The position numbers and the translations under genes are program-made. Below the pieces are notes generated by a model. It was not told the origin of the DNA. It saw only the letters and a program-made list of their open reading frames with translations, and did not search any database. A stretch of DNA of 49,191 bases from Spirosoma fluviale (GTDB lineage: Bacteria > Bacteroidota > Bacteroidia > Cytophagales > Cyclobacteriaceae), in NCBI GenBank assembly GCA_945868725.1, contig CAMBMU010000012.1:1-49191 (forward strand). The letters are read 5' to 3'. Below, in pieces: positions 1 through 49,191 of this stretch. Position 1 is the first letter of the stretch. The number at the start of each line of letters is the position of its first letter.

Positions 1-575
1 GGCAAAACGCGCATCAGCTGCGCCTTGGTCTTCTGCTGATCATGAAAGACGACAACCGTTCCAGGAGCTGTTCTCGAAGTACATTCCCGAATCAAGATCT
101 CCAAAGACAAATCCGGATCAAAATCATAACTCAACAAATTCCACATCACTATTTTCTTGGCGGGGACCAGTCCCTTGGCTTGCCCTGGCTTCATCCAACC
201 ATAAGGCGGACGAAAAAACCGAGGGGTCTCCCCAATAGTGTCGGCAAGGATAGCATCGCAGCTTGCCACATCATCCAAATACGTCTGTGTGGATGTTTTC
301 CAGCCAGAAAGGTGATGGTAGGTATGGTTTCCTAGTTGATGTCCTGCTGCCACTACGGATTGGGCTAAGGCAGGATGCTTGCGCACATTATCTCCGACCA
401 TAAAAAAAGTGGCTTTCATCCCCCGTTTTACTAATTCATCCAGCACCCAATCCGTGATGCCTGGTACAGGCCCATCGTCAAAGGTGAGGGAGATTTTTCG
501 CTCCGATGCTGGCCCAGACCAAAGCCGATTGGAATAGAGAAAGGGAAGAAAAAAAGGAATTTGGTAAACTCTCAT
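1..575 (-). CDS. Polysaccharide deacetylase (NodB domain), 3' end outside window
   Basis: The protein reads from the ATG at 575 to the left edge without a stop, giving about 191 residues; the C-terminus is missing. It shows the carbohydrate esterase family 4 motifs in order: TFDDGP (about residue 31, with the two catalytic/metal Asp), HTYHH (about residue 85, metal-binding His pair), RPPYG (about residue 116) and a late VVFHD motif. Family members remove acetyl groups from peptidoglycan, chitin oligomers or other polysaccharides at the envelope. The N-terminus is hydrophobic but short, so a cleavable signal is uncertain. The start codon overlaps the stop of the SpoIIE phosphatase gene by 4 bases (ATGA), implying translational coupling. 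The family is certain; the substrate cannot be told. Confidence 0.93.
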   Translation of the reverse strand, partial: MRVYQIPFFLPFLYSNRLWSGPASERKISLTFDDGPVPGITDWVLDELVKRGMKATFFMVGDNVRKHPALAQSVVAAGHQLGNHTYHHLSGWKTSTQTYLDDVASCDAILADTIGETPRFFRPPYGWMKPGQAKGLVPAKKIVMWNLLSYDFDPDLSLEILIRECTSRTAPGTVVVFHDQQKTKAQLMRVL

Positions 576-1789
576 GGGCTCGAAAATCGAAGGCTCAAAA
601 GGGTTAAATCGTCATGAAAAGGTACTTTCTTGGAGAATTTATCCATCGCTGATCGAAATTCTAGATGAAATTGAGCGGGATCTCGATCCTTATTTTTCTC
701 AATAAATTCTTTCAATCGCTCCTCGCCAAACTCTTCTTCCTCCGGATTCATGGCTTCTGTCAAGCCATCCGTATAGAGGTGGATCGTAAAATCTCGCAAG
801 CCTTCTCGCATCCCTACTTCCAAAAAGGGAACAAATTCAAAAGCGCCCAAGATCGTGGTACCCGCCTCTAAAAACTCAATAGTACCTGTGGCAGCTCCAT
901 ACAAAACAGGTGGATTATGCCCTGCATTTACAAAGCGTAAGTTGCCAGAGGCAAACTCATATTCTCCAAGAAAAAAGGTTAAAAAGCGCTCCCCTTTGGT
1001 CAGATCAAATAGGGTAAAATTCAGTTGTTGAATCAAGGTTTCCAAGTCTGTATGACTTCGCAACAAGGTTCGAAGTGCGGCTTGAAAATTAGACATCAAC
1101 AGGGCTGCTGCCATTCCCTTTCCGGACACATCTGCGATGCAGAAGTACAATTTATCCTCCCCACTCGTAATCAAATCGTAATAGTCGCCTCCAACCTTGC
1201 TATGCGGAATATAGGTTACCTCGGCTTTCAAAAATTCAGTATTCGGTAAAACTGCTGGAAACAAAAGTTGCTGCACCTGCGAGGCAATCTCCATCTCTCT
1301 TTTGACTACTTCCTGTTCCAGCTGCCGTCTAGCAAAACGTTTATTCTCTAAAGCTACGACCAGAATATTGGCAAGGGCCTGGGTAAAATCCAAGTCCAAT
1401 TCGAGCTCCTTATTTTTTCGTTTCAAAAACAAAATTGCCAGCAGCTTCTCCTTATGGTATACAGGTAAGTAGGTTTCCAGCTCCCCAAAAGAATATCCTT
1501 CTTCGAGACGGATGGATAAGCTGCCGGTTTTTTTATTTTCTTCAACGGCATCGACTGAGAGCAGGGCAGGGGTTTTTGTTTTCACACCATGAGCGATGCG
1601 TTGCTCAAAGTCGCCTTCCTTAGCTACATACAAAATCAAAGAACGAATATCTAGGTGTACCAAACAGGTAAACTTGAAAATATTGATCAGCACCTCTTCG
1701 GATTGGTTTTCATTGATGGCCTGCGTGATTTCAAGCAAAGCCTTCAACTCCAATTCTTTCCGTTGGTATTTGTAACTATTGGATTGCAC
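572..1789 (-). CDS. GAF-SpoIIE protein phosphatase (RsbU-like)
   Basis: This 405-residue cytoplasmic protein has a GAF-like sensory region (about residues 20-160), a short charged linker helix, and a PP2C/SpoIIE Ser-Thr phosphatase domain (about 185-400). The phosphatase motifs are GGDYYD, DVSGKGMAAAL, NAGHNPP, LYTDGLTEA and HDDLTLL; their Asp residues bind the two catalytic metals. In other bacteria such proteins dephosphorylate anti-sigma-factor antagonists in partner-switching pathways. No anti-sigma factor or STAS antagonist is visible next to it, so its target is unknown. It lies 1 base after an 83-residue unknown gene and overlaps the deacetylase by 4 bases, so the three probably form an operon that ties a signalling output to cell-envelope modification. 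Confidence 0.93.
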   Translation of the reverse strand: MQSNSYKYQRKELELKALLEITQAINENQSEEVLINIFKFTCLVHLDIRSLILYVAKEGDFEQRIAHGVKTKTPALLSVDAVEENKKTGSLSIRLEEGYSFGELETYLPVYHKEKLLAILFLKRKNKELELDLDFTQALANILVVALENKRFARRQLEQEVVKREMEIASQVQQLLFPAVLPNTEFLKAEVTYIPHSKVGGDYYDLITSGEDKLYFCIADVSGKGMAAALLMSNFQAALRTLLRSHTDLETLIQQLNFTLFDLTKGERFLTFFLGEYEFASGNLRFVNAGHNPPVLYGAATGTIEFLEAGTTILGAFEFVPFLEVGMREGLRDFTIHLYTDGLTEAMNPEEEEFGEERLKEFIEKNKDRDPAQFHLEFRSAMDKFSKKVPFHDDLTLLSLRFSSP

Positions 1790-1790
1790 G

Positions 1791-2042
1791 TTAGATGGTG
1801 TTGTGGGCCATTAAACCCTTTTTTGAAGCTAAATACAACAGCTCTTTCCCTACCTCATGAAGGTTAATGGAGTCAAAGCACTCTCGGTCTGGTGTCGTAA
1901 AGCATTTGATCCAACCTTTGTCTAAAAGCAAAGTAAGGGTATTTAGGAGCTTGAAATCCTCCCAACCCAAGGCCTCTTGTAAGACTGAATAGGGTTGGAC
2001 AAAATACAATTCATCTAATAAATCAAATTCTTGGTCACTCAT
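1791..2042 (-). CDS. Conserved small protein of unknown function, 83 aa
   Basis: I do not recognise this family. The protein is soluble, acidic in its first half and predicted mostly helical, with a pattern (helices to about residue 45, then a turn and aromatic/cysteine-containing strands) that resembles a small winged-helix fold. That comparison is only an impression. Its stop codon is separated from the SpoIIE phosphatase start by a single base, and it is the first gene of the run, so co-translation with the phosphatase is likely. A role as a partner or regulator of the phosphatase is inferred from position only. The ATG at 2042 follows an AT-rich leader that holds a small inverted repeat (ATTCCT...AGGAAT, 2057-2075). 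Confidence 0.7.
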   Translation of the reverse strand: MSDQEFDLLDELYFVQPYSVLQEALGWEDFKLLNTLTLLLDKGWIKCFTTPDRECFDSINLHEVGKELLYLASKKGLMAHNTI

Positions 2043-2187
2043 AAGTACTCGGCTAATTCCTAAAAATAAGGAATCTTATTGGAAACTTGGTTAGCCCGGA
2101 AGGGCTTGAACTACTTCACAAACGGAAGGCCTCCAGTCGAATGTAGCTCGCGCATGATTTTCAGGGTATTTCCCTTAACTTGGTTTC

Positions 2188-2763
2188 GTGAAAGCCCCTG
2201 ACAAAAAACTACCTGAAGAAAAGATCATTTTAGGAATTGATCCTGGAACTAATGTGATGGGCTATGGCTTGATTTTGACCGAAGGCAAGAAATACAAGAT
2301 CCTCCAATATGGGGTCATTCACCTCAAAAAATATGAGACGCACGAATTGAAGCTCAAGAAAATCTTTGAGCGCATTTCAGGCATTTTGGATGAGTTTGCT
2401 CCTGATTCTGTAGCCCTGGAGGCCCCGTTCTTTGGAGTCAATGTACAATCCATGCTCAAACTAGGCCGCGCTCAGGGGGTGGCGATGGCAGCTGCACTCT
2501 CGAAAGAGATTCCCATTACCGAATATTCTCCCAAAAAAGTAAAGCAGTCCGTTACCGGCAATGGGAACGCCTCCAAAGAGCAGGTTGCTGCGATGCTTCA
2601 AACCTTACTAGGCATTGAAGAACTCCCCAAACTGTTGGATGCAACAGATGCGCTGGCAGTAGCGCTATGCCACCACTTTCATGAAGGACGAATGCAAACG
2701 CGGGGAAGAAATGAGGGATGGAAATCCTTTATTCAAGACAATCCAGATCGATTGAAAAAATAA
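2188..2763 (+). CDS. ruvC: Crossover junction endodeoxyribonuclease RuvC
   Basis: RuvC is the Holliday-junction resolvase that cuts symmetric strands at junctions loaded by RuvAB. The 191-residue protein is of usual length or slightly longer than the E. coli enzyme. Catalytic acids are visible in the expected places: Asp in GIDPGTNVMGYG (about residue 18), Glu in VALEAPFFG (about 80) and the paired acids in DATDALAVALCHH (about 152-155). The reading frame has no ATG before the first catalytic Asp, so the GTG at 2188 is the most likely start. The gene stands alone and ends at a hairpin terminator (2765-2796) that reaches into the 3' end of the convergent barrel gene. Confidence 0.96.
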   Translation: MKAPDKKLPEEKIILGIDPGTNVMGYGLILTEGKKYKILQYGVIHLKKYETHELKLKKIFERISGILDEFAPDSVALEAPFFGVNVQSMLKLGRAQGVAMAAALSKEIPITEYSPKKVKQSVTGNGNASKEQVAAMLQTLLGIEELPKLLDATDALAVALCHHFHEGRMQTRGRNEGWKSFIQDNPDRLKK

Positions 2764-2764
2764 A

Positions 2765-2796
2765 CAGGAGCTATTGTTGCTCCTGCTCCGTTTTTT
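2765..2796 (+). terminator. Rho-independent terminator of ruvC
   Basis: A perfect 7-bp stem CAGGAGC/GCTCCTG with a 7-base loop starts 1 base after the ruvC stop and is followed, 5 bases later, by a run of six T. The hairpin overlaps the last codons of the convergent outer-membrane protein gene, so the same DNA is both terminator and coding. Confidence 0.65.
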
Positions 2797-3376
2797 CTTT
2801 CGCTGCTTTCGAAGGAAGCGTATACCCTATTGAGAGTTTCAATACGGAGTTATTTACGTCAGCTTGAAAGTATTTGAAAGGTGCAATCCCAAAATCATAG
2901 CTTGCTTGAAGATTAAGTTCAGCGGTCAATTGATATCCTACGCCTAAAACACCGCCAATTTCATAGCCTCCTACAGGGGCGGTATCGGTGATTTTCTCAG
3001 TTCCTTTGGTATACGTTCTTGCCAGTAGAAATCCTACCTGAGGACCCATAAATACATTGAAGTCAGCATTCACAGCATATCGAGCCAAGACAGGAATATC
3101 GACATAACTCAAACTTTCTTGGAATTCTTGAGTGGTACCAAGTGGTACGGTTTTAAATCCTTTGCCTGAGTAAAATATACCCGGCTCTACAGTTAACTTT
3201 TCGTTTGCCTGAATGCCATAATAGGCTCCAAGGTGAGGTCGAATAATTGAAGAAAAAGCGCGCATACTTCCTCCATTGGAGAAGTTGGAGGAACCAAGAC
3301 CTGCACGCACTCCAATTTGAGCTTGAGCAGCGGCGGCGAAAATTAAAAATGCAAATAGCAAAAGACCTTTTTTCAT
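2771..3376 (-). CDS. Outer-membrane beta-barrel protein (porin/PorT-like family)
   Basis: The 201-residue protein begins with a clear Sec signal peptide (Lys-Lys, a hydrophobic stretch, cleavage near AQA at residue 20), followed by GVRAGLGSSNFS and alternating hydrophobic/aromatic strands ending in KLSIGYTLPS. This is the pattern of the small 8-strand barrels common in Bacteroidota (OMP_b-brl/PorT family). The extreme C-terminus is a charged, Gln-rich tail (EKTEQEQQ), which is unusual because barrels normally end in an aromatic residue. It is monocistronic and divergent from the beta-helix lipoprotein gene across 254 bases. Function is unknown beyond the family. A second barrel of similar length lies at 45890-46489. 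Confidence 0.85.
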   Translation of the reverse strand: MKKGLLLFAFLIFAAAAQAQIGVRAGLGSSNFSNGGSMRAFSSIIRPHLGAYYGIQANEKLTVEPGIFYSGKGFKTVPLGTTQEFQESLSYVDIPVLARYAVNADFNVFMGPQVGFLLARTYTKGTEKITDTAPVGGYEIGGVLGVGYQLTAELNLQASYDFGIAPFKYFQADVNNSVLKLSIGYTLPSKAAKEKTEQEQQ

Positions 3377-3633
3377 AACAGGGGTGATTATTGTTTGTTA
3401 AAACTAAAACAAGAAATGTGAAATTCTAGCTGGAGACGGATTTTTATTCTGTAAAGCTTAAGGCAATATCACTTTAAATTTACTTCCCGAGAAATCACCT
3501 AAATATCTTGTATTTGGATTCCCTCCCAATTTTTCCCAAATTTAATTCGTTAATAAGAACCCAAACTAACCTTGTTTAGTCCTAAGATACTTGGCTTAGT
3601 GAAAAGGAATTTTACTACAGTCAAAAATTAGTG

Positions 3634-4974
3634 ATGGCTAAGCGAATTCACCACTCACTCGAAATGATTCGATCCCTCCTACTCTTTTCTATTTGTCTCC
3701 TGCTATTCAGCTGTGGTACACAATCTGATGAACAGACATTTGACAGTTCCAACTTGCGTCGCGCCACTCCTGAAGAAGTAGACGCTTTGGTGGAAGCCTT
3801 TATTCTCGCAGAAGATTCGAGCACCATCCGTATTCCAGAGGGATTTTACGAACTCAAAACTCAACTTATTCTGGACAACAAAACCGCTATTCGCATCCAA
3901 GGAGATGGAATGGACAAGACAGTGCTCTCCTTTCGAAACCTAAAATCTGGAGGAGAAGGTGTGAAAATCGTAGGCAAGGACATTACCATTGAAAACTTAA
4001 GCATCGAGGATGCTCCTGGGGATGGCATCAAAGCACAGCATACGGATGGCATCACCTTTCGAAAGATCAATGTCACCTGGACCAACGGAGATAAATCTAA
4101 AAATGGTACCTATGCCATCTATCCTGTGCAATGCAAAAATGTACTGATCGATGAATGCATCGCCTCACACTCCAAAGATGCAGGGATTTACGTAGGGCAA
4201 TCCGAAGATATTGTTGTCAAAAACTCACTAGCCTTCGGCAATGTGGCAGGCATTGAAATTGAAAACTGCGATCGTGCCGAAGTCTATGGAAATACGGCTA
4301 GAGACAATGCAGGAGGAATTCTGGTATTTAACCTACCCGGTCTCCCCAAGGGAGATGGAAGAAAAACCCGCATTTACGACAACGATATCATTGACAACAA
4401 TCACGAGAATTTTGCAACTTCCATTAGCGATGGGCCAAATGGCAATACCGTAACCATGATTCCTCCAGGATCAGGAATCGTGCTCTTGGCTGCCAAAGAG
4501 GTGGAAATCTTTAATAACCGAATCCTACGAAACAAAACCTATGGTGTGGCTATCGCTAGCTACCAAGTCACTGGCTTCCCTGCCGAGGCTCCCAACTGGT
4601 CTCCCTACACCACTGACATCTCCCTGCACGACAACGAGTACGATCGGGGATCCTGGTTTAGCCTACCTGACCTCACCCGGGAATTGGGACAGTTGGTCAG
4701 CATATACAATGCCCATGGCTGGCTTAAAACCCAAGACATCATCTACGATGGAATTTGGGATGAGTCCCTTGCCACCTCCATTGACTCCAATCCCATGCGC
4801 ATTTGCATCCAAGAGCCCAGCATCAAGGACCTACGTTTTACCCGCTTTTACCTCATGGAAGGCGAGGACAATATCGACGCATTTGAAGACTATGCTACCT
4901 TTCAGAGTTGCAAGCCTTCCCCTGTAGGGCTAGGGCTAAGCTCCTTGCCTGTTCTTCATTCAACAACGCGGTGA
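3634..4974 (+). CDS. Parallel beta-helix repeat lipoprotein (partner of diheme cytochrome)
   Basis: The 446-residue protein has a lipoprotein signal (hydrophobic segment ending LLLFSC|G) and then a right-handed parallel beta-helix region, with repeated short strands such as ITIENLSIEDAPGDGI, VLIDECIASHSKDAGI and VEIFNNRILRNKTYGV (about residues 75-310), as in pectate-lyase-like and NosD-like folds. The conserved gene pair of this family with an SO2930-type diheme cytochrome c lipoprotein is known from other genomes (the TIGR03805/TIGR03806 pair), though the reaction is not. The cytochrome starts 2 bases after this stop. The ORF can open at GTG 3631, ATG 3634 or ATG 3664; the last gives the shortest typical lipoprotein signal. 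The substrate is probably a polysaccharide or other polymer, but this is inference. Confidence 0.85.
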   Translation: MAKRIHHSLEMIRSLLLFSICLLLFSCGTQSDEQTFDSSNLRRATPEEVDALVEAFILAEDSSTIRIPEGFYELKTQLILDNKTAIRIQGDGMDKTVLSFRNLKSGGEGVKIVGKDITIENLSIEDAPGDGIKAQHTDGITFRKINVTWTNGDKSKNGTYAIYPVQCKNVLIDECIASHSKDAGIYVGQSEDIVVKNSLAFGNVAGIEIENCDRAEVYGNTARDNAGGILVFNLPGLPKGDGRKTRIYDNDIIDNNHENFATSISDGPNGNTVTMIPPGSGIVLLAAKEVEIFNNRILRNKTYGVAIASYQVTGFPAEAPNWSPYTTDISLHDNEYDRGSWFSLPDLTRELGQLVSIYNAHGWLKTQDIIYDGIWDESLATSIDSNPMRICIQEPSIKDLRFTRFYLMEGEDNIDAFEDYATFQSCKPSPVGLGLSSLPVLHSTTR

Positions 4975-4976
4975 TC

Positions 4977-6080
4977 ATGGCAGCCACCTCTCCCAATTTA
5001 TCAAAATGGGCAATTGCAAGCCTTTTTCTTTCCCTGCTCTGGTCCTGCCAACCAGCTCTGAAAGAGGAAATGCAAGCAACTGTAGCGGAAGAAATTTTGG
5101 CTCCTGAAGAAGCTTCAGGCAAGTTTCCCTACCGAAGACTATCCACCTATGGTTTTTTTGAAGGAGAACTCGCTGGGTTAACACCCAGCGAATCGATAAT
5201 TCCTTACCAACCTGCCTCCTCCTTGTTTACAGACTATGCCCTCAAGAGTCGATTTGCTTACTTACCCGAAGGAGAGAAAGCCATTCTAGCCGGAGAAGAA
5301 CTGAATTTGCCGCTGGGAACAATCTTGATCAAGAACTTCTACTATCCTGCTGATTTCCGAAATCCGGAGGGAGAGCGTAGAATCATCGAAACCCGTCTCA
5401 TGATCCACGAGGCAAGCGGCTGGCAAGCCTATCCCTACCTCTGGAATGAGAGCCAAACCGATGCAGTATTGAAGGTCGTCGGATCAGAGGTAGCTGTTAA
5501 GTATGTCGACAGCCAAGGTGAGGAGCAACTCATCAATTACTTGGTCCCCAACAAAAATCAATGCAAGAGCTGCCACAACAAAAATGAATCCTTAGCGCCC
5601 TTGGGCGTACAAACCAGGCACCTCAACCACGATATTACCTTTGAAGAAGGATCTGAAAATCAATTGGCACATTGGATGAAGCTTGGAAAGCTAGAAGGTT
5701 TTTTGGGCAAAGTAGCACATCCTTCCCTGGTCAACTATGAGGATCAAAGCCAAGCGCTCAACGACCGAGCCATGGCTTACCTAGACATCAACTGCTCCCA
5801 TTGCCATCGCGCTGAAGGCCCTGCCAGTACTTCGGGACTTTTTCTTACCTATGGCCAGAAAGACCCCTTGAAGCTTGGAGTATTCAAAACCCCAGTTGCG
5901 GCAGGCAAGGGATCTGGTAAACACACCTACGACATCGTGCCTGGTCAGGCGGATGCTTCTATTCTGCTGCATCGTATGAATTCTACCGAAATGGGAGTAG
6001 CCATGCCAGAGATCGGGCGAACCAGCATCCATGCCGAAGGAGTAGCTCTAATTCGAGAATGGATCAATCAGATGAAGTAA
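4977..6080 (+). CDS. SO2930-family diheme c-type cytochrome lipoprotein
   Basis: Starting at ATG 4977 (2 bases after the upstream stop) the protein has 367 residues and a lipoprotein signal ending LLWSC|Q. The frame is also open upstream to 4908, but that would put 23 extra residues before the signal and overlap the beta-helix gene, so 4977 is preferred. Two haem-attachment motifs are present: CKSCH (about residue 195) and CSHCH (about 270). Candidate distal Met ligands lie in HRMNSTEMGVAMPEIG near the C-terminus. It is anchored in a membrane with haems in the periplasm and should transfer electrons, perhaps from a reaction carried out by the beta-helix partner. A strong bidirectional terminator follows. 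Confidence 0.9.
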   Translation: MAATSPNLSKWAIASLFLSLLWSCQPALKEEMQATVAEEILAPEEASGKFPYRRLSTYGFFEGELAGLTPSESIIPYQPASSLFTDYALKSRFAYLPEGEKAILAGEELNLPLGTILIKNFYYPADFRNPEGERRIIETRLMIHEASGWQAYPYLWNESQTDAVLKVVGSEVAVKYVDSQGEEQLINYLVPNKNQCKSCHNKNESLAPLGVQTRHLNHDITFEEGSENQLAHWMKLGKLEGFLGKVAHPSLVNYEDQSQALNDRAMAYLDINCSHCHRAEGPASTSGLFLTYGQKDPLKLGVFKTPVAAGKGSGKHTYDIVPGQADASILLHRMNSTEMGVAMPEIGRTSIHAEGVALIREWINQMK

Positions 6081-6090
6081 GAATAGAAAA

Positions 6091-6132
6091 CAAACGAAAA
6101 AGGGTCAGATAAATCTGACCCTTTTTCGTTTG
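6091..6132. terminator. Bidirectional terminator between cytochrome gene and sdhB
   Basis: A perfect 20-bp inverted repeat with a 2-base centre: AAAAAGGGTCAGAT and its complement, ending in A-tracts on one strand and T-tracts on the other. It lies 10 bases after the cytochrome stop and 14 bases beyond the sdhB stop, so it can end transcription from both sides. Confidence 0.9.
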
Positions 6133-6146
6133 CAATGCTTCTGATC

Positions 6147-6896
6147 TTACATGTTATCGCTGCTCACCACAGCAGAGAAATACTCCCGATTCATGCGTGC
6201 AATGTTAGTGATAGAGATGCCTTTTGGACATTCTGCTTCGCAGGCACCTGTGTTGGTACAAGCCCCAAAACCTTCTTCATCCATCTGAGCTACCATATTT
6301 TCTGCTCTGCTTTTGCGTTCTACTTGTCCCTGAGGCAATAAAGCCAGCTGGGAGATTTTGGCGGAGGTGAATAGCATGGCAGAGGCATTTTTACAAGCAG
6401 CTACACATGCCCCACAACCGATGCATTGTGCTGCATCCATGGCCAGATCCGCTATTGTCTTGGAAATAGGGATTTCGTTGGCATCAGGTACCCCGCCTGT
6501 ATTGATCGATACGTAGCCCCCTGCTTGGATGATTCGATCAAATGCAGATCTATTGACAACTAGGTCTTTTAAAACGGGAAAAGCCTTGGCTCTCCAGGGC
6601 TCAATGGTGATGGTCTCTCCATCGGAGAAGGAGCGCATGTGCAACTGGCAGGTAGTGGTCTGTAGCGGTCCATGAGGCTTGCCATTGATGTAAAGGGAAC
6701 ACATTCCACAGATTCCTTCTCTGCAGTCGTGATCAAAGTGGACTGGATCCTCACCTCTTTCAGTAAGTTGATCGTTTAGTACGTCCAACATTTCCAAGAA
6801 AGACATGTCTTTGGAAACATGATCTGCCACATAGGTAACAAATCCTCCTTTGTCCGATGTATTTTTCTGTCTCCAGATTTTTAAAGTCAATTTCAT
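6147..6896 (-). CDS. sdhB: Succinate dehydrogenase/fumarate reductase iron-sulfur subunit
   Basis: The 249-residue subunit passes electrons from the flavin of SdhA to quinone at SdhC. All three clusters are visible: the [2Fe-2S] set CREGICGMC plus a Cys 12 residues on (about residues 59-79), the [4Fe-4S] set [11 protein letters not shown] (about 153-163), and a later [3Fe-4S] region [14 protein letters not shown] (about 212-225). It is the last gene of sdhCAB, 96 bases after sdhA. That gap is longer than usual within this operon, but no promoter or terminator is obvious in it. The CAB order and the single large SdhC match the B-type complex typical of Bacteroidota. Confidence 0.96.
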
Positions 6897-6992
6897 CTGT
6901 CTACGCTAGTTTTATTTAAAGTCAAGAACTCTCTCTTTTCTGACATAATGGGAAGAAAATGCCAAAGTCTTCTTGAACTGATTGCCTATAAA

Positions 6993-8927
6993 TTATTTAT
7001 AAGAACGCTGAGTAAGTTTGACATTTTCGAAGACCAGCTCCTCTTTGACAAGTTCCTCCTCTTGGCCCTCTCCTAGGTATTTCCAGGCGGCCACATAGGC
7101 ATAATTTTCGTCGTCACGAAGGGCTTCTCCATCTGGAGTTTGGTATTCTTCTCTGAAGTGTCCTCCACAGGATTCGTTTCTGTTGAGTGCATCGTCCACC
7201 ATCAGTTCTCCCAGTTCCAAGAAATCCGCCACACGGTTGGCCTTCTCTAATGTTTGGTTGAGTTCTTCATTAGTCCCCATTAGCTTAACATTGGACCAAA
7301 ACTCTTTTTTCAGGGCTTGGATTTCAGCCTTAGCACCTTTAAGTCCTTCAGTAGTTCGGGCCATTCCACACTCATTCCACATGATTTTACCCAATCGCTT
7401 GTGGAAATAATCTACTGGCTTCGTTCCATTGATATTCAAGAGGGTGTTGATTCGACTTTGTACTTCCTCTTTTACTTTAGCAAATTCAGGATGCGTGTCG
7501 TCTACCTGCTTCGGAGCAAGCTGCGCTAAATAATCCCCTACGGTGTAAGGGACCACGAAGTATCCATCTGCTAGGCCCTGCATCAAAGCAGAAGCACCGA
7601 GTCGGTTGGCACCGTGCTCGGAGAAGTTGGCCTCTCCAAGTGCATACAAACCGGGAACAGTGGTCATCAAATTGTAATCCACCCAAAGACCACCCATCGT
7701 GTAGTGAACCGCAGGATAGATCATCATCGGCATATCGTAAGGGTCCTCTCCAGTGATCTGCTTGTACATCTCAAAGAGGTTGCCATACTTCTGTTCGATG
7801 ATTTTTCGTGTATCGCGATTGATGGCATCACGGAAGTCCAAGTATACCGCTTCACCGGTTTCGTTTACCCCACGGCCCTCGTCGCAGACATACTTCGCAT
7901 TTCGAGATGCCACGTCCCGAGGTACTAAATTACCGAAGGAAGGGTATTTTCTTTCCAAGAAATAATCTCGGTCTTCCTCTTTGATATCGTTCGCTTTGAT
8001 CTGGCCTTTTCTAAGTTTCTCTGCAATCTCTTGCGTAGCTGGAACCCACACTCTACCGTCATTACGCAGGGATTCAGACATCAAGGTCAGCTTCGACTGG
8101 TGGTCTCCAGAAACTGGAATACAGGTAGGGTGAATCTGCGTAAAGCAAGGATTTGCAAAAAATGCCCCACGCTTGTGTGCTCTCCAAGCTGCAGTCACAT
8201 TGGAACCCATCGCATTGGTAGATAGGAAAAACACATTGCCGTAGCCTCCTGTACATAGAAGAACAGCATGTGCTGCGTGCGTTTCAATAGCTCCGGTAAT
8301 TAGGTTACGTGTCACAATGCCTTTTGCATGTCCATCGATTACGACCACATCCATCATTTCGGTGCGGGGAAATAATTTCACCTTGCCATTCGCTACCTGA
8401 CGGCTCAAGGCCGAATAGGCACCCAGCAACAATTGCTGACCTGTTTGACCACGAGCATAGAAAGTACGGGATACCTGGGCTCCTCCAAAGGAACGGTTGG
8501 CCAGCAGTCCTCCATATTCACGAGCGAAGGGAACTCCTTGCGCCACGCACTGGTCAATAATTTTAACGGATACCTCTGCAAGACGGTAGACATTCCCCTC
8601 ACGAGCACGGTAGTCTCCACCCTTGATGGTATCGTAGAAAAGTCTGTAGATCGAATCCCCATCGTTCTGGTAGTTTTTTGCTGCATTGATCCCCCCTTGC
8701 GCCGCAATGGAGTGCGCTCTTCTGGGGCTATCTTGGAAGCAAAAAGCCTTCACATTGTATCCGAGCTCCGCGAGGGAAGCTGCTGCGGATGCACCTGCCA
8801 AACCAGTACCTACGACAATCACATCGTATTTACGCTTGTTGGCTGGATTGACCAGTTTGCTTGAAAACTTGTGCTTAGTCCATTTTTCTGCCAAAGGACC
8901 AGCAGGTATTTTGGAATCTAGTATCAT
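6993..8927 (-). CDS. sdhA: Succinate dehydrogenase/fumarate reductase flavoprotein subunit
   Basis: At 644 residues this is the usual length for the Bacteroidota enzyme. The N-terminal FAD-binding fold is [19 protein letters not shown] (about residue 38). [12 protein letters not shown] (about 71) carries the His that binds FAD covalently. The dicarboxylate site appears in [21 protein letters not shown], and the second FAD motif is [18 protein letters not shown]. It oxidises succinate to fumarate in the TCA cycle at the inner face of the membrane, or runs in reverse under low oxygen. It starts 10 bases after the sdhC stop, so the genes are translated from one message. Confidence 0.97.
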
Positions 8928-8937
8928 AGGGTACTAT

Positions 8938-9621
8938 TTAGTAGCTCGAGAAATGAATGTAAAGAGGCATGGATGCAAACAAGGCGGGAACCAAGATGCA
9001 GTAAAGCATCCCTACTAACTTGATAGCGGGAGAGTATTTTTTATGATTGAGTCCTAGCGTTTGAAAGGCTGAAGCAAATCCGTGGGAAAGGTGGAAGCCT
9101 AGGAAGATCATGGATAGCACGTACAAGGCAACGAGCCATTCTTGTTTGAATGCCTCACTCACAATTAAAAATAAGTTTTTGTATTCTTCTCCTTCATAGG
9201 TAATCATGGGAACTTCCCCCCAATGCATCTGCGCCCAAAATCCTTGCAGGTGCACCACCAAGAATATTAGAATGATGGTACCCAAAACACCCATGTTACG
9301 GGAGGACCAAGCACTATTGCTGCTACCTTTGGAGGTAGAGTAGGGTACTGGCCGTGCTGACTTGTTGTGCTGGGATAGCGCAATGGAGTAAATAATGTGC
9401 CCCAATACAGAAATATAGGTCAAGTAGGAAAGCAATTTGACGGCAGGGTTGGTGGTCATAAACTTGGCATAGATGTTAAATGCCTGACCTCCATCTCCCT
9501 TAAATAGAAGCATGTTGCCAGACACGTGTCCAGTCAAGAACAGGATGAGGAAAAGACCAGTCAATGCCATGATCAATTTTCTCCCTAAGGTGCTATTCAA
9601 GGTTTTGGTAACCCAAGTCAT
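8938..9621 (-). CDS. sdhC: Succinate dehydrogenase cytochrome b subunit (five-helix, b558 family)
   Basis: The 227-residue membrane subunit has about five hydrophobic helices, with His residues in the expected helices (TGHVSGNMLLF, YISVLGHIIYSIAL, LVVHLQGFWAQMHWG, FHLSHGFASAFQTLG), consistent with di-haem b ligation in the B-type family (TIGR02046-like). No separate SdhD is present, and none is needed in this family. It anchors SdhAB and hosts the quinone site. It is the first gene of the operon, and a good Bacteroidota-type promoter lies 50 bases upstream of the ATG. Confidence 0.95.
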   Translation of the reverse strand: MTWVTKTLNSTLGRKLIMALTGLFLILFLTGHVSGNMLLFKGDGGQAFNIYAKFMTTNPAVKLLSYLTYISVLGHIIYSIALSQHNKSARPVPYSTSKGSSNSAWSSRNMGVLGTIILIFLVVHLQGFWAQMHWGEVPMITYEGEEYKNLFLIVSEAFKQEWLVALYVLSMIFLGFHLSHGFASAFQTLGLNHKKYSPAIKLVGMLYCILVPALFASMPLYIHFSSY

Positions 9622-9670
9622 AAATAAGTACGATTAGTTTAAAATAAAGTGGTTTTGCTATTCAATAGCC

Positions 9671-9702
9671 CAAATTTACATCTGCAAAGGCTAGTATCCA
9701 AT
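9671..9702 (-). promoter_or_regulatory. Predicted promoter of sdhCAB
   Basis: On the minus strand ATTG (-33 position, 9702-9699) is followed after 20 bases by TAAATTTG (9678-9671), a perfect match to the Bacteroidota -7 consensus TAnnTTTG. It lies 50 bases upstream of the sdhC ATG. Confidence 0.6.
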
Positions 9703-9941
9703 CCATGCACGCATCACTTTCTTATTTTAAATAATTCTAAATAAGAGTCTAATTTAAGGTAGGGCCACTTAATTTTTATGAGTTTTCAACAGTCTGTTCA
9801 ATTTTATTGTTTTAATTTTTGATGGTTTTTCTCCATCCATCCGTTTACTTCGTATAAACAGAAAAATTTGAGCGAATTCAACCTGTCTGAAGCGCAACTC
9901 AAACATCATTTTAATTCCTAGAAATAGTCACCTTGACCGAT
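9703..9941. other. Divergent intergenic region between sdhC and the CHU_C gene
   Basis: This AT-rich stretch, the rest of the gap beyond the sdhC promoter, has no credible ORF. It holds one near-operator-like inverted repeat, CTTATTT/AAATAAG (9721-9745), about 20 bases upstream of the -33 box of the sdhC promoter. No clear promoter for the rightward gene was found. Confidence 0.4.
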
Positions 9942-12722
9942 ATGAAGCTTAAAATTTATTTTGTTCTTTTTTGCATTACATTTTTTTCAGCCCTAACCAC
10001 TGCTTGGGCTACACACATTCGTGCAGGTGAGATCATTGCGGAACGAATTTCGGTACAAACACTCACCTACCGAATCACGGTAGTAGGCTATACGGATACC
10101 CGTTCGTCCGTCGTCTTTGGTCCAGGAAGAATCAATTTTGGAGACGGTCGGGAGGAGCAGCTCAATACAAAAAGTGATTTTTCGCTGGTTGAAGATTTAG
10201 GAGACCTGATTGAAAAAAACACATTTGTGATCACGCATACTTTTCAGGGTCCCGGCAAATACAAGATTCGTTTCTTAGAGTTCAACCGAAATGACCTGAC
10301 CCTGAATATGAATAATTCGGTAGATACCCCATTTTATGTGGAAACCGAAATCACAATTGATCCCTTTATCGGAGTCAACAACTCTCCAGTTTTGACCATC
10401 CCACCGGTGGATAATGGCGCCGTGAATGTGCGGTATATTCATAATCCTGGGGCTTACGATCCAGATGGAGATAGTCTTTCTTACAACATTGAAATTCCCA
10501 AGCAGGGATTTGAGCGTGTAGTCAATAATTACCGAGATCCTGCAAGCGCAGAATTTAGTAAGAATAAGGAGGATGGTACTGGCCCTGCTTTTATGAGGGT
10601 CGATGCCATTTTTGGAGACCTGGTCTGGGATGCTCCTGGCACTGCAGGGCAATATAGTGTGGCAATGCGAATCACGGAATGGCGTAAAATCGACGGGAAG
10701 TATGTGGAAATCGGCTATGTAGTTCGGGATATGCAGATTATCATTGAAAACTCGAAAAATAAACGGCCAAAACTTATTCTACCCCCCGACCTCTGCGTGA
10801 TAGCAGGAACACGAATTAAGGAAATCATCCAAGGTCAAGACCCGGATGGAGACCCCATCAAAATTGAAGTTTTTGGGGAGCCCATGGAAATCAATACCTC
10901 TCCAGCCACCTACAAACCAGAAAACGTGTTCCAGGTTCAGCCAGGCATCGTAAATTTTGATTGGCAAACGGTCTGCAATCATGTGCGGGAACGAGAGTAT
11001 GAGATACGCGTGCGCATCACCGACAAACCGCTCTCTGGACCTAAATTGGTAGATATTCAGACTTGGAAAATTAAAGTCATTGGTCCTCCGCCTGTTTGGG
11101 ATGAACTAGAGCAATTACCTGGTAGAACCCTAAAGTTGGCTTGGGATCCTTATGCCTGTGCCAGTTCTGCGCAAGAAATGCAGGTATGGAGAAGGCTTAA
11201 TTCTGATCCTTATGAACCGGATTCTTGTGAAACAGGTATTCGTGCTGGGTACCAACTCATTGGCACCACCAACATGACCACCTTTGCCTTTACCGACAAA
11301 AATGGAGGGGAGGGGCTCGCTCCAGGAAATACGTATTGCTACAGATTGGTGGCGGCATTCCCTAATCCAAGATTAGGCGAAAGTCTTGTTTCAAAAGAAA
11401 TCTGTATCACCATTGATGTGGATGTACCCATCCTAACTAATGTAAGCATTACTGCCACAGATGATAAAGAAGGGGAGATTTTTGTCAAATGGACTCCGCC
11501 CTACGACTTGGATAAAATCCAATTTCCAGGCCCCTATTCCTATGAATTGATCCGAAGCGAAGGATTTACAGGCGCTCAAAATCGTCTGTCTTTGGGGAAA
11601 ACTGCGGACACCTTGTTTACAGACAAAAAATTGAATACCAAAAACCTAGTTTACAATTACAAGGTGGTGTTGCTTGACAACAACATCAAGATTGATACGT
11701 CCTCTTCAGCCTCTTCGGTACGACTTGAACCTACCATTATCAATGAAGCGATTGAACTCAAATGGTCTTTTAATGTTCCTTGGAATAATTCCATTGCCAA
11801 ATACACACACGAGGTTTACCGAAATCGGGCTGATGCCGCAGCGCTTGATGTAACCAACTACGTCAAAATCGCAGATGTAGATGTGACCCAAAAGGGATTC
11901 ATTTACCTGGATGAGGGTAAATTCAATGGGGTGAAGCTTAAAAAAGACCTCGAATACTGCTATTATGTAGTGACCAAAGGGGCTTACAATGTGGCAGGCC
12001 TGGTGTATCCACTCGAAAATCGATCTCAAATTATCTGCGCCAAACCAGATGATAACCGCCTTCCTTGTGCCCCAGTGCTTACTTTTGAAGGCCCCGACTG
12101 TGCGAAATATGTCGCGGAACAATCCTGCGGCACGATTAATTACACGCATGAATTGAGTTGGAAACCAAATTTCAGTGGCACCTGTGACGATCAACTGAGT
12201 GGCTACCGCCTTTACTTCAACCCGGATGGCAGCCCAGACGGAACCTTTACCCGAATCGGTCAATATTCCGCGATACAGCTTCGAGCCACGCTTAGAAATC
12301 TCGCAAATTACAAAGGCTGCTATTACCTCACTGCAGTGGATCGCTCCGGCAATGAAAGCCCAAAAAGCAATGTGGTCTGTATTGACAACTGTCCAAACTA
12401 CCTCCTACCGAATGCTTTTTCCCCCAATGGCGATGGGCTCAATGATACCTTTATGGCTTTTGATAATCCTTTCTCAAAATGCCCAAGATTTGTCAGCCAG
12501 GTGGAGCTCTTTATCGTCAACCGCTGGGGTGCAGAGGTATTTCGCTATGCCAGCCAATCTGCCACTGAAAATGATCCATTTATCCGTTGGGATGGAAAAG
12601 ACCCGAGTGGAAATGAACTTCCAGCTGGAACCTATTACTATTCTGGAACAGTCTCCTTTGATGTGGTCGACCCAACTAAGAAACAGCAGACCTTGAAAGG
12701 AACGATTCAACTCCTACGTTAA
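9942..12722 (+). CDS. Large secreted protein with CHU_C (gliding-motility/T9SS type B) C-terminal domain
   Basis: From ATG 9942 the protein has 926 residues (an in-frame TTG at 9933 is also possible). It has a Sec signal ending near AWA, then THIRAGEI, a phrase common in Bacteroidota surface proteins. The body looks like PKD/cadherin-like (about residues 140-380) and fibronectin type III-like modules (about 380-820). The last 90 residues, starting NYLLPNAFSPNGDGLNDTF and continuing through VNRWGAEVF and WDGKDPSGNELPAGTYYY, are a clear CHU_C domain, the type B sorting signal of the type IX secretion system. It should be exported across the outer membrane and act at the surface, perhaps in adhesion or gliding. 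The last base overlaps the next gene (TAATG). Confidence 0.9.
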   Translation: MKLKIYFVLFCITFFSALTTAWATHIRAGEIIAERISVQTLTYRITVVGYTDTRSSVVFGPGRINFGDGREEQLNTKSDFSLVEDLGDLIEKNTFVITHTFQGPGKYKIRFLEFNRNDLTLNMNNSVDTPFYVETEITIDPFIGVNNSPVLTIPPVDNGAVNVRYIHNPGAYDPDGDSLSYNIEIPKQGFERVVNNYRDPASAEFSKNKEDGTGPAFMRVDAIFGDLVWDAPGTAGQYSVAMRITEWRKIDGKYVEIGYVVRDMQIIIENSKNKRPKLILPPDLCVIAGTRIKEIIQGQDPDGDPIKIEVFGEPMEINTSPATYKPENVFQVQPGIVNFDWQTVCNHVREREYEIRVRITDKPLSGPKLVDIQTWKIKVIGPPPVWDELEQLPGRTLKLAWDPYACASSAQEMQVWRRLNSDPYEPDSCETGIRAGYQLIGTTNMTTFAFTDKNGGEGLAPGNTYCYRLVAAFPNPRLGESLVSKEICITIDVDVPILTNVSITATDDKEGEIFVKWTPPYDLDKIQFPGPYSYELIRSEGFTGAQNRLSLGKTADTLFTDKKLNTKNLVYNYKVVLLDNNIKIDTSSSASSVRLEPTIINEAIELKWSFNVPWNNSIAKYTHEVYRNRADAAALDVTNYVKIADVDVTQKGFIYLDEGKFNGVKLKKDLEYCYYVVTKGAYNVAGLVYPLENRSQIICAKPDDNRLPCAPVLTFEGPDCAKYVAEQSCGTINYTHELSWKPNFSGTCDDQLSGYRLYFNPDGSPDGTFTRIGQYSAIQLRATLRNLANYKGCYYLTAVDRSGNESPKSNVVCIDNCPNYLLPNAFSPNGDGLNDTFMAFDNPFSKCPRFVSQVELFIVNRWGAEVFRYASQSATENDPFIRWDGKDPSGNELPAGTYYYSGTVSFDVVDPTKKQQTLKGTIQLLR

Positions 12723-13153
12723 TGGAAAAGGGATCCATCTTGCTCTTTGATGGACACTGTAGCCTGTGTAATGCAGCAGTGGATTTTGTTCTGAAGCGAA
12801 ATACTAAAAAAAAGTTACTTCTGGCATCAATCCAGGGAACTGCGGGCCAAAGGGTACTGAAAATGTACCAATTACCCCCAAGCTATTTGGATACCCTAGT
12901 ATTGGTAGAGCAAGGACAGCTCTACCTCGGAAGCACAGCAGCCCTACGCGTGGCTCGGCTTTTGAGGGGTGGTTGGCCCCTCTTCTACGCGCTAATTATC
13001 ATCCCAAAAGGATTGCGAGACCGAATCTACCAGTGGATTGGAAAGAACAGGTACAAGTGGTTTGGTCGAAGAGCGAGCTGCAGAATGCCGACAGCTAGTG
13101 AAAGAGCACACTTTTTGAAAGAAGATCATCCCCTACTTAAGTCGCTTGGATAA
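12722..13153 (+). CDS. DCC family thiol-disulfide oxidoreductase
   Basis: The 143-residue protein opens with ILLFDGHCSLCNAAVDFVL, the DxxCxxC signature of the DCC (DUF393) family, followed by LASIQGTAGQ and a C-terminal hydrophobic region with RYKWFGRR, all typical. The two Cys are a predicted redox pair; the biological substrate of the family is not well known. Its ATG shares one base with the stop of the large CHU_C gene, so the two are translationally coupled, an odd pairing of an exported giant and a small redox protein. The last 17 bases overlap the degraded 3' end of a SbtA-like gene on the other strand. Confidence 0.92.
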   Translation: MEKGSILLFDGHCSLCNAAVDFVLKRNTKKKLLLASIQGTAGQRVLKMYQLPPSYLDTLVLVEQGQLYLGSTAALRVARLLRGGWPLFYALIIIPKGLRDRIYQWIGKNRYKWFGRRASCRMPTASERAHFLKEDHPLLKSLG

Positions 13154-13238
13154 TCATCCAATAAATGGGCATCCCTAGGGTAAGGTTAAAAGGAAAAGTC
13201 ACTGCCAAGGCCATGAACTTGACGCTGGTTGGGGCGCC
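13137..13238 (-). pseudogene. 3' remnant of a SbtA-like (sodium-dependent bicarbonate) permease
   Basis: The minus strand encodes about 33 residues ending at a TAA (13139-13137). The sequence includes ALAVTFPFNLTLGMPIYWMI, a hydrophobic segment that closely resembles the last helix of SbtA/DUF897 bicarbonate permeases. No start codon or upstream domain remains, since the DNA to the right is read by a LysR remnant on the other strand. I read this as the surviving C-terminus of a deleted gene. Recognition is from memory of the family, so it is moderately sure. Confidence 0.6.
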
Positions 13239-13451
13239 TCCCTTCTATCTAATTATTCCATGGCACAGGAACTCAAAGAAGGCCGAATCTCACTTTTGGA
13301 AATGCCAGAACTACCCCTAAAAGCGGACTGGAAACTGATTTGGCTAAAGCAAAAAAAACACTCCCCTGCCGTCAAAGCCTTTATCCACTGGCTTTCGGAA
13401 AATCGGAAAGAAGTGCTTTCCAAACACTTTCCCACCTTAGAGACGCTCTAG
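13212..13451 (+). pseudogene. 3' remnant of a LysR-type regulator
   Basis: The plus frame encodes about 79 residues: DAGWGASLLSNYSMAQELKEG, then PLKADWKLIWLKQKKHSPAV and KAFIHWLSENRKE, then a stop. This matches the last part of the LysR substrate-binding domain (strand with G-x-G-x-x-L-L, the W-x-L-x-W strand, then SPAxxAFxxWL). The DNA-binding N-terminus and most of the effector domain are missing. An internal ATG at 13260 gives a 63-residue ORF that gene finders may call, but it has no complete domain. It joins the SbtA-like remnant head to head at about 13212-13238. Confidence 0.7.
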
Positions 13452-13480
13452 TCCCTTTCCATGGACTGTCAAAAAAATTC

Positions 13481-13488
13481 TATATTTG
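13481..13488 (+). promoter_or_regulatory. Predicted -7 box of the fabD promoter
   Basis: TATATTTG matches the TAnnTTTG consensus exactly and lies 26 bases before the fabD ATG, leaving a short leader. The -33 region (TTTCC about 20 bases upstream) is weak. Confidence 0.5.
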
Positions 13489-13514
13489 CTGCTTAAATTT
13501 CGTCAACTCAAGAA

Positions 13515-14390
13515 ATGAAAGCAATCGTATTTCCAGGCCAAGGAGCCCAATTCCCAGGAATGGGAAAATCCCTCTACGAAGAAAATCCAACTGCAAAGGC
13601 CTTATTTGAAAAAGCAAATGAGCAGCTCGGATTTCGAATTACGGATATCCTTTTTGAAGGAACAGAGGAGCAACTCAAGCAAACCAAAGTAACGCAGCCC
13701 GCAATTTTTTTGCACTCGGTCATTCTTGCGAAAACCACCCCCAACTTTGCTCCAGACATGGTCGCAGGCCATTCCTTAGGAGAGTTTTCCGCCTTAGTCG
13801 CCAACGGGGTATTAAGTTTTGAAGATGGCTTAGCCTTGGTGTTTCAACGTGCCCTTGCCATGCAGGAAGCCTGTGAGATCAACCCCTCTTCTATGGCAGC
13901 AATCCTAGGATTGGAAGATCAGCTTGTGGAAGAGATCTGTGCAGGCATCGCCGAGGAAATCGTCGTAGCTGCAAACTACAACTGCCCGGGCCAGCTCGTG
14001 ATATCTGGAACCACCAAAGGAATTGAAATCGCCTGTGAGCTACTCAAAGCTGCGGGAGCAAAAAGAGCTTTGCCCCTGCCCGTTGGCGGTGCATTCCACT
14101 CTCCGTTGATGGAGCCAGCTCGAGAGAAACTTCAAAAAGCAATCGAAGAAACTCAGTTCAATACCCCAATCTGTCCAATTTACCAGAATGTGAGTACGAC
14201 AGCGGTAACAGATGTGGCCGAAATTAAAGCCAATTTAATTGCTCAGCTGACCGCACCAGTCAAATGGACCCAGTCCGTACAACAGATGGTAGCAGATGGA
14301 GCTACAGAATTTGTCGAATGTGGGCCGGGAAAAGTCCTGCAGGGCCTCGTCAAAAAAATACACCCCGAAGCAATCGTATCTGGCTTGTAA
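13515..14390 (+). CDS. fabD: Malonyl-CoA:ACP transacylase
   Basis: FabD moves the malonyl group from CoA to acyl carrier protein, supplying the extender unit for fatty-acid synthesis in the cytoplasm. The 291-residue protein has the family landmarks: FPGQGAQFPGMGKSLYE at the start, the nucleophile Ser in GHSLGEFSALVA (about residue 82), the Arg in FQRALAMQEA, and the catalytic His in GGAFHSPLM (about 196). Its C-terminus has FVECGPGKVLQGLVKKI. The length is normal. It is monocistronic, with its own predicted promoter and a strong terminator shared with the convergent folK. Confidence 0.97.
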   Translation: MKAIVFPGQGAQFPGMGKSLYEENPTAKALFEKANEQLGFRITDILFEGTEEQLKQTKVTQPAIFLHSVILAKTTPNFAPDMVAGHSLGEFSALVANGVLSFEDGLALVFQRALAMQEACEINPSSMAAILGLEDQLVEEICAGIAEEIVVAANYNCPGQLVISGTTKGIEIACELLKAAGAKRALPLPVGGAFHSPLMEPAREKLQKAIEETQFNTPICPIYQNVSTTAVTDVAEIKANLIAQLTAPVKWTQSVQQMVADGATEFVECGPGKVLQGLVKKIHPEAIVSGL

Positions 14391-14395
14391 CCATC

Positions 14396-14428
14396 AACGC
14401 TCACCTAAATCAGGTGAGCGTTTTTTTT
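14396..14428. terminator. Terminator between fabD and folK
   Basis: A perfect 11-bp stem AACGCTCACCT/AGGTGAGCGTT with a 5-base loop is followed by a T8 run on the plus strand. It starts 5 bases after the fabD stop. Its T run touches the folK stop, so it mainly serves fabD. Confidence 0.88.
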
Positions 14429-14921
14429 AGTTGGCTTGCTTCCAAACTGAAACCTGCCCTTGATCGGTGCATTCAGCAAGTAGCTCAAGGGTAGTTTTCC
14501 CCAGAATTGGATGGATTTTTTTTGGGAGAATTTCAGCCAAAGGCTGCAGCACAAAGCTCCGCTGCGCAAGGTAAGGATGTGGGATGGTAAGGGATGGGCT
14601 GTCCCAAACTTGATCTCCAAAATAGAGAATATCGATATCAATAGTACGGTCTCCCCAATGCTGCTCCCGAGTTCTTCCCAGCTGCACCTCGATTCCTTGG
14701 ATTACCTCCAAAAGCTCCATCGGATCCATTTGGGTGTGCAGCAGCAGTACTTGGTTTAAAAAATTTCCGGCGGTCGCTACCCCTCCCCAAACTTCGGTTT
14801 CATAAATTTGAGAATGCCCAACTAGCATGGCTTGCTGGGATAAGGCCTCCATTGCCTTTTGAAGGAAAGCTGCACGATCTCCTTTGTTTCCTCCAATTCC
14901 CAATACAACCTCAGTTTGCAT
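14427..14921 (-). CDS. folK: 2-amino-4-hydroxy-6-hydroxymethyldihydropteridine pyrophosphokinase
   Basis: FolK transfers pyrophosphate from ATP to 6-hydroxymethyl-dihydropterin, a step of folate synthesis. The 164-residue protein has GIGGNKGDRAAFLQKAM at the start, the substrate-binding YETEVWG and NFLNQVLLL strands, and the metal/ATP signature DRTIDIDILYFGD (about residues 94-106), then IPHPYLAQRSFVLQPL. Length is normal. It is divergent from sppA across 66 bases, and its stop lies at the fabD terminator. Confidence 0.96.
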   Translation of the reverse strand: MQTEVVLGIGGNKGDRAAFLQKAMEALSQQAMLVGHSQIYETEVWGGVATAGNFLNQVLLLHTQMDPMELLEVIQGIEVQLGRTREQHWGDRTIDIDILYFGDQVWDSPSLTIPHPYLAQRSFVLQPLAEILPKKIHPILGKTTLELLAECTDQGQVSVWKQAN

Positions 14922-14987
14922 TCCTCGTTAATTTAATTTTAAAACTGGCTCAAATTAGCCTAAATTTACAGTCTAAATTGAAATGAT

Positions 14988-16754
14988 ATGAAGTTTCTAG
15001 GTAATGTCTTGGCCGTCATCGTGGGCCTTTTTGTATTTAGCATTGTAGCAATGCTTATTTTTTTCGGGATTATAGGTTTGGTTGCTTCCACTTCTGAGAA
15101 AGAAGTGACCTTGGAAAGTAACTCCATCCTACACCTAGACCTAAATGGTCGCACCTTAGTGGAGCGTACCTCAGAGGAAGACCTGGTCTTTGGTTCTTTC
15201 CTAGATCCTTTTGGAGGAGAAAATAATGCCGGATTAGTAAATCTAAAAAAGGCTATTGGGGAGGCTAAAACGAATGAGAACGTAAAAGGAATCTACCTCA
15301 ATGCTGGATTAATTGGTGCTGGTCAAGCTGGTCTATTGGAGCTTAGAGAGGCTTTACTAGATTTCAAAGAATCCGGAAAATTTATTGTAGCCTACGATGA
15401 AGCTTACTCAGAAGGCGGGTATTTCCTAGCCTCAGTAGCAGATGAAATTTACCTCAACCCACTGGGTGGAATTGACTTCAATGGTTTTTCTTCGGAGGGG
15501 ATTTTCTTGAAAGGTTTCTTTGAAAAGGTAGGCATCAAACCAGAGGTTTTCCGAGTAGGCGAGTTTAAAAGCGCCGTAGAGCCATTTATATTGGATAAAA
15601 TGAGCCCAGAAAATCGTCTACAAACTCAGTATTTTTTGGATGACATCAACAACCATGCACTTGAGCTAATCGCAAAATCTAGAGGCATTGCGCAAGACAG
15701 TTTGATCCGTATCAATCACCAAATGCTCGTCAGAAAGCCAAAAGATGCAGTAACCTACAAGTTGGCGACGGCACTGAAATACGAAGATGAAGTGCATAGC
15801 ATCCTTAAAGAAAAATTAGGCCTCAAGGAGGACGACCAAATAGCTACCATCAATGCCACTGACCTTGGTGGAATGGCGAAAAGTATAAACATCACCTCTT
15901 CCAATCGAATCGCGGTGATCATCGCAGAAGGGGAGATCGTGGATGGAAATGCGGAAGGCGCCATCAGCTCTGAGAAATTTGCCAAGGAAATTCGTAAAGC
16001 ACGTAAAGACGAAAATATCAAAGCCATTGTCTTGCGCGTAAACTCCCCAGGAGGATCTATCCTAGCATCAGACGTGATTTGGCGAGAAATGTCTGAAGCC
16101 AAAAAAGTGAAGCCGGTAATTGTATCTATGGGTGAAGTAGCCGCTTCCGGAGGGTATTACATTTCTGCTCCAGCGGACACAATTGTTGCGCAACCAAACA
16201 CCATCACGGGTTCCATTGGCATATTTGGCATTTTATTCAATGTTCAGGAATTGGTCAATGACAAGTTGGGGGTGACTACAGATGTGGTCTCCACCGGGGA
16301 GCTCTCGGATTTTGGAAATATGGCTCGCCCTTTGTCTGAAGTAGAGCGTACCATCATCCAATCCTCTGTTGAGGATGGCTACGAAACCTTCATCTCTCGC
16401 GTGGCTGAGGGTCGTGGCATGCATCCTGATTCGGTACGAAAAATAGCATCAGGGCGTGTTTGGACTGGTTCACAAGCCAAAGCAAGAGGATTGGTCGATG
16501 TATTGGGTGGCTTGGATACCGCCATCGGCATCGCGGCAGCGAAGATTAAAGCAGGGGATGATTACCGCGTGGTGTACTATCCAGAGAAAAAACCTTGGTT
16601 CGAAGAGTTGATGGTTTCATTTAGCGATCAGGTACAAGTTCGCATCCTTCAAACTCAATTGGGCGACCAGTACCCACTCTACCAAAAAATCCAACGCTTG
16701 AAAAACTACCAAGGGGTGCAGGTGCGCATGCCGCAGGATCTGGTGATCAAGTAA
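14988..16754 (+). CDS. sppA: Signal peptide peptidase SppA, 67K type
   Basis: SppA degrades cleaved signal peptides in the inner membrane. The 588-residue protein has one N-terminal membrane segment (about residues 6-28) and two peptidase S49 domains, the long form of the family. The dyad is visible: the general-base Lys in GEFKSAVEPF of the first domain (about residue 194) and the nucleophile Ser in VAASGGYYISAPADTIVA of the second (about 388). The second domain also has VLRVNSPGGSILASD and TGSIGIFG. It is followed by a terminator and then directly by an intergenic repeat element. Confidence 0.96.
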   Translation: MKFLGNVLAVIVGLFVFSIVAMLIFFGIIGLVASTSEKEVTLESNSILHLDLNGRTLVERTSEEDLVFGSFLDPFGGENNAGLVNLKKAIGEAKTNENVKGIYLNAGLIGAGQAGLLELREALLDFKESGKFIVAYDEAYSEGGYFLASVADEIYLNPLGGIDFNGFSSEGIFLKGFFEKVGIKPEVFRVGEFKSAVEPFILDKMSPENRLQTQYFLDDINNHALELIAKSRGIAQDSLIRINHQMLVRKPKDAVTYKLATALKYEDEVHSILKEKLGLKEDDQIATINATDLGGMAKSINITSSNRIAVIIAEGEIVDGNAEGAISSEKFAKEIRKARKDENIKAIVLRVNSPGGSILASDVIWREMSEAKKVKPVIVSMGEVAASGGYYISAPADTIVAQPNTITGSIGIFGILFNVQELVNDKLGVTTDVVSTGELSDFGNMARPLSEVERTIIQSSVEDGYETFISRVAEGRGMHPDSVRKIASGRVWTGSQAKARGLVDVLGGLDTAIGIAAAKIKAGDDYRVVYYPEKKPWFEELMVSFSDQVQVRILQTQLGDQYPLYQKIQRLKNYQGVQVRMPQDLVIK

Positions 16755-16764
16755 GATTGAAAAC

Positions 16765-16797
16765 AAAAAACTCAGCTTAATCGCTGAGTTTTTTTTT
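16765..16797 (+). terminator. Terminator of sppA
   Basis: An 8-bp stem AACTCAGC/GCTGAGTT with a 6-base loop (TTAATC) is preceded by an A run and followed by a T run. It begins 10 bases after the sppA stop. Confidence 0.88.
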
Positions 16798-16804
16798 GGT
16801 TGAT

Positions 16805-16949
16805 GATCATCCACTTTTATACCTGTGATCAAAGAAAAAAAGATTTGAAGAATAGGAAAATGTGCTGTGGACTGTGGACTGTCGGCTGTCGACGATTATC
16901 CGCATTGGATAACAGTCTTATTGAGCCATTGGAAGATTAGCGGATAATC
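16805..16949 (+). repeat. Intergenic repeat element, copy 1
   Basis: The copy starts GATCATCC, runs through an A-rich stretch and a run of CTGTGGA-like units (16863-16893), and ends with the 56-bp palindromic core at 16894-16949 (GATTATCCGC ... GCGGATAATC). It fills the gap between the sppA terminator and the flavin reductase stop, ending 2 bases from the latter. Three other copies of the same layout occur in this window. Confidence 0.85.
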
Positions 16950-16951
16950 TA

Positions 16952-17845
16952 TTAGGGTTTTTGCAAAAGTATCTTCCAAGCCAATTCAAGATTACCGGCT
17001 TCCAGCTCTTCCTTAGCCCAGCGGTGTAGGTGATCGGTCCAGGACTCTGCATCCAACCGAAAGCGGCGCCTGATATCTTCCAGGTCTTCTCGGGCAGAAA
17101 AAAGGGCGAGCTCCTCCGGACTGGGTAGCTGCTCTACATTGCCCAATCTCCCTAGATTATTCCCGCTTAGTACCGAACTGTTCCGAATTTCTTCTGGAAT
17201 TTGATCTACCCCAATCCCAAGGGTCATCAAGGGCTTGGGAATCTGAAACAAAGAATCGGCCGTCACTCGGGTATACCAATTGCCCCCAAGTCTAGCTACA
17301 GGATCCAACTTGAGGGGCGCAATGGCTCCAGAAGCGTCAAGGATGTTTTCATCCAGGTGAATTTGTAGCACCTCACAAATCACCAAATTTCCAGCCCCTC
17401 CCTGATCGCCTAGGGGGAGCACCTGAAGCACCCTGCATTCAAAGGCCACTGCAGCCTCCTTTACGCGGGGTGGAGCTACTAGATTCGAAGGTACTGCAGT
17501 CAATCCTGCTTTAACAAATTCATTGACTCCCTTTGCATATTCGGTGCTAGCAAGGGACATCTGCTCTACTAAATCATGGCCAACCACATGAATCACCACC
17601 TCAGGTACCTGAAGTACATTCTCTAAGGTATGCTTGGTGGTATTGTCTCGCACTCTTCGCGAAGGAGAAAAAACAAGGATAGGGGGATTGGCACTAAAGA
17701 GATTAAAAAAAGAAAAAGGGCTCAAATTGACTTCCCCAGCTGTATTGACAGTGCTCGCAAAGGCAATCGGCCGAGGACTAATCGCCCCTTGCAAAAGGTT
17801 CTGAAGTTCAGGAGTGGATAAGTCTTTGGGATTGATCGTTTTCAT
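16952..17845 (-). CDS. Flavin reductase family protein (FMN-binding split barrel)
   Basis: The 297-residue protein matches flavin-reductase-like FMN-binding proteins (DIM6/NTAB type): ISPRPIAFASTVNTAGEVNLSPF near the start, then SFFNLFSANPPILVFSPS, RDNTTKHTLENV, and a Cys-containing strand AFECRVLQVLPLGD. These positions bind FMN and NAD(P)H in the family. An extra C-terminal helical section of about 80 residues follows the core. The reaction partner cannot be told from neighbours: it is divergent from a secreted phosphatase/nuclease by 62 bases, and its 3' end touches a repeat element. Confidence 0.88.
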   Translation of the reverse strand: MKTINPKDLSTPELQNLLQGAISPRPIAFASTVNTAGEVNLSPFSFFNLFSANPPILVFSPSRRVRDNTTKHTLENVLQVPEVVIHVVGHDLVEQMSLASTEYAKGVNEFVKAGLTAVPSNLVAPPRVKEAAVAFECRVLQVLPLGDQGGAGNLVICEVLQIHLDENILDASGAIAPLKLDPVARLGGNWYTRVTADSLFQIPKPLMTLGIGVDQIPEEIRNSSVLSGNNLGRLGNVEQLPSPEELALFSAREDLEDIRRRFRLDAESWTDHLHRWAKEELEAGNLELAWKILLQKP

Positions 17846-17907
17846 TTCATGAAATTAATAGGCAATTTTAAGAGATAGCAATCAATTCACGAATTAGTTT
17901 CCAATTT

Positions 17908-18750
17908 ATGGTTCTTCGACCTACGACCCTCCTCCTATCTTTGCTTTTGGTGCTACTTGCATATCCAATTGAAGCCCAAACTCACCGACTTGCTACCTTC
18001 AATATCCGTTGGGACAATCCTAACGATGTGGGCAATCTCTGGAAAGATCGTGCTACGCAGGTCATCCAATTGATTCAATTTCACCAGATTGGAATTGTAG
18101 GTACCCAAGAGGTATTGGCACATCAGCTGACTGAACTCAACAAAGGACTTGGCTTTGCCTCCATCGGAGTAGGCAGGGATGATGGAGCTACGAAGGGAGA
18201 GTTTTCGCCCATTCATTACGATCCTGCACGCTACAAATTGGAAGATTCGGGGACATTTTGGTTGTCACCTAGCCCAGAAGTCCCAAGCAAGGGATGGGAT
18301 GCTGCCCTGAATCGCATTTGCACCTGGGGAAAATTCACCTCCCTAGAAGGATCTCGGTTTTATGTCTTCAATGTGCACTACGACCATATCGGACAGCAAG
18401 CTCGAGAAGAAAGCAGCAAGTTGGTCCTTTCCAAAATCCAGGAAATCAACCGCGAAGGGCTTCCTGTGGTCTGGATGGGGGATTTCAATGTAGCCCCCGA
18501 AAACCCTGCCTACCAAGTGATTTTCAAAAAAGAAACCTGGAAAGATGCCCGTTTAGTCTCCAAGCTGCCCTCCTACGGTCCAAAAGGCACCTTTACCGCC
18601 TTCGAATGGGACCGAATGCCGGATGGGATCATTGACCATGTTTTTGTCCAAGGGAAACTCGAAGTACTCCGACATGGTATCCTAACAGACAATTACGGTA
18701 AAAAATACCCTTCGGACCACTTCCCCGTGCTGGTGGAAATCAGGTTTTAG
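17908..18750 (+). CDS. Secreted endonuclease/exonuclease/phosphatase family protein
   Basis: The 280-residue protein has a Sec signal ending near IEAQ (residue 24) and then an EEP domain (DNase I-like fold). Motifs in order are: TFNIRWDNPND (metal-binding Asn), VGTQEVL (catalytic Glu), YVFNVHYDHIGQQAREES (catalytic His), VVWMGDFNVAPENPAY (Asp/Asn), and DHVFVQ and KKYPSDHFPVLVEI (terminal His). The enzyme is periplasmic or secreted and could act on nucleic acids, phospholipid or sugar phosphates; the sequence alone does not decide. It ends at a strong bidirectional terminator. Confidence 0.92.
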   Translation: MVLRPTTLLLSLLLVLLAYPIEAQTHRLATFNIRWDNPNDVGNLWKDRATQVIQLIQFHQIGIVGTQEVLAHQLTELNKGLGFASIGVGRDDGATKGEFSPIHYDPARYKLEDSGTFWLSPSPEVPSKGWDAALNRICTWGKFTSLEGSRFYVFNVHYDHIGQQAREESSKLVLSKIQEINREGLPVVWMGDFNVAPENPAYQVIFKKETWKDARLVSKLPSYGPKGTFTAFEWDRMPDGIIDHVFVQGKLEVLRHGILTDNYGKKYPSDHFPVLVEIRF

Positions 18751-18808
18751 GGAATCTGTTAATAGTGGCAATTTTTTCAAGTTAGTTGGAAGCAATTCTA
18801 ACTAATTG

Positions 18809-18848
18809 AAAAAAAAAACCGATCTGAATGATTCAGATCGGTTTTTTT
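18809..18848. terminator. Bidirectional terminator
   Basis: A near-perfect palindrome AACCGATCTGAAT/ATTCAGATCGGTT around a single G, flanked by A and T runs, lies between the convergent phosphatase gene and the unknown lipoprotein gene and can serve both. Confidence 0.92.
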
Positions 18849-18865
18849 AATTCAGCAATTATCAA

Positions 18866-19978
18866 TTAGCCGCCAATATTCTTTGTTGTAGTCACACCAT
18901 TCACGGTGATGGTAATGGTTTGATTGGTGCAAGATCCGTTACCAAAATCCACGGTGATTTTATTGGTACGGTAAGCTGTCTCTAACTTACCCATAGTAGG
19001 GCCTCTTCTTTTTCCTGAACAGGAAAGGTCGATCTCGAGCGGGGTCATGGTCTGGTGCGCATAAATTACGGTACCAGAAGCAGTCTTAATCGCTGTTTTC
19101 ACATTGGTGATGATCTTACCACTAATTGGCTTTCGAGAATCATTCCCTCTGACCACCTCAGATTTTCTGTCCTTTTCGGAAGTCCAAACCCCTGTTTCTC
19201 CGCCTACAAAGATGAACTTGCCATTCGCGACAGTAGACTTCACACTTCCCTTGCCTGTAGCTTTATCAAACTCCGAAACAATGGTTTTTACGCCGCTGAT
19301 TTGAATTCCATTGACCACATAATTCTGAAATTCAACCTTCTCAGTCAACACAATCCCAACCTTAGTTCTGCTGACCATAATCACTCCTTTACGCGTGATA
19401 TCCTGATCATTTTTAGTAACGGTGACACCTGCACCAAAATCCACTTTTGACTTCACAATCAAACTCAATAATGAGTCTAATTCTGGGAATTGGTTGCCAC
19501 TATGTCCACCATGAGGGCCATCAACCGTGGTGGCCACAGGGAGCTCAACAACTTTTCCTGAAGCGTCATAATGGGTGATCGTTGCACCTCCTAATTTATA
19601 CATCCGGAATCCTCGAATATCGCCAGCACTTTCTGCTTCAACTATTGCAAGGATCTCATCATTTGGTGCAAGCAAATTCAAACCATCCATGATGCCTTTG
19701 TGCCCTCCTTTACCTTTATCCATTCCTTTCAAATCTCCTGGGGATTTAGCAGTTTCCTCTGTCCCTGCAACTCTACCCGTAATCGTTCCCGCTTGGAATG
19801 AATTCCCTCCTATAGTAAAGCTAGTGCCGCTGACCAACTGACCTGAGGTCTGGGCCAAATCAATCGCCGTGGTTCCTTCCAAAACATCTTCAGTGATGGA
19901 AGCTAATTCATCTTGCTCAGTACATGCAGCCATGAAAAGCAAGTACGACAGTAACAAAAGGTTTTTAAATAGTTTCAT
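18866..19978 (-). CDS. Unknown lipoprotein, 370 aa
   Basis: The signal ends LLFMAAC|T, a good lipobox, so the protein is predicted to be membrane-anchored. I do not recognise a family. After an acidic stretch (ITEDVLEGTTAIDLA) there is a Gly/Lys/His-rich loop (about residues 83-95), then beta-rich sequence with internal YEST-like strands and a Cys pair near the end (LSCSGKRRG and GNGSCTNQTITITVNG). The ending, a hydroxyl- and Thr-rich strand, is typical of exported beta-sandwich proteins. It follows the histidine kinase gene on the same strand after 119 bases that hold a long A/T tract, so it may be separately transcribed. Confidence 0.8.
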   Translation of the reverse strand: MKLFKNLLLLSYLLFMAACTEQDELASITEDVLEGTTAIDLAQTSGQLVSGTSFTIGGNSFQAGTITGRVAGTEETAKSPGDLKGMDKGKGGHKGIMDGLNLLAPNDEILAIVEAESAGDIRGFRMYKLGGATITHYDASGKVVELPVATTVDGPHGGHSGNQFPELDSLLSLIVKSKVDFGAGVTVTKNDQDITRKGVIMVSRTKVGIVLTEKVEFQNYVVNGIQISGVKTIVSEFDKATGKGSVKSTVANGKFIFVGGETGVWTSEKDRKSEVVRGNDSRKPISGKIITNVKTAIKTASGTVIYAHQTMTPLEIDLSCSGKRRGPTMGKLETAYRTNKITVDFGNGSCTNQTITITVNGVTTTKNIGG

Positions 19979-20062
19979 GTGATTTAGTTTTTAATGGTTA
20001 CAAGAAGTTTAAATTATGATGCCAAATACAGCCTCCAACATGAAGACAAAATGAAAAAATGA

Positions 20063-20088
20063 TTTTTTTTATTTTTTTTTAAAAAAAA
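20063..20088. repeat. Long homopolymeric A/T tract
   Basis: T8, A, T9, then A8 in a row between the histidine kinase stop and the lipoprotein start. The T and A runs are self-complementary. Such tracts bend DNA and are prone to slippage. Confidence 0.8.
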
Positions 20089-20097
20089 TTAGGCCAG

Positions 20098-21423
20098 TCA
20101 GAATTTAATTGGAAAACTAAAGCAAACCCGAGTTTTCCCTGTTTGGGATCCTATTTCCAAACTAACCCCTAGAAAAAGAGCAACTTTGTACATGATTTGA
20201 AGGCCAAATCCTGATTTTTCTTTGGACACATCCTTCAAGAACACCAACCCATTTTTTACCTGCTCGATTAACTTATCGTCGATTCCTGCTCCATCATTTT
20301 CGATCAAAATATCGTATCTATCCCCATTTTTTGTTCCTGAAAGGCTGATTTCACCGCCAGTTTCCACATACTTGACGGCATTACTCAGTGCATTTTGAAG
20401 CATCATCTGACATAGCGAAAGATTGGTGTCTGTGTAAGTAAAAGGATCAATTTTTCCTATTCTAATCTGTATGCCTTTTTCTTCTGCAATCTCGGTCCAG
20501 TCTTCGACTACCCCTTCTACAACCATTTTCAAATCGACAGTTTCGGATTTTAAAAATTGGGCATTGTTTACTTTAGAAATCAGAAGCAGGGCATTGACAG
20601 ATTTCTTCATCTTCTGCAAGGTGTCCTGCATATCCATTAACTTTTCGCTCTGGTAGGAATTGAGATTTTCATCCCTGAAAATGGCCTCCAATTTGGATTG
20701 CAGTATAGAAATAGGTGTCTTCAGTTCGTGAGAAGCGTGAGAAATAAAAATTCGTTCCTGATTAAATGACTTCTGAATTCGCTTCATCATCTCTGAAATC
20801 GCGTTATCTAGTAGCTCAAATTCTTTCGTAGTGCTTCGAATAGATTTGTCGTGAAACTCCTGTGGCTCATTAATCCGAGATATTTTGGATTGGATAATTT
20901 TATTGAACGGAGCCATAATCCGTTTACTGATGGCTGAGTCCAATAGAAATGAAAAGGCTAAAAATAAAAAAAGGATCCCCATGGCAATTTGAAAAAACAT
21001 GCCTTCAATTTTTTCAATCGTATTTAGGCTTCTGCCAATTTCAAGAAGGTAGCGACTGCCGGCTATTTCGATCACATCGTCAAGTACTCGGTAACTAATT
21101 TCTTCTTCCTCAATAATCCTTTTCTCACTAGAAATCTCTTCAGCGATCTCAAAATCCGCAGGGACTGCCTGTAACAAAATGTATTCTTCTTTTAGAATAT
21201 TATAGGAGCCAAATCCTTGTTCTGGATTTTCGTTAGAGATGAAATTTTCAATCCCAGCTTTTTGAATAAGCTTAACAACCTCTTCCTTTTTTGCAAGCAA
21301 TTCCTCATCTGTATTGTCAATGATGAGTTGGCTAAGCAAGTAGGGACTAAGCATTAAAAAAACTAGAAGGAAGATCCCTTTTCCCAAAAGATTAAAAACA
21401 AGGAGCTTATGAAATAATTTCAT
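20098..21423 (-). CDS. Sensor histidine kinase
   Basis: The 441-residue membrane kinase has two transmembrane helices (about residues 12-33 and 142-164) with a periplasmic sensor of about 105 residues between them that I do not recognise. A linker follows, then the HisKA domain with phospho-acceptor His in SHASHELKTPIS (about residue 232). The ATP-binding domain shows an N box (QNALSNAVKYVETGG), a G1 box (ENDGAGIDD) and a G2 box (KSGFGLQIMY). Its ATG overlaps the response-regulator stop by 4 bases (21420-21423), so the two are a coupled pair. The sensed signal is unknown; the outer-membrane and NRPGG-rich proteins earlier in the operon are candidates for the sensed or regulated component. Confidence 0.95.
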   Translation of the reverse strand: MKLFHKLLVFNLLGKGIFLLVFLMLSPYLLSQLIIDNTDEELLAKKEEVVKLIQKAGIENFISNENPEQGFGSYNILKEEYILLQAVPADFEIAEEISSEKRIIEEEEISYRVLDDVIEIAGSRYLLEIGRSLNTIEKIEGMFFQIAMGILFLFLAFSFLLDSAISKRIMAPFNKIIQSKISRINEPQEFHDKSIRSTTKEFELLDNAISEMMKRIQKSFNQERIFISHASHELKTPISILQSKLEAIFRDENLNSYQSEKLMDMQDTLQKMKKSVNALLLISKVNNAQFLKSETVDLKMVVEGVVEDWTEIAEEKGIQIRIGKIDPFTYTDTNLSLCQMMLQNALSNAVKYVETGGEISLSGTKNGDRYDILIENDGAGIDDKLIEQVKNGLVFLKDVSKEKSGFGLQIMYKVALFLGVSLEIGSQTGKTRVCFSFPIKF

Positions 21424-22094
21424 GCAATTATTTTATAGCCAAGTCCTCGAACCGTCTCCAACCAATCCACAGGTCCGAAACTCCCTAGTTTTTTTCGGAT
21501 ATTTTTGACGTGGACGTCTATGTAATTGGATTGATAGTCGTCATCCAAATGATCCCCCCATAGGTGCTCAGCCAATTGAAAGCGATTGAGAACGCGATTT
21601 TTGTTAATCAGCATAAACTGAAGTAAGATGTATTCCTTTTTGGTAAGCTTAATTTCTTGGCCTTCAAAGGAAATCAAGGGTTCATTCAAATGAATTTCGA
21701 AGCCTGCTAACTGAATCACATCTTTTTTCCAACCACTTTTTCTTCTAAGGATCGCCTGCATTCTTGCTTTTAATTCCAATAAAGAAAAGGGTTTGGAAAG
21801 GTAATCATCAGCACCACTTTCAAATCCTAAAAGTTTATCCCCTACTTCAGTTCGTGCTGTAAGGATAATGACGGAAGCATTTTCTTGGTACCTAGTTACT
21901 TCCTGTAGAAGATCTAGTCCATCTCCATCAGGCAATCCCAGATCCAGTAAGACAAAATCATACGAATTGACAGCCAAATTTTCAGAAGCTGCTTTTTTGG
22001 TACTTACCTCATCTAGCACATGGCTCTCAGATTGGAGGAAATCATGGATTTCCTTGGCAAGAGACCGCTCGTCTTCAACTAATAAAATTCTCAT
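21420..22094 (-). CDS. OmpR-family response regulator
   Basis: The 224-residue protein has a receiver domain with acidic pocket E7/D8, phospho-acceptor Asp51 in FVLLDLGLPDGDG, the Thr in VIILTAR and Lys in DYLSKPF, followed by a winged-helix DNA-binding domain (about residues 128-222: NRVLNRFQLAEHLWG, YIDVHVKNIRKKLG, VRGLGYKI). It is the partner of the kinase encoded next, with a 4-base overlap at its 3' end and another 4-base overlap with the outer-membrane gene at its 5' end. DNA targets are not visible from the sequence. Confidence 0.96.
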   Translation of the reverse strand: MRILLVEDERSLAKEIHDFLQSESHVLDEVSTKKAASENLAVNSYDFVLLDLGLPDGDGLDLLQEVTRYQENASVIILTARTEVGDKLLGFESGADDYLSKPFSLLELKARMQAILRRKSGWKKDVIQLAGFEIHLNEPLISFEGQEIKLTKKEYILLQFMLINKNRVLNRFQLAEHLWGDHLDDDYQSNYIDVHVKNIRKKLGSFGPVDWLETVRGLGYKIIA

Positions 22095-22915
22095 TTTGAT
22101 CTTTTTAGGGGAAGGGTATAACTAGCTTTGATGCCCAACTGAAAGCGAGCCGAAGAAGTATCGTATTCCGGAACTTGTGTAGGAATTACCCACCTCGGTT
22201 CCAACTGGAATTCTACTTTAGAATAGCTCAGTGTGATAGGAAGGGCCATTTCCAAGCCTTGGGCGGTAAAGCGCTGCGTCTCTAGGTATTGAGTTCTCGT
22301 AAACTCATAGCCCCCAATTCGGTAATAATTACTGGTTCCAAGAAATAATGAAAATCGGGGTTCAACCGATAAAATCCCTCCCCCAGTAATGGGCTGATCC
22401 AATTCGAAGTATCTGGAGTGGCGGCTACTTATAAAAAAGTCTCCAGGCGAATTCACCAAATACATCGCCTGAGTAGTCGAATAAAGTATTCCCCAATCTA
22501 GCCCAATTGTACCCTGGGCCATACCTAAATTATCCTGACCCGTTGAATTAAGATTGCTAGCACCAAAGAAATGGTGATACGAAAAGTCTATATCCAATTT
22601 GGAACTTAAGGGTTTAAAAAATCCAGCACCTACCCCTTTCTGCCAGGATAGGTCGGTCGTTAAAAATCTACTTAAAGTAGTAGACAAATAGACGCCTGAT
22701 CTGTGCCAAAAAAGAAGTTCAGTCGAGAAAATTGGAATTTTTTGACCAAAATCTCTGGACATAAAACTGGCTTTACTTTGAAATCCAGTACTAGCAATCA
22801 AGTAATTACCCGAATCAATAGCCACTGAGTCTCCCTTAGATTCCAATTCCTGAGCTGAACAAAGGTTTGCATAGAGCGCATGCAAAAGAAAAAGAAGGAC
22901 CAAACCTTTTTTCAT
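22091..22915 (-). CDS. Predicted outer-membrane protein in two-component operon
   Basis: The 274-residue protein has a Sec signal ending near CSAQ (residue 22; the Cys is not a clear lipobox) and then alternating aromatic/hydrophobic strands such as SGVYLSTTLSRFLTTDLSW, KLDIDFSYHHFFGA and FQLGIKASYTLPL, as in an outer-membrane beta-barrel of about 10-12 strands. I do not recognise a named family. Its stop overlaps the response regulator start by 4 bases. A structural protein coupled this tightly to a two-component pair suggests that it is sensed by, or takes part in, the same response. Confidence 0.75.
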   Translation of the reverse strand: MKKGLVLLFLLHALYANLCSAQELESKGDSVAIDSGNYLIASTGFQSKASFMSRDFGQKIPIFSTELLFWHRSGVYLSTTLSRFLTTDLSWQKGVGAGFFKPLSSKLDIDFSYHHFFGASNLNSTGQDNLGMAQGTIGLDWGILYSTTQAMYLVNSPGDFFISSRHSRYFELDQPITGGGILSVEPRFSLFLGTSNYYRIGGYEFTRTQYLETQRFTAQGLEMALPITLSYSKVEFQLEPRWVIPTQVPEYDTSSARFQLGIKASYTLPLKRSK

Positions 22916-22965
22916 TTTCTAAAGAGGTAAGAAAGGGGGTTGTAGCCAGAATTCAACATTACTAC

Positions 22966-23328
22966 TCAACCTCCTCCAGGACGATTCTTAGGCCCAGAAG
23001 GCCTGTTACCGGGTAATCGGATAGGTTGGCCTGCTGGAGCCGATGAAGGACGGGTGATAGGGCCTCCAGGTCTGTTTTTTGGAATCTTTCCATCAGGCCG
23101 ATTGGAAAGTGAAGCTCCATTTCCGTTAGCAGGTTTTGCTGCCCCGTCTCCCTGTATTTTAGGAGTTACTGTTCCAGGCATCGAACTCCTTCTCGAAGCA
23201 CTCGAAATCCCAACCTTCTTCCCACTTCCATTGGTACTGGTCGGGTTAGGTCTGTTTGCTGGCGGTGTTTGCGCCAACGCAATCCCAGAAAAAGAGAGAA
23301 AAGCAAGCAAGAATAGGATTTTAGTCAT
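22966..23328 (-). CDS. Small secreted Pro/Gly/Arg-rich protein with NRPGG repeats
   Basis: The 120-residue protein has a signal peptide ending ALAQ (residue 20) and a low-complexity mature part rich in Asn, Arg, Pro and Gly: NRPNP, NRPDG, NRPGG, NRPSG, NRPGGG. It is basic and predicted to be disordered. No domain is recognisable. It is the first gene of the run that continues with the outer-membrane protein, response regulator and kinase (51-base gap, then overlaps). The composition is consistent with a periplasmic peptide that binds an anionic polymer or plugs a barrel, but this is inference. Confidence 0.8.
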   Translation of the reverse strand: MTKILFLLAFLSFSGIALAQTPPANRPNPTSTNGSGKKVGISSASRRSSMPGTVTPKIQGDGAAKPANGNGASLSNRPDGKIPKNRPGGPITRPSSAPAGQPIRLPGNRPSGPKNRPGGG

Positions 23329-23386
23329 GAGGTAAAGGGATTTTTACGTTCGCAACTTCTGCAGGAAAGATGAAGAAAAGATGAAG

Positions 23387-23418
23387 AAATATGGCCATTA
23401 AAAAAAATGGTCATATTT
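23387..23418 (-). terminator. Possible hairpin downstream of pgk
   Basis: AAATATGGCCA pairs with TGGTCATATTT (one G-T pair) around an A-rich loop of 10 bases. It starts 8 bases after the pgk stop on the minus strand. The stem is AT-rich and the T run sits in the loop, so it is weak as a terminator. Confidence 0.35.
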
Positions 23419-23425
23419 ATTTAAT

Positions 23426-24625
23426 TTACTCTGCCAAGGCAGCCACACCTGGAAGTACTTTTCCTTCCATATGCTCCAGCAATGCCCCGCCTCCCGTAGA
23501 TACGTAGGATACTTGGTCTGTGTAGCCAAACTTATTCACCGCAGCAGCTGAATCTCCTCCACCGATAAGCGAGAAGGCTCCATTTCGTGTCGCCTCCGCT
23601 ACATATTCTGCGATGGCTTTGGTGCCTTTATCAAAAGACTCCATCTCAAACACTCCCATTGGACCATTCCAAAGGATAGTTTTGGATTCCAAAATTACTT
23701 TTCCAAACAGTTCTCTGGTCTTTGGCCCTATGTCCAAACCCATCCAATTGTCTGGGATCTCTCCCTTATTGACTAATCCCTGATTGGCGGTATTCGAAAA
23801 ATCATCTGCAATGACGGTATCCACAGGTAGAATCAAATTGACTCCTTTTGCCTTCGCCTTCTCCATCAATTCCAATACGAAGTCGAGTTTGTCTGCCTCC
23901 AAAAGAGAGGTGCCGATTGTTCCTCCCTGTGCCTTGGCAAAGGTGTAAGACATGCCTCCACCAATAATCAGATTGTCCACCTTCTCGAGGAGACGCTCAA
24001 TAATCAAGATTTTATCTGCAATTTTTGCTCCACCCATGATCGCAGTGTAGGGGCGCTCGGGATTGCCTAGCACCTTGTCTGCATTGGTCAACTCGGATTC
24101 CATCAGGTAACCAGCTACTTTTTGAGAGAAATTTGCAGCAATCACAGCTGTAGATGCATGGGCACGGTGTGCAGTACCAAAGGCATCGTTGACATATACA
24201 TCTCCGAGTTGAGCAAGCTTGGATGCAAAATCTGAATCACCTTTTTCTTCTTCCTTGTAAAAACGCAGATTTTCTAACAACAACACCTGACCTACACCAA
24301 GTTGTGCAGCCTTTTGAATGGCTTCCTCCCCAATGCAATCATTTGCAAAGCTGATTTTTTGTCCAAGAGCAGCCTCAATCGCTGAAATAATGTGCTTGAG
24401 GGAATACTTATCCTCTGGTCCTCCTTTGGGACGTCCTAGGTGAGACATTAAGATGGCGGATCCCCCATCTTTAAGAATTTTTTTGATCGTAGGAACTGCC
24501 GCCTGAATTCGGGTATCGTCAGCTACTTGCAGATGTTCGTCTAGAGGAACATTGAAATCAACGCGAATAAGGGCTTTTTTACCTGCAAAATTGAGGCTAT
24601 CTACATTTTTTACATTCAATGACAT
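23426..24625 (-). CDS. pgk: Phosphoglycerate kinase
   Basis: Pgk makes ATP and 3-phosphoglycerate from 1,3-bisphosphoglycerate in glycolysis and runs in reverse in gluconeogenesis. The 399-residue protein has normal length and landmarks: [21 protein letters not shown] at the start, [31 protein letters not shown], a Gly-rich ADP site [28 protein letters not shown], and [16 protein letters not shown] with the final THR-like region [14 protein letters not shown]. It is monocistronic, with a good upstream promoter and a wide separation from tsaC. Confidence 0.98.
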
Positions 24626-24673
24626 GGCTGATATCTAATAGGTGAGGACTAGGTTTTAGGTTAAAAATCGATA

Positions 24674-24705
24674 CAAATTTAAACCAAATCCAACCAATAC
24701 GAAAA
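24674..24705 (-). promoter_or_regulatory. Predicted promoter of pgk
   Basis: On the minus strand TTTT (24705-24702) is followed after 20 bases by TAAATTTG (24681-24674), a perfect -7 match. It sits 48 bases before the pgk ATG. Confidence 0.5.
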
Positions 24706-24724
24706 GATAGCTTGGAAAACTCCC

Positions 24725-25696
24725 CTAATGATTAGGTTCTGCTGCGGCTCGCTTTAGACGATCGTTGATAGCGCGTCCCAATCCAATTTCTGGGACAAGT
24801 TCGGTTACAATCAGCTCTGCATCACTCTCGTCCAAGAGGCGCATGGCCATAAAAAGACGCTGCGCAGCTTCTTTAAAATCCTGAGCCGCACTAAGGACCA
24901 CTTGTCGATCTGCAGAAAGGGATGGAAAATGGGTGGAAAAACTCAGCACCCCAACTTTTTTTCCTTGCTGGATCAACTGCGGAACGAGTTCCGTCAAATT
25001 TCCCAATACAAAAGGCTTCCGTGGAGCATAGTGACTTGCCAGTTGGCCCGGTGCGCTAGGATTGCTCGAGCTATGTGCCTGAATAGTCACCGGTCCTACG
25101 AGCGATTCAATTTCGGAAATGTCAAGCCCTCCTAGGCGATAGATCACGACATGATCCCCTTCCAACCCGACGATGGTACTTTCTAATCCTACAGCACAAG
25201 CGCCGCCGTCAAGAATATAAGGGATCTGCGAGCCCAACTGTGTGGCTACATGCGCAGCCTGTGTAGGACTGATGTAACCAAAAGGATTAGCACTAGGTGC
25301 TGCAAGCGGAAAGTCAAGCTGCGCTAGTAGGGCCAAAGTCAGCGGGTGATTGGGCACCCGAACTGCCACACGATCCAAACCAGAGGTAACCAGATCGGGA
25401 ACACTGGCTTTTCGAGGCAATAAGACCGTCAGGGGACCTGGCCAAAAGGCTTCGGCTAAACGCTTGAGTTTTTCTGGAAATTCAGAGACAAATGGATTTA
25501 CTTGCTCCAAGGAAGCCACATGTAAAATCAAGGGATCAAAGCTGGGTCGATTTTTAGTTTCAAAAATGGAACTCACTGCCTTCACATCAAGCGCATTACC
25601 TGCTAGCCCGTAAACCGTTTCGGTGGGAATAGCGATCAACTGTCCTTTGCGAAGGAAAGCTGCTACTCGTTCAATGTCGACACCAATTTCTGCCAT
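24725..25696 (-). CDS. tsaC: L-threonylcarbamoyladenylate synthase (Sua5/YrdC family)
   Basis: The 323-residue enzyme makes threonylcarbamoyl-AMP for t6A modification of tRNAs reading ANN codons. The YrdC domain covers about residues 10-200, with IPTETVYGLAGNA, KNRPSFDPLILHV, PGPLTVLLPRKA, VAVRVPNHPLTLALL and APSANPFGYISPT. A Sua5-type C-terminal domain follows (APGQLASHYAPRKPF and after), so this is the long Sua5 form rather than the short E. coli TsaC. It shares one base with the stop of the TPR lipoprotein gene (TAATG), so translation is coupled. Confidence 0.95.
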   Translation of the reverse strand: MAEIGVDIERVAAFLRKGQLIAIPTETVYGLAGNALDVKAVSSIFETKNRPSFDPLILHVASLEQVNPFVSEFPEKLKRLAEAFWPGPLTVLLPRKASVPDLVTSGLDRVAVRVPNHPLTLALLAQLDFPLAAPSANPFGYISPTQAAHVATQLGSQIPYILDGGACAVGLESTIVGLEGDHVVIYRLGGLDISEIESLVGPVTIQAHSSSNPSAPGQLASHYAPRKPFVLGNLTELVPQLIQQGKKVGVLSFSTHFPSLSADRQVVLSAAQDFKEAAQRLFMAMRLLDESDAELIVTELVPEIGLGRAINDRLKRAAAEPNH

Positions 25697-26409
25697 TACT
25701 TTGCTTCACAAAAGTCCTTGATCCAAGTTTCTGCTTCTTGGTAACCCAAGGAAAGAGCCATCTTCAAATCTGCGCAGCCTTCATTTTTTTGGCCCAAAGC
25801 ACTCATTCGGGTGACGCCAAGCAAGTAATAGGCTTCCCCATTTTTGGGGTCCAAATTGACGGTATTGGCTAGTGATTCTATCCCATGGATAGGGTCATTC
25901 ATTCCTAAATTGGCTTTGGCCAAACGGAAATGTGCCTCTGCATTGTTGGGATCCTTCTGAACCACTACTTGAAAATCAAGTAGGGCATCCTCATACGCTT
26001 CCATGGTCAGCAAAGTCGTTCCTCTATTAAAGAGGATGTCAAGTTGGCTGGGGTCAAGCGCAGCAGCTAGGTTAAAATCTGCCAATGCCGCCTTATAGTT
26101 ATTGAGCTCCATGTTTGCATTGCCCCGGTTGAACCATGGCTTGTAGTTGCTCGAATCTGCTAGAATTGCCTGGTCAAACAAGGGGATGGCTTCTTTAATT
26201 TTTCCTTGCTGAAAAAGTGCTACACCTTTGGCATTTAAGGCAGTGGTTTGAGTTGGATTTTTTTCCAAAACCTGATCAAACTGAGTAACAGCGTCAGCCC
26301 AGTTTTGAGTATTCATTTTTTCCAAACCCACTTTCAGCAACTCCTCTTCACTAGGAGCACAGGCAGAAATACTGATTACAAGCAGGCAAAAGATCCAAAG
26401 ATGTTTCAA
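25696..26409 (-). CDS. TPR-repeat lipoprotein
   Basis: The 237-residue protein has a lipoprotein signal ending SISAC|A and about six tetratricopeptide repeats (about residues 25-225; for example QNWADAVTQFDQVLEKNP, GKIKEAIPLFDQAILADSS, ALADFNLAAALDPSQ, ALLDFQVVVQKDPNN). TPRs mediate protein contacts; the partner is unknown. The C-terminal repeat contains Cys in a hydrophobic strand (NEGCADLKMALSLGYQEA). It follows the thioesterase gene by 35 bases and is coupled to tsaC. Confidence 0.92.
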   Translation of the reverse strand: MKHLWIFCLLVISISACAPSEEELLKVGLEKMNTQNWADAVTQFDQVLEKNPTQTTALNAKGVALFQQGKIKEAIPLFDQAILADSSNYKPWFNRGNANMELNNYKAALADFNLAAALDPSQLDILFNRGTTLLTMEAYEDALLDFQVVVQKDPNNAEAHFRLAKANLGMNDPIHGIESLANTVNLDPKNGEAYYLLGVTRMSALGQKNEGCADLKMALSLGYQEAETWIKDFCEAK

Positions 26410-26444
26410 AGGAGTATATTTTAAATAAAATTTAAGATTAGAAA

Positions 26445-26879
26445 TTAGGAAGAAGCAAGTTTTAGTCGGTAAGCCTCTGGGATTGAAACCGGCTTCATGG
26501 TGTTTTTGTCTACAGAAACCAACACGCTTTTGCAGGTTGCAAAAACATATTCCTTGCCCGCGGGATCTTTCCCCAAAAGTACTTGTTCCAAGTCAAAAGA
26601 AGAGTTGCCGAGGCGTGAGCACTTTACCAAAGCCTCCACTTGATCTTGCAAATGAATGGGGCGAACGTAGTCAATCTCGATTCTACCGACTACTGTACCC
26701 ACATCCAGTACATCCCAGCCTGCTTGTAGGTAGAGAAATACGGCTCTTGCATGTTCGAAATAACTGAAATAAACCCCATTGTTAACATGGAGATACCCAT
26801 CTATATCGGAAAAACGAAGTTGAATGGGCGTGGAAAAGGAAAAATCAGCGCGGAGCTTAGGGATATCAAAATTACGCAT
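26445..26879 (-). CDS. Acyl-CoA thioesterase, hot-dog fold (4HBT)
   Basis: Starting at ATG 26879 (a TTG sits at 26882) the protein has 144 residues. The signature IQLRFSDIDGYLHVNNGVYFSYFEHAR contains the catalytic Asp and the conserved HVNN-x3-YF-x-YxE motif of 4-hydroxybenzoyl-CoA/YbgC-like thioesterases, which hydrolyse acyl-CoA thioesters. The rest, VVGRIEIDYVRPIHLQDQVEAL, is the central strand set. The substrate chain is unknown. The start shares one base with the Nudix stop (TGATG). Confidence 0.93.
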   Translation of the reverse strand: MRNFDIPKLRADFSFSTPIQLRFSDIDGYLHVNNGVYFSYFEHARAVFLYLQAGWDVLDVGTVVGRIEIDYVRPIHLQDQVEALVKCSRLGNSSFDLEQVLLGKDPAGKEYVFATCKSVLVSVDKNTMKPVSIPEAYRLKLASS

Positions 26880-27430
26880 CAATGTAAGATTTCTGAAGTA
26901 CTTGTTTTTTCAAGCATCCGCAAAATGGAAGGATTGTAGCCAATCAAGTCAATGACCGCATCAAAGGTAACCCAAGCCAAGGAAATGCTCTCATCACTTC
27001 GCACCAAGGGTTCATGGAGATCTGCTTCAATCATGTAGCGAACATCATAATGAAAATGTTCTGCCACATGAGGGCGCTCTGGAATGATGTGCTTGTCCAC
27101 ATCAAAAATAGAAGTGTCTACAAATTGAAGGGAAGTCAGTCCGCTTTCTTCTCGCGCTTCCTGCATCGCCACATCCAGGAGATTTTCGTTTCCATCCGCA
27201 TGTCCTCCCAATTGAAGCCAGCGTCCAAGTTTACGGTGAAGTGTAAGCAGCGTATGTGTTCTTTCCCTATTTACAATCCAGGCAGAGGCCGTAAAGTGGC
27301 CTGCAATCCGTTCTCTCGAATAGGCCGATGGATCATCAGTCAAAGCCAGAAAATCAGATACAAACTGATTTTCTTCTTCGTAAGGGCTGCGATACGCTTC
27401 CAATTGGGCTTTAAGGGTAAGTCTATCCAT
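26879..27430 (-). CDS. Nudix hydrolase
   Basis: The start at ATG 27430 follows the upstream stop by one base; a start at 27445 would overlap it. The resulting 183-residue protein has the Nudix box from GGHADGNEN to AREESGL (about residues 74-97), with the conserved RE-x-x-EE core that binds the metal. The N-terminal extension has FTASAWIVNRERTHTLLTLHR, typical of substrate-binding strands before the box. The substrate cannot be inferred. It is co-transcribed with the unknown 198-residue protein and the thioesterase. Confidence 0.93.
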   Translation of the reverse strand: MDRLTLKAQLEAYRSPYEEENQFVSDFLALTDDPSAYSRERIAGHFTASAWIVNRERTHTLLTLHRKLGRWLQLGGHADGNENLLDVAMQEAREESGLTSLQFVDTSIFDVDKHIIPERPHVAEHFHYDVRYMIEADLHEPLVRSDESISLAWVTFDAVIDLIGYNPSILRMLEKTSTSEILH

Positions 27431-27431
27431 A

Positions 27432-28028
27432 TTAGGGTCTTTCAAATAACCGATCCATCAATTCATCAAAGGGTTTGGCATCGTAATACAATCTGTCAGA
27501 ATATACCGAGGCCAGCAATTTGAAATAGCTAGGCTGCTGGTTGATCCGTATTTTTTCCAAGGAAATATTGCCATACAGTTGGCTGATTAATTCTCCTTCT
27601 TGGGGCAGTTGCAGTGGGGGCTTGAAGTAAAATTTTTCAGTTTCTTTCACCTGCTCATTCACTTCCTCCAGCTTCCGATCCAAACTCACCTGTTCGTACC
27701 CCAAAGCTATAATCCGTCTACTTAATCCCAAGAAAAGTAAGGAAAAAGAATTCGTGCCGACCTCCGGGCTGTAGCTTAGTGCAAAGCCATTCGCATATGC
27801 TGAGCTAAACACATGCACTTCTGGAGTATCATTGATTTGAGCTCTTTTGTAGTGATAGTTTTTATAAACCAACGCGAAAAGCGCTTTTGACTCTTCTGAT
27901 TTATTCCATTCTTCTAAATCATGCAGGTCTTTTTCTTTCAGTAAAAAATTCTCTTTTACGGAGAAGGGTGGATTTCCTTCACGATTGGGAAAGATTTTTT
28001 TTAACAAGTCATCAAAGAAATCACCCAT
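27432..28028 (-). CDS. Conserved protein of unknown function, 198 aa
   Basis: From ATG 28028 (overlapping the recQ stop by 8 bases; a start at 28058 is less likely) the protein has 198 residues. I do not recognise a family. It is cytoplasmic, with a helical first part (FFDDLLKKIFPNREG), a mixed middle (HVFSSAYANGFALSYSPEVG) and a long charged helix (SLDRKLEEVNEQVKETEKFYFKPP). Its position between recQ and a Nudix gene hints at nucleotide or DNA metabolism, but this is only context. Confidence 0.75.
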   Translation of the reverse strand: MGDFFDDLLKKIFPNREGNPPFSVKENFLLKEKDLHDLEEWNKSEESKALFALVYKNYHYKRAQINDTPEVHVFSSAYANGFALSYSPEVGTNSFSLLFLGLSRRIIALGYEQVSLDRKLEEVNEQVKETEKFYFKPPLQLPQEGELISQLYGNISLEKIRINQQPSYFKLLASVYSDRLYYDAKPFDELMDRLFERP

Positions 28029-29952
28029 CTCCCATTCGTTTATATTTTCCCGAGGCACTCACCTCAACTTTTCCTTCCTCCACCAATTGGCGAAGGCATT
28101 TGAGATGTCCCAAAGAAGCGGGCTTGTTGACAGCGTCAAAAAGCTCCTCCTCACTAAACGCTTCACCAAGTGCTAAAGTTTGCAAAAGCTGCTCTTTAAA
28201 CTTGTTTTCAACTTCTAGCGGAAGGCTTGCTTTTTTTTGTTCTACACAATGATCGCAAACCCCACAGTTCTCATCACTTAATTCTCCAAAATAAGCTTGA
28301 ATAAATTGGGTACGGCAAATTCTAAATTGATGCGCATAAGCCACTAGTTGGGTAGCCTTGTGGAGAGTAAGTTCCCTTCTCAAGGTGATCCTTTTAAAAT
28401 TGAGCGGAAGGGTAGCTGCATCATACCGCTCCATCAAAAAGGTGAGTTGTGGACGATCCTTTCGGGGTTCGTAATCCAATACCTCCATTTTGGCCAGCTC
28501 GAGCAAGGCTTTGATTAGTTCCGCTTCAGCTAGACCAGCTGCTTTGGCTAATTTGGCTTCTTGAATGGTGAAGTATTCTGAAAAGAGATTTCCGCCATGC
28601 GTACGAAGCAAGATTTTGATCACCGGATCGAGCTTGGCATGCTGGATTTGAACCTCATAGAGTCGCTGGGGATTAACTAGAAAATGTGCGCGTGAAGGGG
28701 CAAAAAAACTTTCATTGAGTGCGATCAGCCCTTCTTCCTCCAGCACCTTGAGGGCATAAAAACTATCCAATACCGGCAGCTGGTAGGTAGATGCAAAATC
28801 AGAAATCTCAAAATCAAAGCTACGCAAAGACTGAGCACCTATTGCCAATTGAAAATAGTTGGCTAGGCATTGGTACACGCGTCGGAGAAATTCCACGGGT
28901 GGATACACCAAAGCTGCTCGGTCCAGAAGCTGCTCAAAGTCCTGTGCATTGGTCAGTAGCACGGCATAGGCCTTTTGCCCATCTCTACCTGCTCTACCTG
29001 CTTCTTGGTAATAACTTTCTAGGTTTTCAGGCAAATCACTGTGCAGCACTACCCGCACATCTGGTTTGTCTATCCCCATCCCGAAGGCATTGGTGCTGAC
29101 CATGATTCGTACCTGGTTCGTTTTCCATGCTTCTTGTTTGGCAGAACGATCCGACCCCGTCATTCCTGCATGGTAGGCCGCTGCTAAAAACCCCATTTGC
29201 TGGAGTTGCTTGGCCAGCTGCTGGGTTGCTTGGCGGGTACGAACATACCAAATGGCAGATCCAGGAATTCGCTTTAAGATTTCGAGTCCTTTTTCGAGTT
29301 TGTTCTCTACCAAGCGGACGCTATAACTCAGATTCTTCCGAGCAAAACTTTGGTGAAAGGTGGCAGGCTTCTTGAGCTGAAGCTTTTCTAAAATATCTTT
29401 TTCAACCTCTGGTGTAGCCGAGGCGGTCAAGGCAAGTACATTCACCTTGGGGTGGTAGGCTCGAATGGTAGCGATCTCGAGGTAGGCAGGCCGAAAATCA
29501 TAACCCCACTGAGAGATGCAATGCGCCTCATCCACTGCAATCAGGTTGAGGTTCATCTGCTTGAACCGCTCCACAAATAATTCAGATTTTAAGCGCTCAG
29601 GGGACAGGTATAAAAATTTGACTCCCCCTCGGATGCAATTATCCAAAAGGGTATCGATCTCCCGAGCACTCATTCCTGTATGGAGTGCCACAGCCTTTAC
29701 CCCGCGTGCTTTGAGGTAATCCACCTGATCTTTCATGAGGGCAATCAGCGGAGATATGACAATACAAATGCCCTCTTTTGCCAATCCAGGCACCTGGTAA
29801 CAGAGGCTTTTCCCTCCACCTGTAGGCAGAATGGCAAGCGTATCTTCTCCCTGGTACACCGCATCGATGACCTGCTTTTGGACAGGACGAAACTCCTTCC
29901 ATCCAAATACCTCCTTCAGGAGAATTACCAATCGGTCGTTTGCCTCAGTCAT
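28021..29952 (-). CDS. recQ: ATP-dependent DNA helicase RecQ
   Basis: RecQ unwinds DNA in the 3'-5' direction during recombination repair. The 643-residue protein has helicase motif I (LPTGGGKSLCYQVPG), motif II (AVDEAHCISQWGYDFRPAYL), motif III (LALTASAT) and motif VI (YYQEAGRAGRDGQ). The zinc-binding C-terminal module includes RICRTQFIQAYFG and ENCGVCDHC. It ends shortly after the winged-helix region and lacks an HRDC domain, as many shorter Bacteroidota RecQ proteins do. It is the first gene of a run with the unknown protein, Nudix, thioesterase, TPR and tsaC genes. Confidence 0.96.
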   Translation of the reverse strand: MTEANDRLVILLKEVFGWKEFRPVQKQVIDAVYQGEDTLAILPTGGGKSLCYQVPGLAKEGICIVISPLIALMKDQVDYLKARGVKAVALHTGMSAREIDTLLDNCIRGGVKFLYLSPERLKSELFVERFKQMNLNLIAVDEAHCISQWGYDFRPAYLEIATIRAYHPKVNVLALTASATPEVEKDILEKLQLKKPATFHQSFARKNLSYSVRLVENKLEKGLEILKRIPGSAIWYVRTRQATQQLAKQLQQMGFLAAAYHAGMTGSDRSAKQEAWKTNQVRIMVSTNAFGMGIDKPDVRVVLHSDLPENLESYYQEAGRAGRDGQKAYAVLLTNAQDFEQLLDRAALVYPPVEFLRRVYQCLANYFQLAIGAQSLRSFDFEISDFASTYQLPVLDSFYALKVLEEEGLIALNESFFAPSRAHFLVNPQRLYEVQIQHAKLDPVIKILLRTHGGNLFSEYFTIQEAKLAKAAGLAEAELIKALLELAKMEVLDYEPRKDRPQLTFLMERYDAATLPLNFKRITLRRELTLHKATQLVAYAHQFRICRTQFIQAYFGELSDENCGVCDHCVEQKKASLPLEVENKFKEQLLQTLALGEAFSEEELFDAVNKPASLGHLKCLRQLVEEGKVEVSASGKYKRMGDG

Positions 29953-30040
29953 GAACCTTTGAAATTACAAAAAAACCCTGTTTCCCCGTGAAAGAGATGC
30001 CATAAAAAGAAAGTCCAAAAGGTCACAGCTGTAGTTGCCT

Positions 30041-31978
30041 TTAGAAAATCACCCTAAACCCTGAAGAAACTCTAATTATCGAATCTCCTGGAAGGGAGTC
30101 CGAAAGATTAATTTGGCTAAAATCCATCTGTTCTTTGGGCTGAAGCAACCCCCAAGCGAGACGGTTTTGAGCTGGAAAAAAGGTGAAGTCTAACCCTGGA
30201 AACCAAACAGAATCTTTCCCTACAATCCCTTTCAACGAAATTGGAACTGGATTCCGTTGGCCTGCTAGACGGTTGGGAAGAATGGAATACGAGAGTTGGG
30301 CAACAGGAAAATCCTGATTCCACGAAAGGTGATGCTCCCCAAGCCTTAGGTCCAGGATTCGCTGCTGGTCCTTAGTAAAAAAGTAGAGCTCATGGCTGGG
30401 GCGTAGAACCTCAGTCCATAGATTTGAAATTGCCCAAAGCAAGCAAAGGCCAAAGCCCAACCGCACAAGGATTTTCCGATTGCCAAACTCCCAATTCCCC
30501 CAAATCCATAATGCCCCCCAAATCGCCAGCATACCAGCTAGGGAGAGATGAATCCCCTGCCACAATGCAGCTGGCAATTCCTGGAGGGTGTAGGTGATTT
30601 CATTTTGAATAAATAGCAAAAAGTCAACGATTGCACCTAACAAACTCCCCACCATAGGAATCCAGGCGAGCAAGAGAAACGGTACTCCTACACATAGGAT
30701 GATGTAGGAAAGCGGCACAATGAGCAAGTTGGCAACTAAAAAATAGGTGGGGAAGGTATGAAAGTAGTGGAGGGTCAGTGGGCTGGTGATTAGCTGCGCG
30801 GCTAGGGTGACGGTTGCCATTTGCCAAAAATAGTCCAACACGCGGTTGGAAGGAGCCCACATCCGAAGGAGGATAGGCTGCAACCCCACGATTCCTGCCA
30901 CTGCCAAGTAGGAAAGTTGAAACCCAAGATCAGATTGAATATCTGGATCAAGCACCAGGAGCAGAAGCGCTGAAAAAGCCAAAATATTCCAAATGGAGGG
31001 CTTTCTTTTCCGCATTTGCCCTAGTGTCACTAACGAAAACATGACGACCGCGCGCACCACGGAAGGCGAAAATCCAGTCATCAACGCATAGATCCAGATC
31101 AAGCCCAAGACTAGAACCAAATAGCTTTTTTGAAGCAGCTGCCCTTTCTGTTTGAAAAATGTCAAGGGTAGCAGTAAGATGGAATAGATAATCCCCACAT
31201 GGAGGCCGGACACTGCGAGAATATGCTGGGTGCCCGTAGCGGAATAGGCTTGTTTAACCTCCTTGCCTAGGGATTCCTTTTGACCTAAAAGTAGTGCCAA
31301 AGCAATTTGTTTGGACTCCGGCCTTTGGACATACTGTTCAATTACTCCCGCAAAATAATGACGCAAGTGCTCCATCGTGAAATTCAGTTCGTTGCTTTGC
31401 TTTAGCGGGAGTACTTGCAGCTTTTTGCCGAGGAACTGCCGGAAATGAATTCCTTTGGCAGCCAAAAATCGTTTGTAGTTAAATTCATCTGGAAAACTAG
31501 GAGGGGCTACCGGTTCTGGATTGGAAGGCACCCAAATCACCTGACCGGGGTAAAGTGCCTCTTCCATCTGGTGATATACCAAGACCAATGCTTTTTGGCT
31601 CCTCCAGCCTTGCCCCTCATTTATTGCGAACACCGCAAGTAAATTCTCCGAAGAGTTGGCTTTGGGTAGGTCATACCGCTGCACTTCTGCAAGATATCCC
31701 TGTCCCTCTCCCCAGGAGATCTCCCCCTCCAGTGCTTCTTGTCTCGATGAAAGGGACACATAACAACCGAGCCCAATCAAGAGAAGGTAGGCCAAACTAG
31801 AGTTTAGGAAAGAACTAGGAGAAGGAAACCGAAAAAGGAAACCCGCATACACCATCCATACGGAGGCTAATAGCCACAAGAAAAGTTGTGCTGGTAAATT
31901 TGGAAATAAGGCTACTAGGTATAGACCTCCCCAAAAAAAGAAGAGGTACCTCAAAAAAGGAAAGTCTGCAAAGGTCAT
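30041..31978 (-). CDS. comEC: ComEC/Rec2-family competence protein without metallo-beta-lactamase domain
   Basis: The protein is 645 residues from ATG 31978. The frame is open to 32017, inside a repeat element, so 31978 is preferred. It has an N-terminal DUF4131-like region, then the ComEC competence domain with TGTQHILAVSGLHVGIIYS, MTGFSPSVVRAVVMFS and many membrane helices (about 220-500). The C-terminal metallo-beta-lactamase domain of the full-length Bacillus protein is absent, as is common in Bacteroidota. It should form the inner-membrane channel for DNA uptake. A repeat element lies immediately upstream and could affect its expression. Confidence 0.93.
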   Translation of the reverse strand: MTFADFPFLRYLFFFWGGLYLVALFPNLPAQLFLWLLASVWMVYAGFLFRFPSPSSFLNSSLAYLLLIGLGCYVSLSSRQEALEGEISWGEGQGYLAEVQRYDLPKANSSENLLAVFAINEGQGWRSQKALVLVYHQMEEALYPGQVIWVPSNPEPVAPPSFPDEFNYKRFLAAKGIHFRQFLGKKLQVLPLKQSNELNFTMEHLRHYFAGVIEQYVQRPESKQIALALLLGQKESLGKEVKQAYSATGTQHILAVSGLHVGIIYSILLLPLTFFKQKGQLLQKSYLVLVLGLIWIYALMTGFSPSVVRAVVMFSLVTLGQMRKRKPSIWNILAFSALLLLVLDPDIQSDLGFQLSYLAVAGIVGLQPILLRMWAPSNRVLDYFWQMATVTLAAQLITSPLTLHYFHTFPTYFLVANLLIVPLSYIILCVGVPFLLLAWIPMVGSLLGAIVDFLLFIQNEITYTLQELPAALWQGIHLSLAGMLAIWGALWIWGNWEFGNRKILVRLGFGLCLLWAISNLWTEVLRPSHELYFFTKDQQRILDLRLGEHHLSWNQDFPVAQLSYSILPNRLAGQRNPVPISLKGIVGKDSVWFPGLDFTFFPAQNRLAWGLLQPKEQMDFSQINLSDSLPGDSIIRVSSGFRVIF

Positions 31979-32005
31979 GTCTAAAAAATAAGTGACTAAA
32001 AAAAT

Positions 32006-32147
32006 GATTATTCGCAATTGTTCCAGTGGTTCAATATGCGTGTTCTTTACTGCGAATAACTGTCAACAGACCTCAGTCCACTGCCCACTGCCCACTTTTC
32101 TGAATTTCAAACTTTAAGTTTTTCAGTAAGTGGTAAAACAGCTAATC
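32006..32147 (-). repeat. Intergenic repeat element, copy 4
   Basis: In its own orientation (minus strand) this copy starts GATTAGC, has an A-rich stretch, GTGGGCA/GTGGACT-like units and the 56-bp core at 32006-32061. The core has GATTATTCGC...GCGAATAACT, so one C-G pair of the usual stem is replaced by T-A. The core begins 28 bases upstream of the comEC ATG. Confidence 0.8.
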
Positions 32148-32263
32148 ATCCACAAAAAAAGGAGGACTATCGATTTTGTTGGTAATAATCCAAAGCTGGA
32201 ACTTATTCTAAAAAATCTGTCCCTTGAAAAATTGATTTACGGGTACTTGGAAAAAAGCACTTT
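32148..32263. other. Gene-free stretch between repeat copy 4 and the GNAT gene
   Basis: This AT-rich DNA downstream of the GNAT stop contains no ORF and no clear hairpin terminator, only a short A-rich tract near 32154. Confidence 0.5.
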
Positions 32264-32695
32264 CTAGCTCAGTTCCATTTTATAATGCAGGATGGCACAT
32301 TCTTCAAACTGTTCGCCTACCTGCTGGAATCCAAATTTCGCATAGAGAGGCATCGCATGGATTTGGGCATGGAGGTATTTCTTTTTCGCTTTTCCATCCG
32401 GATGCAGGTCGATATCTGCAAGAACTGCCGCCACCAAAGCTTGGCCTACTCCCTGCCCTCTAGCTTCTTTCAGAACGGCAAATCGTTCCATTTTAACTCC
32501 ATTCGAAGTGAATCTCCAGCGGGCAGTTCCCACAGGAACACCTTCCAGAACTGCCAAAAAATGTACAGAAGTGGTTTCAAACTCGTCGTATTCTTCTGCT
32601 GCATCTACTTCCTGTTCGACAACAAAAACGAAGTCTCTAATTTGAAATGCAGCTTGTAGGCCTTCCTCAGTCGTTATTTTTTCTACTGTTGTCAT
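32264..32695 (-). CDS. GNAT-family N-acetyltransferase (YjcF/ElaA-like)
   Basis: The 143-residue protein has the GNAT core: AFQIRDFVFVVEQEVD at the start, VGTARWRFTSNGVKMERFAVL, the acetyl-CoA motif A KEARGQGVGQALVAAVLAD (Q/R-x-x-G-x-G/A), and a final strand PLYAKFGFQQVGEQFEE. This is the single-domain GNAT type often called YjcF. The substrate is unknown. Its ATG overlaps the phoH stop region by 29 bases, so the two are translated together. Confidence 0.93.
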   Translation of the reverse strand: MTTVEKITTEEGLQAAFQIRDFVFVVEQEVDAAEEYDEFETTSVHFLAVLEGVPVGTARWRFTSNGVKMERFAVLKEARGQGVGQALVAAVLADIDLHPDGKAKKKYLHAQIHAMPLYAKFGFQQVGEQFEECAILHYKMELS

Positions 32696-33656
32696 CTTGA
32701 CGTAGTTTTTCTTTTTCTTCTTCGCTTTTCTCGTAAGCTGCGATGATCGATTTGACTAGCTTGTGTCGAATCACATCACTGCCACTCAGTCTTACTACAC
32801 CAATTCCTTTGACATCATTCAGCACACGAAGAGCTTCGGAAAGTCCAGATTTTTGGCGCGTAGGTAAATCTACTTGTGTTTGATCTCCCGTAATGATGAC
32901 CTTGGAATTCGGCCCCATTCGAGTTAAAAACATTTTTATTTGTTCGGCCGTAGTATTTTGAGCCTCATCCAAAAGTATGAAAGCATCATGGAGCGTCCTT
33001 CCGCGCATATAAGCCAACGGAGCAATCTCAATGGCACGTGTTTCCTGGTAAAATTTCAATTTCTCTGGAGGCACCATGTCCTGAAGGGCATCGTAGATCG
33101 GGCGCAAGTAGGGGTCTAATTTTTCTTGCAAATCCCCCGGAAGGAAGCCCAGGTTTTCCCCTGCTTCCACCGCTGGACGGGTAATAATTATTCGCTTCAC
33201 TTCCCGGTTTTTCAAAGCGCGTACGGCCAAGGCAACAGCAATGTAGGTTTTGCCTGTTCCGGCAGGACCTAACGCAAACACCAAATCATTTTTAAATGCC
33301 GCTTCCACCAATTTGCGTTGATTTGCAGATTTGGCTTTGATGATTAGTCCTTTATTACCAAAAACAATGACTTGATCCTTATTTGCTTCTTCGAAGGGTC
33401 CGCCTTCAATCGCCAAGTAATCCTTAACATGTTCTGGACTAAGGTGTCCAAAGCGTTCAAAATGCTCCAAAAGCATGTTAATTAAATCATTGATTCTTAG
33501 AATTTCTGGAGGACTTCCCTGTATTCGGATTTCATTTCCTCGGGAAATTACTTTACACTGAGGGAAGGCCTGTGCAATCTGACGGATGTTTTCATCGGCT
33601 GTTCCAAAAAACTCAGCCAAGGGAACATGCTCTAGGGTAATTACTTTTTCGACCAA
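32667..33656 (-). CDS. phoH: PhoH family ATPase
   Basis: The frame is open to 33731 but has no ATG before the family's conserved start. The TTG at 33656 (LVEKVITLEHVPLAEFFG) is in the right place, giving 329 residues. Walker A is GPAGTGKTYIAVALAV (about residue 125), and Walker B is ILLDEAQNTT (about 225), with TGDQTQVDLP as the sensor. PhoH proteins are ATPases with suspected RNA roles. The gene is divergent from the SAM hydrolase gene, and the two promoters overlap: a TAGTTTTG box at 33736-33729 (minus) faces the plus-strand box at 33705-33712. Confidence 0.93.
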   Translation of the reverse strand: MVEKVITLEHVPLAEFFGTADENIRQIAQAFPQCKVISRGNEIRIQGSPPEILRINDLINMLLEHFERFGHLSPEHVKDYLAIEGGPFEEANKDQVIVFGNKGLIIKAKSANQRKLVEAAFKNDLVFALGPAGTGKTYIAVALAVRALKNREVKRIIITRPAVEAGENLGFLPGDLQEKLDPYLRPIYDALQDMVPPEKLKFYQETRAIEIAPLAYMRGRTLHDAFILLDEAQNTTAEQIKMFLTRMGPNSKVIITGDQTQVDLPTRQKSGLSEALRVLNDVKGIGVVRLSGSDVIRHKLVKSIIAAYEKSEEEKEKLRQDDNSRKNND

Positions 33657-33680
33657 AGTTATTTTAAGATTAGGTACACC

Positions 33681-33712
33681 TTGAAGGCAAAAGAATAAAA
33701 TGTCTATTTTTG
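33681..33712 (+). promoter_or_regulatory. Predicted promoter of the SAM hydrolase gene
   Basis: TTG at 33681-33683 is followed by 21 bases and then TATTTTTG (33705-33712), a perfect -7 match, with the ATG 48 bases downstream. Confidence 0.5.
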
Positions 33713-33760
33713 TTCGCTCCCCAACAAACAAAACTACAAAATTTTACTTTACTTGCTCCT

Positions 33761-34531
33761 ATGGCCTTGGTGACATTCCTTTCTGATTTCGGGGACATGG
33801 ACTACTATGTTCCGGCAGTGAAAGCTAGGATGCTATCCATCAATCCCCAGCTGCAAATTGTGGATATTTCCCATAGCATAGCTGCCTTTGACCTGGAGCA
33901 TGCCGCTTTTATTTTACGTTCCACCTTTCGGGAATTTCCCAAAGGCACGGTGCATTTAGTAGGCATCAATACCACAGGTACAGCAACAGTAGGATACATA
34001 GGCATCAAGCTGGAAGATCATATTTTTATCGGTCCCAATAATGGAATTCTAAGCATGTTGGCGGATTACGATCCAGGGATTATTGTCCAATTTGCAGATA
34101 TTCATGTCAAGGATTCCACCTTTCCTACCCGAGATATTTTGGCGCCTATCGCCGCAAAGGTGGCTTCTGGTGCTGCTATTCACGACTTTGGAGGTCCTTC
34201 CACCCAATTCAAAAAGTTGATGCCTAGACAAGCAAAGGCTACACGAGAGCAGATTGTCGGTCATGTGGTTCGTGTGGATCGCTATGGCAACTTGATTACC
34301 AATATCCGGCGAGAGGTATTTGAAAAGTTAAATCCAGGGAAATTCACCGTACAGTTTGGAAGAGAGACGCACCGCCAACTCCAGACAGGCTACGACCAAG
34401 TGGAGGCGGGTGAGCCCTATCTGTTTTTTAATAGTTTGGATGTCTTGGAAATTGGCATCAATCATGGACACGGGGGCAACCTCCTAGGCTTGAAGCGAGA
34501 CAGTGTGGTGTACATCAACTTCGAACCATGA
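33761..34531 (+). CDS. SAM hydroxide adenosyltransferase family protein (DUF62)
   Basis: The 256-residue protein opens LVTFLSDFGDMDYYVPAVKARML and has ISHSIAAFDLEHAAFIL, GTVHLVGINTTGTA, IFIGPNNGILSMLAD, ARE-like residues near RDILAPIAAKVASG, and a C-terminal barrel domain with YGNLITNI and EIGINHGHGGNLLGL. This family includes the SAM-dependent chlorinase and fluorinase, but the usual bacterial members split S-adenosylmethionine to adenosine and methionine with water or hydroxide; the hydrolase role is the likely one here. An upstream TTG at 33710 is also possible, but ATG 33761 fits the family. It overlaps the next gene by 4 bases. Confidence 0.93.
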   Translation: MALVTFLSDFGDMDYYVPAVKARMLSINPQLQIVDISHSIAAFDLEHAAFILRSTFREFPKGTVHLVGINTTGTATVGYIGIKLEDHIFIGPNNGILSMLADYDPGIIVQFADIHVKDSTFPTRDILAPIAAKVASGAAIHDFGGPSTQFKKLMPRQAKATREQIVGHVVRVDRYGNLITNIRREVFEKLNPGKFTVQFGRETHRQLQTGYDQVEAGEPYLFFNSLDVLEIGINHGHGGNLLGLKRDSVVYINFEP

Positions 34532-34830
34532 GCCTAATTCGGGTAGTCCGGATGACTTTCCGCCCCGAGGAGGTACCTGCATTTTTAGAAAACTTTGAAG
34601 CCCACAAATCCTTAATCCGAAATTTTCCGGGTTGCCAGCATCTAGAGTTGTGGCAAGACCAGGATAAAAAAAATATTTTTGTAACCTACAGCCATTGGGA
34701 AAGTGAGGAGGCCTTGAATCAGTATCGTGATTCACAGCTCTTTAAATCCGTTTGGACAAGTACTAAAGCCTTGTTTTCCGAGAAACCTCAGGCATGGAGC
34801 ACAAAAAAATTACAGGAAGTAGGAAAATGA
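34528..34830 (+). CDS. Antibiotic biosynthesis monooxygenase (ABM) domain protein
   Basis: The 100-residue protein starts SLIRVVRMTFRPEEVPAFLENFE and continues with NFPGCQHLELWQDQDKKNIFVTYSHWESEEALNQYRDS, the ABM fold with its conserved HW(E/D)S...Y pattern. Such small proteins are usually quinol- or haem-oxidising dimers or stress proteins; the substrate is unknown. It is coupled to the SAM hydrolase gene by a 4-base overlap (ATGA). A tRNA promoter begins right after its stop. Confidence 0.88.
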   Translation: MSLIRVVRMTFRPEEVPAFLENFEAHKSLIRNFPGCQHLELWQDQDKKNIFVTYSHWESEEALNQYRDSQLFKSVWTSTKALFSEKPQAWSTKKLQEVGK

Positions 34831-34831
34831 G

Positions 34832-34863
34832 TTTGTAGGAAATCATTTTTGTAGTCATATTTG
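34832..34863 (+). promoter_or_regulatory. Predicted promoter of tRNA-Leu
   Basis: TTTG (34832-34835), 20 bases, then CATATTTG (34856-34863), one mismatch from TAnnTTTG. It lies 34 bases before the tRNA and starts 1 base after the stop of the monooxygenase gene. Confidence 0.5.
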
Positions 34864-34897
34864 CAACCCCATTCAAAACGGAATGGATCAATGTAAT

Positions 34898-34981
34898 GCC
34901 CAGATGGCGGAATTGGTAGACGCGTTGGTCTCAAACACCAATGAGGTTACACTCGTGCCGGTTCGACTCCGGCTCTGGGTA
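34898..34981 (+). tRNA. tRNA-Leu(CAA)
   Basis: The cloverleaf is visible: acceptor arm GCCCAGA/TCTGGGT, D arm containing TGGCGGAATTGGTAGACGC, anticodon stem TTGGT/ACCAA with loop CTCAAAC (anticodon CAA at 34932-34934), a long class II variable arm and a T arm GTTCGACTC. The discriminator is A (34981). The first acceptor pair is G-T, so the top of the stem is a wobble. CCA is not encoded. It reads UUG codons. Confidence 0.95.
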
Positions 34982-34985
34982 CAGA

Positions 34986-35017
34986 ATCCCCTTTCAATCG
35001 AAAGGGGATTTTTTTTT
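34986..35017 (+). terminator. Terminator of tRNA-Leu
   Basis: A 9-bp stem ATCCCCTTT/AAAGGGGAT with a 6-base loop and a T run of nine, 5 bases after the tRNA. Confidence 0.9.
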
Positions 35018-35112
35018 ACCCATTCCCTCTCAAAATTTCCATCGGAGGCTGGTTGATGATTTTTCTACCATTGAGCCAGCCCAACACAATCGTGAGGACG
35101 GTAATCACCAAG
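35016..35112 (-). pseudogene. Orphan copy of the ABC permease 3' end
   Basis: These 97 bases match the last 97 bases of the permease gene at 36335-36431 with seven differences, in the same orientation. In frame they code for LVITVLTIVLGWLNGRKIIN and NQPPMEILRGNG plus the stop. Five of the seven changes are silent and two change residues (Val for Phe, Asn for Asp). The matching sequence ends abruptly on both sides, so it is a fragment, not a gene. Confidence 0.93.
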
Positions 35113-35145
35113 CTTTTTCAACCAGTACGACTAGTGGTGCAAGAA

Positions 35146-35251
35146 CTCAAAGGTTAGGTCCAACCTTTGAGGTTTACCAAAACCGCGAAGGTTTCAAAGT
35201 TCTATTTTTAAATAATTAAACCTTCGAGGTCCAAAAAAGACCTCAAAGGTT
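35146..35251. repeat. REP-like palindromes between the permease fragment and the HTH gene
   Basis: Two inverted repeats share the unit AACCTTTGAG: CTCAAAGGTT/AACCTTTGAG at 35146-35171, and AACCTTCGAGGTC/GACCTCAAAGGTT (one mismatch) at 35219-35251. A half unit GCGAAGGTTTCAAAG lies between them. The second palindrome spans the stop codon of the HTH gene. No T run follows on either strand, so they are repeats rather than clear terminators. Confidence 0.75.
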
Positions 35252-35620
35252 ATTCCTATTTTCCATCTTTGGAGTAGGCTCAACATATTTCCAAGTGCCT
35301 TTTTGAACCACCTCTTCATCTTTTTGAAGAATAGTCACCAACTCTATTCCAAGTACTTTTTCAAGATTACAGAGGGTCTCCAACTTAAAATTCTCCTCCC
35401 CTTTCACATACTTGCTCACCTGCTGAGGAGAAACGCCCATTTCATGAGCTAGTTTTGCTTTCTTCCAATTCAACTCTTCTAAAGCATCCAATATCCGCAG
35501 CGCAATATCCGCTGATTTTCCCAGCCAGGCTTTGTTCGCTTTTCTCCAGGCAACATCCGCTATCCAGTTTTCATGAGATTGAACACTGATGTCTTTGATT
35601 GATTTTTTGGTATAAGTCAT
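35243..35620 (-). CDS. XRE-family HTH protein, probable antitoxin
   Basis: The 125-residue protein has a Cro/C1-type helix-turn-helix in the middle (about residues 50-95: WKKAKLAHEMGVSPQQVSKY, then VKGEENFKLETLCNLEKVLG), preceded by about 45 residues that may contact a toxin. The ATG is 3 bases after the stop of the 197-residue gene. A toxin-first, HTH-second pair in one operon is the HigBA layout. The HTH protein should bind its own promoter region. The gene lies inside the island bounded by the duplicated permease ends. The family is clear; the antitoxin role is inferred. Confidence 0.85.
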   Translation of the reverse strand: MTYTKKSIKDISVQSHENWIADVAWRKANKAWLGKSADIALRILDALEELNWKKAKLAHEMGVSPQQVSKYVKGEENFKLETLCNLEKVLGIELVTILQKDEEVVQKGTWKYVEPTPKMENRNNL

Positions 35621-35623
35621 CCC

Positions 35624-36217
35624 CTATCTTTCTAGATAAACTATTTTTCCTTTGATGTCATTTTGCCTTAAAAACTGGGCAACAGCCTCTAATCTATTTA
35701 GCGCTAACTTTGTATGCGGTCGATCTTTCATAAACTTGGTGAGCTTTAGTGTACCTCCCGTGATCACAAATTCATCTCCAAACCGCACAGCATATACTCT
35801 TAAATAACTTTTTCGCTCCCTACCCTTTACCTTCAGTTTTTGCAATTCATAAACTTGGACATTTTCCGAATTCTCTAGTGGTTGGAAAAGAGATTCCAAA
35901 TCCCCTGTCCCTGCGTGTTCTGCTAATTCTTCAAATAAGTCATCCGCAAATTCAATCGCTTCCTTAACCATTCCATTGAGTCTGGCAGAACCGTAAAAAT
36001 CAAAGTAATCTTGCCTGAATTCAATGAAAAATGATCTAAACCAATTGGGATTTCTCCAATCAGCCCTAACCTTGGAAAAAGCGTGTTGGATTTCACCCGT
36101 ATCAGACAACTCCTCACCCTCGAATTGGGCAGCAAATAACTTCCGCTTGGTCCCTGAGAGCTCAAAGATACGGACAACTTTCAATCTATCAACCCACAGG
36201 TTTACTTTTAGGTTCAT
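35624..36217 (-). CDS. Putative toxin-like partner of the HTH protein, 197 aa
   Basis: I do not recognise a named family. The last third (about residues 132-190: KGRERKSYLRVYAVRFGDEF, VITGGTLKLTKFMKDRPHTK, LALNRLEAVAQFL) has the strand pattern and basic residues of HigB/Gp49/RelE-like ribonucleases. The first two thirds (VKVNLW-like strands, then the SKVRADWRNPNWFRSFFIEF region and acidic helices) are an extension not seen in short toxins. It is followed after 3 bases by an XRE-family gene, as in HigBA pairs. The toxin assignment is inference from context and weak similarity; it could instead be a regulatory partner. Confidence 0.75.
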   Translation of the reverse strand: MNLKVNLWVDRLKVVRIFELSGTKRKLFAAQFEGEELSDTGEIQHAFSKVRADWRNPNWFRSFFIEFRQDYFDFYGSARLNGMVKEAIEFADDLFEELAEHAGTGDLESLFQPLENSENVQVYELQKLKVKGRERKSYLRVYAVRFGDEFVITGGTLKLTKFMKDRPHTKLALNRLEAVAQFLRQNDIKGKIVYLER

Positions 36218-36334
36218 TTTAAAAAAATAAGATGAAAAAACTTTTACTCCTGAATCAAAAAATCAAATAAAAAGAGTTGAATTGGTAGTCGCTCTAGAAT
36301 GAAATTAAGTGTTATTACTTTGTCAGCCTAGCGT

Positions 36335-38860
36335 TTACCCATCCCCTCTCAAAATCTCCATCGGAGGCTGGTTGATGATTTTTCGACCATTGAGCCAGCC
36401 CAATACTATCGTGAGGAACGTAATCACCAAGTAAATCACCAAACCCTCCTTCCAAGCCAAACTAAAATTCAGCTGAAAGACAAACTTCCCCAAAAGGAAG
36501 GTCGCAAAGAAGGAAAGTAAAATCCCAGATAGGGAGGCAAGGCTCCCCAAAAAGAAGTATTCTAAGGTGTTGATCTGACGAACTAAGGCTGAGCTAGCCC
36601 CTAAAGTGCGAAGCAAAATACTCTCTCGCATGCGCTGGTACTTGCTGATAATCAACGAACTGATCAATACCAAGATTCCTGTAGCAATTGAGAAAAAGGC
36701 CATAAACTGAATCACAAAGCTGATCTTGCCCAAAATTTCTTCAAGTGTCTCGACAATCGTTCCCAGATTGATGATGGAGATATTTGGAAATTCCCTAACC
36801 ATATCCGATTGCATTTCTGCGGCCTGCTTGTCTGTGCTGGTCTTCGTAATGATCACATGAAATTTGGGAGCTTCTTCCAAAATTCCTTCAGGAAAGAGTA
36901 CCAAAAAATTAGTAGATACCTGATTGAATTTCACTTCTCGAAAGCTTCCAATGTAGGTTTTGATGGGGCGACCCTGCACATTGAACTCCACTTCATCGCC
37001 GATTTTAAATCCATTCCCTTCTCCAAATCCTTTCTCAAAGGAAACAAAAATACTATCTCCTCTGCTGCCCTTAGGAATCAGTTCTCCAGCAGTAACTTGC
37101 TCCGAAGAAATTAAGGTGTCTCGATAGGTAACTCGAAACTCTCGATTATAGAGCCATCGGCTGTAGTTCTTCTCTTCCGACAGTTCTTCATTCGCTTTTT
37201 TATCCACCCCATTGATGGAATTCAGTTGCATGGTAACAATTGGCACCTCTTGTAAAATAGGCATCTTCCGCTCCAGTACTTGCGCCTTCACTTGCTCCAG
37301 CTGCGGGCTTTGAATATCAAATAAAAGCATGTTGGGCTGATCTTTTTTATCTGCAAACTTGGCCTCCTGGAGCAACTGGTTTTGCAAGAAAAACAAGGTA
37401 CTAATCATCGCCGTACCAAGTCCAATGGTCGCAATAAGGGAGATGGTTTGGTTATTGGGTCGGTACAAATTGGAAAGTGCCTGCCGCCATGGATAACTCA
37501 AGGAAAGTGGTAAAAATTTCCGAACGGCCCACATCAGCGCGGTTCCTACCCCCCAGAGCATCCCAAAGGCAACAAGAACAAAGGCTGTGAAACCCAAAGC
37601 CCAGGTAACTTTGCCGAGGAGGTAAAAGCTAAATCCAAAAATAAATAACAGAATTCCTACCAGAACGGCCCATCGAGCAGGATCCTTCAGCAAGGTAGTA
37701 TCGGCAGTTTCTGGTCGCAAGGTAGCCATAGGAGAAACCTTTCTCACCTTGAGGAGGGGCAATAATGCAAAGAGTATGGACACAAAAAGGCCAGTGACCA
37801 TGCCAAAGCCCACAGATTTCCAGGATATCCCTACGGTTACTTCCACAGGCAAAAAGTCAGCGAAAACAAGGGGTAGGGCAAACTGAAGTAAAGTTCCTAA
37901 GGTTGAGCCTATGGCGGCTCCAATAAAGCCCATCCCTACAATCTCAAGAAGGTAAATCAACAACACATCCAAAGAGGCCACTCCCAAACAGCGAAGCACT
38001 GCTACTGAAGCTAATTTCTCCTTCACAAACACATTTACGGCTGAAGCCACTCCTACACATCCTAGCAGCAAGGCAATGAAAGCCACCAAACTCAAGAAAT
38101 TGGACAGGTTGCCAAAAGAGCGACCCGTACTTTGTTTCCGATCTTCAACGGTGTCCGCATCAATGCGTTCAAGTTCCCACTGCGCTTCGTATGGCTTGAT
38201 CAATTTGGCTATGTCGGCACCAGGAGCAAATTGCAGATACCGATTGTACTTCACCCGACTTCCGTATTGCACCAAGCCCGTGGCTTCCAAATACTCCAAA
38301 GGAATGTAGACGGCAGGGGCAACGCTAGCAGTAATCCCAGTTTGGCCGGGCACCTTCTGCAGCTCCCCTACAATCTGGAAACTAAGCGCGCCTACTTTTA
38401 TAGAATCCCCTATTTGCGCACCAAATTGAGCCATAAGGGCTTTTTCTACTAGGGCCTTTTTGCCGCCAGTTCTAAAACTTTTCTCCCCCGCTGCAGGGAT
38501 AGTTTCTAGCTTTCCATAAAAAGGAAAATCTCCTTCCAGTGCTCGCACCTGCGTTAATCTACTGGCATCACTTTTTGGAAAGGCCACCATAGAGGCAAAA
38601 TTGACCTCCGAGGCTGTTTCTAACGCTAGAGAATCTAATCCGATATCTCCCAGAGGCTTGCTATTTTCCAAAACCAAATCTGCCCCCAAGAGCTCCTTGG
38701 CTTGGTTATCAATGTCTTTGACTAGGTTTTCTCCAAAACTGCTGATCGCCACCAAAGCCGCTATTCCCACCACAATGGAGGAAACAAAAAGTAGCAAGCG
38801 GGAAAGGTTTTTTCTAAAATCCCGCAGCGCCATTTTTAAAATCCAGGCAAAATCAGGCAT
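36335..38860 (-). CDS. ABC transporter permease, FtsX/YbbP-like
   Basis: The 841-residue membrane protein has the layout of YbbP/LolE-like exporters: an N-terminal helix (about 18-40), a large periplasmic domain, a three-helix FtsX block (about 255-370), two further helices (about 400-460), a second periplasmic domain and a final three-helix FtsX block (about 710-835). It ends GWLNGRKIINQPPMEILRG, typical of the family. Its ATPase is encoded just upstream with an overlap of 8 bases. By family it extracts or moves lipids or lipoproteins or acts on an envelope partner; the cargo is not known. Its last 97 bases recur at 35016-35112. Confidence 0.92.
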   Translation of the reverse strand: MPDFAWILKMALRDFRKNLSRLLLFVSSIVVGIAALVAISSFGENLVKDIDNQAKELLGADLVLENSKPLGDIGLDSLALETASEVNFASMVAFPKSDASRLTQVRALEGDFPFYGKLETIPAAGEKSFRTGGKKALVEKALMAQFGAQIGDSIKVGALSFQIVGELQKVPGQTGITASVAPAVYIPLEYLEATGLVQYGSRVKYNRYLQFAPGADIAKLIKPYEAQWELERIDADTVEDRKQSTGRSFGNLSNFLSLVAFIALLLGCVGVASAVNVFVKEKLASVAVLRCLGVASLDVLLIYLLEIVGMGFIGAAIGSTLGTLLQFALPLVFADFLPVEVTVGISWKSVGFGMVTGLFVSILFALLPLLKVRKVSPMATLRPETADTTLLKDPARWAVLVGILLFIFGFSFYLLGKVTWALGFTAFVLVAFGMLWGVGTALMWAVRKFLPLSLSYPWRQALSNLYRPNNQTISLIATIGLGTAMISTLFFLQNQLLQEAKFADKKDQPNMLLFDIQSPQLEQVKAQVLERKMPILQEVPIVTMQLNSINGVDKKANEELSEEKNYSRWLYNREFRVTYRDTLISSEQVTAGELIPKGSRGDSIFVSFEKGFGEGNGFKIGDEVEFNVQGRPIKTYIGSFREVKFNQVSTNFLVLFPEGILEEAPKFHVIITKTSTDKQAAEMQSDMVREFPNISIINLGTIVETLEEILGKISFVIQFMAFFSIATGILVLISSLIISKYQRMRESILLRTLGASSALVRQINTLEYFFLGSLASLSGILLSFFATFLLGKFVFQLNFSLAWKEGLVIYLVITFLTIVLGWLNGRKIINQPPMEILRGDG

Positions 38861-39530
38861 GGGTATCCTCCTGTATTTTTCCGCCTTTGATATGAACTAT
38901 TCGTCTGGTTTTGGCTGCCAATTCCAAGTCATGAGTAACGAGCACGAGGGTAGTCCCCTGTTCTTTATTCAAATCAAAAATCAAATTCTCGATCATGGTA
39001 CCTGTCTCGGTATCCAAGTTGCCCGTAGGCTCATCTGCAAAAAGTATTTTGGGGGCATTCGCAAAGGCACGTGCAATTGAAACGCGTTGCTGCTCTCCAC
39101 CTGAAAGTTGTGTCGGATAATGCGTGGCTCGATCTTTCAGCCCTACCTTATCCAATAACTCCATGGCCTTTTCTTTCGCATCTTTTCTTTTCTTTAATTC
39201 CAAGGGCACCATCACATTTTCTAGCGCTGTAAGGGTTGGTAGCAACTGGAAATTTTGAAAAATAAAACCTACATCTCGGCTTCGCACTGCAGCACGCTGA
39301 TCTTCGTTTAAATTTTCAAGGGCTTCTCCATTGAGCACTACAGAACCGGTGCTGCTGGAATCAAGGCCTGCGCAAAGGCCAAGAAGGGTAGTTTTCCCAC
39401 TTCCTGAGGGTCCCACGATGGCGATGGTCTCTCCAGCTTGGATAGAAAAGGTTACCTGATCCAAGACGGTGAGCTTTCGGCTACCACTTTGATAGGTTTT
39501 ACTTACGTTTTGAAGGTCTAAAATGGACAT
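38853..39530 (-). CDS. ABC transporter ATPase, YbbA/LolD-like
   Basis: From ATG 39530 (the frame opens at a TTG 39542) the protein has 225 residues. Walker A is GPSGSGKTTLLG, the Q loop is in FIFQNFQLLPTLTALENV, the signature is LSGGEQQRVSIARAF, Walker B is ILFADEPTGNLD and the switch His is in LVLVTHDLELA. It is the ATPase of the adjacent permease. Together with the divergent TesA-like esterase upstream, this is the ybbP-ybbA-tesA arrangement known from E. coli. Confidence 0.96.
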   Translation of the reverse strand: MSILDLQNVSKTYQSGSRKLTVLDQVTFSIQAGETIAIVGPSGSGKTTLLGLCAGLDSSSTGSVVLNGEALENLNEDQRAAVRSRDVGFIFQNFQLLPTLTALENVMVPLELKKRKDAKEKAMELLDKVGLKDRATHYPTQLSGGEQQRVSIARAFANAPKILFADEPTGNLDTETGTMIENLIFDLNKEQGTTLVLVTHDLELAAKTRRIVHIKGGKIQEDTHA

Positions 39531-39605
39531 GAAGAGGATCAAAGAGTTGAAATGTCAAACGCTATTTTTACTTAATTTGTTAGCGGTTATTTAAATTACT
39601 TTGGA

Positions 39606-39703
39606 ATTCGCGTAAAGAAAACAAAATTACGCCATCTAAGCTTCACGCGTCGACAGATAGATCAAATTGATCGACCAAAGCAATACATTCGCGTAAAGAA
39701 AAC
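39606..39703. repeat. 17-bp direct repeats in the ybbA-tesA divergent region
   Basis: ATTCGCGTAAAGAAAAC occurs at 39606-39622 and again at 39687-39703, 81 bases apart. The 64 bases between include a GATCAA-ATTGATC type inverted repeat. No known binding site is recognised. Confidence 0.8.
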
Positions 39704-39749
39704 CACCCATACCCCATTATTGGGCTATTCAAAAGTTAAACGATTCGAC

Positions 39750-40427
39750 ATGAAATCATCAGGTACCAATTTCTCCTTTTACGTAGTTATTCTTTTGGCT
39801 GCATGGCTTACCTCTTGTAGCGGATCAACCGAAAAAAAGGAAGCAGAAGAAGGAAAACAAGAAGTAGATGCTACCCCTAAAAAGACCATTTTATTTTTTG
39901 GAAATAGCCTCACCGCAGGCTATGGAATTGACCCGGAAGAATCCTTTGCAGGGCGGATTCAGACCCGCTTGGATAGCTTGCAGAAAGAGTATCGCGCAAT
40001 CAACGGGGGTTTGAGTGGGGAAACTACCGCCGGAGGACTCAGCCGATTGGATTGGTTTTTGGAAGAGGAGCCTTATTTATTTGTGCTGGAATTGGGAGGA
40101 AATGATGGTTTGAGAGGTATTCCACTCACCGAAACCAAGAAAAATCTCCTTGCCATTGTAGACAAGGTTCGAGCCAAATATCCTAATACCAAAATCATCC
40201 TTGCAGGCATGCAGATCCCACCGAATATGGGGCAAGAATACACGGAAGAATTCAAAGCCATTTACCCTGCCGTGGCAAAGGAAAAAAACATTGAGTTGAT
40301 TCCCTTTCTTTTGGAGGGTGTGGCTGGAGATCCAGACTTAAACCTTCCTGATGGAATCCATCCGACAGCAGAAGGGCATCGCTTGGTAATGGAAACCTTA
40401 TGGCCCTATATTTCGAAATCACTTTAA
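39750..40427 (+). CDS. SGNH-hydrolase lipoprotein, TesA/arylesterase type
   Basis: From ATG 39750 (an in-frame TTG at 39720 is less likely) the protein has 225 residues and a lipoprotein signal ending AWLTSC|S. The four SGNH blocks are present: ILFFGNSLTAGYG (block I, nucleophile Ser in GNSL instead of GDSL), GGLSGETTAGG (block II), LELGGNDGLRG (block III) and DGIHPTAEGH (block V, Asp/His). It hydrolyses esters or thioesters in the periplasm. It is divergent from the ybbA-like gene, as tesA is in E. coli, supporting a joint envelope role. Confidence 0.92.
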   Translation: MKSSGTNFSFYVVILLAAWLTSCSGSTEKKEAEEGKQEVDATPKKTILFFGNSLTAGYGIDPEESFAGRIQTRLDSLQKEYRAINGGLSGETTAGGLSRLDWFLEEEPYLFVLELGGNDGLRGIPLTETKKNLLAIVDKVRAKYPNTKIILAGMQIPPNMGQEYTEEFKAIYPAVAKEKNIELIPFLLEGVAGDPDLNLPDGIHPTAEGHRLVMETLWPYISKSL

Positions 40428-40506
40428 TTCGTGTAGCCCATTACCTCGAAGGCTTTCATGGATACTCTTTTTTTCCTAGATTGGATTCAAATAAACCCTC
40501 TTTTTT

Positions 40507-42249
40507 ATGAGCTTTCAAATCAAAGAAGCCCCAGATAGCTACGACGTCATCATTGTTGGTTCAGGTGCTGGTGGAGGCATGGCCTCTAAAATTCTTTCCG
40601 AAGCCGGGCTTTCTGTTGCAGTAGTAGAAGCAGGTGGAGATTTTGACCCTGCCAAGGAAGAAGATAGAACCCAGCTTCGCCCACCCTGGGAATCTCCCAG
40701 AAGGGGTGCTGGTACTAAAATCCGCCCTTTTGGAGATTTTGATCAGGCCATCGGAGGATGGGAGATTGAAGGCGAGCCCTACACCCGCAAGGATGGGACT
40801 CAATTTGACTGGTTCCGATCCCGCATGGTGGGTGGACGCACCAACCACTGGGGGAGAATTTCTCTTCGCTTTGGCCCCAACGACTTCAAGCGCGCCAGCA
40901 TCGATGGCTTTGGTCATGATTGGCCAATTGGCTACGAAGATTTGAAACCCTACTACGACAAAGTAGATAAGCTAATCGGAGTTTTTGGTTCGAAAGAAGG
41001 TATATTTAACGAGCCAGATGGCTTTTTTCTTCCTCCCCCCAAGCCGAGACTACACGAACTTTTCATCAAACGAGGGGCAGACAAAGCAGGAATACCCATG
41101 ATTCCTGGAAGGCTTTCCATGCTTACCCGACCCATTAATGCGGAACGCGGAGTTTGTTTCTTCTGCAATCAATGCAACCGCGCTTGCCAGGCTTATGCAG
41201 ATTTTTCCTCAGGTACTTGCCTGATTCATCCTGCCATGAAAAAAGGAAAGGTAGACCTGTACACCTATTCCATGGTTCGGAAAGTGACTACAGATGAAAC
41301 TGGCAAAGCCAATGGGGTGTCCTTTGTCTCCAAGATGGATCGGAAGGAATACAAGTTAAAATCTCGAGTAGTGGTTCTGGGCGCCTCCGCCTGTGAGTCT
41401 GCACGTATCCTAATGAATTCCAAGTCAAAAGCTCATCCAGATGGAATAGGCGCTGACTCGGGCGTATTGGGCAGGTACCTCCATGACTCCACTGGCGCAG
41501 ATCGCATGGGTATTCTACCCGACCTGATCGACCGAGATCGCTACAACGAGGATGGCGTAGGCGGCATGCACATGTACACCCCCTGGTGGAAAGACAACAA
41601 GAAGTTAGATTTTGCTCGCGGCTACCACATTGAATATTGGGGAGGGATGGGACAGCCCGCCTACGGATCAGGAGGCAGCATGGATAGTATGCGGAAGTAC
41701 CTCAAAGATGAATTTGGTAATCCTAGCCCAAATGGTGGCTATGGAGCTGGCCTCAAAAAAGACATCCGCCGAATTTATGGATCGACCTTAGGAATGTCTG
41801 GGCGGGGAGAAAGTATCCCCCAGCACAGCAATTACTGTGAAATCGATCCGAATGTGGTCGACACCTATGGGATCCCAGTACTTCGTTTTCATTACAAATG
41901 GACAGACCAAGAAATTAAGCAGGCCAAACACATGCAGGATACTTTTGAGGAGATTTTGACCCAAGCTGGAGCCACTCTTTTGGGTTCCAAACCGGGCCCA
42001 GAAAGCAATTATGGACTTGCTGGTCCTGGAAGGATCATCCACGAAGTAGGCACTACCCGAATGAGCAACGATCCCAAATCAGGTGTCGTAAGTTCTGATT
42101 GCCAAGTACATGCCTGCAAAAACTTGTTTTTAGTGGATGCCGGACCTTTTGTGTCCCAAGCAGATAAAAATCCAACCTGGACGATTTTAGCCCTCTCCTG
42201 GAGAACATCGGACTACATCATCGAACAGCTCAAACAAAAAAATATCTAG
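40507..42249 (+). CDS. GMC-family FAD oxidoreductase, gluconate-dehydrogenase-like
   Basis: The 580-residue flavoprotein opens with the FAD-binding motif VIIVGSGAGGGMASKIL and AVVEAGGDFD, has RSRMVGGRTNHWGRI (FAD contact), and ends HEVGTTRMSNDPKSGVVSSD then VDAGPFVSQADKNPTWTILA, the GMC C-terminal signature. A Cys cluster, GVCFFCNQCNRACQ with TCLIHPA just after, may bind an iron-sulfur centre. It has no signal peptide, but the following gene encodes a Tat-lipoprotein partner, so it may be carried across the membrane in complex. It should oxidise a sugar or polyol. No cytochrome subunit follows. Confidence 0.92.
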   Translation: MSFQIKEAPDSYDVIIVGSGAGGGMASKILSEAGLSVAVVEAGGDFDPAKEEDRTQLRPPWESPRRGAGTKIRPFGDFDQAIGGWEIEGEPYTRKDGTQFDWFRSRMVGGRTNHWGRISLRFGPNDFKRASIDGFGHDWPIGYEDLKPYYDKVDKLIGVFGSKEGIFNEPDGFFLPPPKPRLHELFIKRGADKAGIPMIPGRLSMLTRPINAERGVCFFCNQCNRACQAYADFSSGTCLIHPAMKKGKVDLYTYSMVRKVTTDETGKANGVSFVSKMDRKEYKLKSRVVVLGASACESARILMNSKSKAHPDGIGADSGVLGRYLHDSTGADRMGILPDLIDRDRYNEDGVGGMHMYTPWWKDNKKLDFARGYHIEYWGGMGQPAYGSGGSMDSMRKYLKDEFGNPSPNGGYGAGLKKDIRRIYGSTLGMSGRGESIPQHSNYCEIDPNVVDTYGIPVLRFHYKWTDQEIKQAKHMQDTFEEILTQAGATLLGSKPGPESNYGLAGPGRIIHEVGTTRMSNDPKSGVVSSDCQVHACKNLFLVDAGPFVSQADKNPTWTILALSWRTSDYIIEQLKQKNI

Positions 42250-42252
42250 GCC

Positions 42253-42948
42253 ATGAATAGAAGAGAAAATCTAAAGCTACTCTTTGCAGGTTCGATTGGA
42301 GCAGGCTTATTGCTGGGCTGCGAGCCTGAGCAGGTCAAACTTAAGGGAGCGGTTCTTGGAACTCCCGGAGGGCGTACAGAAGAGGAAAAAGTACGCGATG
42401 CCAAACTCCTTGCGGAACGGTTTTTTACGGAAGACGAACTTAAAAAAATCACGACCCTAGTCGACCTCATTATGCCTGCCGACGAGCAATCCCCAGCAGC
42501 AACAGCCTTAGGAGTGCCTGATTTTATTGAATTTATGATGAAGGACCAGCCCAATATGCAAACACCCATGCGCGGTGGACTGATGTGGCTGGACTATGAA
42601 GCTCAGGAATTATTTGGTAAAGTTTTCAATGACTTGGAAGCTTCCCAAGTTCAGAAATTGATCGACCTCGTGGCCTGGCCAGAAAAAGCAAGCGAGGACT
42701 ACCAGGGTGGGGTACGCTGGTTCAATATGCTACGCAATCTCACCTGCTCAGGGTATTTTTCTACCCAAGCGGGCTGGACCTACATGGGCTACATGGGTAA
42801 CGTACCCAATGTTTGGGATGGAGTTCCTGCCGCGGTACTCACCAAGCATGGCCTCTCTAATCCTGAAAAGTATGCCGGAGTATACCTCAAACCAGAGGAA
42901 CGAAGTAAAGTTGCCGTCTGGGATGAAGCCGGCAACCTGATTGGCTAA
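42253..42948 (+). CDS. Gluconate 2-dehydrogenase subunit 3 family protein, Tat lipoprotein
   Basis: The 231-residue protein begins NRRENLKLLFAGSIGAGLLL followed by GC, combining a twin-arginine motif and a lipobox, so it is a predicted Tat-exported lipoprotein. The mature part, with FFTEDELKKITTLVDLIMPAD, PDFIEFMMKDQPN and a Trp/Tyr-rich C-terminus, is the subunit-3 family. It is 3 bases after the GMC gene. In gluconate dehydrogenases the small subunit carries the Tat signal for the catalytic subunit, and the same role is inferred here. Confidence 0.92.
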   Translation: MNRRENLKLLFAGSIGAGLLLGCEPEQVKLKGAVLGTPGGRTEEEKVRDAKLLAERFFTEDELKKITTLVDLIMPADEQSPAATALGVPDFIEFMMKDQPNMQTPMRGGLMWLDYEAQELFGKVFNDLEASQVQKLIDLVAWPEKASEDYQGGVRWFNMLRNLTCSGYFSTQAGWTYMGYMGNVPNVWDGVPAAVLTKHGLSNPEKYAGVYLKPEERSKVAVWDEAGNLIG

Positions 42949-43098
42949 GCTTTAGCCCTTTCAAAACTAGGCCCTTTTCTACCCATTCCATTTGGAATAA
43001 GGGACTGCTACCTTTTACCCCAACAAATAATCGGTTTATCTAATTTTAGATTCGAATCCATTCTGAATTCCTAACTTGAAGTTCATATTCAACCCACT

Positions 43099-45609
43099 AT
43101 GAAAAAATCAACCTTTGCCCTCCTGCTTGTTGGCGGGCTCCTATCCCTACAAGTTGGTGCTCAAACCATCCCCTCAACTTCAGAAAAAGCTCTTCAAGAA
43201 TCTATAAACAAACATAGCGCCCTGCTTTCCTCCTCGCCGCTGGCGGATTTTAAGGCTAAGAACGTGGGTCCTACCAATATGTCTGGTCGAATCATTGACA
43301 TTGAGGTAGCTTCAAATCCAAACACTTTTTATGTGGCTGCAGCTTCAGGTGGGGTTTGGAAAACCACTGACAATGGGCAGTCATTTGCACCTATTTTTGA
43401 CCATCAGGCGGCATTAGGTATAGGTGCTATGGCCCTGTCCAAATCCAATAATGAAGTACTCTGGGTAGGAACAGGAGAAAATAACTCCAGTAGATCCACC
43501 TATGCAGGTGCAGGCCTTTACAAATCAGTCGATGGCGGTAAAAGCTGGCAAATGATGGGCTTACTCCACTCCCAGCACACCGGGCAAATTCAAATTCACC
43601 CTACCAATCCCGACATCGTGTGGGTTGGTTCCATGGGTGGATTGTACTCCAAAAACAAAGAAAGAGGTCTCTACAAGACCATAGACGGGGGAAAAACCTG
43701 GAAAAAGGTGCTTTACATTGACGACAACACGGGCATCATTGACATCAAGGTTCATCCTACCAATCCAAACATACTTCTTGCAGCGAGCTGGGAACGGTTC
43801 CGCCAGGCACATGACTTTATAGGCAACGGCAAAGGCTCGACCATCTGGAGATCAGAGGACGGTGGAGATACCTGGAAAAAATCAGTGAGCGGATTCCCTC
43901 AAGATGAGTTCGTAGGCAGAATTGGATTTGATTTCAGTCTTTCAAGCCCAGAAGTAGTCTATGCACTCTTGGACAACCAGGGCAAGTCAAACAAACCGGC
44001 TCCTGCTCCAAGACAACGCCCTGGTGCTCAGCCGGAAGAAAATCCAATTAAGTTGGAAGAATTTTCCAGCATGACCCTCGATCAAGCCTTGGCCTTGGAC
44101 GACAAGAGATTGGAGTCATCTCTACGCAGAAACCAGTTTGCTAGCAAATACACTCCTGCAGAGCTGAAGCGCCAACTCAAGACGGGTAAAATCACTACTA
44201 CCCAAATTGCCAACTACCTAGGAGGCGCGGTGGATGCCAATGCAGCAATGTTTGGTGCTCCGATCAAAGGTGCAGAGGTATATCGATCCACGGATAGTGG
44301 AAAAAACTGGACTCTAGTATCTGAATCAGATATCAGCCAATTGTACAATTCCTATGGCTATTGGTTTGGAGAGATACGGGTAAGCACTGCCAACGAAAAC
44401 GAAATCTTTGTGCTAGGCGTACCGCTCTTGGTTTCTCGTGACGGTGGAAAGAACTTTTCCCGTACCGACTCCATCGGGAGACCTCACTCTGACCATCAAG
44501 CCATGTGGATCAATCCAAAAGACTCCAAGCACATCCTACTCGGGAACGATGGTGGTTTGTACAGAAGCTACGGCGGAGGTTCTCGTTGGGATCACTTAAA
44601 TACTCAGATGCCAATCTCTCAGTTTTATTCCATCATGGTGGATAATGCTACTCCTTACCACATCTATGGCGGCATGCAAGACAATGGGGTATGGTATGGC
44701 AAGTCCACCAATGCACCCGAGGATCCTTGGGAGTCCCTATATGGGGGGGATGGAATGGTCGTGGCAGTTGATACCCGCAACAACGACATCATCTACACCG
44801 GTTCACAATTTGGAAACTATGTCCGCATCAATAAAAAATCAAATGAGCGCAAGCGCATCACCCCAGGACACGATATCGGAAAGGCTCCAAACCGTTGGAA
44901 CTGGAGAACCCCAGCAGAGCTGAGCTACCACAACCAGGACATCGTCTACATGGGATCGCAGTACGTATATCAGTCATTAGATCAAGGGAATACCTGGACT
45001 ACGATCTCTCCAGATCTAACCAAAAATCAAAAAAGTGGTAATGTGCCTTTTGCTACCCTATCAGTAGTGGAAGAATCACCACTTGAATTTGGAACACTCT
45101 ATGCAGGAACAGATGACGGCAATGTCTGGGTAACGCGAAATAATGGAGGCAGCTGGACCAGCTTGAATGCTGGACTTCCCCAAGATCGATGGGTGAGCAG
45201 CATTTCTCCATCACAAGCAAAAGAAGGGCTAGTTTACATTACACTCAATGGCTACCGCTACGATGAGTTTACCAGCTATGTCTACAAAAGCGAAGACTAT
45301 GGCAAGACTTGGACTTCCATCGCTTCCAACCTTCCCAATGAGTCGGTGAATATCATCATTGAAGATCCAAAAGTGGCCAATATCCTGTATTTGGGTACAG
45401 ACCATGGATTGTATGTAAGTTTGGATTCTGGAAAAAACTGGAACCTATTCCAAGGCCAAATCCCGAACGTCGCCATTTATGATATGGTGATTCAAGAACG
45501 TGAAAATCACCTAGTGATTGGTACTCACGGCCGAAGTGTCTATGTGGTGGATCTGAAGCCCATCCACCAATGGGCTACTCCAGCACCTTTGGTAATGGAA
45601 AAAAAGTAA
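43099..45609 (+). CDS. Secreted BNR-repeat (sortilin/VPS10-like) protein
   Basis: The 836-residue protein has a Sec signal ending VGAQ (residue 22) and a long series of Asp-box (BNR) repeats: TTDNGQSF, SVDGGKSW, TIDGGKTW, SEDGGDTW, STDSGKNW, SRDGGKNF, SLDQGNTW, TRNNGGSW, SEDYGKTW and SLDSGKNW. This is the beta-propeller fold found in sialidases, xyloglucanases and VPS10/sortilin proteins. A Pro- and charge-rich insert lies at about residues 295-380. It lacks an obvious sorting domain at the C-terminus. Enzyme activity is unknown. A strong terminator follows. Confidence 0.92.
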   Translation: MKKSTFALLLVGGLLSLQVGAQTIPSTSEKALQESINKHSALLSSSPLADFKAKNVGPTNMSGRIIDIEVASNPNTFYVAAASGGVWKTTDNGQSFAPIFDHQAALGIGAMALSKSNNEVLWVGTGENNSSRSTYAGAGLYKSVDGGKSWQMMGLLHSQHTGQIQIHPTNPDIVWVGSMGGLYSKNKERGLYKTIDGGKTWKKVLYIDDNTGIIDIKVHPTNPNILLAASWERFRQAHDFIGNGKGSTIWRSEDGGDTWKKSVSGFPQDEFVGRIGFDFSLSSPEVVYALLDNQGKSNKPAPAPRQRPGAQPEENPIKLEEFSSMTLDQALALDDKRLESSLRRNQFASKYTPAELKRQLKTGKITTTQIANYLGGAVDANAAMFGAPIKGAEVYRSTDSGKNWTLVSESDISQLYNSYGYWFGEIRVSTANENEIFVLGVPLLVSRDGGKNFSRTDSIGRPHSDHQAMWINPKDSKHILLGNDGGLYRSYGGGSRWDHLNTQMPISQFYSIMVDNATPYHIYGGMQDNGVWYGKSTNAPEDPWESLYGGDGMVVAVDTRNNDIIYTGSQFGNYVRINKKSNERKRITPGHDIGKAPNRWNWRTPAELSYHNQDIVYMGSQYVYQSLDQGNTWTTISPDLTKNQKSGNVPFATLSVVEESPLEFGTLYAGTDDGNVWVTRNNGGSWTSLNAGLPQDRWVSSISPSQAKEGLVYITLNGYRYDEFTSYVYKSEDYGKTWTSIASNLPNESVNIIIEDPKVANILYLGTDHGLYVSLDSGKNWNLFQGQIPNVAIYDMVIQERENHLVIGTHGRSVYVVDLKPIHQWATPAPLVMEKK

Positions 45610-45623
45610 ATCAAATCCTACAC

Positions 45624-45662
45624 AAAAAGCCCTTCCAAAATTGAATTTGGAAGGGCTTTTTT
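45624..45662 (+). terminator. Terminator of the BNR-repeat gene
   Basis: A perfect 16-bp stem (AAAAAGCCCTTCCAAA and complement) with a 6-base loop and T run, 14 bases after the stop. Confidence 0.92.
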
Positions 45663-45705
45663 AATTAAACTACATTAATCCTGAGAAGTGTGGATCAAAA
45701 AATAT

Positions 45706-45886
45706 GAATATCCGCTTCCTTACCAGTATCAAAAGAAAACAAGATTTGAGGTTCGTTTAAGTGAGCTGTGGTCCGTGAACAGCCAGTAGGCCGTGGCCTA
45801 TCGTCTGCCTGCAGACCGTGGTCTGTGGTCGATTATCCGCAGTAGTTGACGCTTCTATTAAGCCGCTGACATGATTGCGGATAATC
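45706..45886 (+). repeat. Intergenic repeat element, copy 2
   Basis: The longest copy at 181 bp. It starts GAATATCCGCTT, has ACCAGTA and GTGAGCTGTGG blocks, an expanded run of GTGGTC/GTGGCC-like units (45765-45830) and the 56-bp core at 45831-45886. It ends 3 bases from the stop of the outer-membrane protein gene. Confidence 0.85.
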
Positions 45887-45889
45887 CAA

Positions 45890-46489
45890 TTAGAATAATT
45901 TAAATCCAACCGAAAGCACCCATTGGTTGAGTCGGTTATCCGCGGTGTAGGAACCAACATTCTCCGTAAATTTACTAAGCCCCCCTTCGTATTTTCCTTC
46001 AATGGATAGGTTGCCTAGATCCACACCGACCCCAGCTTGGTAGCCGAAAGTTGCATTTTTGAAATCGATATTTTGGACCGTTTTTCCTGCATCCTTGAGC
46101 GAGGAGTCTATATTGAAACTAGCGATCGGTCCTGCCATCACTCGAATGATTTTGAGCATTTTAAATCCTGCCATTACGGGTACATCCAAGCGGTTAAACT
46201 TAGCTTCGTATTGAGTTGGAGAAACACTACTTAGTGGAGGCAATTCAAGCTTAAATTTTCCGCTAGTCTGTGTAAACAATACCTCCGGCTGAACAAAAAA
46301 TCCAACCCCACCAAACCGAGCAAACACCCCTAGGTGATACCCCATTTGCGCATCGCTAGGAACAAGCTGCTCTCCTTCGAAATTTACTTGCGTACTACTC
46401 AATCCCCCTTTGATACCAAACCCATTTTTTTGGGCATATAGGGAGAGTGAACTCAGGGTAACTAAGACAATTAAAGCTAGCTTTTTCAT
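45890..46489 (-). CDS. Outer-membrane beta-barrel protein (porin family)
   Basis: The 199-residue protein has a Sec signal ending LYAQ (residue 20), then GFGIKGGLSSTQVNFEG and strands such as GVGFFVQPEVLFTQTSG, FGYQAGVGVDLGNLSIEGKY and WVLSVGFKLF. It ends in Phe, as usual for assembled barrels. It belongs to the same broad small-barrel class as 2771-3376. Both sides are bounded by copies of the repeat element in inverted orientation. The promoter region holds an imperfect palindrome ACGTACA...TGTACGT (46529-46577). Function is unknown. Confidence 0.88.
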   Translation of the reverse strand: MKKLALIVLVTLSSLSLYAQKNGFGIKGGLSSTQVNFEGEQLVPSDAQMGYHLGVFARFGGVGFFVQPEVLFTQTSGKFKLELPPLSSVSPTQYEAKFNRLDVPVMAGFKMLKIIRVMAGPIASFNIDSSLKDAGKTVQNIDFKNATFGYQAGVGVDLGNLSIEGKYEGGLSKFTENVGSYTADNRLNQWVLSVGFKLF

Positions 46490-46636
46490 GGTCCATCAGA
46501 TTTAGTTGTAAAATTAAAGTAGAACTACACGTACAATTCTTCTGCCAAAACGAAGCAAGAAGAACTTTAGTGTACGTTTTTTTTGAATTAATAGTTACAC
46601 AGGCCTGAATTGAGGCCAAGAAGGATACTAGAATAT

Positions 46637-46774
46637 GATTATCCGCAATTACACCAGTAGCTTAAGATTTCTTTGAATGACTGCGGATAATCTTCGACAG
46701 ACCACGGTCCACAGCTCACTTACTTGAACTTCAAAACTTATTTTCTTTCGGTACTGGTTAAAAAGCGGATAATC
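46637..46774 (-). repeat. Intergenic repeat element, copy 3
   Basis: In minus orientation this copy starts GATTATCCGCTT (46774), has ACCAGTA and GTGAGCTGTGGACC, and ends with the 56-bp core at 46637-46692. Its core side faces the barrel gene, so it is inverted relative to copy 2 on the other side of that gene. Confidence 0.85.
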
Positions 46775-46825
46775 AGAAAAAAAAATACTAAAGTCTGGAT
46801 TTAATGATCCAAAGCTATTCCTCAA

Positions 46826-47761
46826 TCAGGAAGAGGCTAAGGCAATTTGCTTTGCTAATATTCCTATGCCTTCCTTGAAAGTTTTAGGACGATAGCCCAA
46901 TTGATCCACCGCCTTTTGGATGATAAATCCTGTCTTCATCGGTCTTCGCGCCGGCTGAGTAAATCGGGTAGAATCCGTGCGAACAATCAACTCCTTGTTT
47001 AAGCCAAAGAAATCAGCCGTCTGCATCGCCATATCGTATGGAGTCAGCAATTCGGATCCAGAAATGTTAAACACACCCCTGGCTCCTTGCTCGGCAATTA
47101 AAATACATCCTGCTGCCAAATCCTCTGCCAAGGTTGGGGTCCGCACCTGATCATCCACCACCTGAATTTGCTTGCCCACTTCCAAAGAAGACTTGACCCA
47201 GAGGATGATATTTGATCTACTCAAATCATTGGCAAGCCCATAAACCAAGACCGTCCGCGCAATCGCCCATTTCAAGGTAGAGTGCTTGAGCAGCTCCTCT
47301 CCGTCCAACTTGGTTTGCCCATAGTAATTGACTGGATCCGGTGTAGCCTCTTCGGTATATGGATTTTGACCGTCTAGTCCGGAAAAAATAAAGTCTGTAG
47401 ACACAAAAATAAAGTGACTTCCAATCTTCTCTGCCGCTCGCACCAGATAGGAGGTCGCAAGCACATTGGCACGGTGGCATCCCTCCTGGTTTTTTTCACA
47501 ATCATCCACATGGGTCATCGCTGCTCCATGAATCAGCACATCCGGACGAAGCCTTGCCAAATTCTCCTCCACCTCCTGCTCATTTTCAATATCCAAACTC
47601 TGGTACGTAAAACCTGTACCCGAGAGCCTGCAGGAACCTCTACCGGTAGCAATCACGGCATAATTCCCTTGTGCTACGAGCTGCTCTACCAGCTTCTGAC
47701 CCAACAAGCCATTGGCTCCCGTGATCAAGATTTTCGGTTTATTGGACAACTGGATAGACAT
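46826..47761 (-). CDS. RmlD-like NAD(P)-dependent sugar-nucleotide reductase/SDR
   Basis: From ATG 47761 (the frame opens at a TTG 47779) the protein has 311 residues. The nucleotide-binding motif is ILITGANGLLGQKLVEQL. GAAMTHVDDCEKNQ and the catalytic Tyr/Lys of YYGQTKLDGEELL follow, then ARTVLVYG and the C-terminal FNISGSELLTPYDMA region. This is the extended SDR family close to dTDP-4-dehydrorhamnose reductase, but there are no other rhamnose genes nearby, so the sugar substrate is uncertain. Its start lies 23 bases inside the end of the cyclophilin gene. Confidence 0.9.
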   Translation of the reverse strand: MSIQLSNKPKILITGANGLLGQKLVEQLVAQGNYAVIATGRGSCRLSGTGFTYQSLDIENEQEVEENLARLRPDVLIHGAAMTHVDDCEKNQEGCHRANVLATSYLVRAAEKIGSHFIFVSTDFIFSGLDGQNPYTEEATPDPVNYYGQTKLDGEELLKHSTLKWAIARTVLVYGLANDLSRSNIILWVKSSLEVGKQIQVVDDQVRTPTLAEDLAAGCILIAEQGARGVFNISGSELLTPYDMAMQTADFFGLNKELIVRTDSTRFTQPARRPMKTGFIIQKAVDQLGYRPKTFKEGIGILAKQIALASS

Positions 47762-48584
47762 AACCGAATTCTTTTTCAATTTTTTTGCGTGACATTTTTT
47801 CTACCGTAACCTTCATGATTACGGGTTCCAAAGGAACTTCACGGGCTGTTTTCTCTGCTGCAATCTTATCTACAACCTCCAAGCCTTGGATCACCTGGCC
47901 AAATACGGTATATTCAAAATCCAAGTGTGGGGTACCACCCAGTTCCGCATAGGCCTTCACCTGTTCAGGAGTATAATCCTTGGTGAGTTTTAAAGACAAG
48001 GTCTTGGCAATTTCATCCCGTTTGGAAAGTAAAAGTTGGGTGAGACTATCCATTTTTCCTTCCTGATAAAGCCGAGTGTACTCTTCCTTCATTTGTTGTT
48101 GGCTTTCCAATTGCATGTACTGGAAGACCGCCTTTTGCAAGGCTGTAAAATCGGTAGTCAGCTCTTGCGCTTCGTAGGTTCTTCCTTGTACAATGTAAAA
48201 CTGAGAGCCATTGCTCCGTTTTTGAGGATTGCTATCATCTCCTTCACGAGCAGCGGCAATCATCCCCTTGGTGTGCACATGATTGCGACGAATCTCTGCA
48301 GGAAGTGTGGGCCAATTTTGATAAGGAAGGCCTTCCTTTTTGAAGACGTCTCCACCTTGAACCATAAATCCTTGAATGACTCGGTGAAACTGGGTGGAAT
48401 CGAATCTACCATCCTCTGCCAAGGATAAAAAATTAGACTTGTGCTCAGGCGCATCATCAAATAGTATCGCCTTAATCTCTCCGTGACGCGTGGTGATCGT
48501 GACTACATAGTCCTTGTCTTTGCCACAAGCCGAAAAGCTCAGCACAGAAAGAAAAAAGATTAAAATTCGCATTTTCTGGTTCAT
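47739..48584 (-). CDS. Cyclophilin-type peptidyl-prolyl isomerase lipoprotein
   Basis: The 281-residue protein has a lipoprotein signal ending SFSAC|G and a cyclophilin domain. The active-site Arg is in FHRVIQGFMVQGGD (about residue 65), and SNGSQFYIVQG carries the conserved Gln. An insertion of about 85 mostly helical residues (about 133-218, QAVFQYMQLES-like) separates the last core strands, where TVFGQVIQGLEVVDKI resumes. Substrates are likely exported proteins. It starts 1 base after the hemC stop. Confidence 0.95.
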   Translation of the reverse strand: MNQKMRILIFFLSVLSFSACGKDKDYVVTITTRHGEIKAILFDDAPEHKSNFLSLAEDGRFDSTQFHRVIQGFMVQGGDVFKKEGLPYQNWPTLPAEIRRNHVHTKGMIAAAREGDDSNPQKRSNGSQFYIVQGRTYEAQELTTDFTALQKAVFQYMQLESQQQMKEEYTRLYQEGKMDSLTQLLLSKRDEIAKTLSLKLTKDYTPEQVKAYAELGGTPHLDFEYTVFGQVIQGLEVVDKIAAEKTAREVPLEPVIMKVTVEKMSRKKIEKEFGYVYPVVQ

Positions 48585-48585
48585 C

Positions 48586-49191
48586 TCAATGAGGGGATTG
48601 TTTGATCTGTTCTAAAATAGTTTTTCCTCCAGCCTGAAGGACCTGTCTTGCCAATGCTTCACCCAACTGCTCTGCCTCCGACTGAGGCCCTGTCAGTTCC
48701 AATACGATGCGCTGCTGCCCATCCAAACTCAGGATCCCTCCTTTGATGTGAATTTGATTTGCAACAAGCCTTGCCAAAGCAAAAACAGGAATGCTACAGC
48801 CTCCTTCTAACACCCGGAGGTAAGCTCGCTCAGCTCGCAAACAGGTTGCTGTAGGTCCATCGTTACAGGCGGAAACAATGGCTTCACGAAGCTTGGGATC
48901 AAGGCTAGTGCACCCCTCAATGGCAATGGATCCCTGACCTACAGCAGGAATAAATTGATTTAAGTCTAAATGCTCCACCACCAAATTCGCATAACCCATG
49001 CGGTAAACCCCGGCATAGGCCAATAGTAAGGCATCGCAAAGGCCCTCTTCCATTTTTCGAATGCGGGTCTGCAGGTTTCCACGCACCTCCACCGTTTTTA
49101 CATGTGGATAAAAATGCTTAAGGGTCGCTATTCTTCTGGTAGATGAGGTTCCAATAGTTATTTCTCTGCTTTCATCTGCTAAGGAAAGAGG
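48586..49191 (-). CDS. hemC: Porphobilinogen deaminase, 5' part outside window
   Basis: The minus frame is open to the right edge, giving about 201 residues of C-terminal sequence. It includes TIGTSSTRRIATLK (Arg pair that binds substrate), VRGNLQTRIRKMEEG, CDALLLAYAGVYRMG, and the dipyrromethane-cofactor Cys in VLEGGCSIPVFAL. HemC joins four porphobilinogen units to hydroxymethylbilane in haem synthesis. The N-terminal domain lies outside. It is followed after 1 base by the cyclophilin gene. Confidence 0.95.
   Translation of the reverse strand, partial: PLSLADESREITIGTSSTRRIATLKHFYPHVKTVEVRGNLQTRIRKMEEGLCDALLLAYAGVYRMGYANLVVEHLDLNQFIPAVGQGSIAIEGCTSLDPKLREAIVSACNDGPTATCLRAERAYLRVLEGGCSIPVFALARLVANQIHIKGGILSLDGQQRIVLELTGPQSEAEQLGEALARQVLQAGGKTILEQIKQSPH

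Follow-up and report, generated by a model that had tools for sequence, protein, structure and literature searches.

A probable IS1595-family MITE with a third copy of its end inside, in an Algoriphagus-type genome and its relatives

The intergenic repeat described here is a gene-less mobile element of roughly 150 bp with a third copy of its end inside, facing the right end across 54-58 bp, and it is very probably (probability about 0.88) a MITE of the IS1595 insertion-sequence family, moved in trans by a transposase made elsewhere. Transposase supplied in trans would bind the two outer ends (a 13-bp tip, then CCAGTA) and would insert the bound segment at A/T-rich sites, where 8 bp would be duplicated. 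In this account the 56-bp core has as its right half the right end of the insertion sequence, which would come from the final codons and the stop of the transposase gene. IS1595 elements and MITEs, including ones with tandem arrays, are already known. The unusual features of this repeat are the third, inner end at its characteristic distance from the right end and an array of heptads of stepped length, and no description of the family was found in the open-access literature searched. A repeat that is abundant between the genes of Algoriphagus and related genera is thereby identified and given a likely driver, and the breaking of assemblies at repeats of this kind is explained. The inner end, with its near-fixed spacing, offers a testable case of an extra end within a MITE, and since no intact partner is visible in core-rich genomes, one may ask what moved their copies last.

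Copies and anatomy of the repeat

The source assembly is a 2.81-Mb Algoriphagus-type draft, 82% complete, of which the window, meaning the whole stretch of DNA analysed (49,191 nucleotides), is contig 12. The original prediction described a four-copy family with a fixed 56-bp core, thought to be a maintained folded structure, and with MITE-like inverted outer ends; it proposed a search for further copies, for empty sites in relatives and for a transposase with matching ends. All four intervals were confirmed (Table 1): a profile search of the window recovered them with E values of 8e-39 to 3e-24 and returned no fifth strong match, and the core is 56 bp long in 4/4. The repeat profile was built on 37 copies from the same genome, and the window copies may be among the 37, so the search is a coordinate check and not an independent discovery. 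Copy 1 lies between an SppA-like gene ending at 16754 and an ORF on the minus strand (16952-17845). The sole Rfam match in the window is a tRNA gene at 34898-34981.

Table 1. Copies of the repeat in the window and their parts
Feature	Positions	Strand	Basis or remark
MITE copy 1, whole element minus the 3 outermost bp per end	16805..16949	+	profile match 16805-16949 (+)
Heptad array of copy 1, 30 bp	16864..16893	+	sequence reading, segment lengths
Core of copy 1	16894..16949	+	inner end 16894-16903 facing right end 16940-16949
MITE copy 2, reversed, left end decayed	32006..32147	-	profile match 32147-32006 (-)
Core of copy 2	32006..32061	-	same C-to-T change in both tips
MITE copy 3, heptad array long	45706..45886	+	profile match 45707-45886 (+; envelope from 45706)
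Heptad array of copy 3, 66 bp	45765..45830	+	sequence reading, segment lengths
Core of copy 3	45831..45886	+	sequence reading, core pattern
MITE copy 4, reversed, all three tips perfect	46637..46774	-	profile match 46774-46637 (-)
Core of copy 4	46637..46692	-	right end 46637-46646, inner end 46683-46692
Heptad array of copy 4, 23 bp	46693..46715	-	sequence reading, segment lengths

The family is much larger than four copies. The core pattern (GATTATCCGC-N36-GCGGATAATC, at most 3 mismatches) has 69 matches in the genome versus 0 for the reversed-pattern control, so that the core repeat is not a product of chance; at least 69 core copies are present in this genome, and many further copies, here and in relatives, keep the length and ends of the core. 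The commonest core length is indeed 56 bp, but it is not invariant: the 78 distinct cores of the fetched own-genome loci measure 56 bp (62 cores), 55 bp (7), 57 bp (5), 54 bp (3) or 58 bp (1). Nor is a fixed length peculiar to the core: of 93 copies from other genomes, 52 have a total length of 145 or 146 bp. A small number of those 93, including the 216-bp row of L216 and the 209-bp row of L241, are mispairings of neighbouring elements.

Read in element orientation, the repeat consists of a left end, T(C/A)TGATTATCCGCTTTTTCACCA(C/G)TA, an A-rich stretch, TTTGAGGTTCAATTAGGTGAG, an array of 7-bp TGTGGAC-like heptads, the core (GATTATCCGCAGT...CTACTGGCATGATTGCGGATAATC) and a final ATA, and the target duplications indicate that it reaches 3 bp past GATTATCCGC at both ends. 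The outer ends are laid out as a 13-bp tip, TNTG(A/T)(A/T)TATCCGC, with CCAGTA 6-7 bp further in. The repeat is thus short, at about 145 bp, has 69 cores in one genome and carries no transposase gene. The heptad array varies in steps, its 55 distinct segments measuring 30 bp (32 segments), 48 bp (12), 23 bp (4) or 66 bp (2), with single arrays of 16, 20, 35, 41 and 108 bp, the last two or three of which are doubtful. Folding of the array into hairpins was considered and set aside: some long variants are hairpin-like, but the set as a whole is unconvincing (mean folding z -0.69 over the 55 distinct segments, 29% of them under -1).

Two known elements share this modular plan. The BrickBuilt MITE of Porphyromonas gingivalis is likewise a MITE of Bacteroidota in which two end modules enclose a tandem array, but it has IS5-family ends, 23-nt repeats, 19 copies in one strain and duplications of variable length, and the available part of its description mentions no inner third end (PMC4596501). 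BOX elements of Streptococcus pneumoniae resemble the repeat in their fixed end modules around a variable tandem module, their inverted ends, their target duplications and their excess between convergent genes, but differ in having an unrelated host and sequence, a predicted RNA fold and, in the part of the description available, no known IS1595 link (PMC3049150).

Mobility and matching insertion sequences

In 69 own-genome elements, the best fit of the flanks is a duplication of 8 bp that begins 3 bp beyond each GATTATCCGC, with a match of 69% versus 41% between flanks of different copies, a few of the left ends being doubtful. In other genomes, at least 7 of the 8 flank positions match in 53 of the 93 elements, where 1.2 would be expected. 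The inverted outer ends foreseen by the original prediction are accordingly accompanied by target-site duplications of 8 bp, and the empty sites that it proposed to look for were found for three of the window copies. Copy 4 is missing in 4/4 of the relatives aligned and copy 3 in 5/5; both are absent from two relatives (G035 and G050) that are 92-95% identical at this stretch, and no profile match occurs in the 19 relatives' loci fetched for it, not all of which cover the sites. Copy 2 is missing in G011 and G048, and profile matches at the same place in G012, G057, G020 and G003 identify it as an older insertion. Fairly recent movement is suggested by cores of identical sequence, present at four places in the own genome and seven in G016. 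Judged by sequence, the repeat has evidently moved and duplicated its target sites.

Insertion sequences with the same ends occur in the genus of the MITE host. Four of these, 1.04 kb long (L255-L258, from G052, G031, G056 and G015), have one end of the form TATGATTATCCGC..CCAGTA and a second, unlike end of the form TATGTATATCCG(C/T)..CCA(G/T)TA(A/G)CC, and three of the four have perfect 8-bp duplications, L256 having none. The first end is shared with another genome (L261 of G019), and the second is also the MITE left end in G016 and G043 (TNTGTATATCCGCTTT..CCAG(T/C)AGCC), giving the same unlike pair. The match of both MITE ends to insertion sequences of the same genus is thus apparent at the nucleotide level, and the sought transposase with matching ends is a DDE enzyme of the IS1595 family. 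Its proteins (310 aa in L255, 308 aa in L257) match PF12762 and NF033547 above cut-off, with a zinc-ribbon domain scoring just below the Pfam cut-off, and both terminate in YPYWYDCG; the right end of the insertion sequence overlaps the stop region of the transposase gene, encoding the last residues and the stop.

Searching viral contigs for the right end yielded three loci. One viral contig carries a 2.3-kb element (L250) with MITE-type ends and a perfect 8-bp duplication, which encodes an IS1595 transposase and a BRO-N protein; this transposase has matches in 35 of the 97 genomes of the relatives' set (59 of the same genus, own genome included, and 38 others), and L255-L258 are four of those matches. 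The element (L250:415-2721) lies between two ORF halves, which by motif are presumably those of one DNA methyltransferase gene. Apart from L250, attempts to recognise long autonomous elements by pairing distant tips in the fetched loci yielded only chance pairs.

ISApl4, of the IS1595 family, likewise has A/T-rich 8-bp duplications and inverted ends of similar size, and an IS1595 transposase as in the inferred partner of the MITE; the MITE is unlike it in being gene-less, with a heptad array and a third inner end, and the ends of ISApl4 start GGGGCTGTAC, according to the part of its description available (PMC12561309).

The inner end, the mover and the core

The inner end would most likely be the distal end of an earlier minimal MITE, ~60 bp long and now nested within the larger element, its spacing dictated by the distances that the transposase complex tolerates, a reading to which about even odds are given. 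The main rival to the nested MITE, somewhat less probable, sees in the inner end a neutral relic left from the element's formation, with fixed lengths inherited from a recent ancestor. All copies have one layout in common, as expected of such a relic, and the contrast between the inner and outer left tips is weak: in 30 copies taken without the core filter, the inner tip is less changed in 13, more changed in 4 and equal in 13 (p 0.049; mean changes 0.67 for the outer left and 0.37 for the inner tip), in a noisy alignment where the aligner miscounts some end tips. The first contrast, drawn on copies already passed through the core filter, had been stronger, with the outer left tip the more changed in 14 copies and the inner tip in 2 (p 0.004; means 1.13 versus 0.47), and its weakening without the filter lowers the odds of a selected inner end and raises those of a neutral relic. 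The indication that the inner end is better kept than the outer left end is weak. Against a relic, however, of 57 own-genome elements anchored at the right end and bearing heptads (loci mostly core-selected), 52 have an inner end with no more than 2 mismatches and 45 an exact one, and core length holds at 54-58 in most Algoriphagus and Belliella loci despite a much changed interior.

The mover of the MITE would be a transposase of the L255-L258 type, or a close relative that has since disappeared. Among the 13 genomes with at least 5 exact cores, none showed an intact transposase flanked by matching ends: the IS1595 copies of the own genome and G005 are of the TATGTGTATCCG..GCACGTA type or another end type, G009 has a broken transposase beside a matching end, no transposase copy examined in G016 and G043 has matching ends, and the other eight genomes have no match to the L250 transposase. 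Conversely, the exact core is absent from the five genomes that carry a matching insertion sequence. In the own genome, at 82% completeness, no intact matching partner was found; the copies examined have other end types, and some matches end at contig ends. Several of these IS1595 copies with other end types (L283, L284 and L285) are truncated at contig ends, and the ends in L284 and L285 are of the form TATGTGTATCCG..GCACGTA. It is unlikely that the present mover belongs to a different IS1595 subgroup such as this TATGTGTATCCG type, which is present in the own genome and G005 and whose transposase (L283) is 54% identical to that of L257, but whose ends differ from those of the MITE in the tip and in having GCACGTA in place of CCAGTA.

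A still less likely proposal is that the inner end is under selection and that the transposase can join the right end to the outer left end or, alternatively, to the inner one; the core would then act as a built-in alternative or decoy partner tuning transposition, and the three-site layout (about 89 + 56 bp) would have been kept across Algoriphagus and Belliella.

The maintained folded structure of the original prediction finds no support in the core interior, where sequence at certain positions and spacing are kept instead. Pairing in the nested columns 11-46 to 16-41 is about as frequent as in shuffles, and no covarying base pair stands out in the interior; RNAalifold returned no structure at all, tips included, and was hence not relied on. 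A host function of the core, for example in termination, as a structured RNA or hairpin whose palindrome is kept for that purpose and was merely spread by transposition, is accordingly improbable. The inner and right tips do pair over 10-13 bp (mean core folding energy -17.9), and matching changes in both tips number 4 versus about 0.7 expected among own-genome hits, two of them doubtful and low-scoring; such paired changes, found in few copies including window copy 2, are too few to decide. The T-rich DNA 3' of the right end would suit a terminator, but this flank is the target duplication, and the copies have no Rfam match. Gene context, with ORFs called by a simple length rule, is divided: among 75 own-genome copies with enough flank, the 34 between tandem genes lie mostly along the gene direction (26, with 8 against), as a terminator might, but 24 lie between convergent and 13 between divergent genes (2 others are inside ORFs and 2 lack two flanking ORFs).

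Short, intergenic, palindromic and multicopy, the repeat could also be read as a REP/BIME-type repeat moved by a Y1 (RAYT) transposase, a reading that is very hard to sustain given the clear 8-bp target duplications, which are not expected of Y1 enzymes, and the existence of a DDE insertion sequence with the same ends.

Distribution and flanking sequences

The exact-tip core is present in 20 of the 97 genomes, all of the same genus (20/59, own genome included, versus 0/38 others). Of 395 genomes of the phylum, two, again from the genus of the source, carry the exact right-end pattern. A scan of GTDB 220 gave at least 104 stretches, in Algoriphagus, Belliella, Cognataquiflexum, Mongoliitalea and related MAGs, with some Prevotellaceae and other Bacteroidales, as 50-69-bp palindromes with the same tips, among the matches listed. 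Rows with both ends number 16 in Belliella (two mispaired), 2 in Cognataquiflexum and 0 at the single Mongoliitalea locus. Six loci outside Bacteroidota that the GTDB scan also matched (L155, L167, L188, L205, L223 and L233) were taken for chance.

An intrinsic-terminator-like hairpin lies within 70 bp outside the left end in 11 of 55 own-genome copies (for example window 16775-16804), and in 11/55 for the other direction, versus 1 and 2 of 55 right flanks, 17/1500 random and 5/1100 shuffled sequences. The corresponding counts elsewhere are 7 and 7 of 93 left flanks versus 4 and 3 of 93 right flanks; with the signal this weak in other genomes, insertion beside intrinsic terminators is not claimed.

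At the loci of G055 (L112-L125), 12 of the 14 listed cores are 16-66 bp from a contig end, and the repeat seems to break the assembly of this genome.

Minimal palindromes of 52-63 bp with MITE tips and duplications of 7-8/8 bp occur in other Bacteroidota (L146 and L189). Of 34 solo cores listed, many of which are wrongly oriented full elements or chance, four (L071, L146, L163 and L189) have a duplication of at least 7/8, where 0.06 would be expected. Prevotellaceae and Prevotella MAGs (L146, L148, L158, L171 and L245) contain 63-65-bp palindromes with the same tips, some of them nearly perfect, and that of L146 has a perfect 8-bp duplication.
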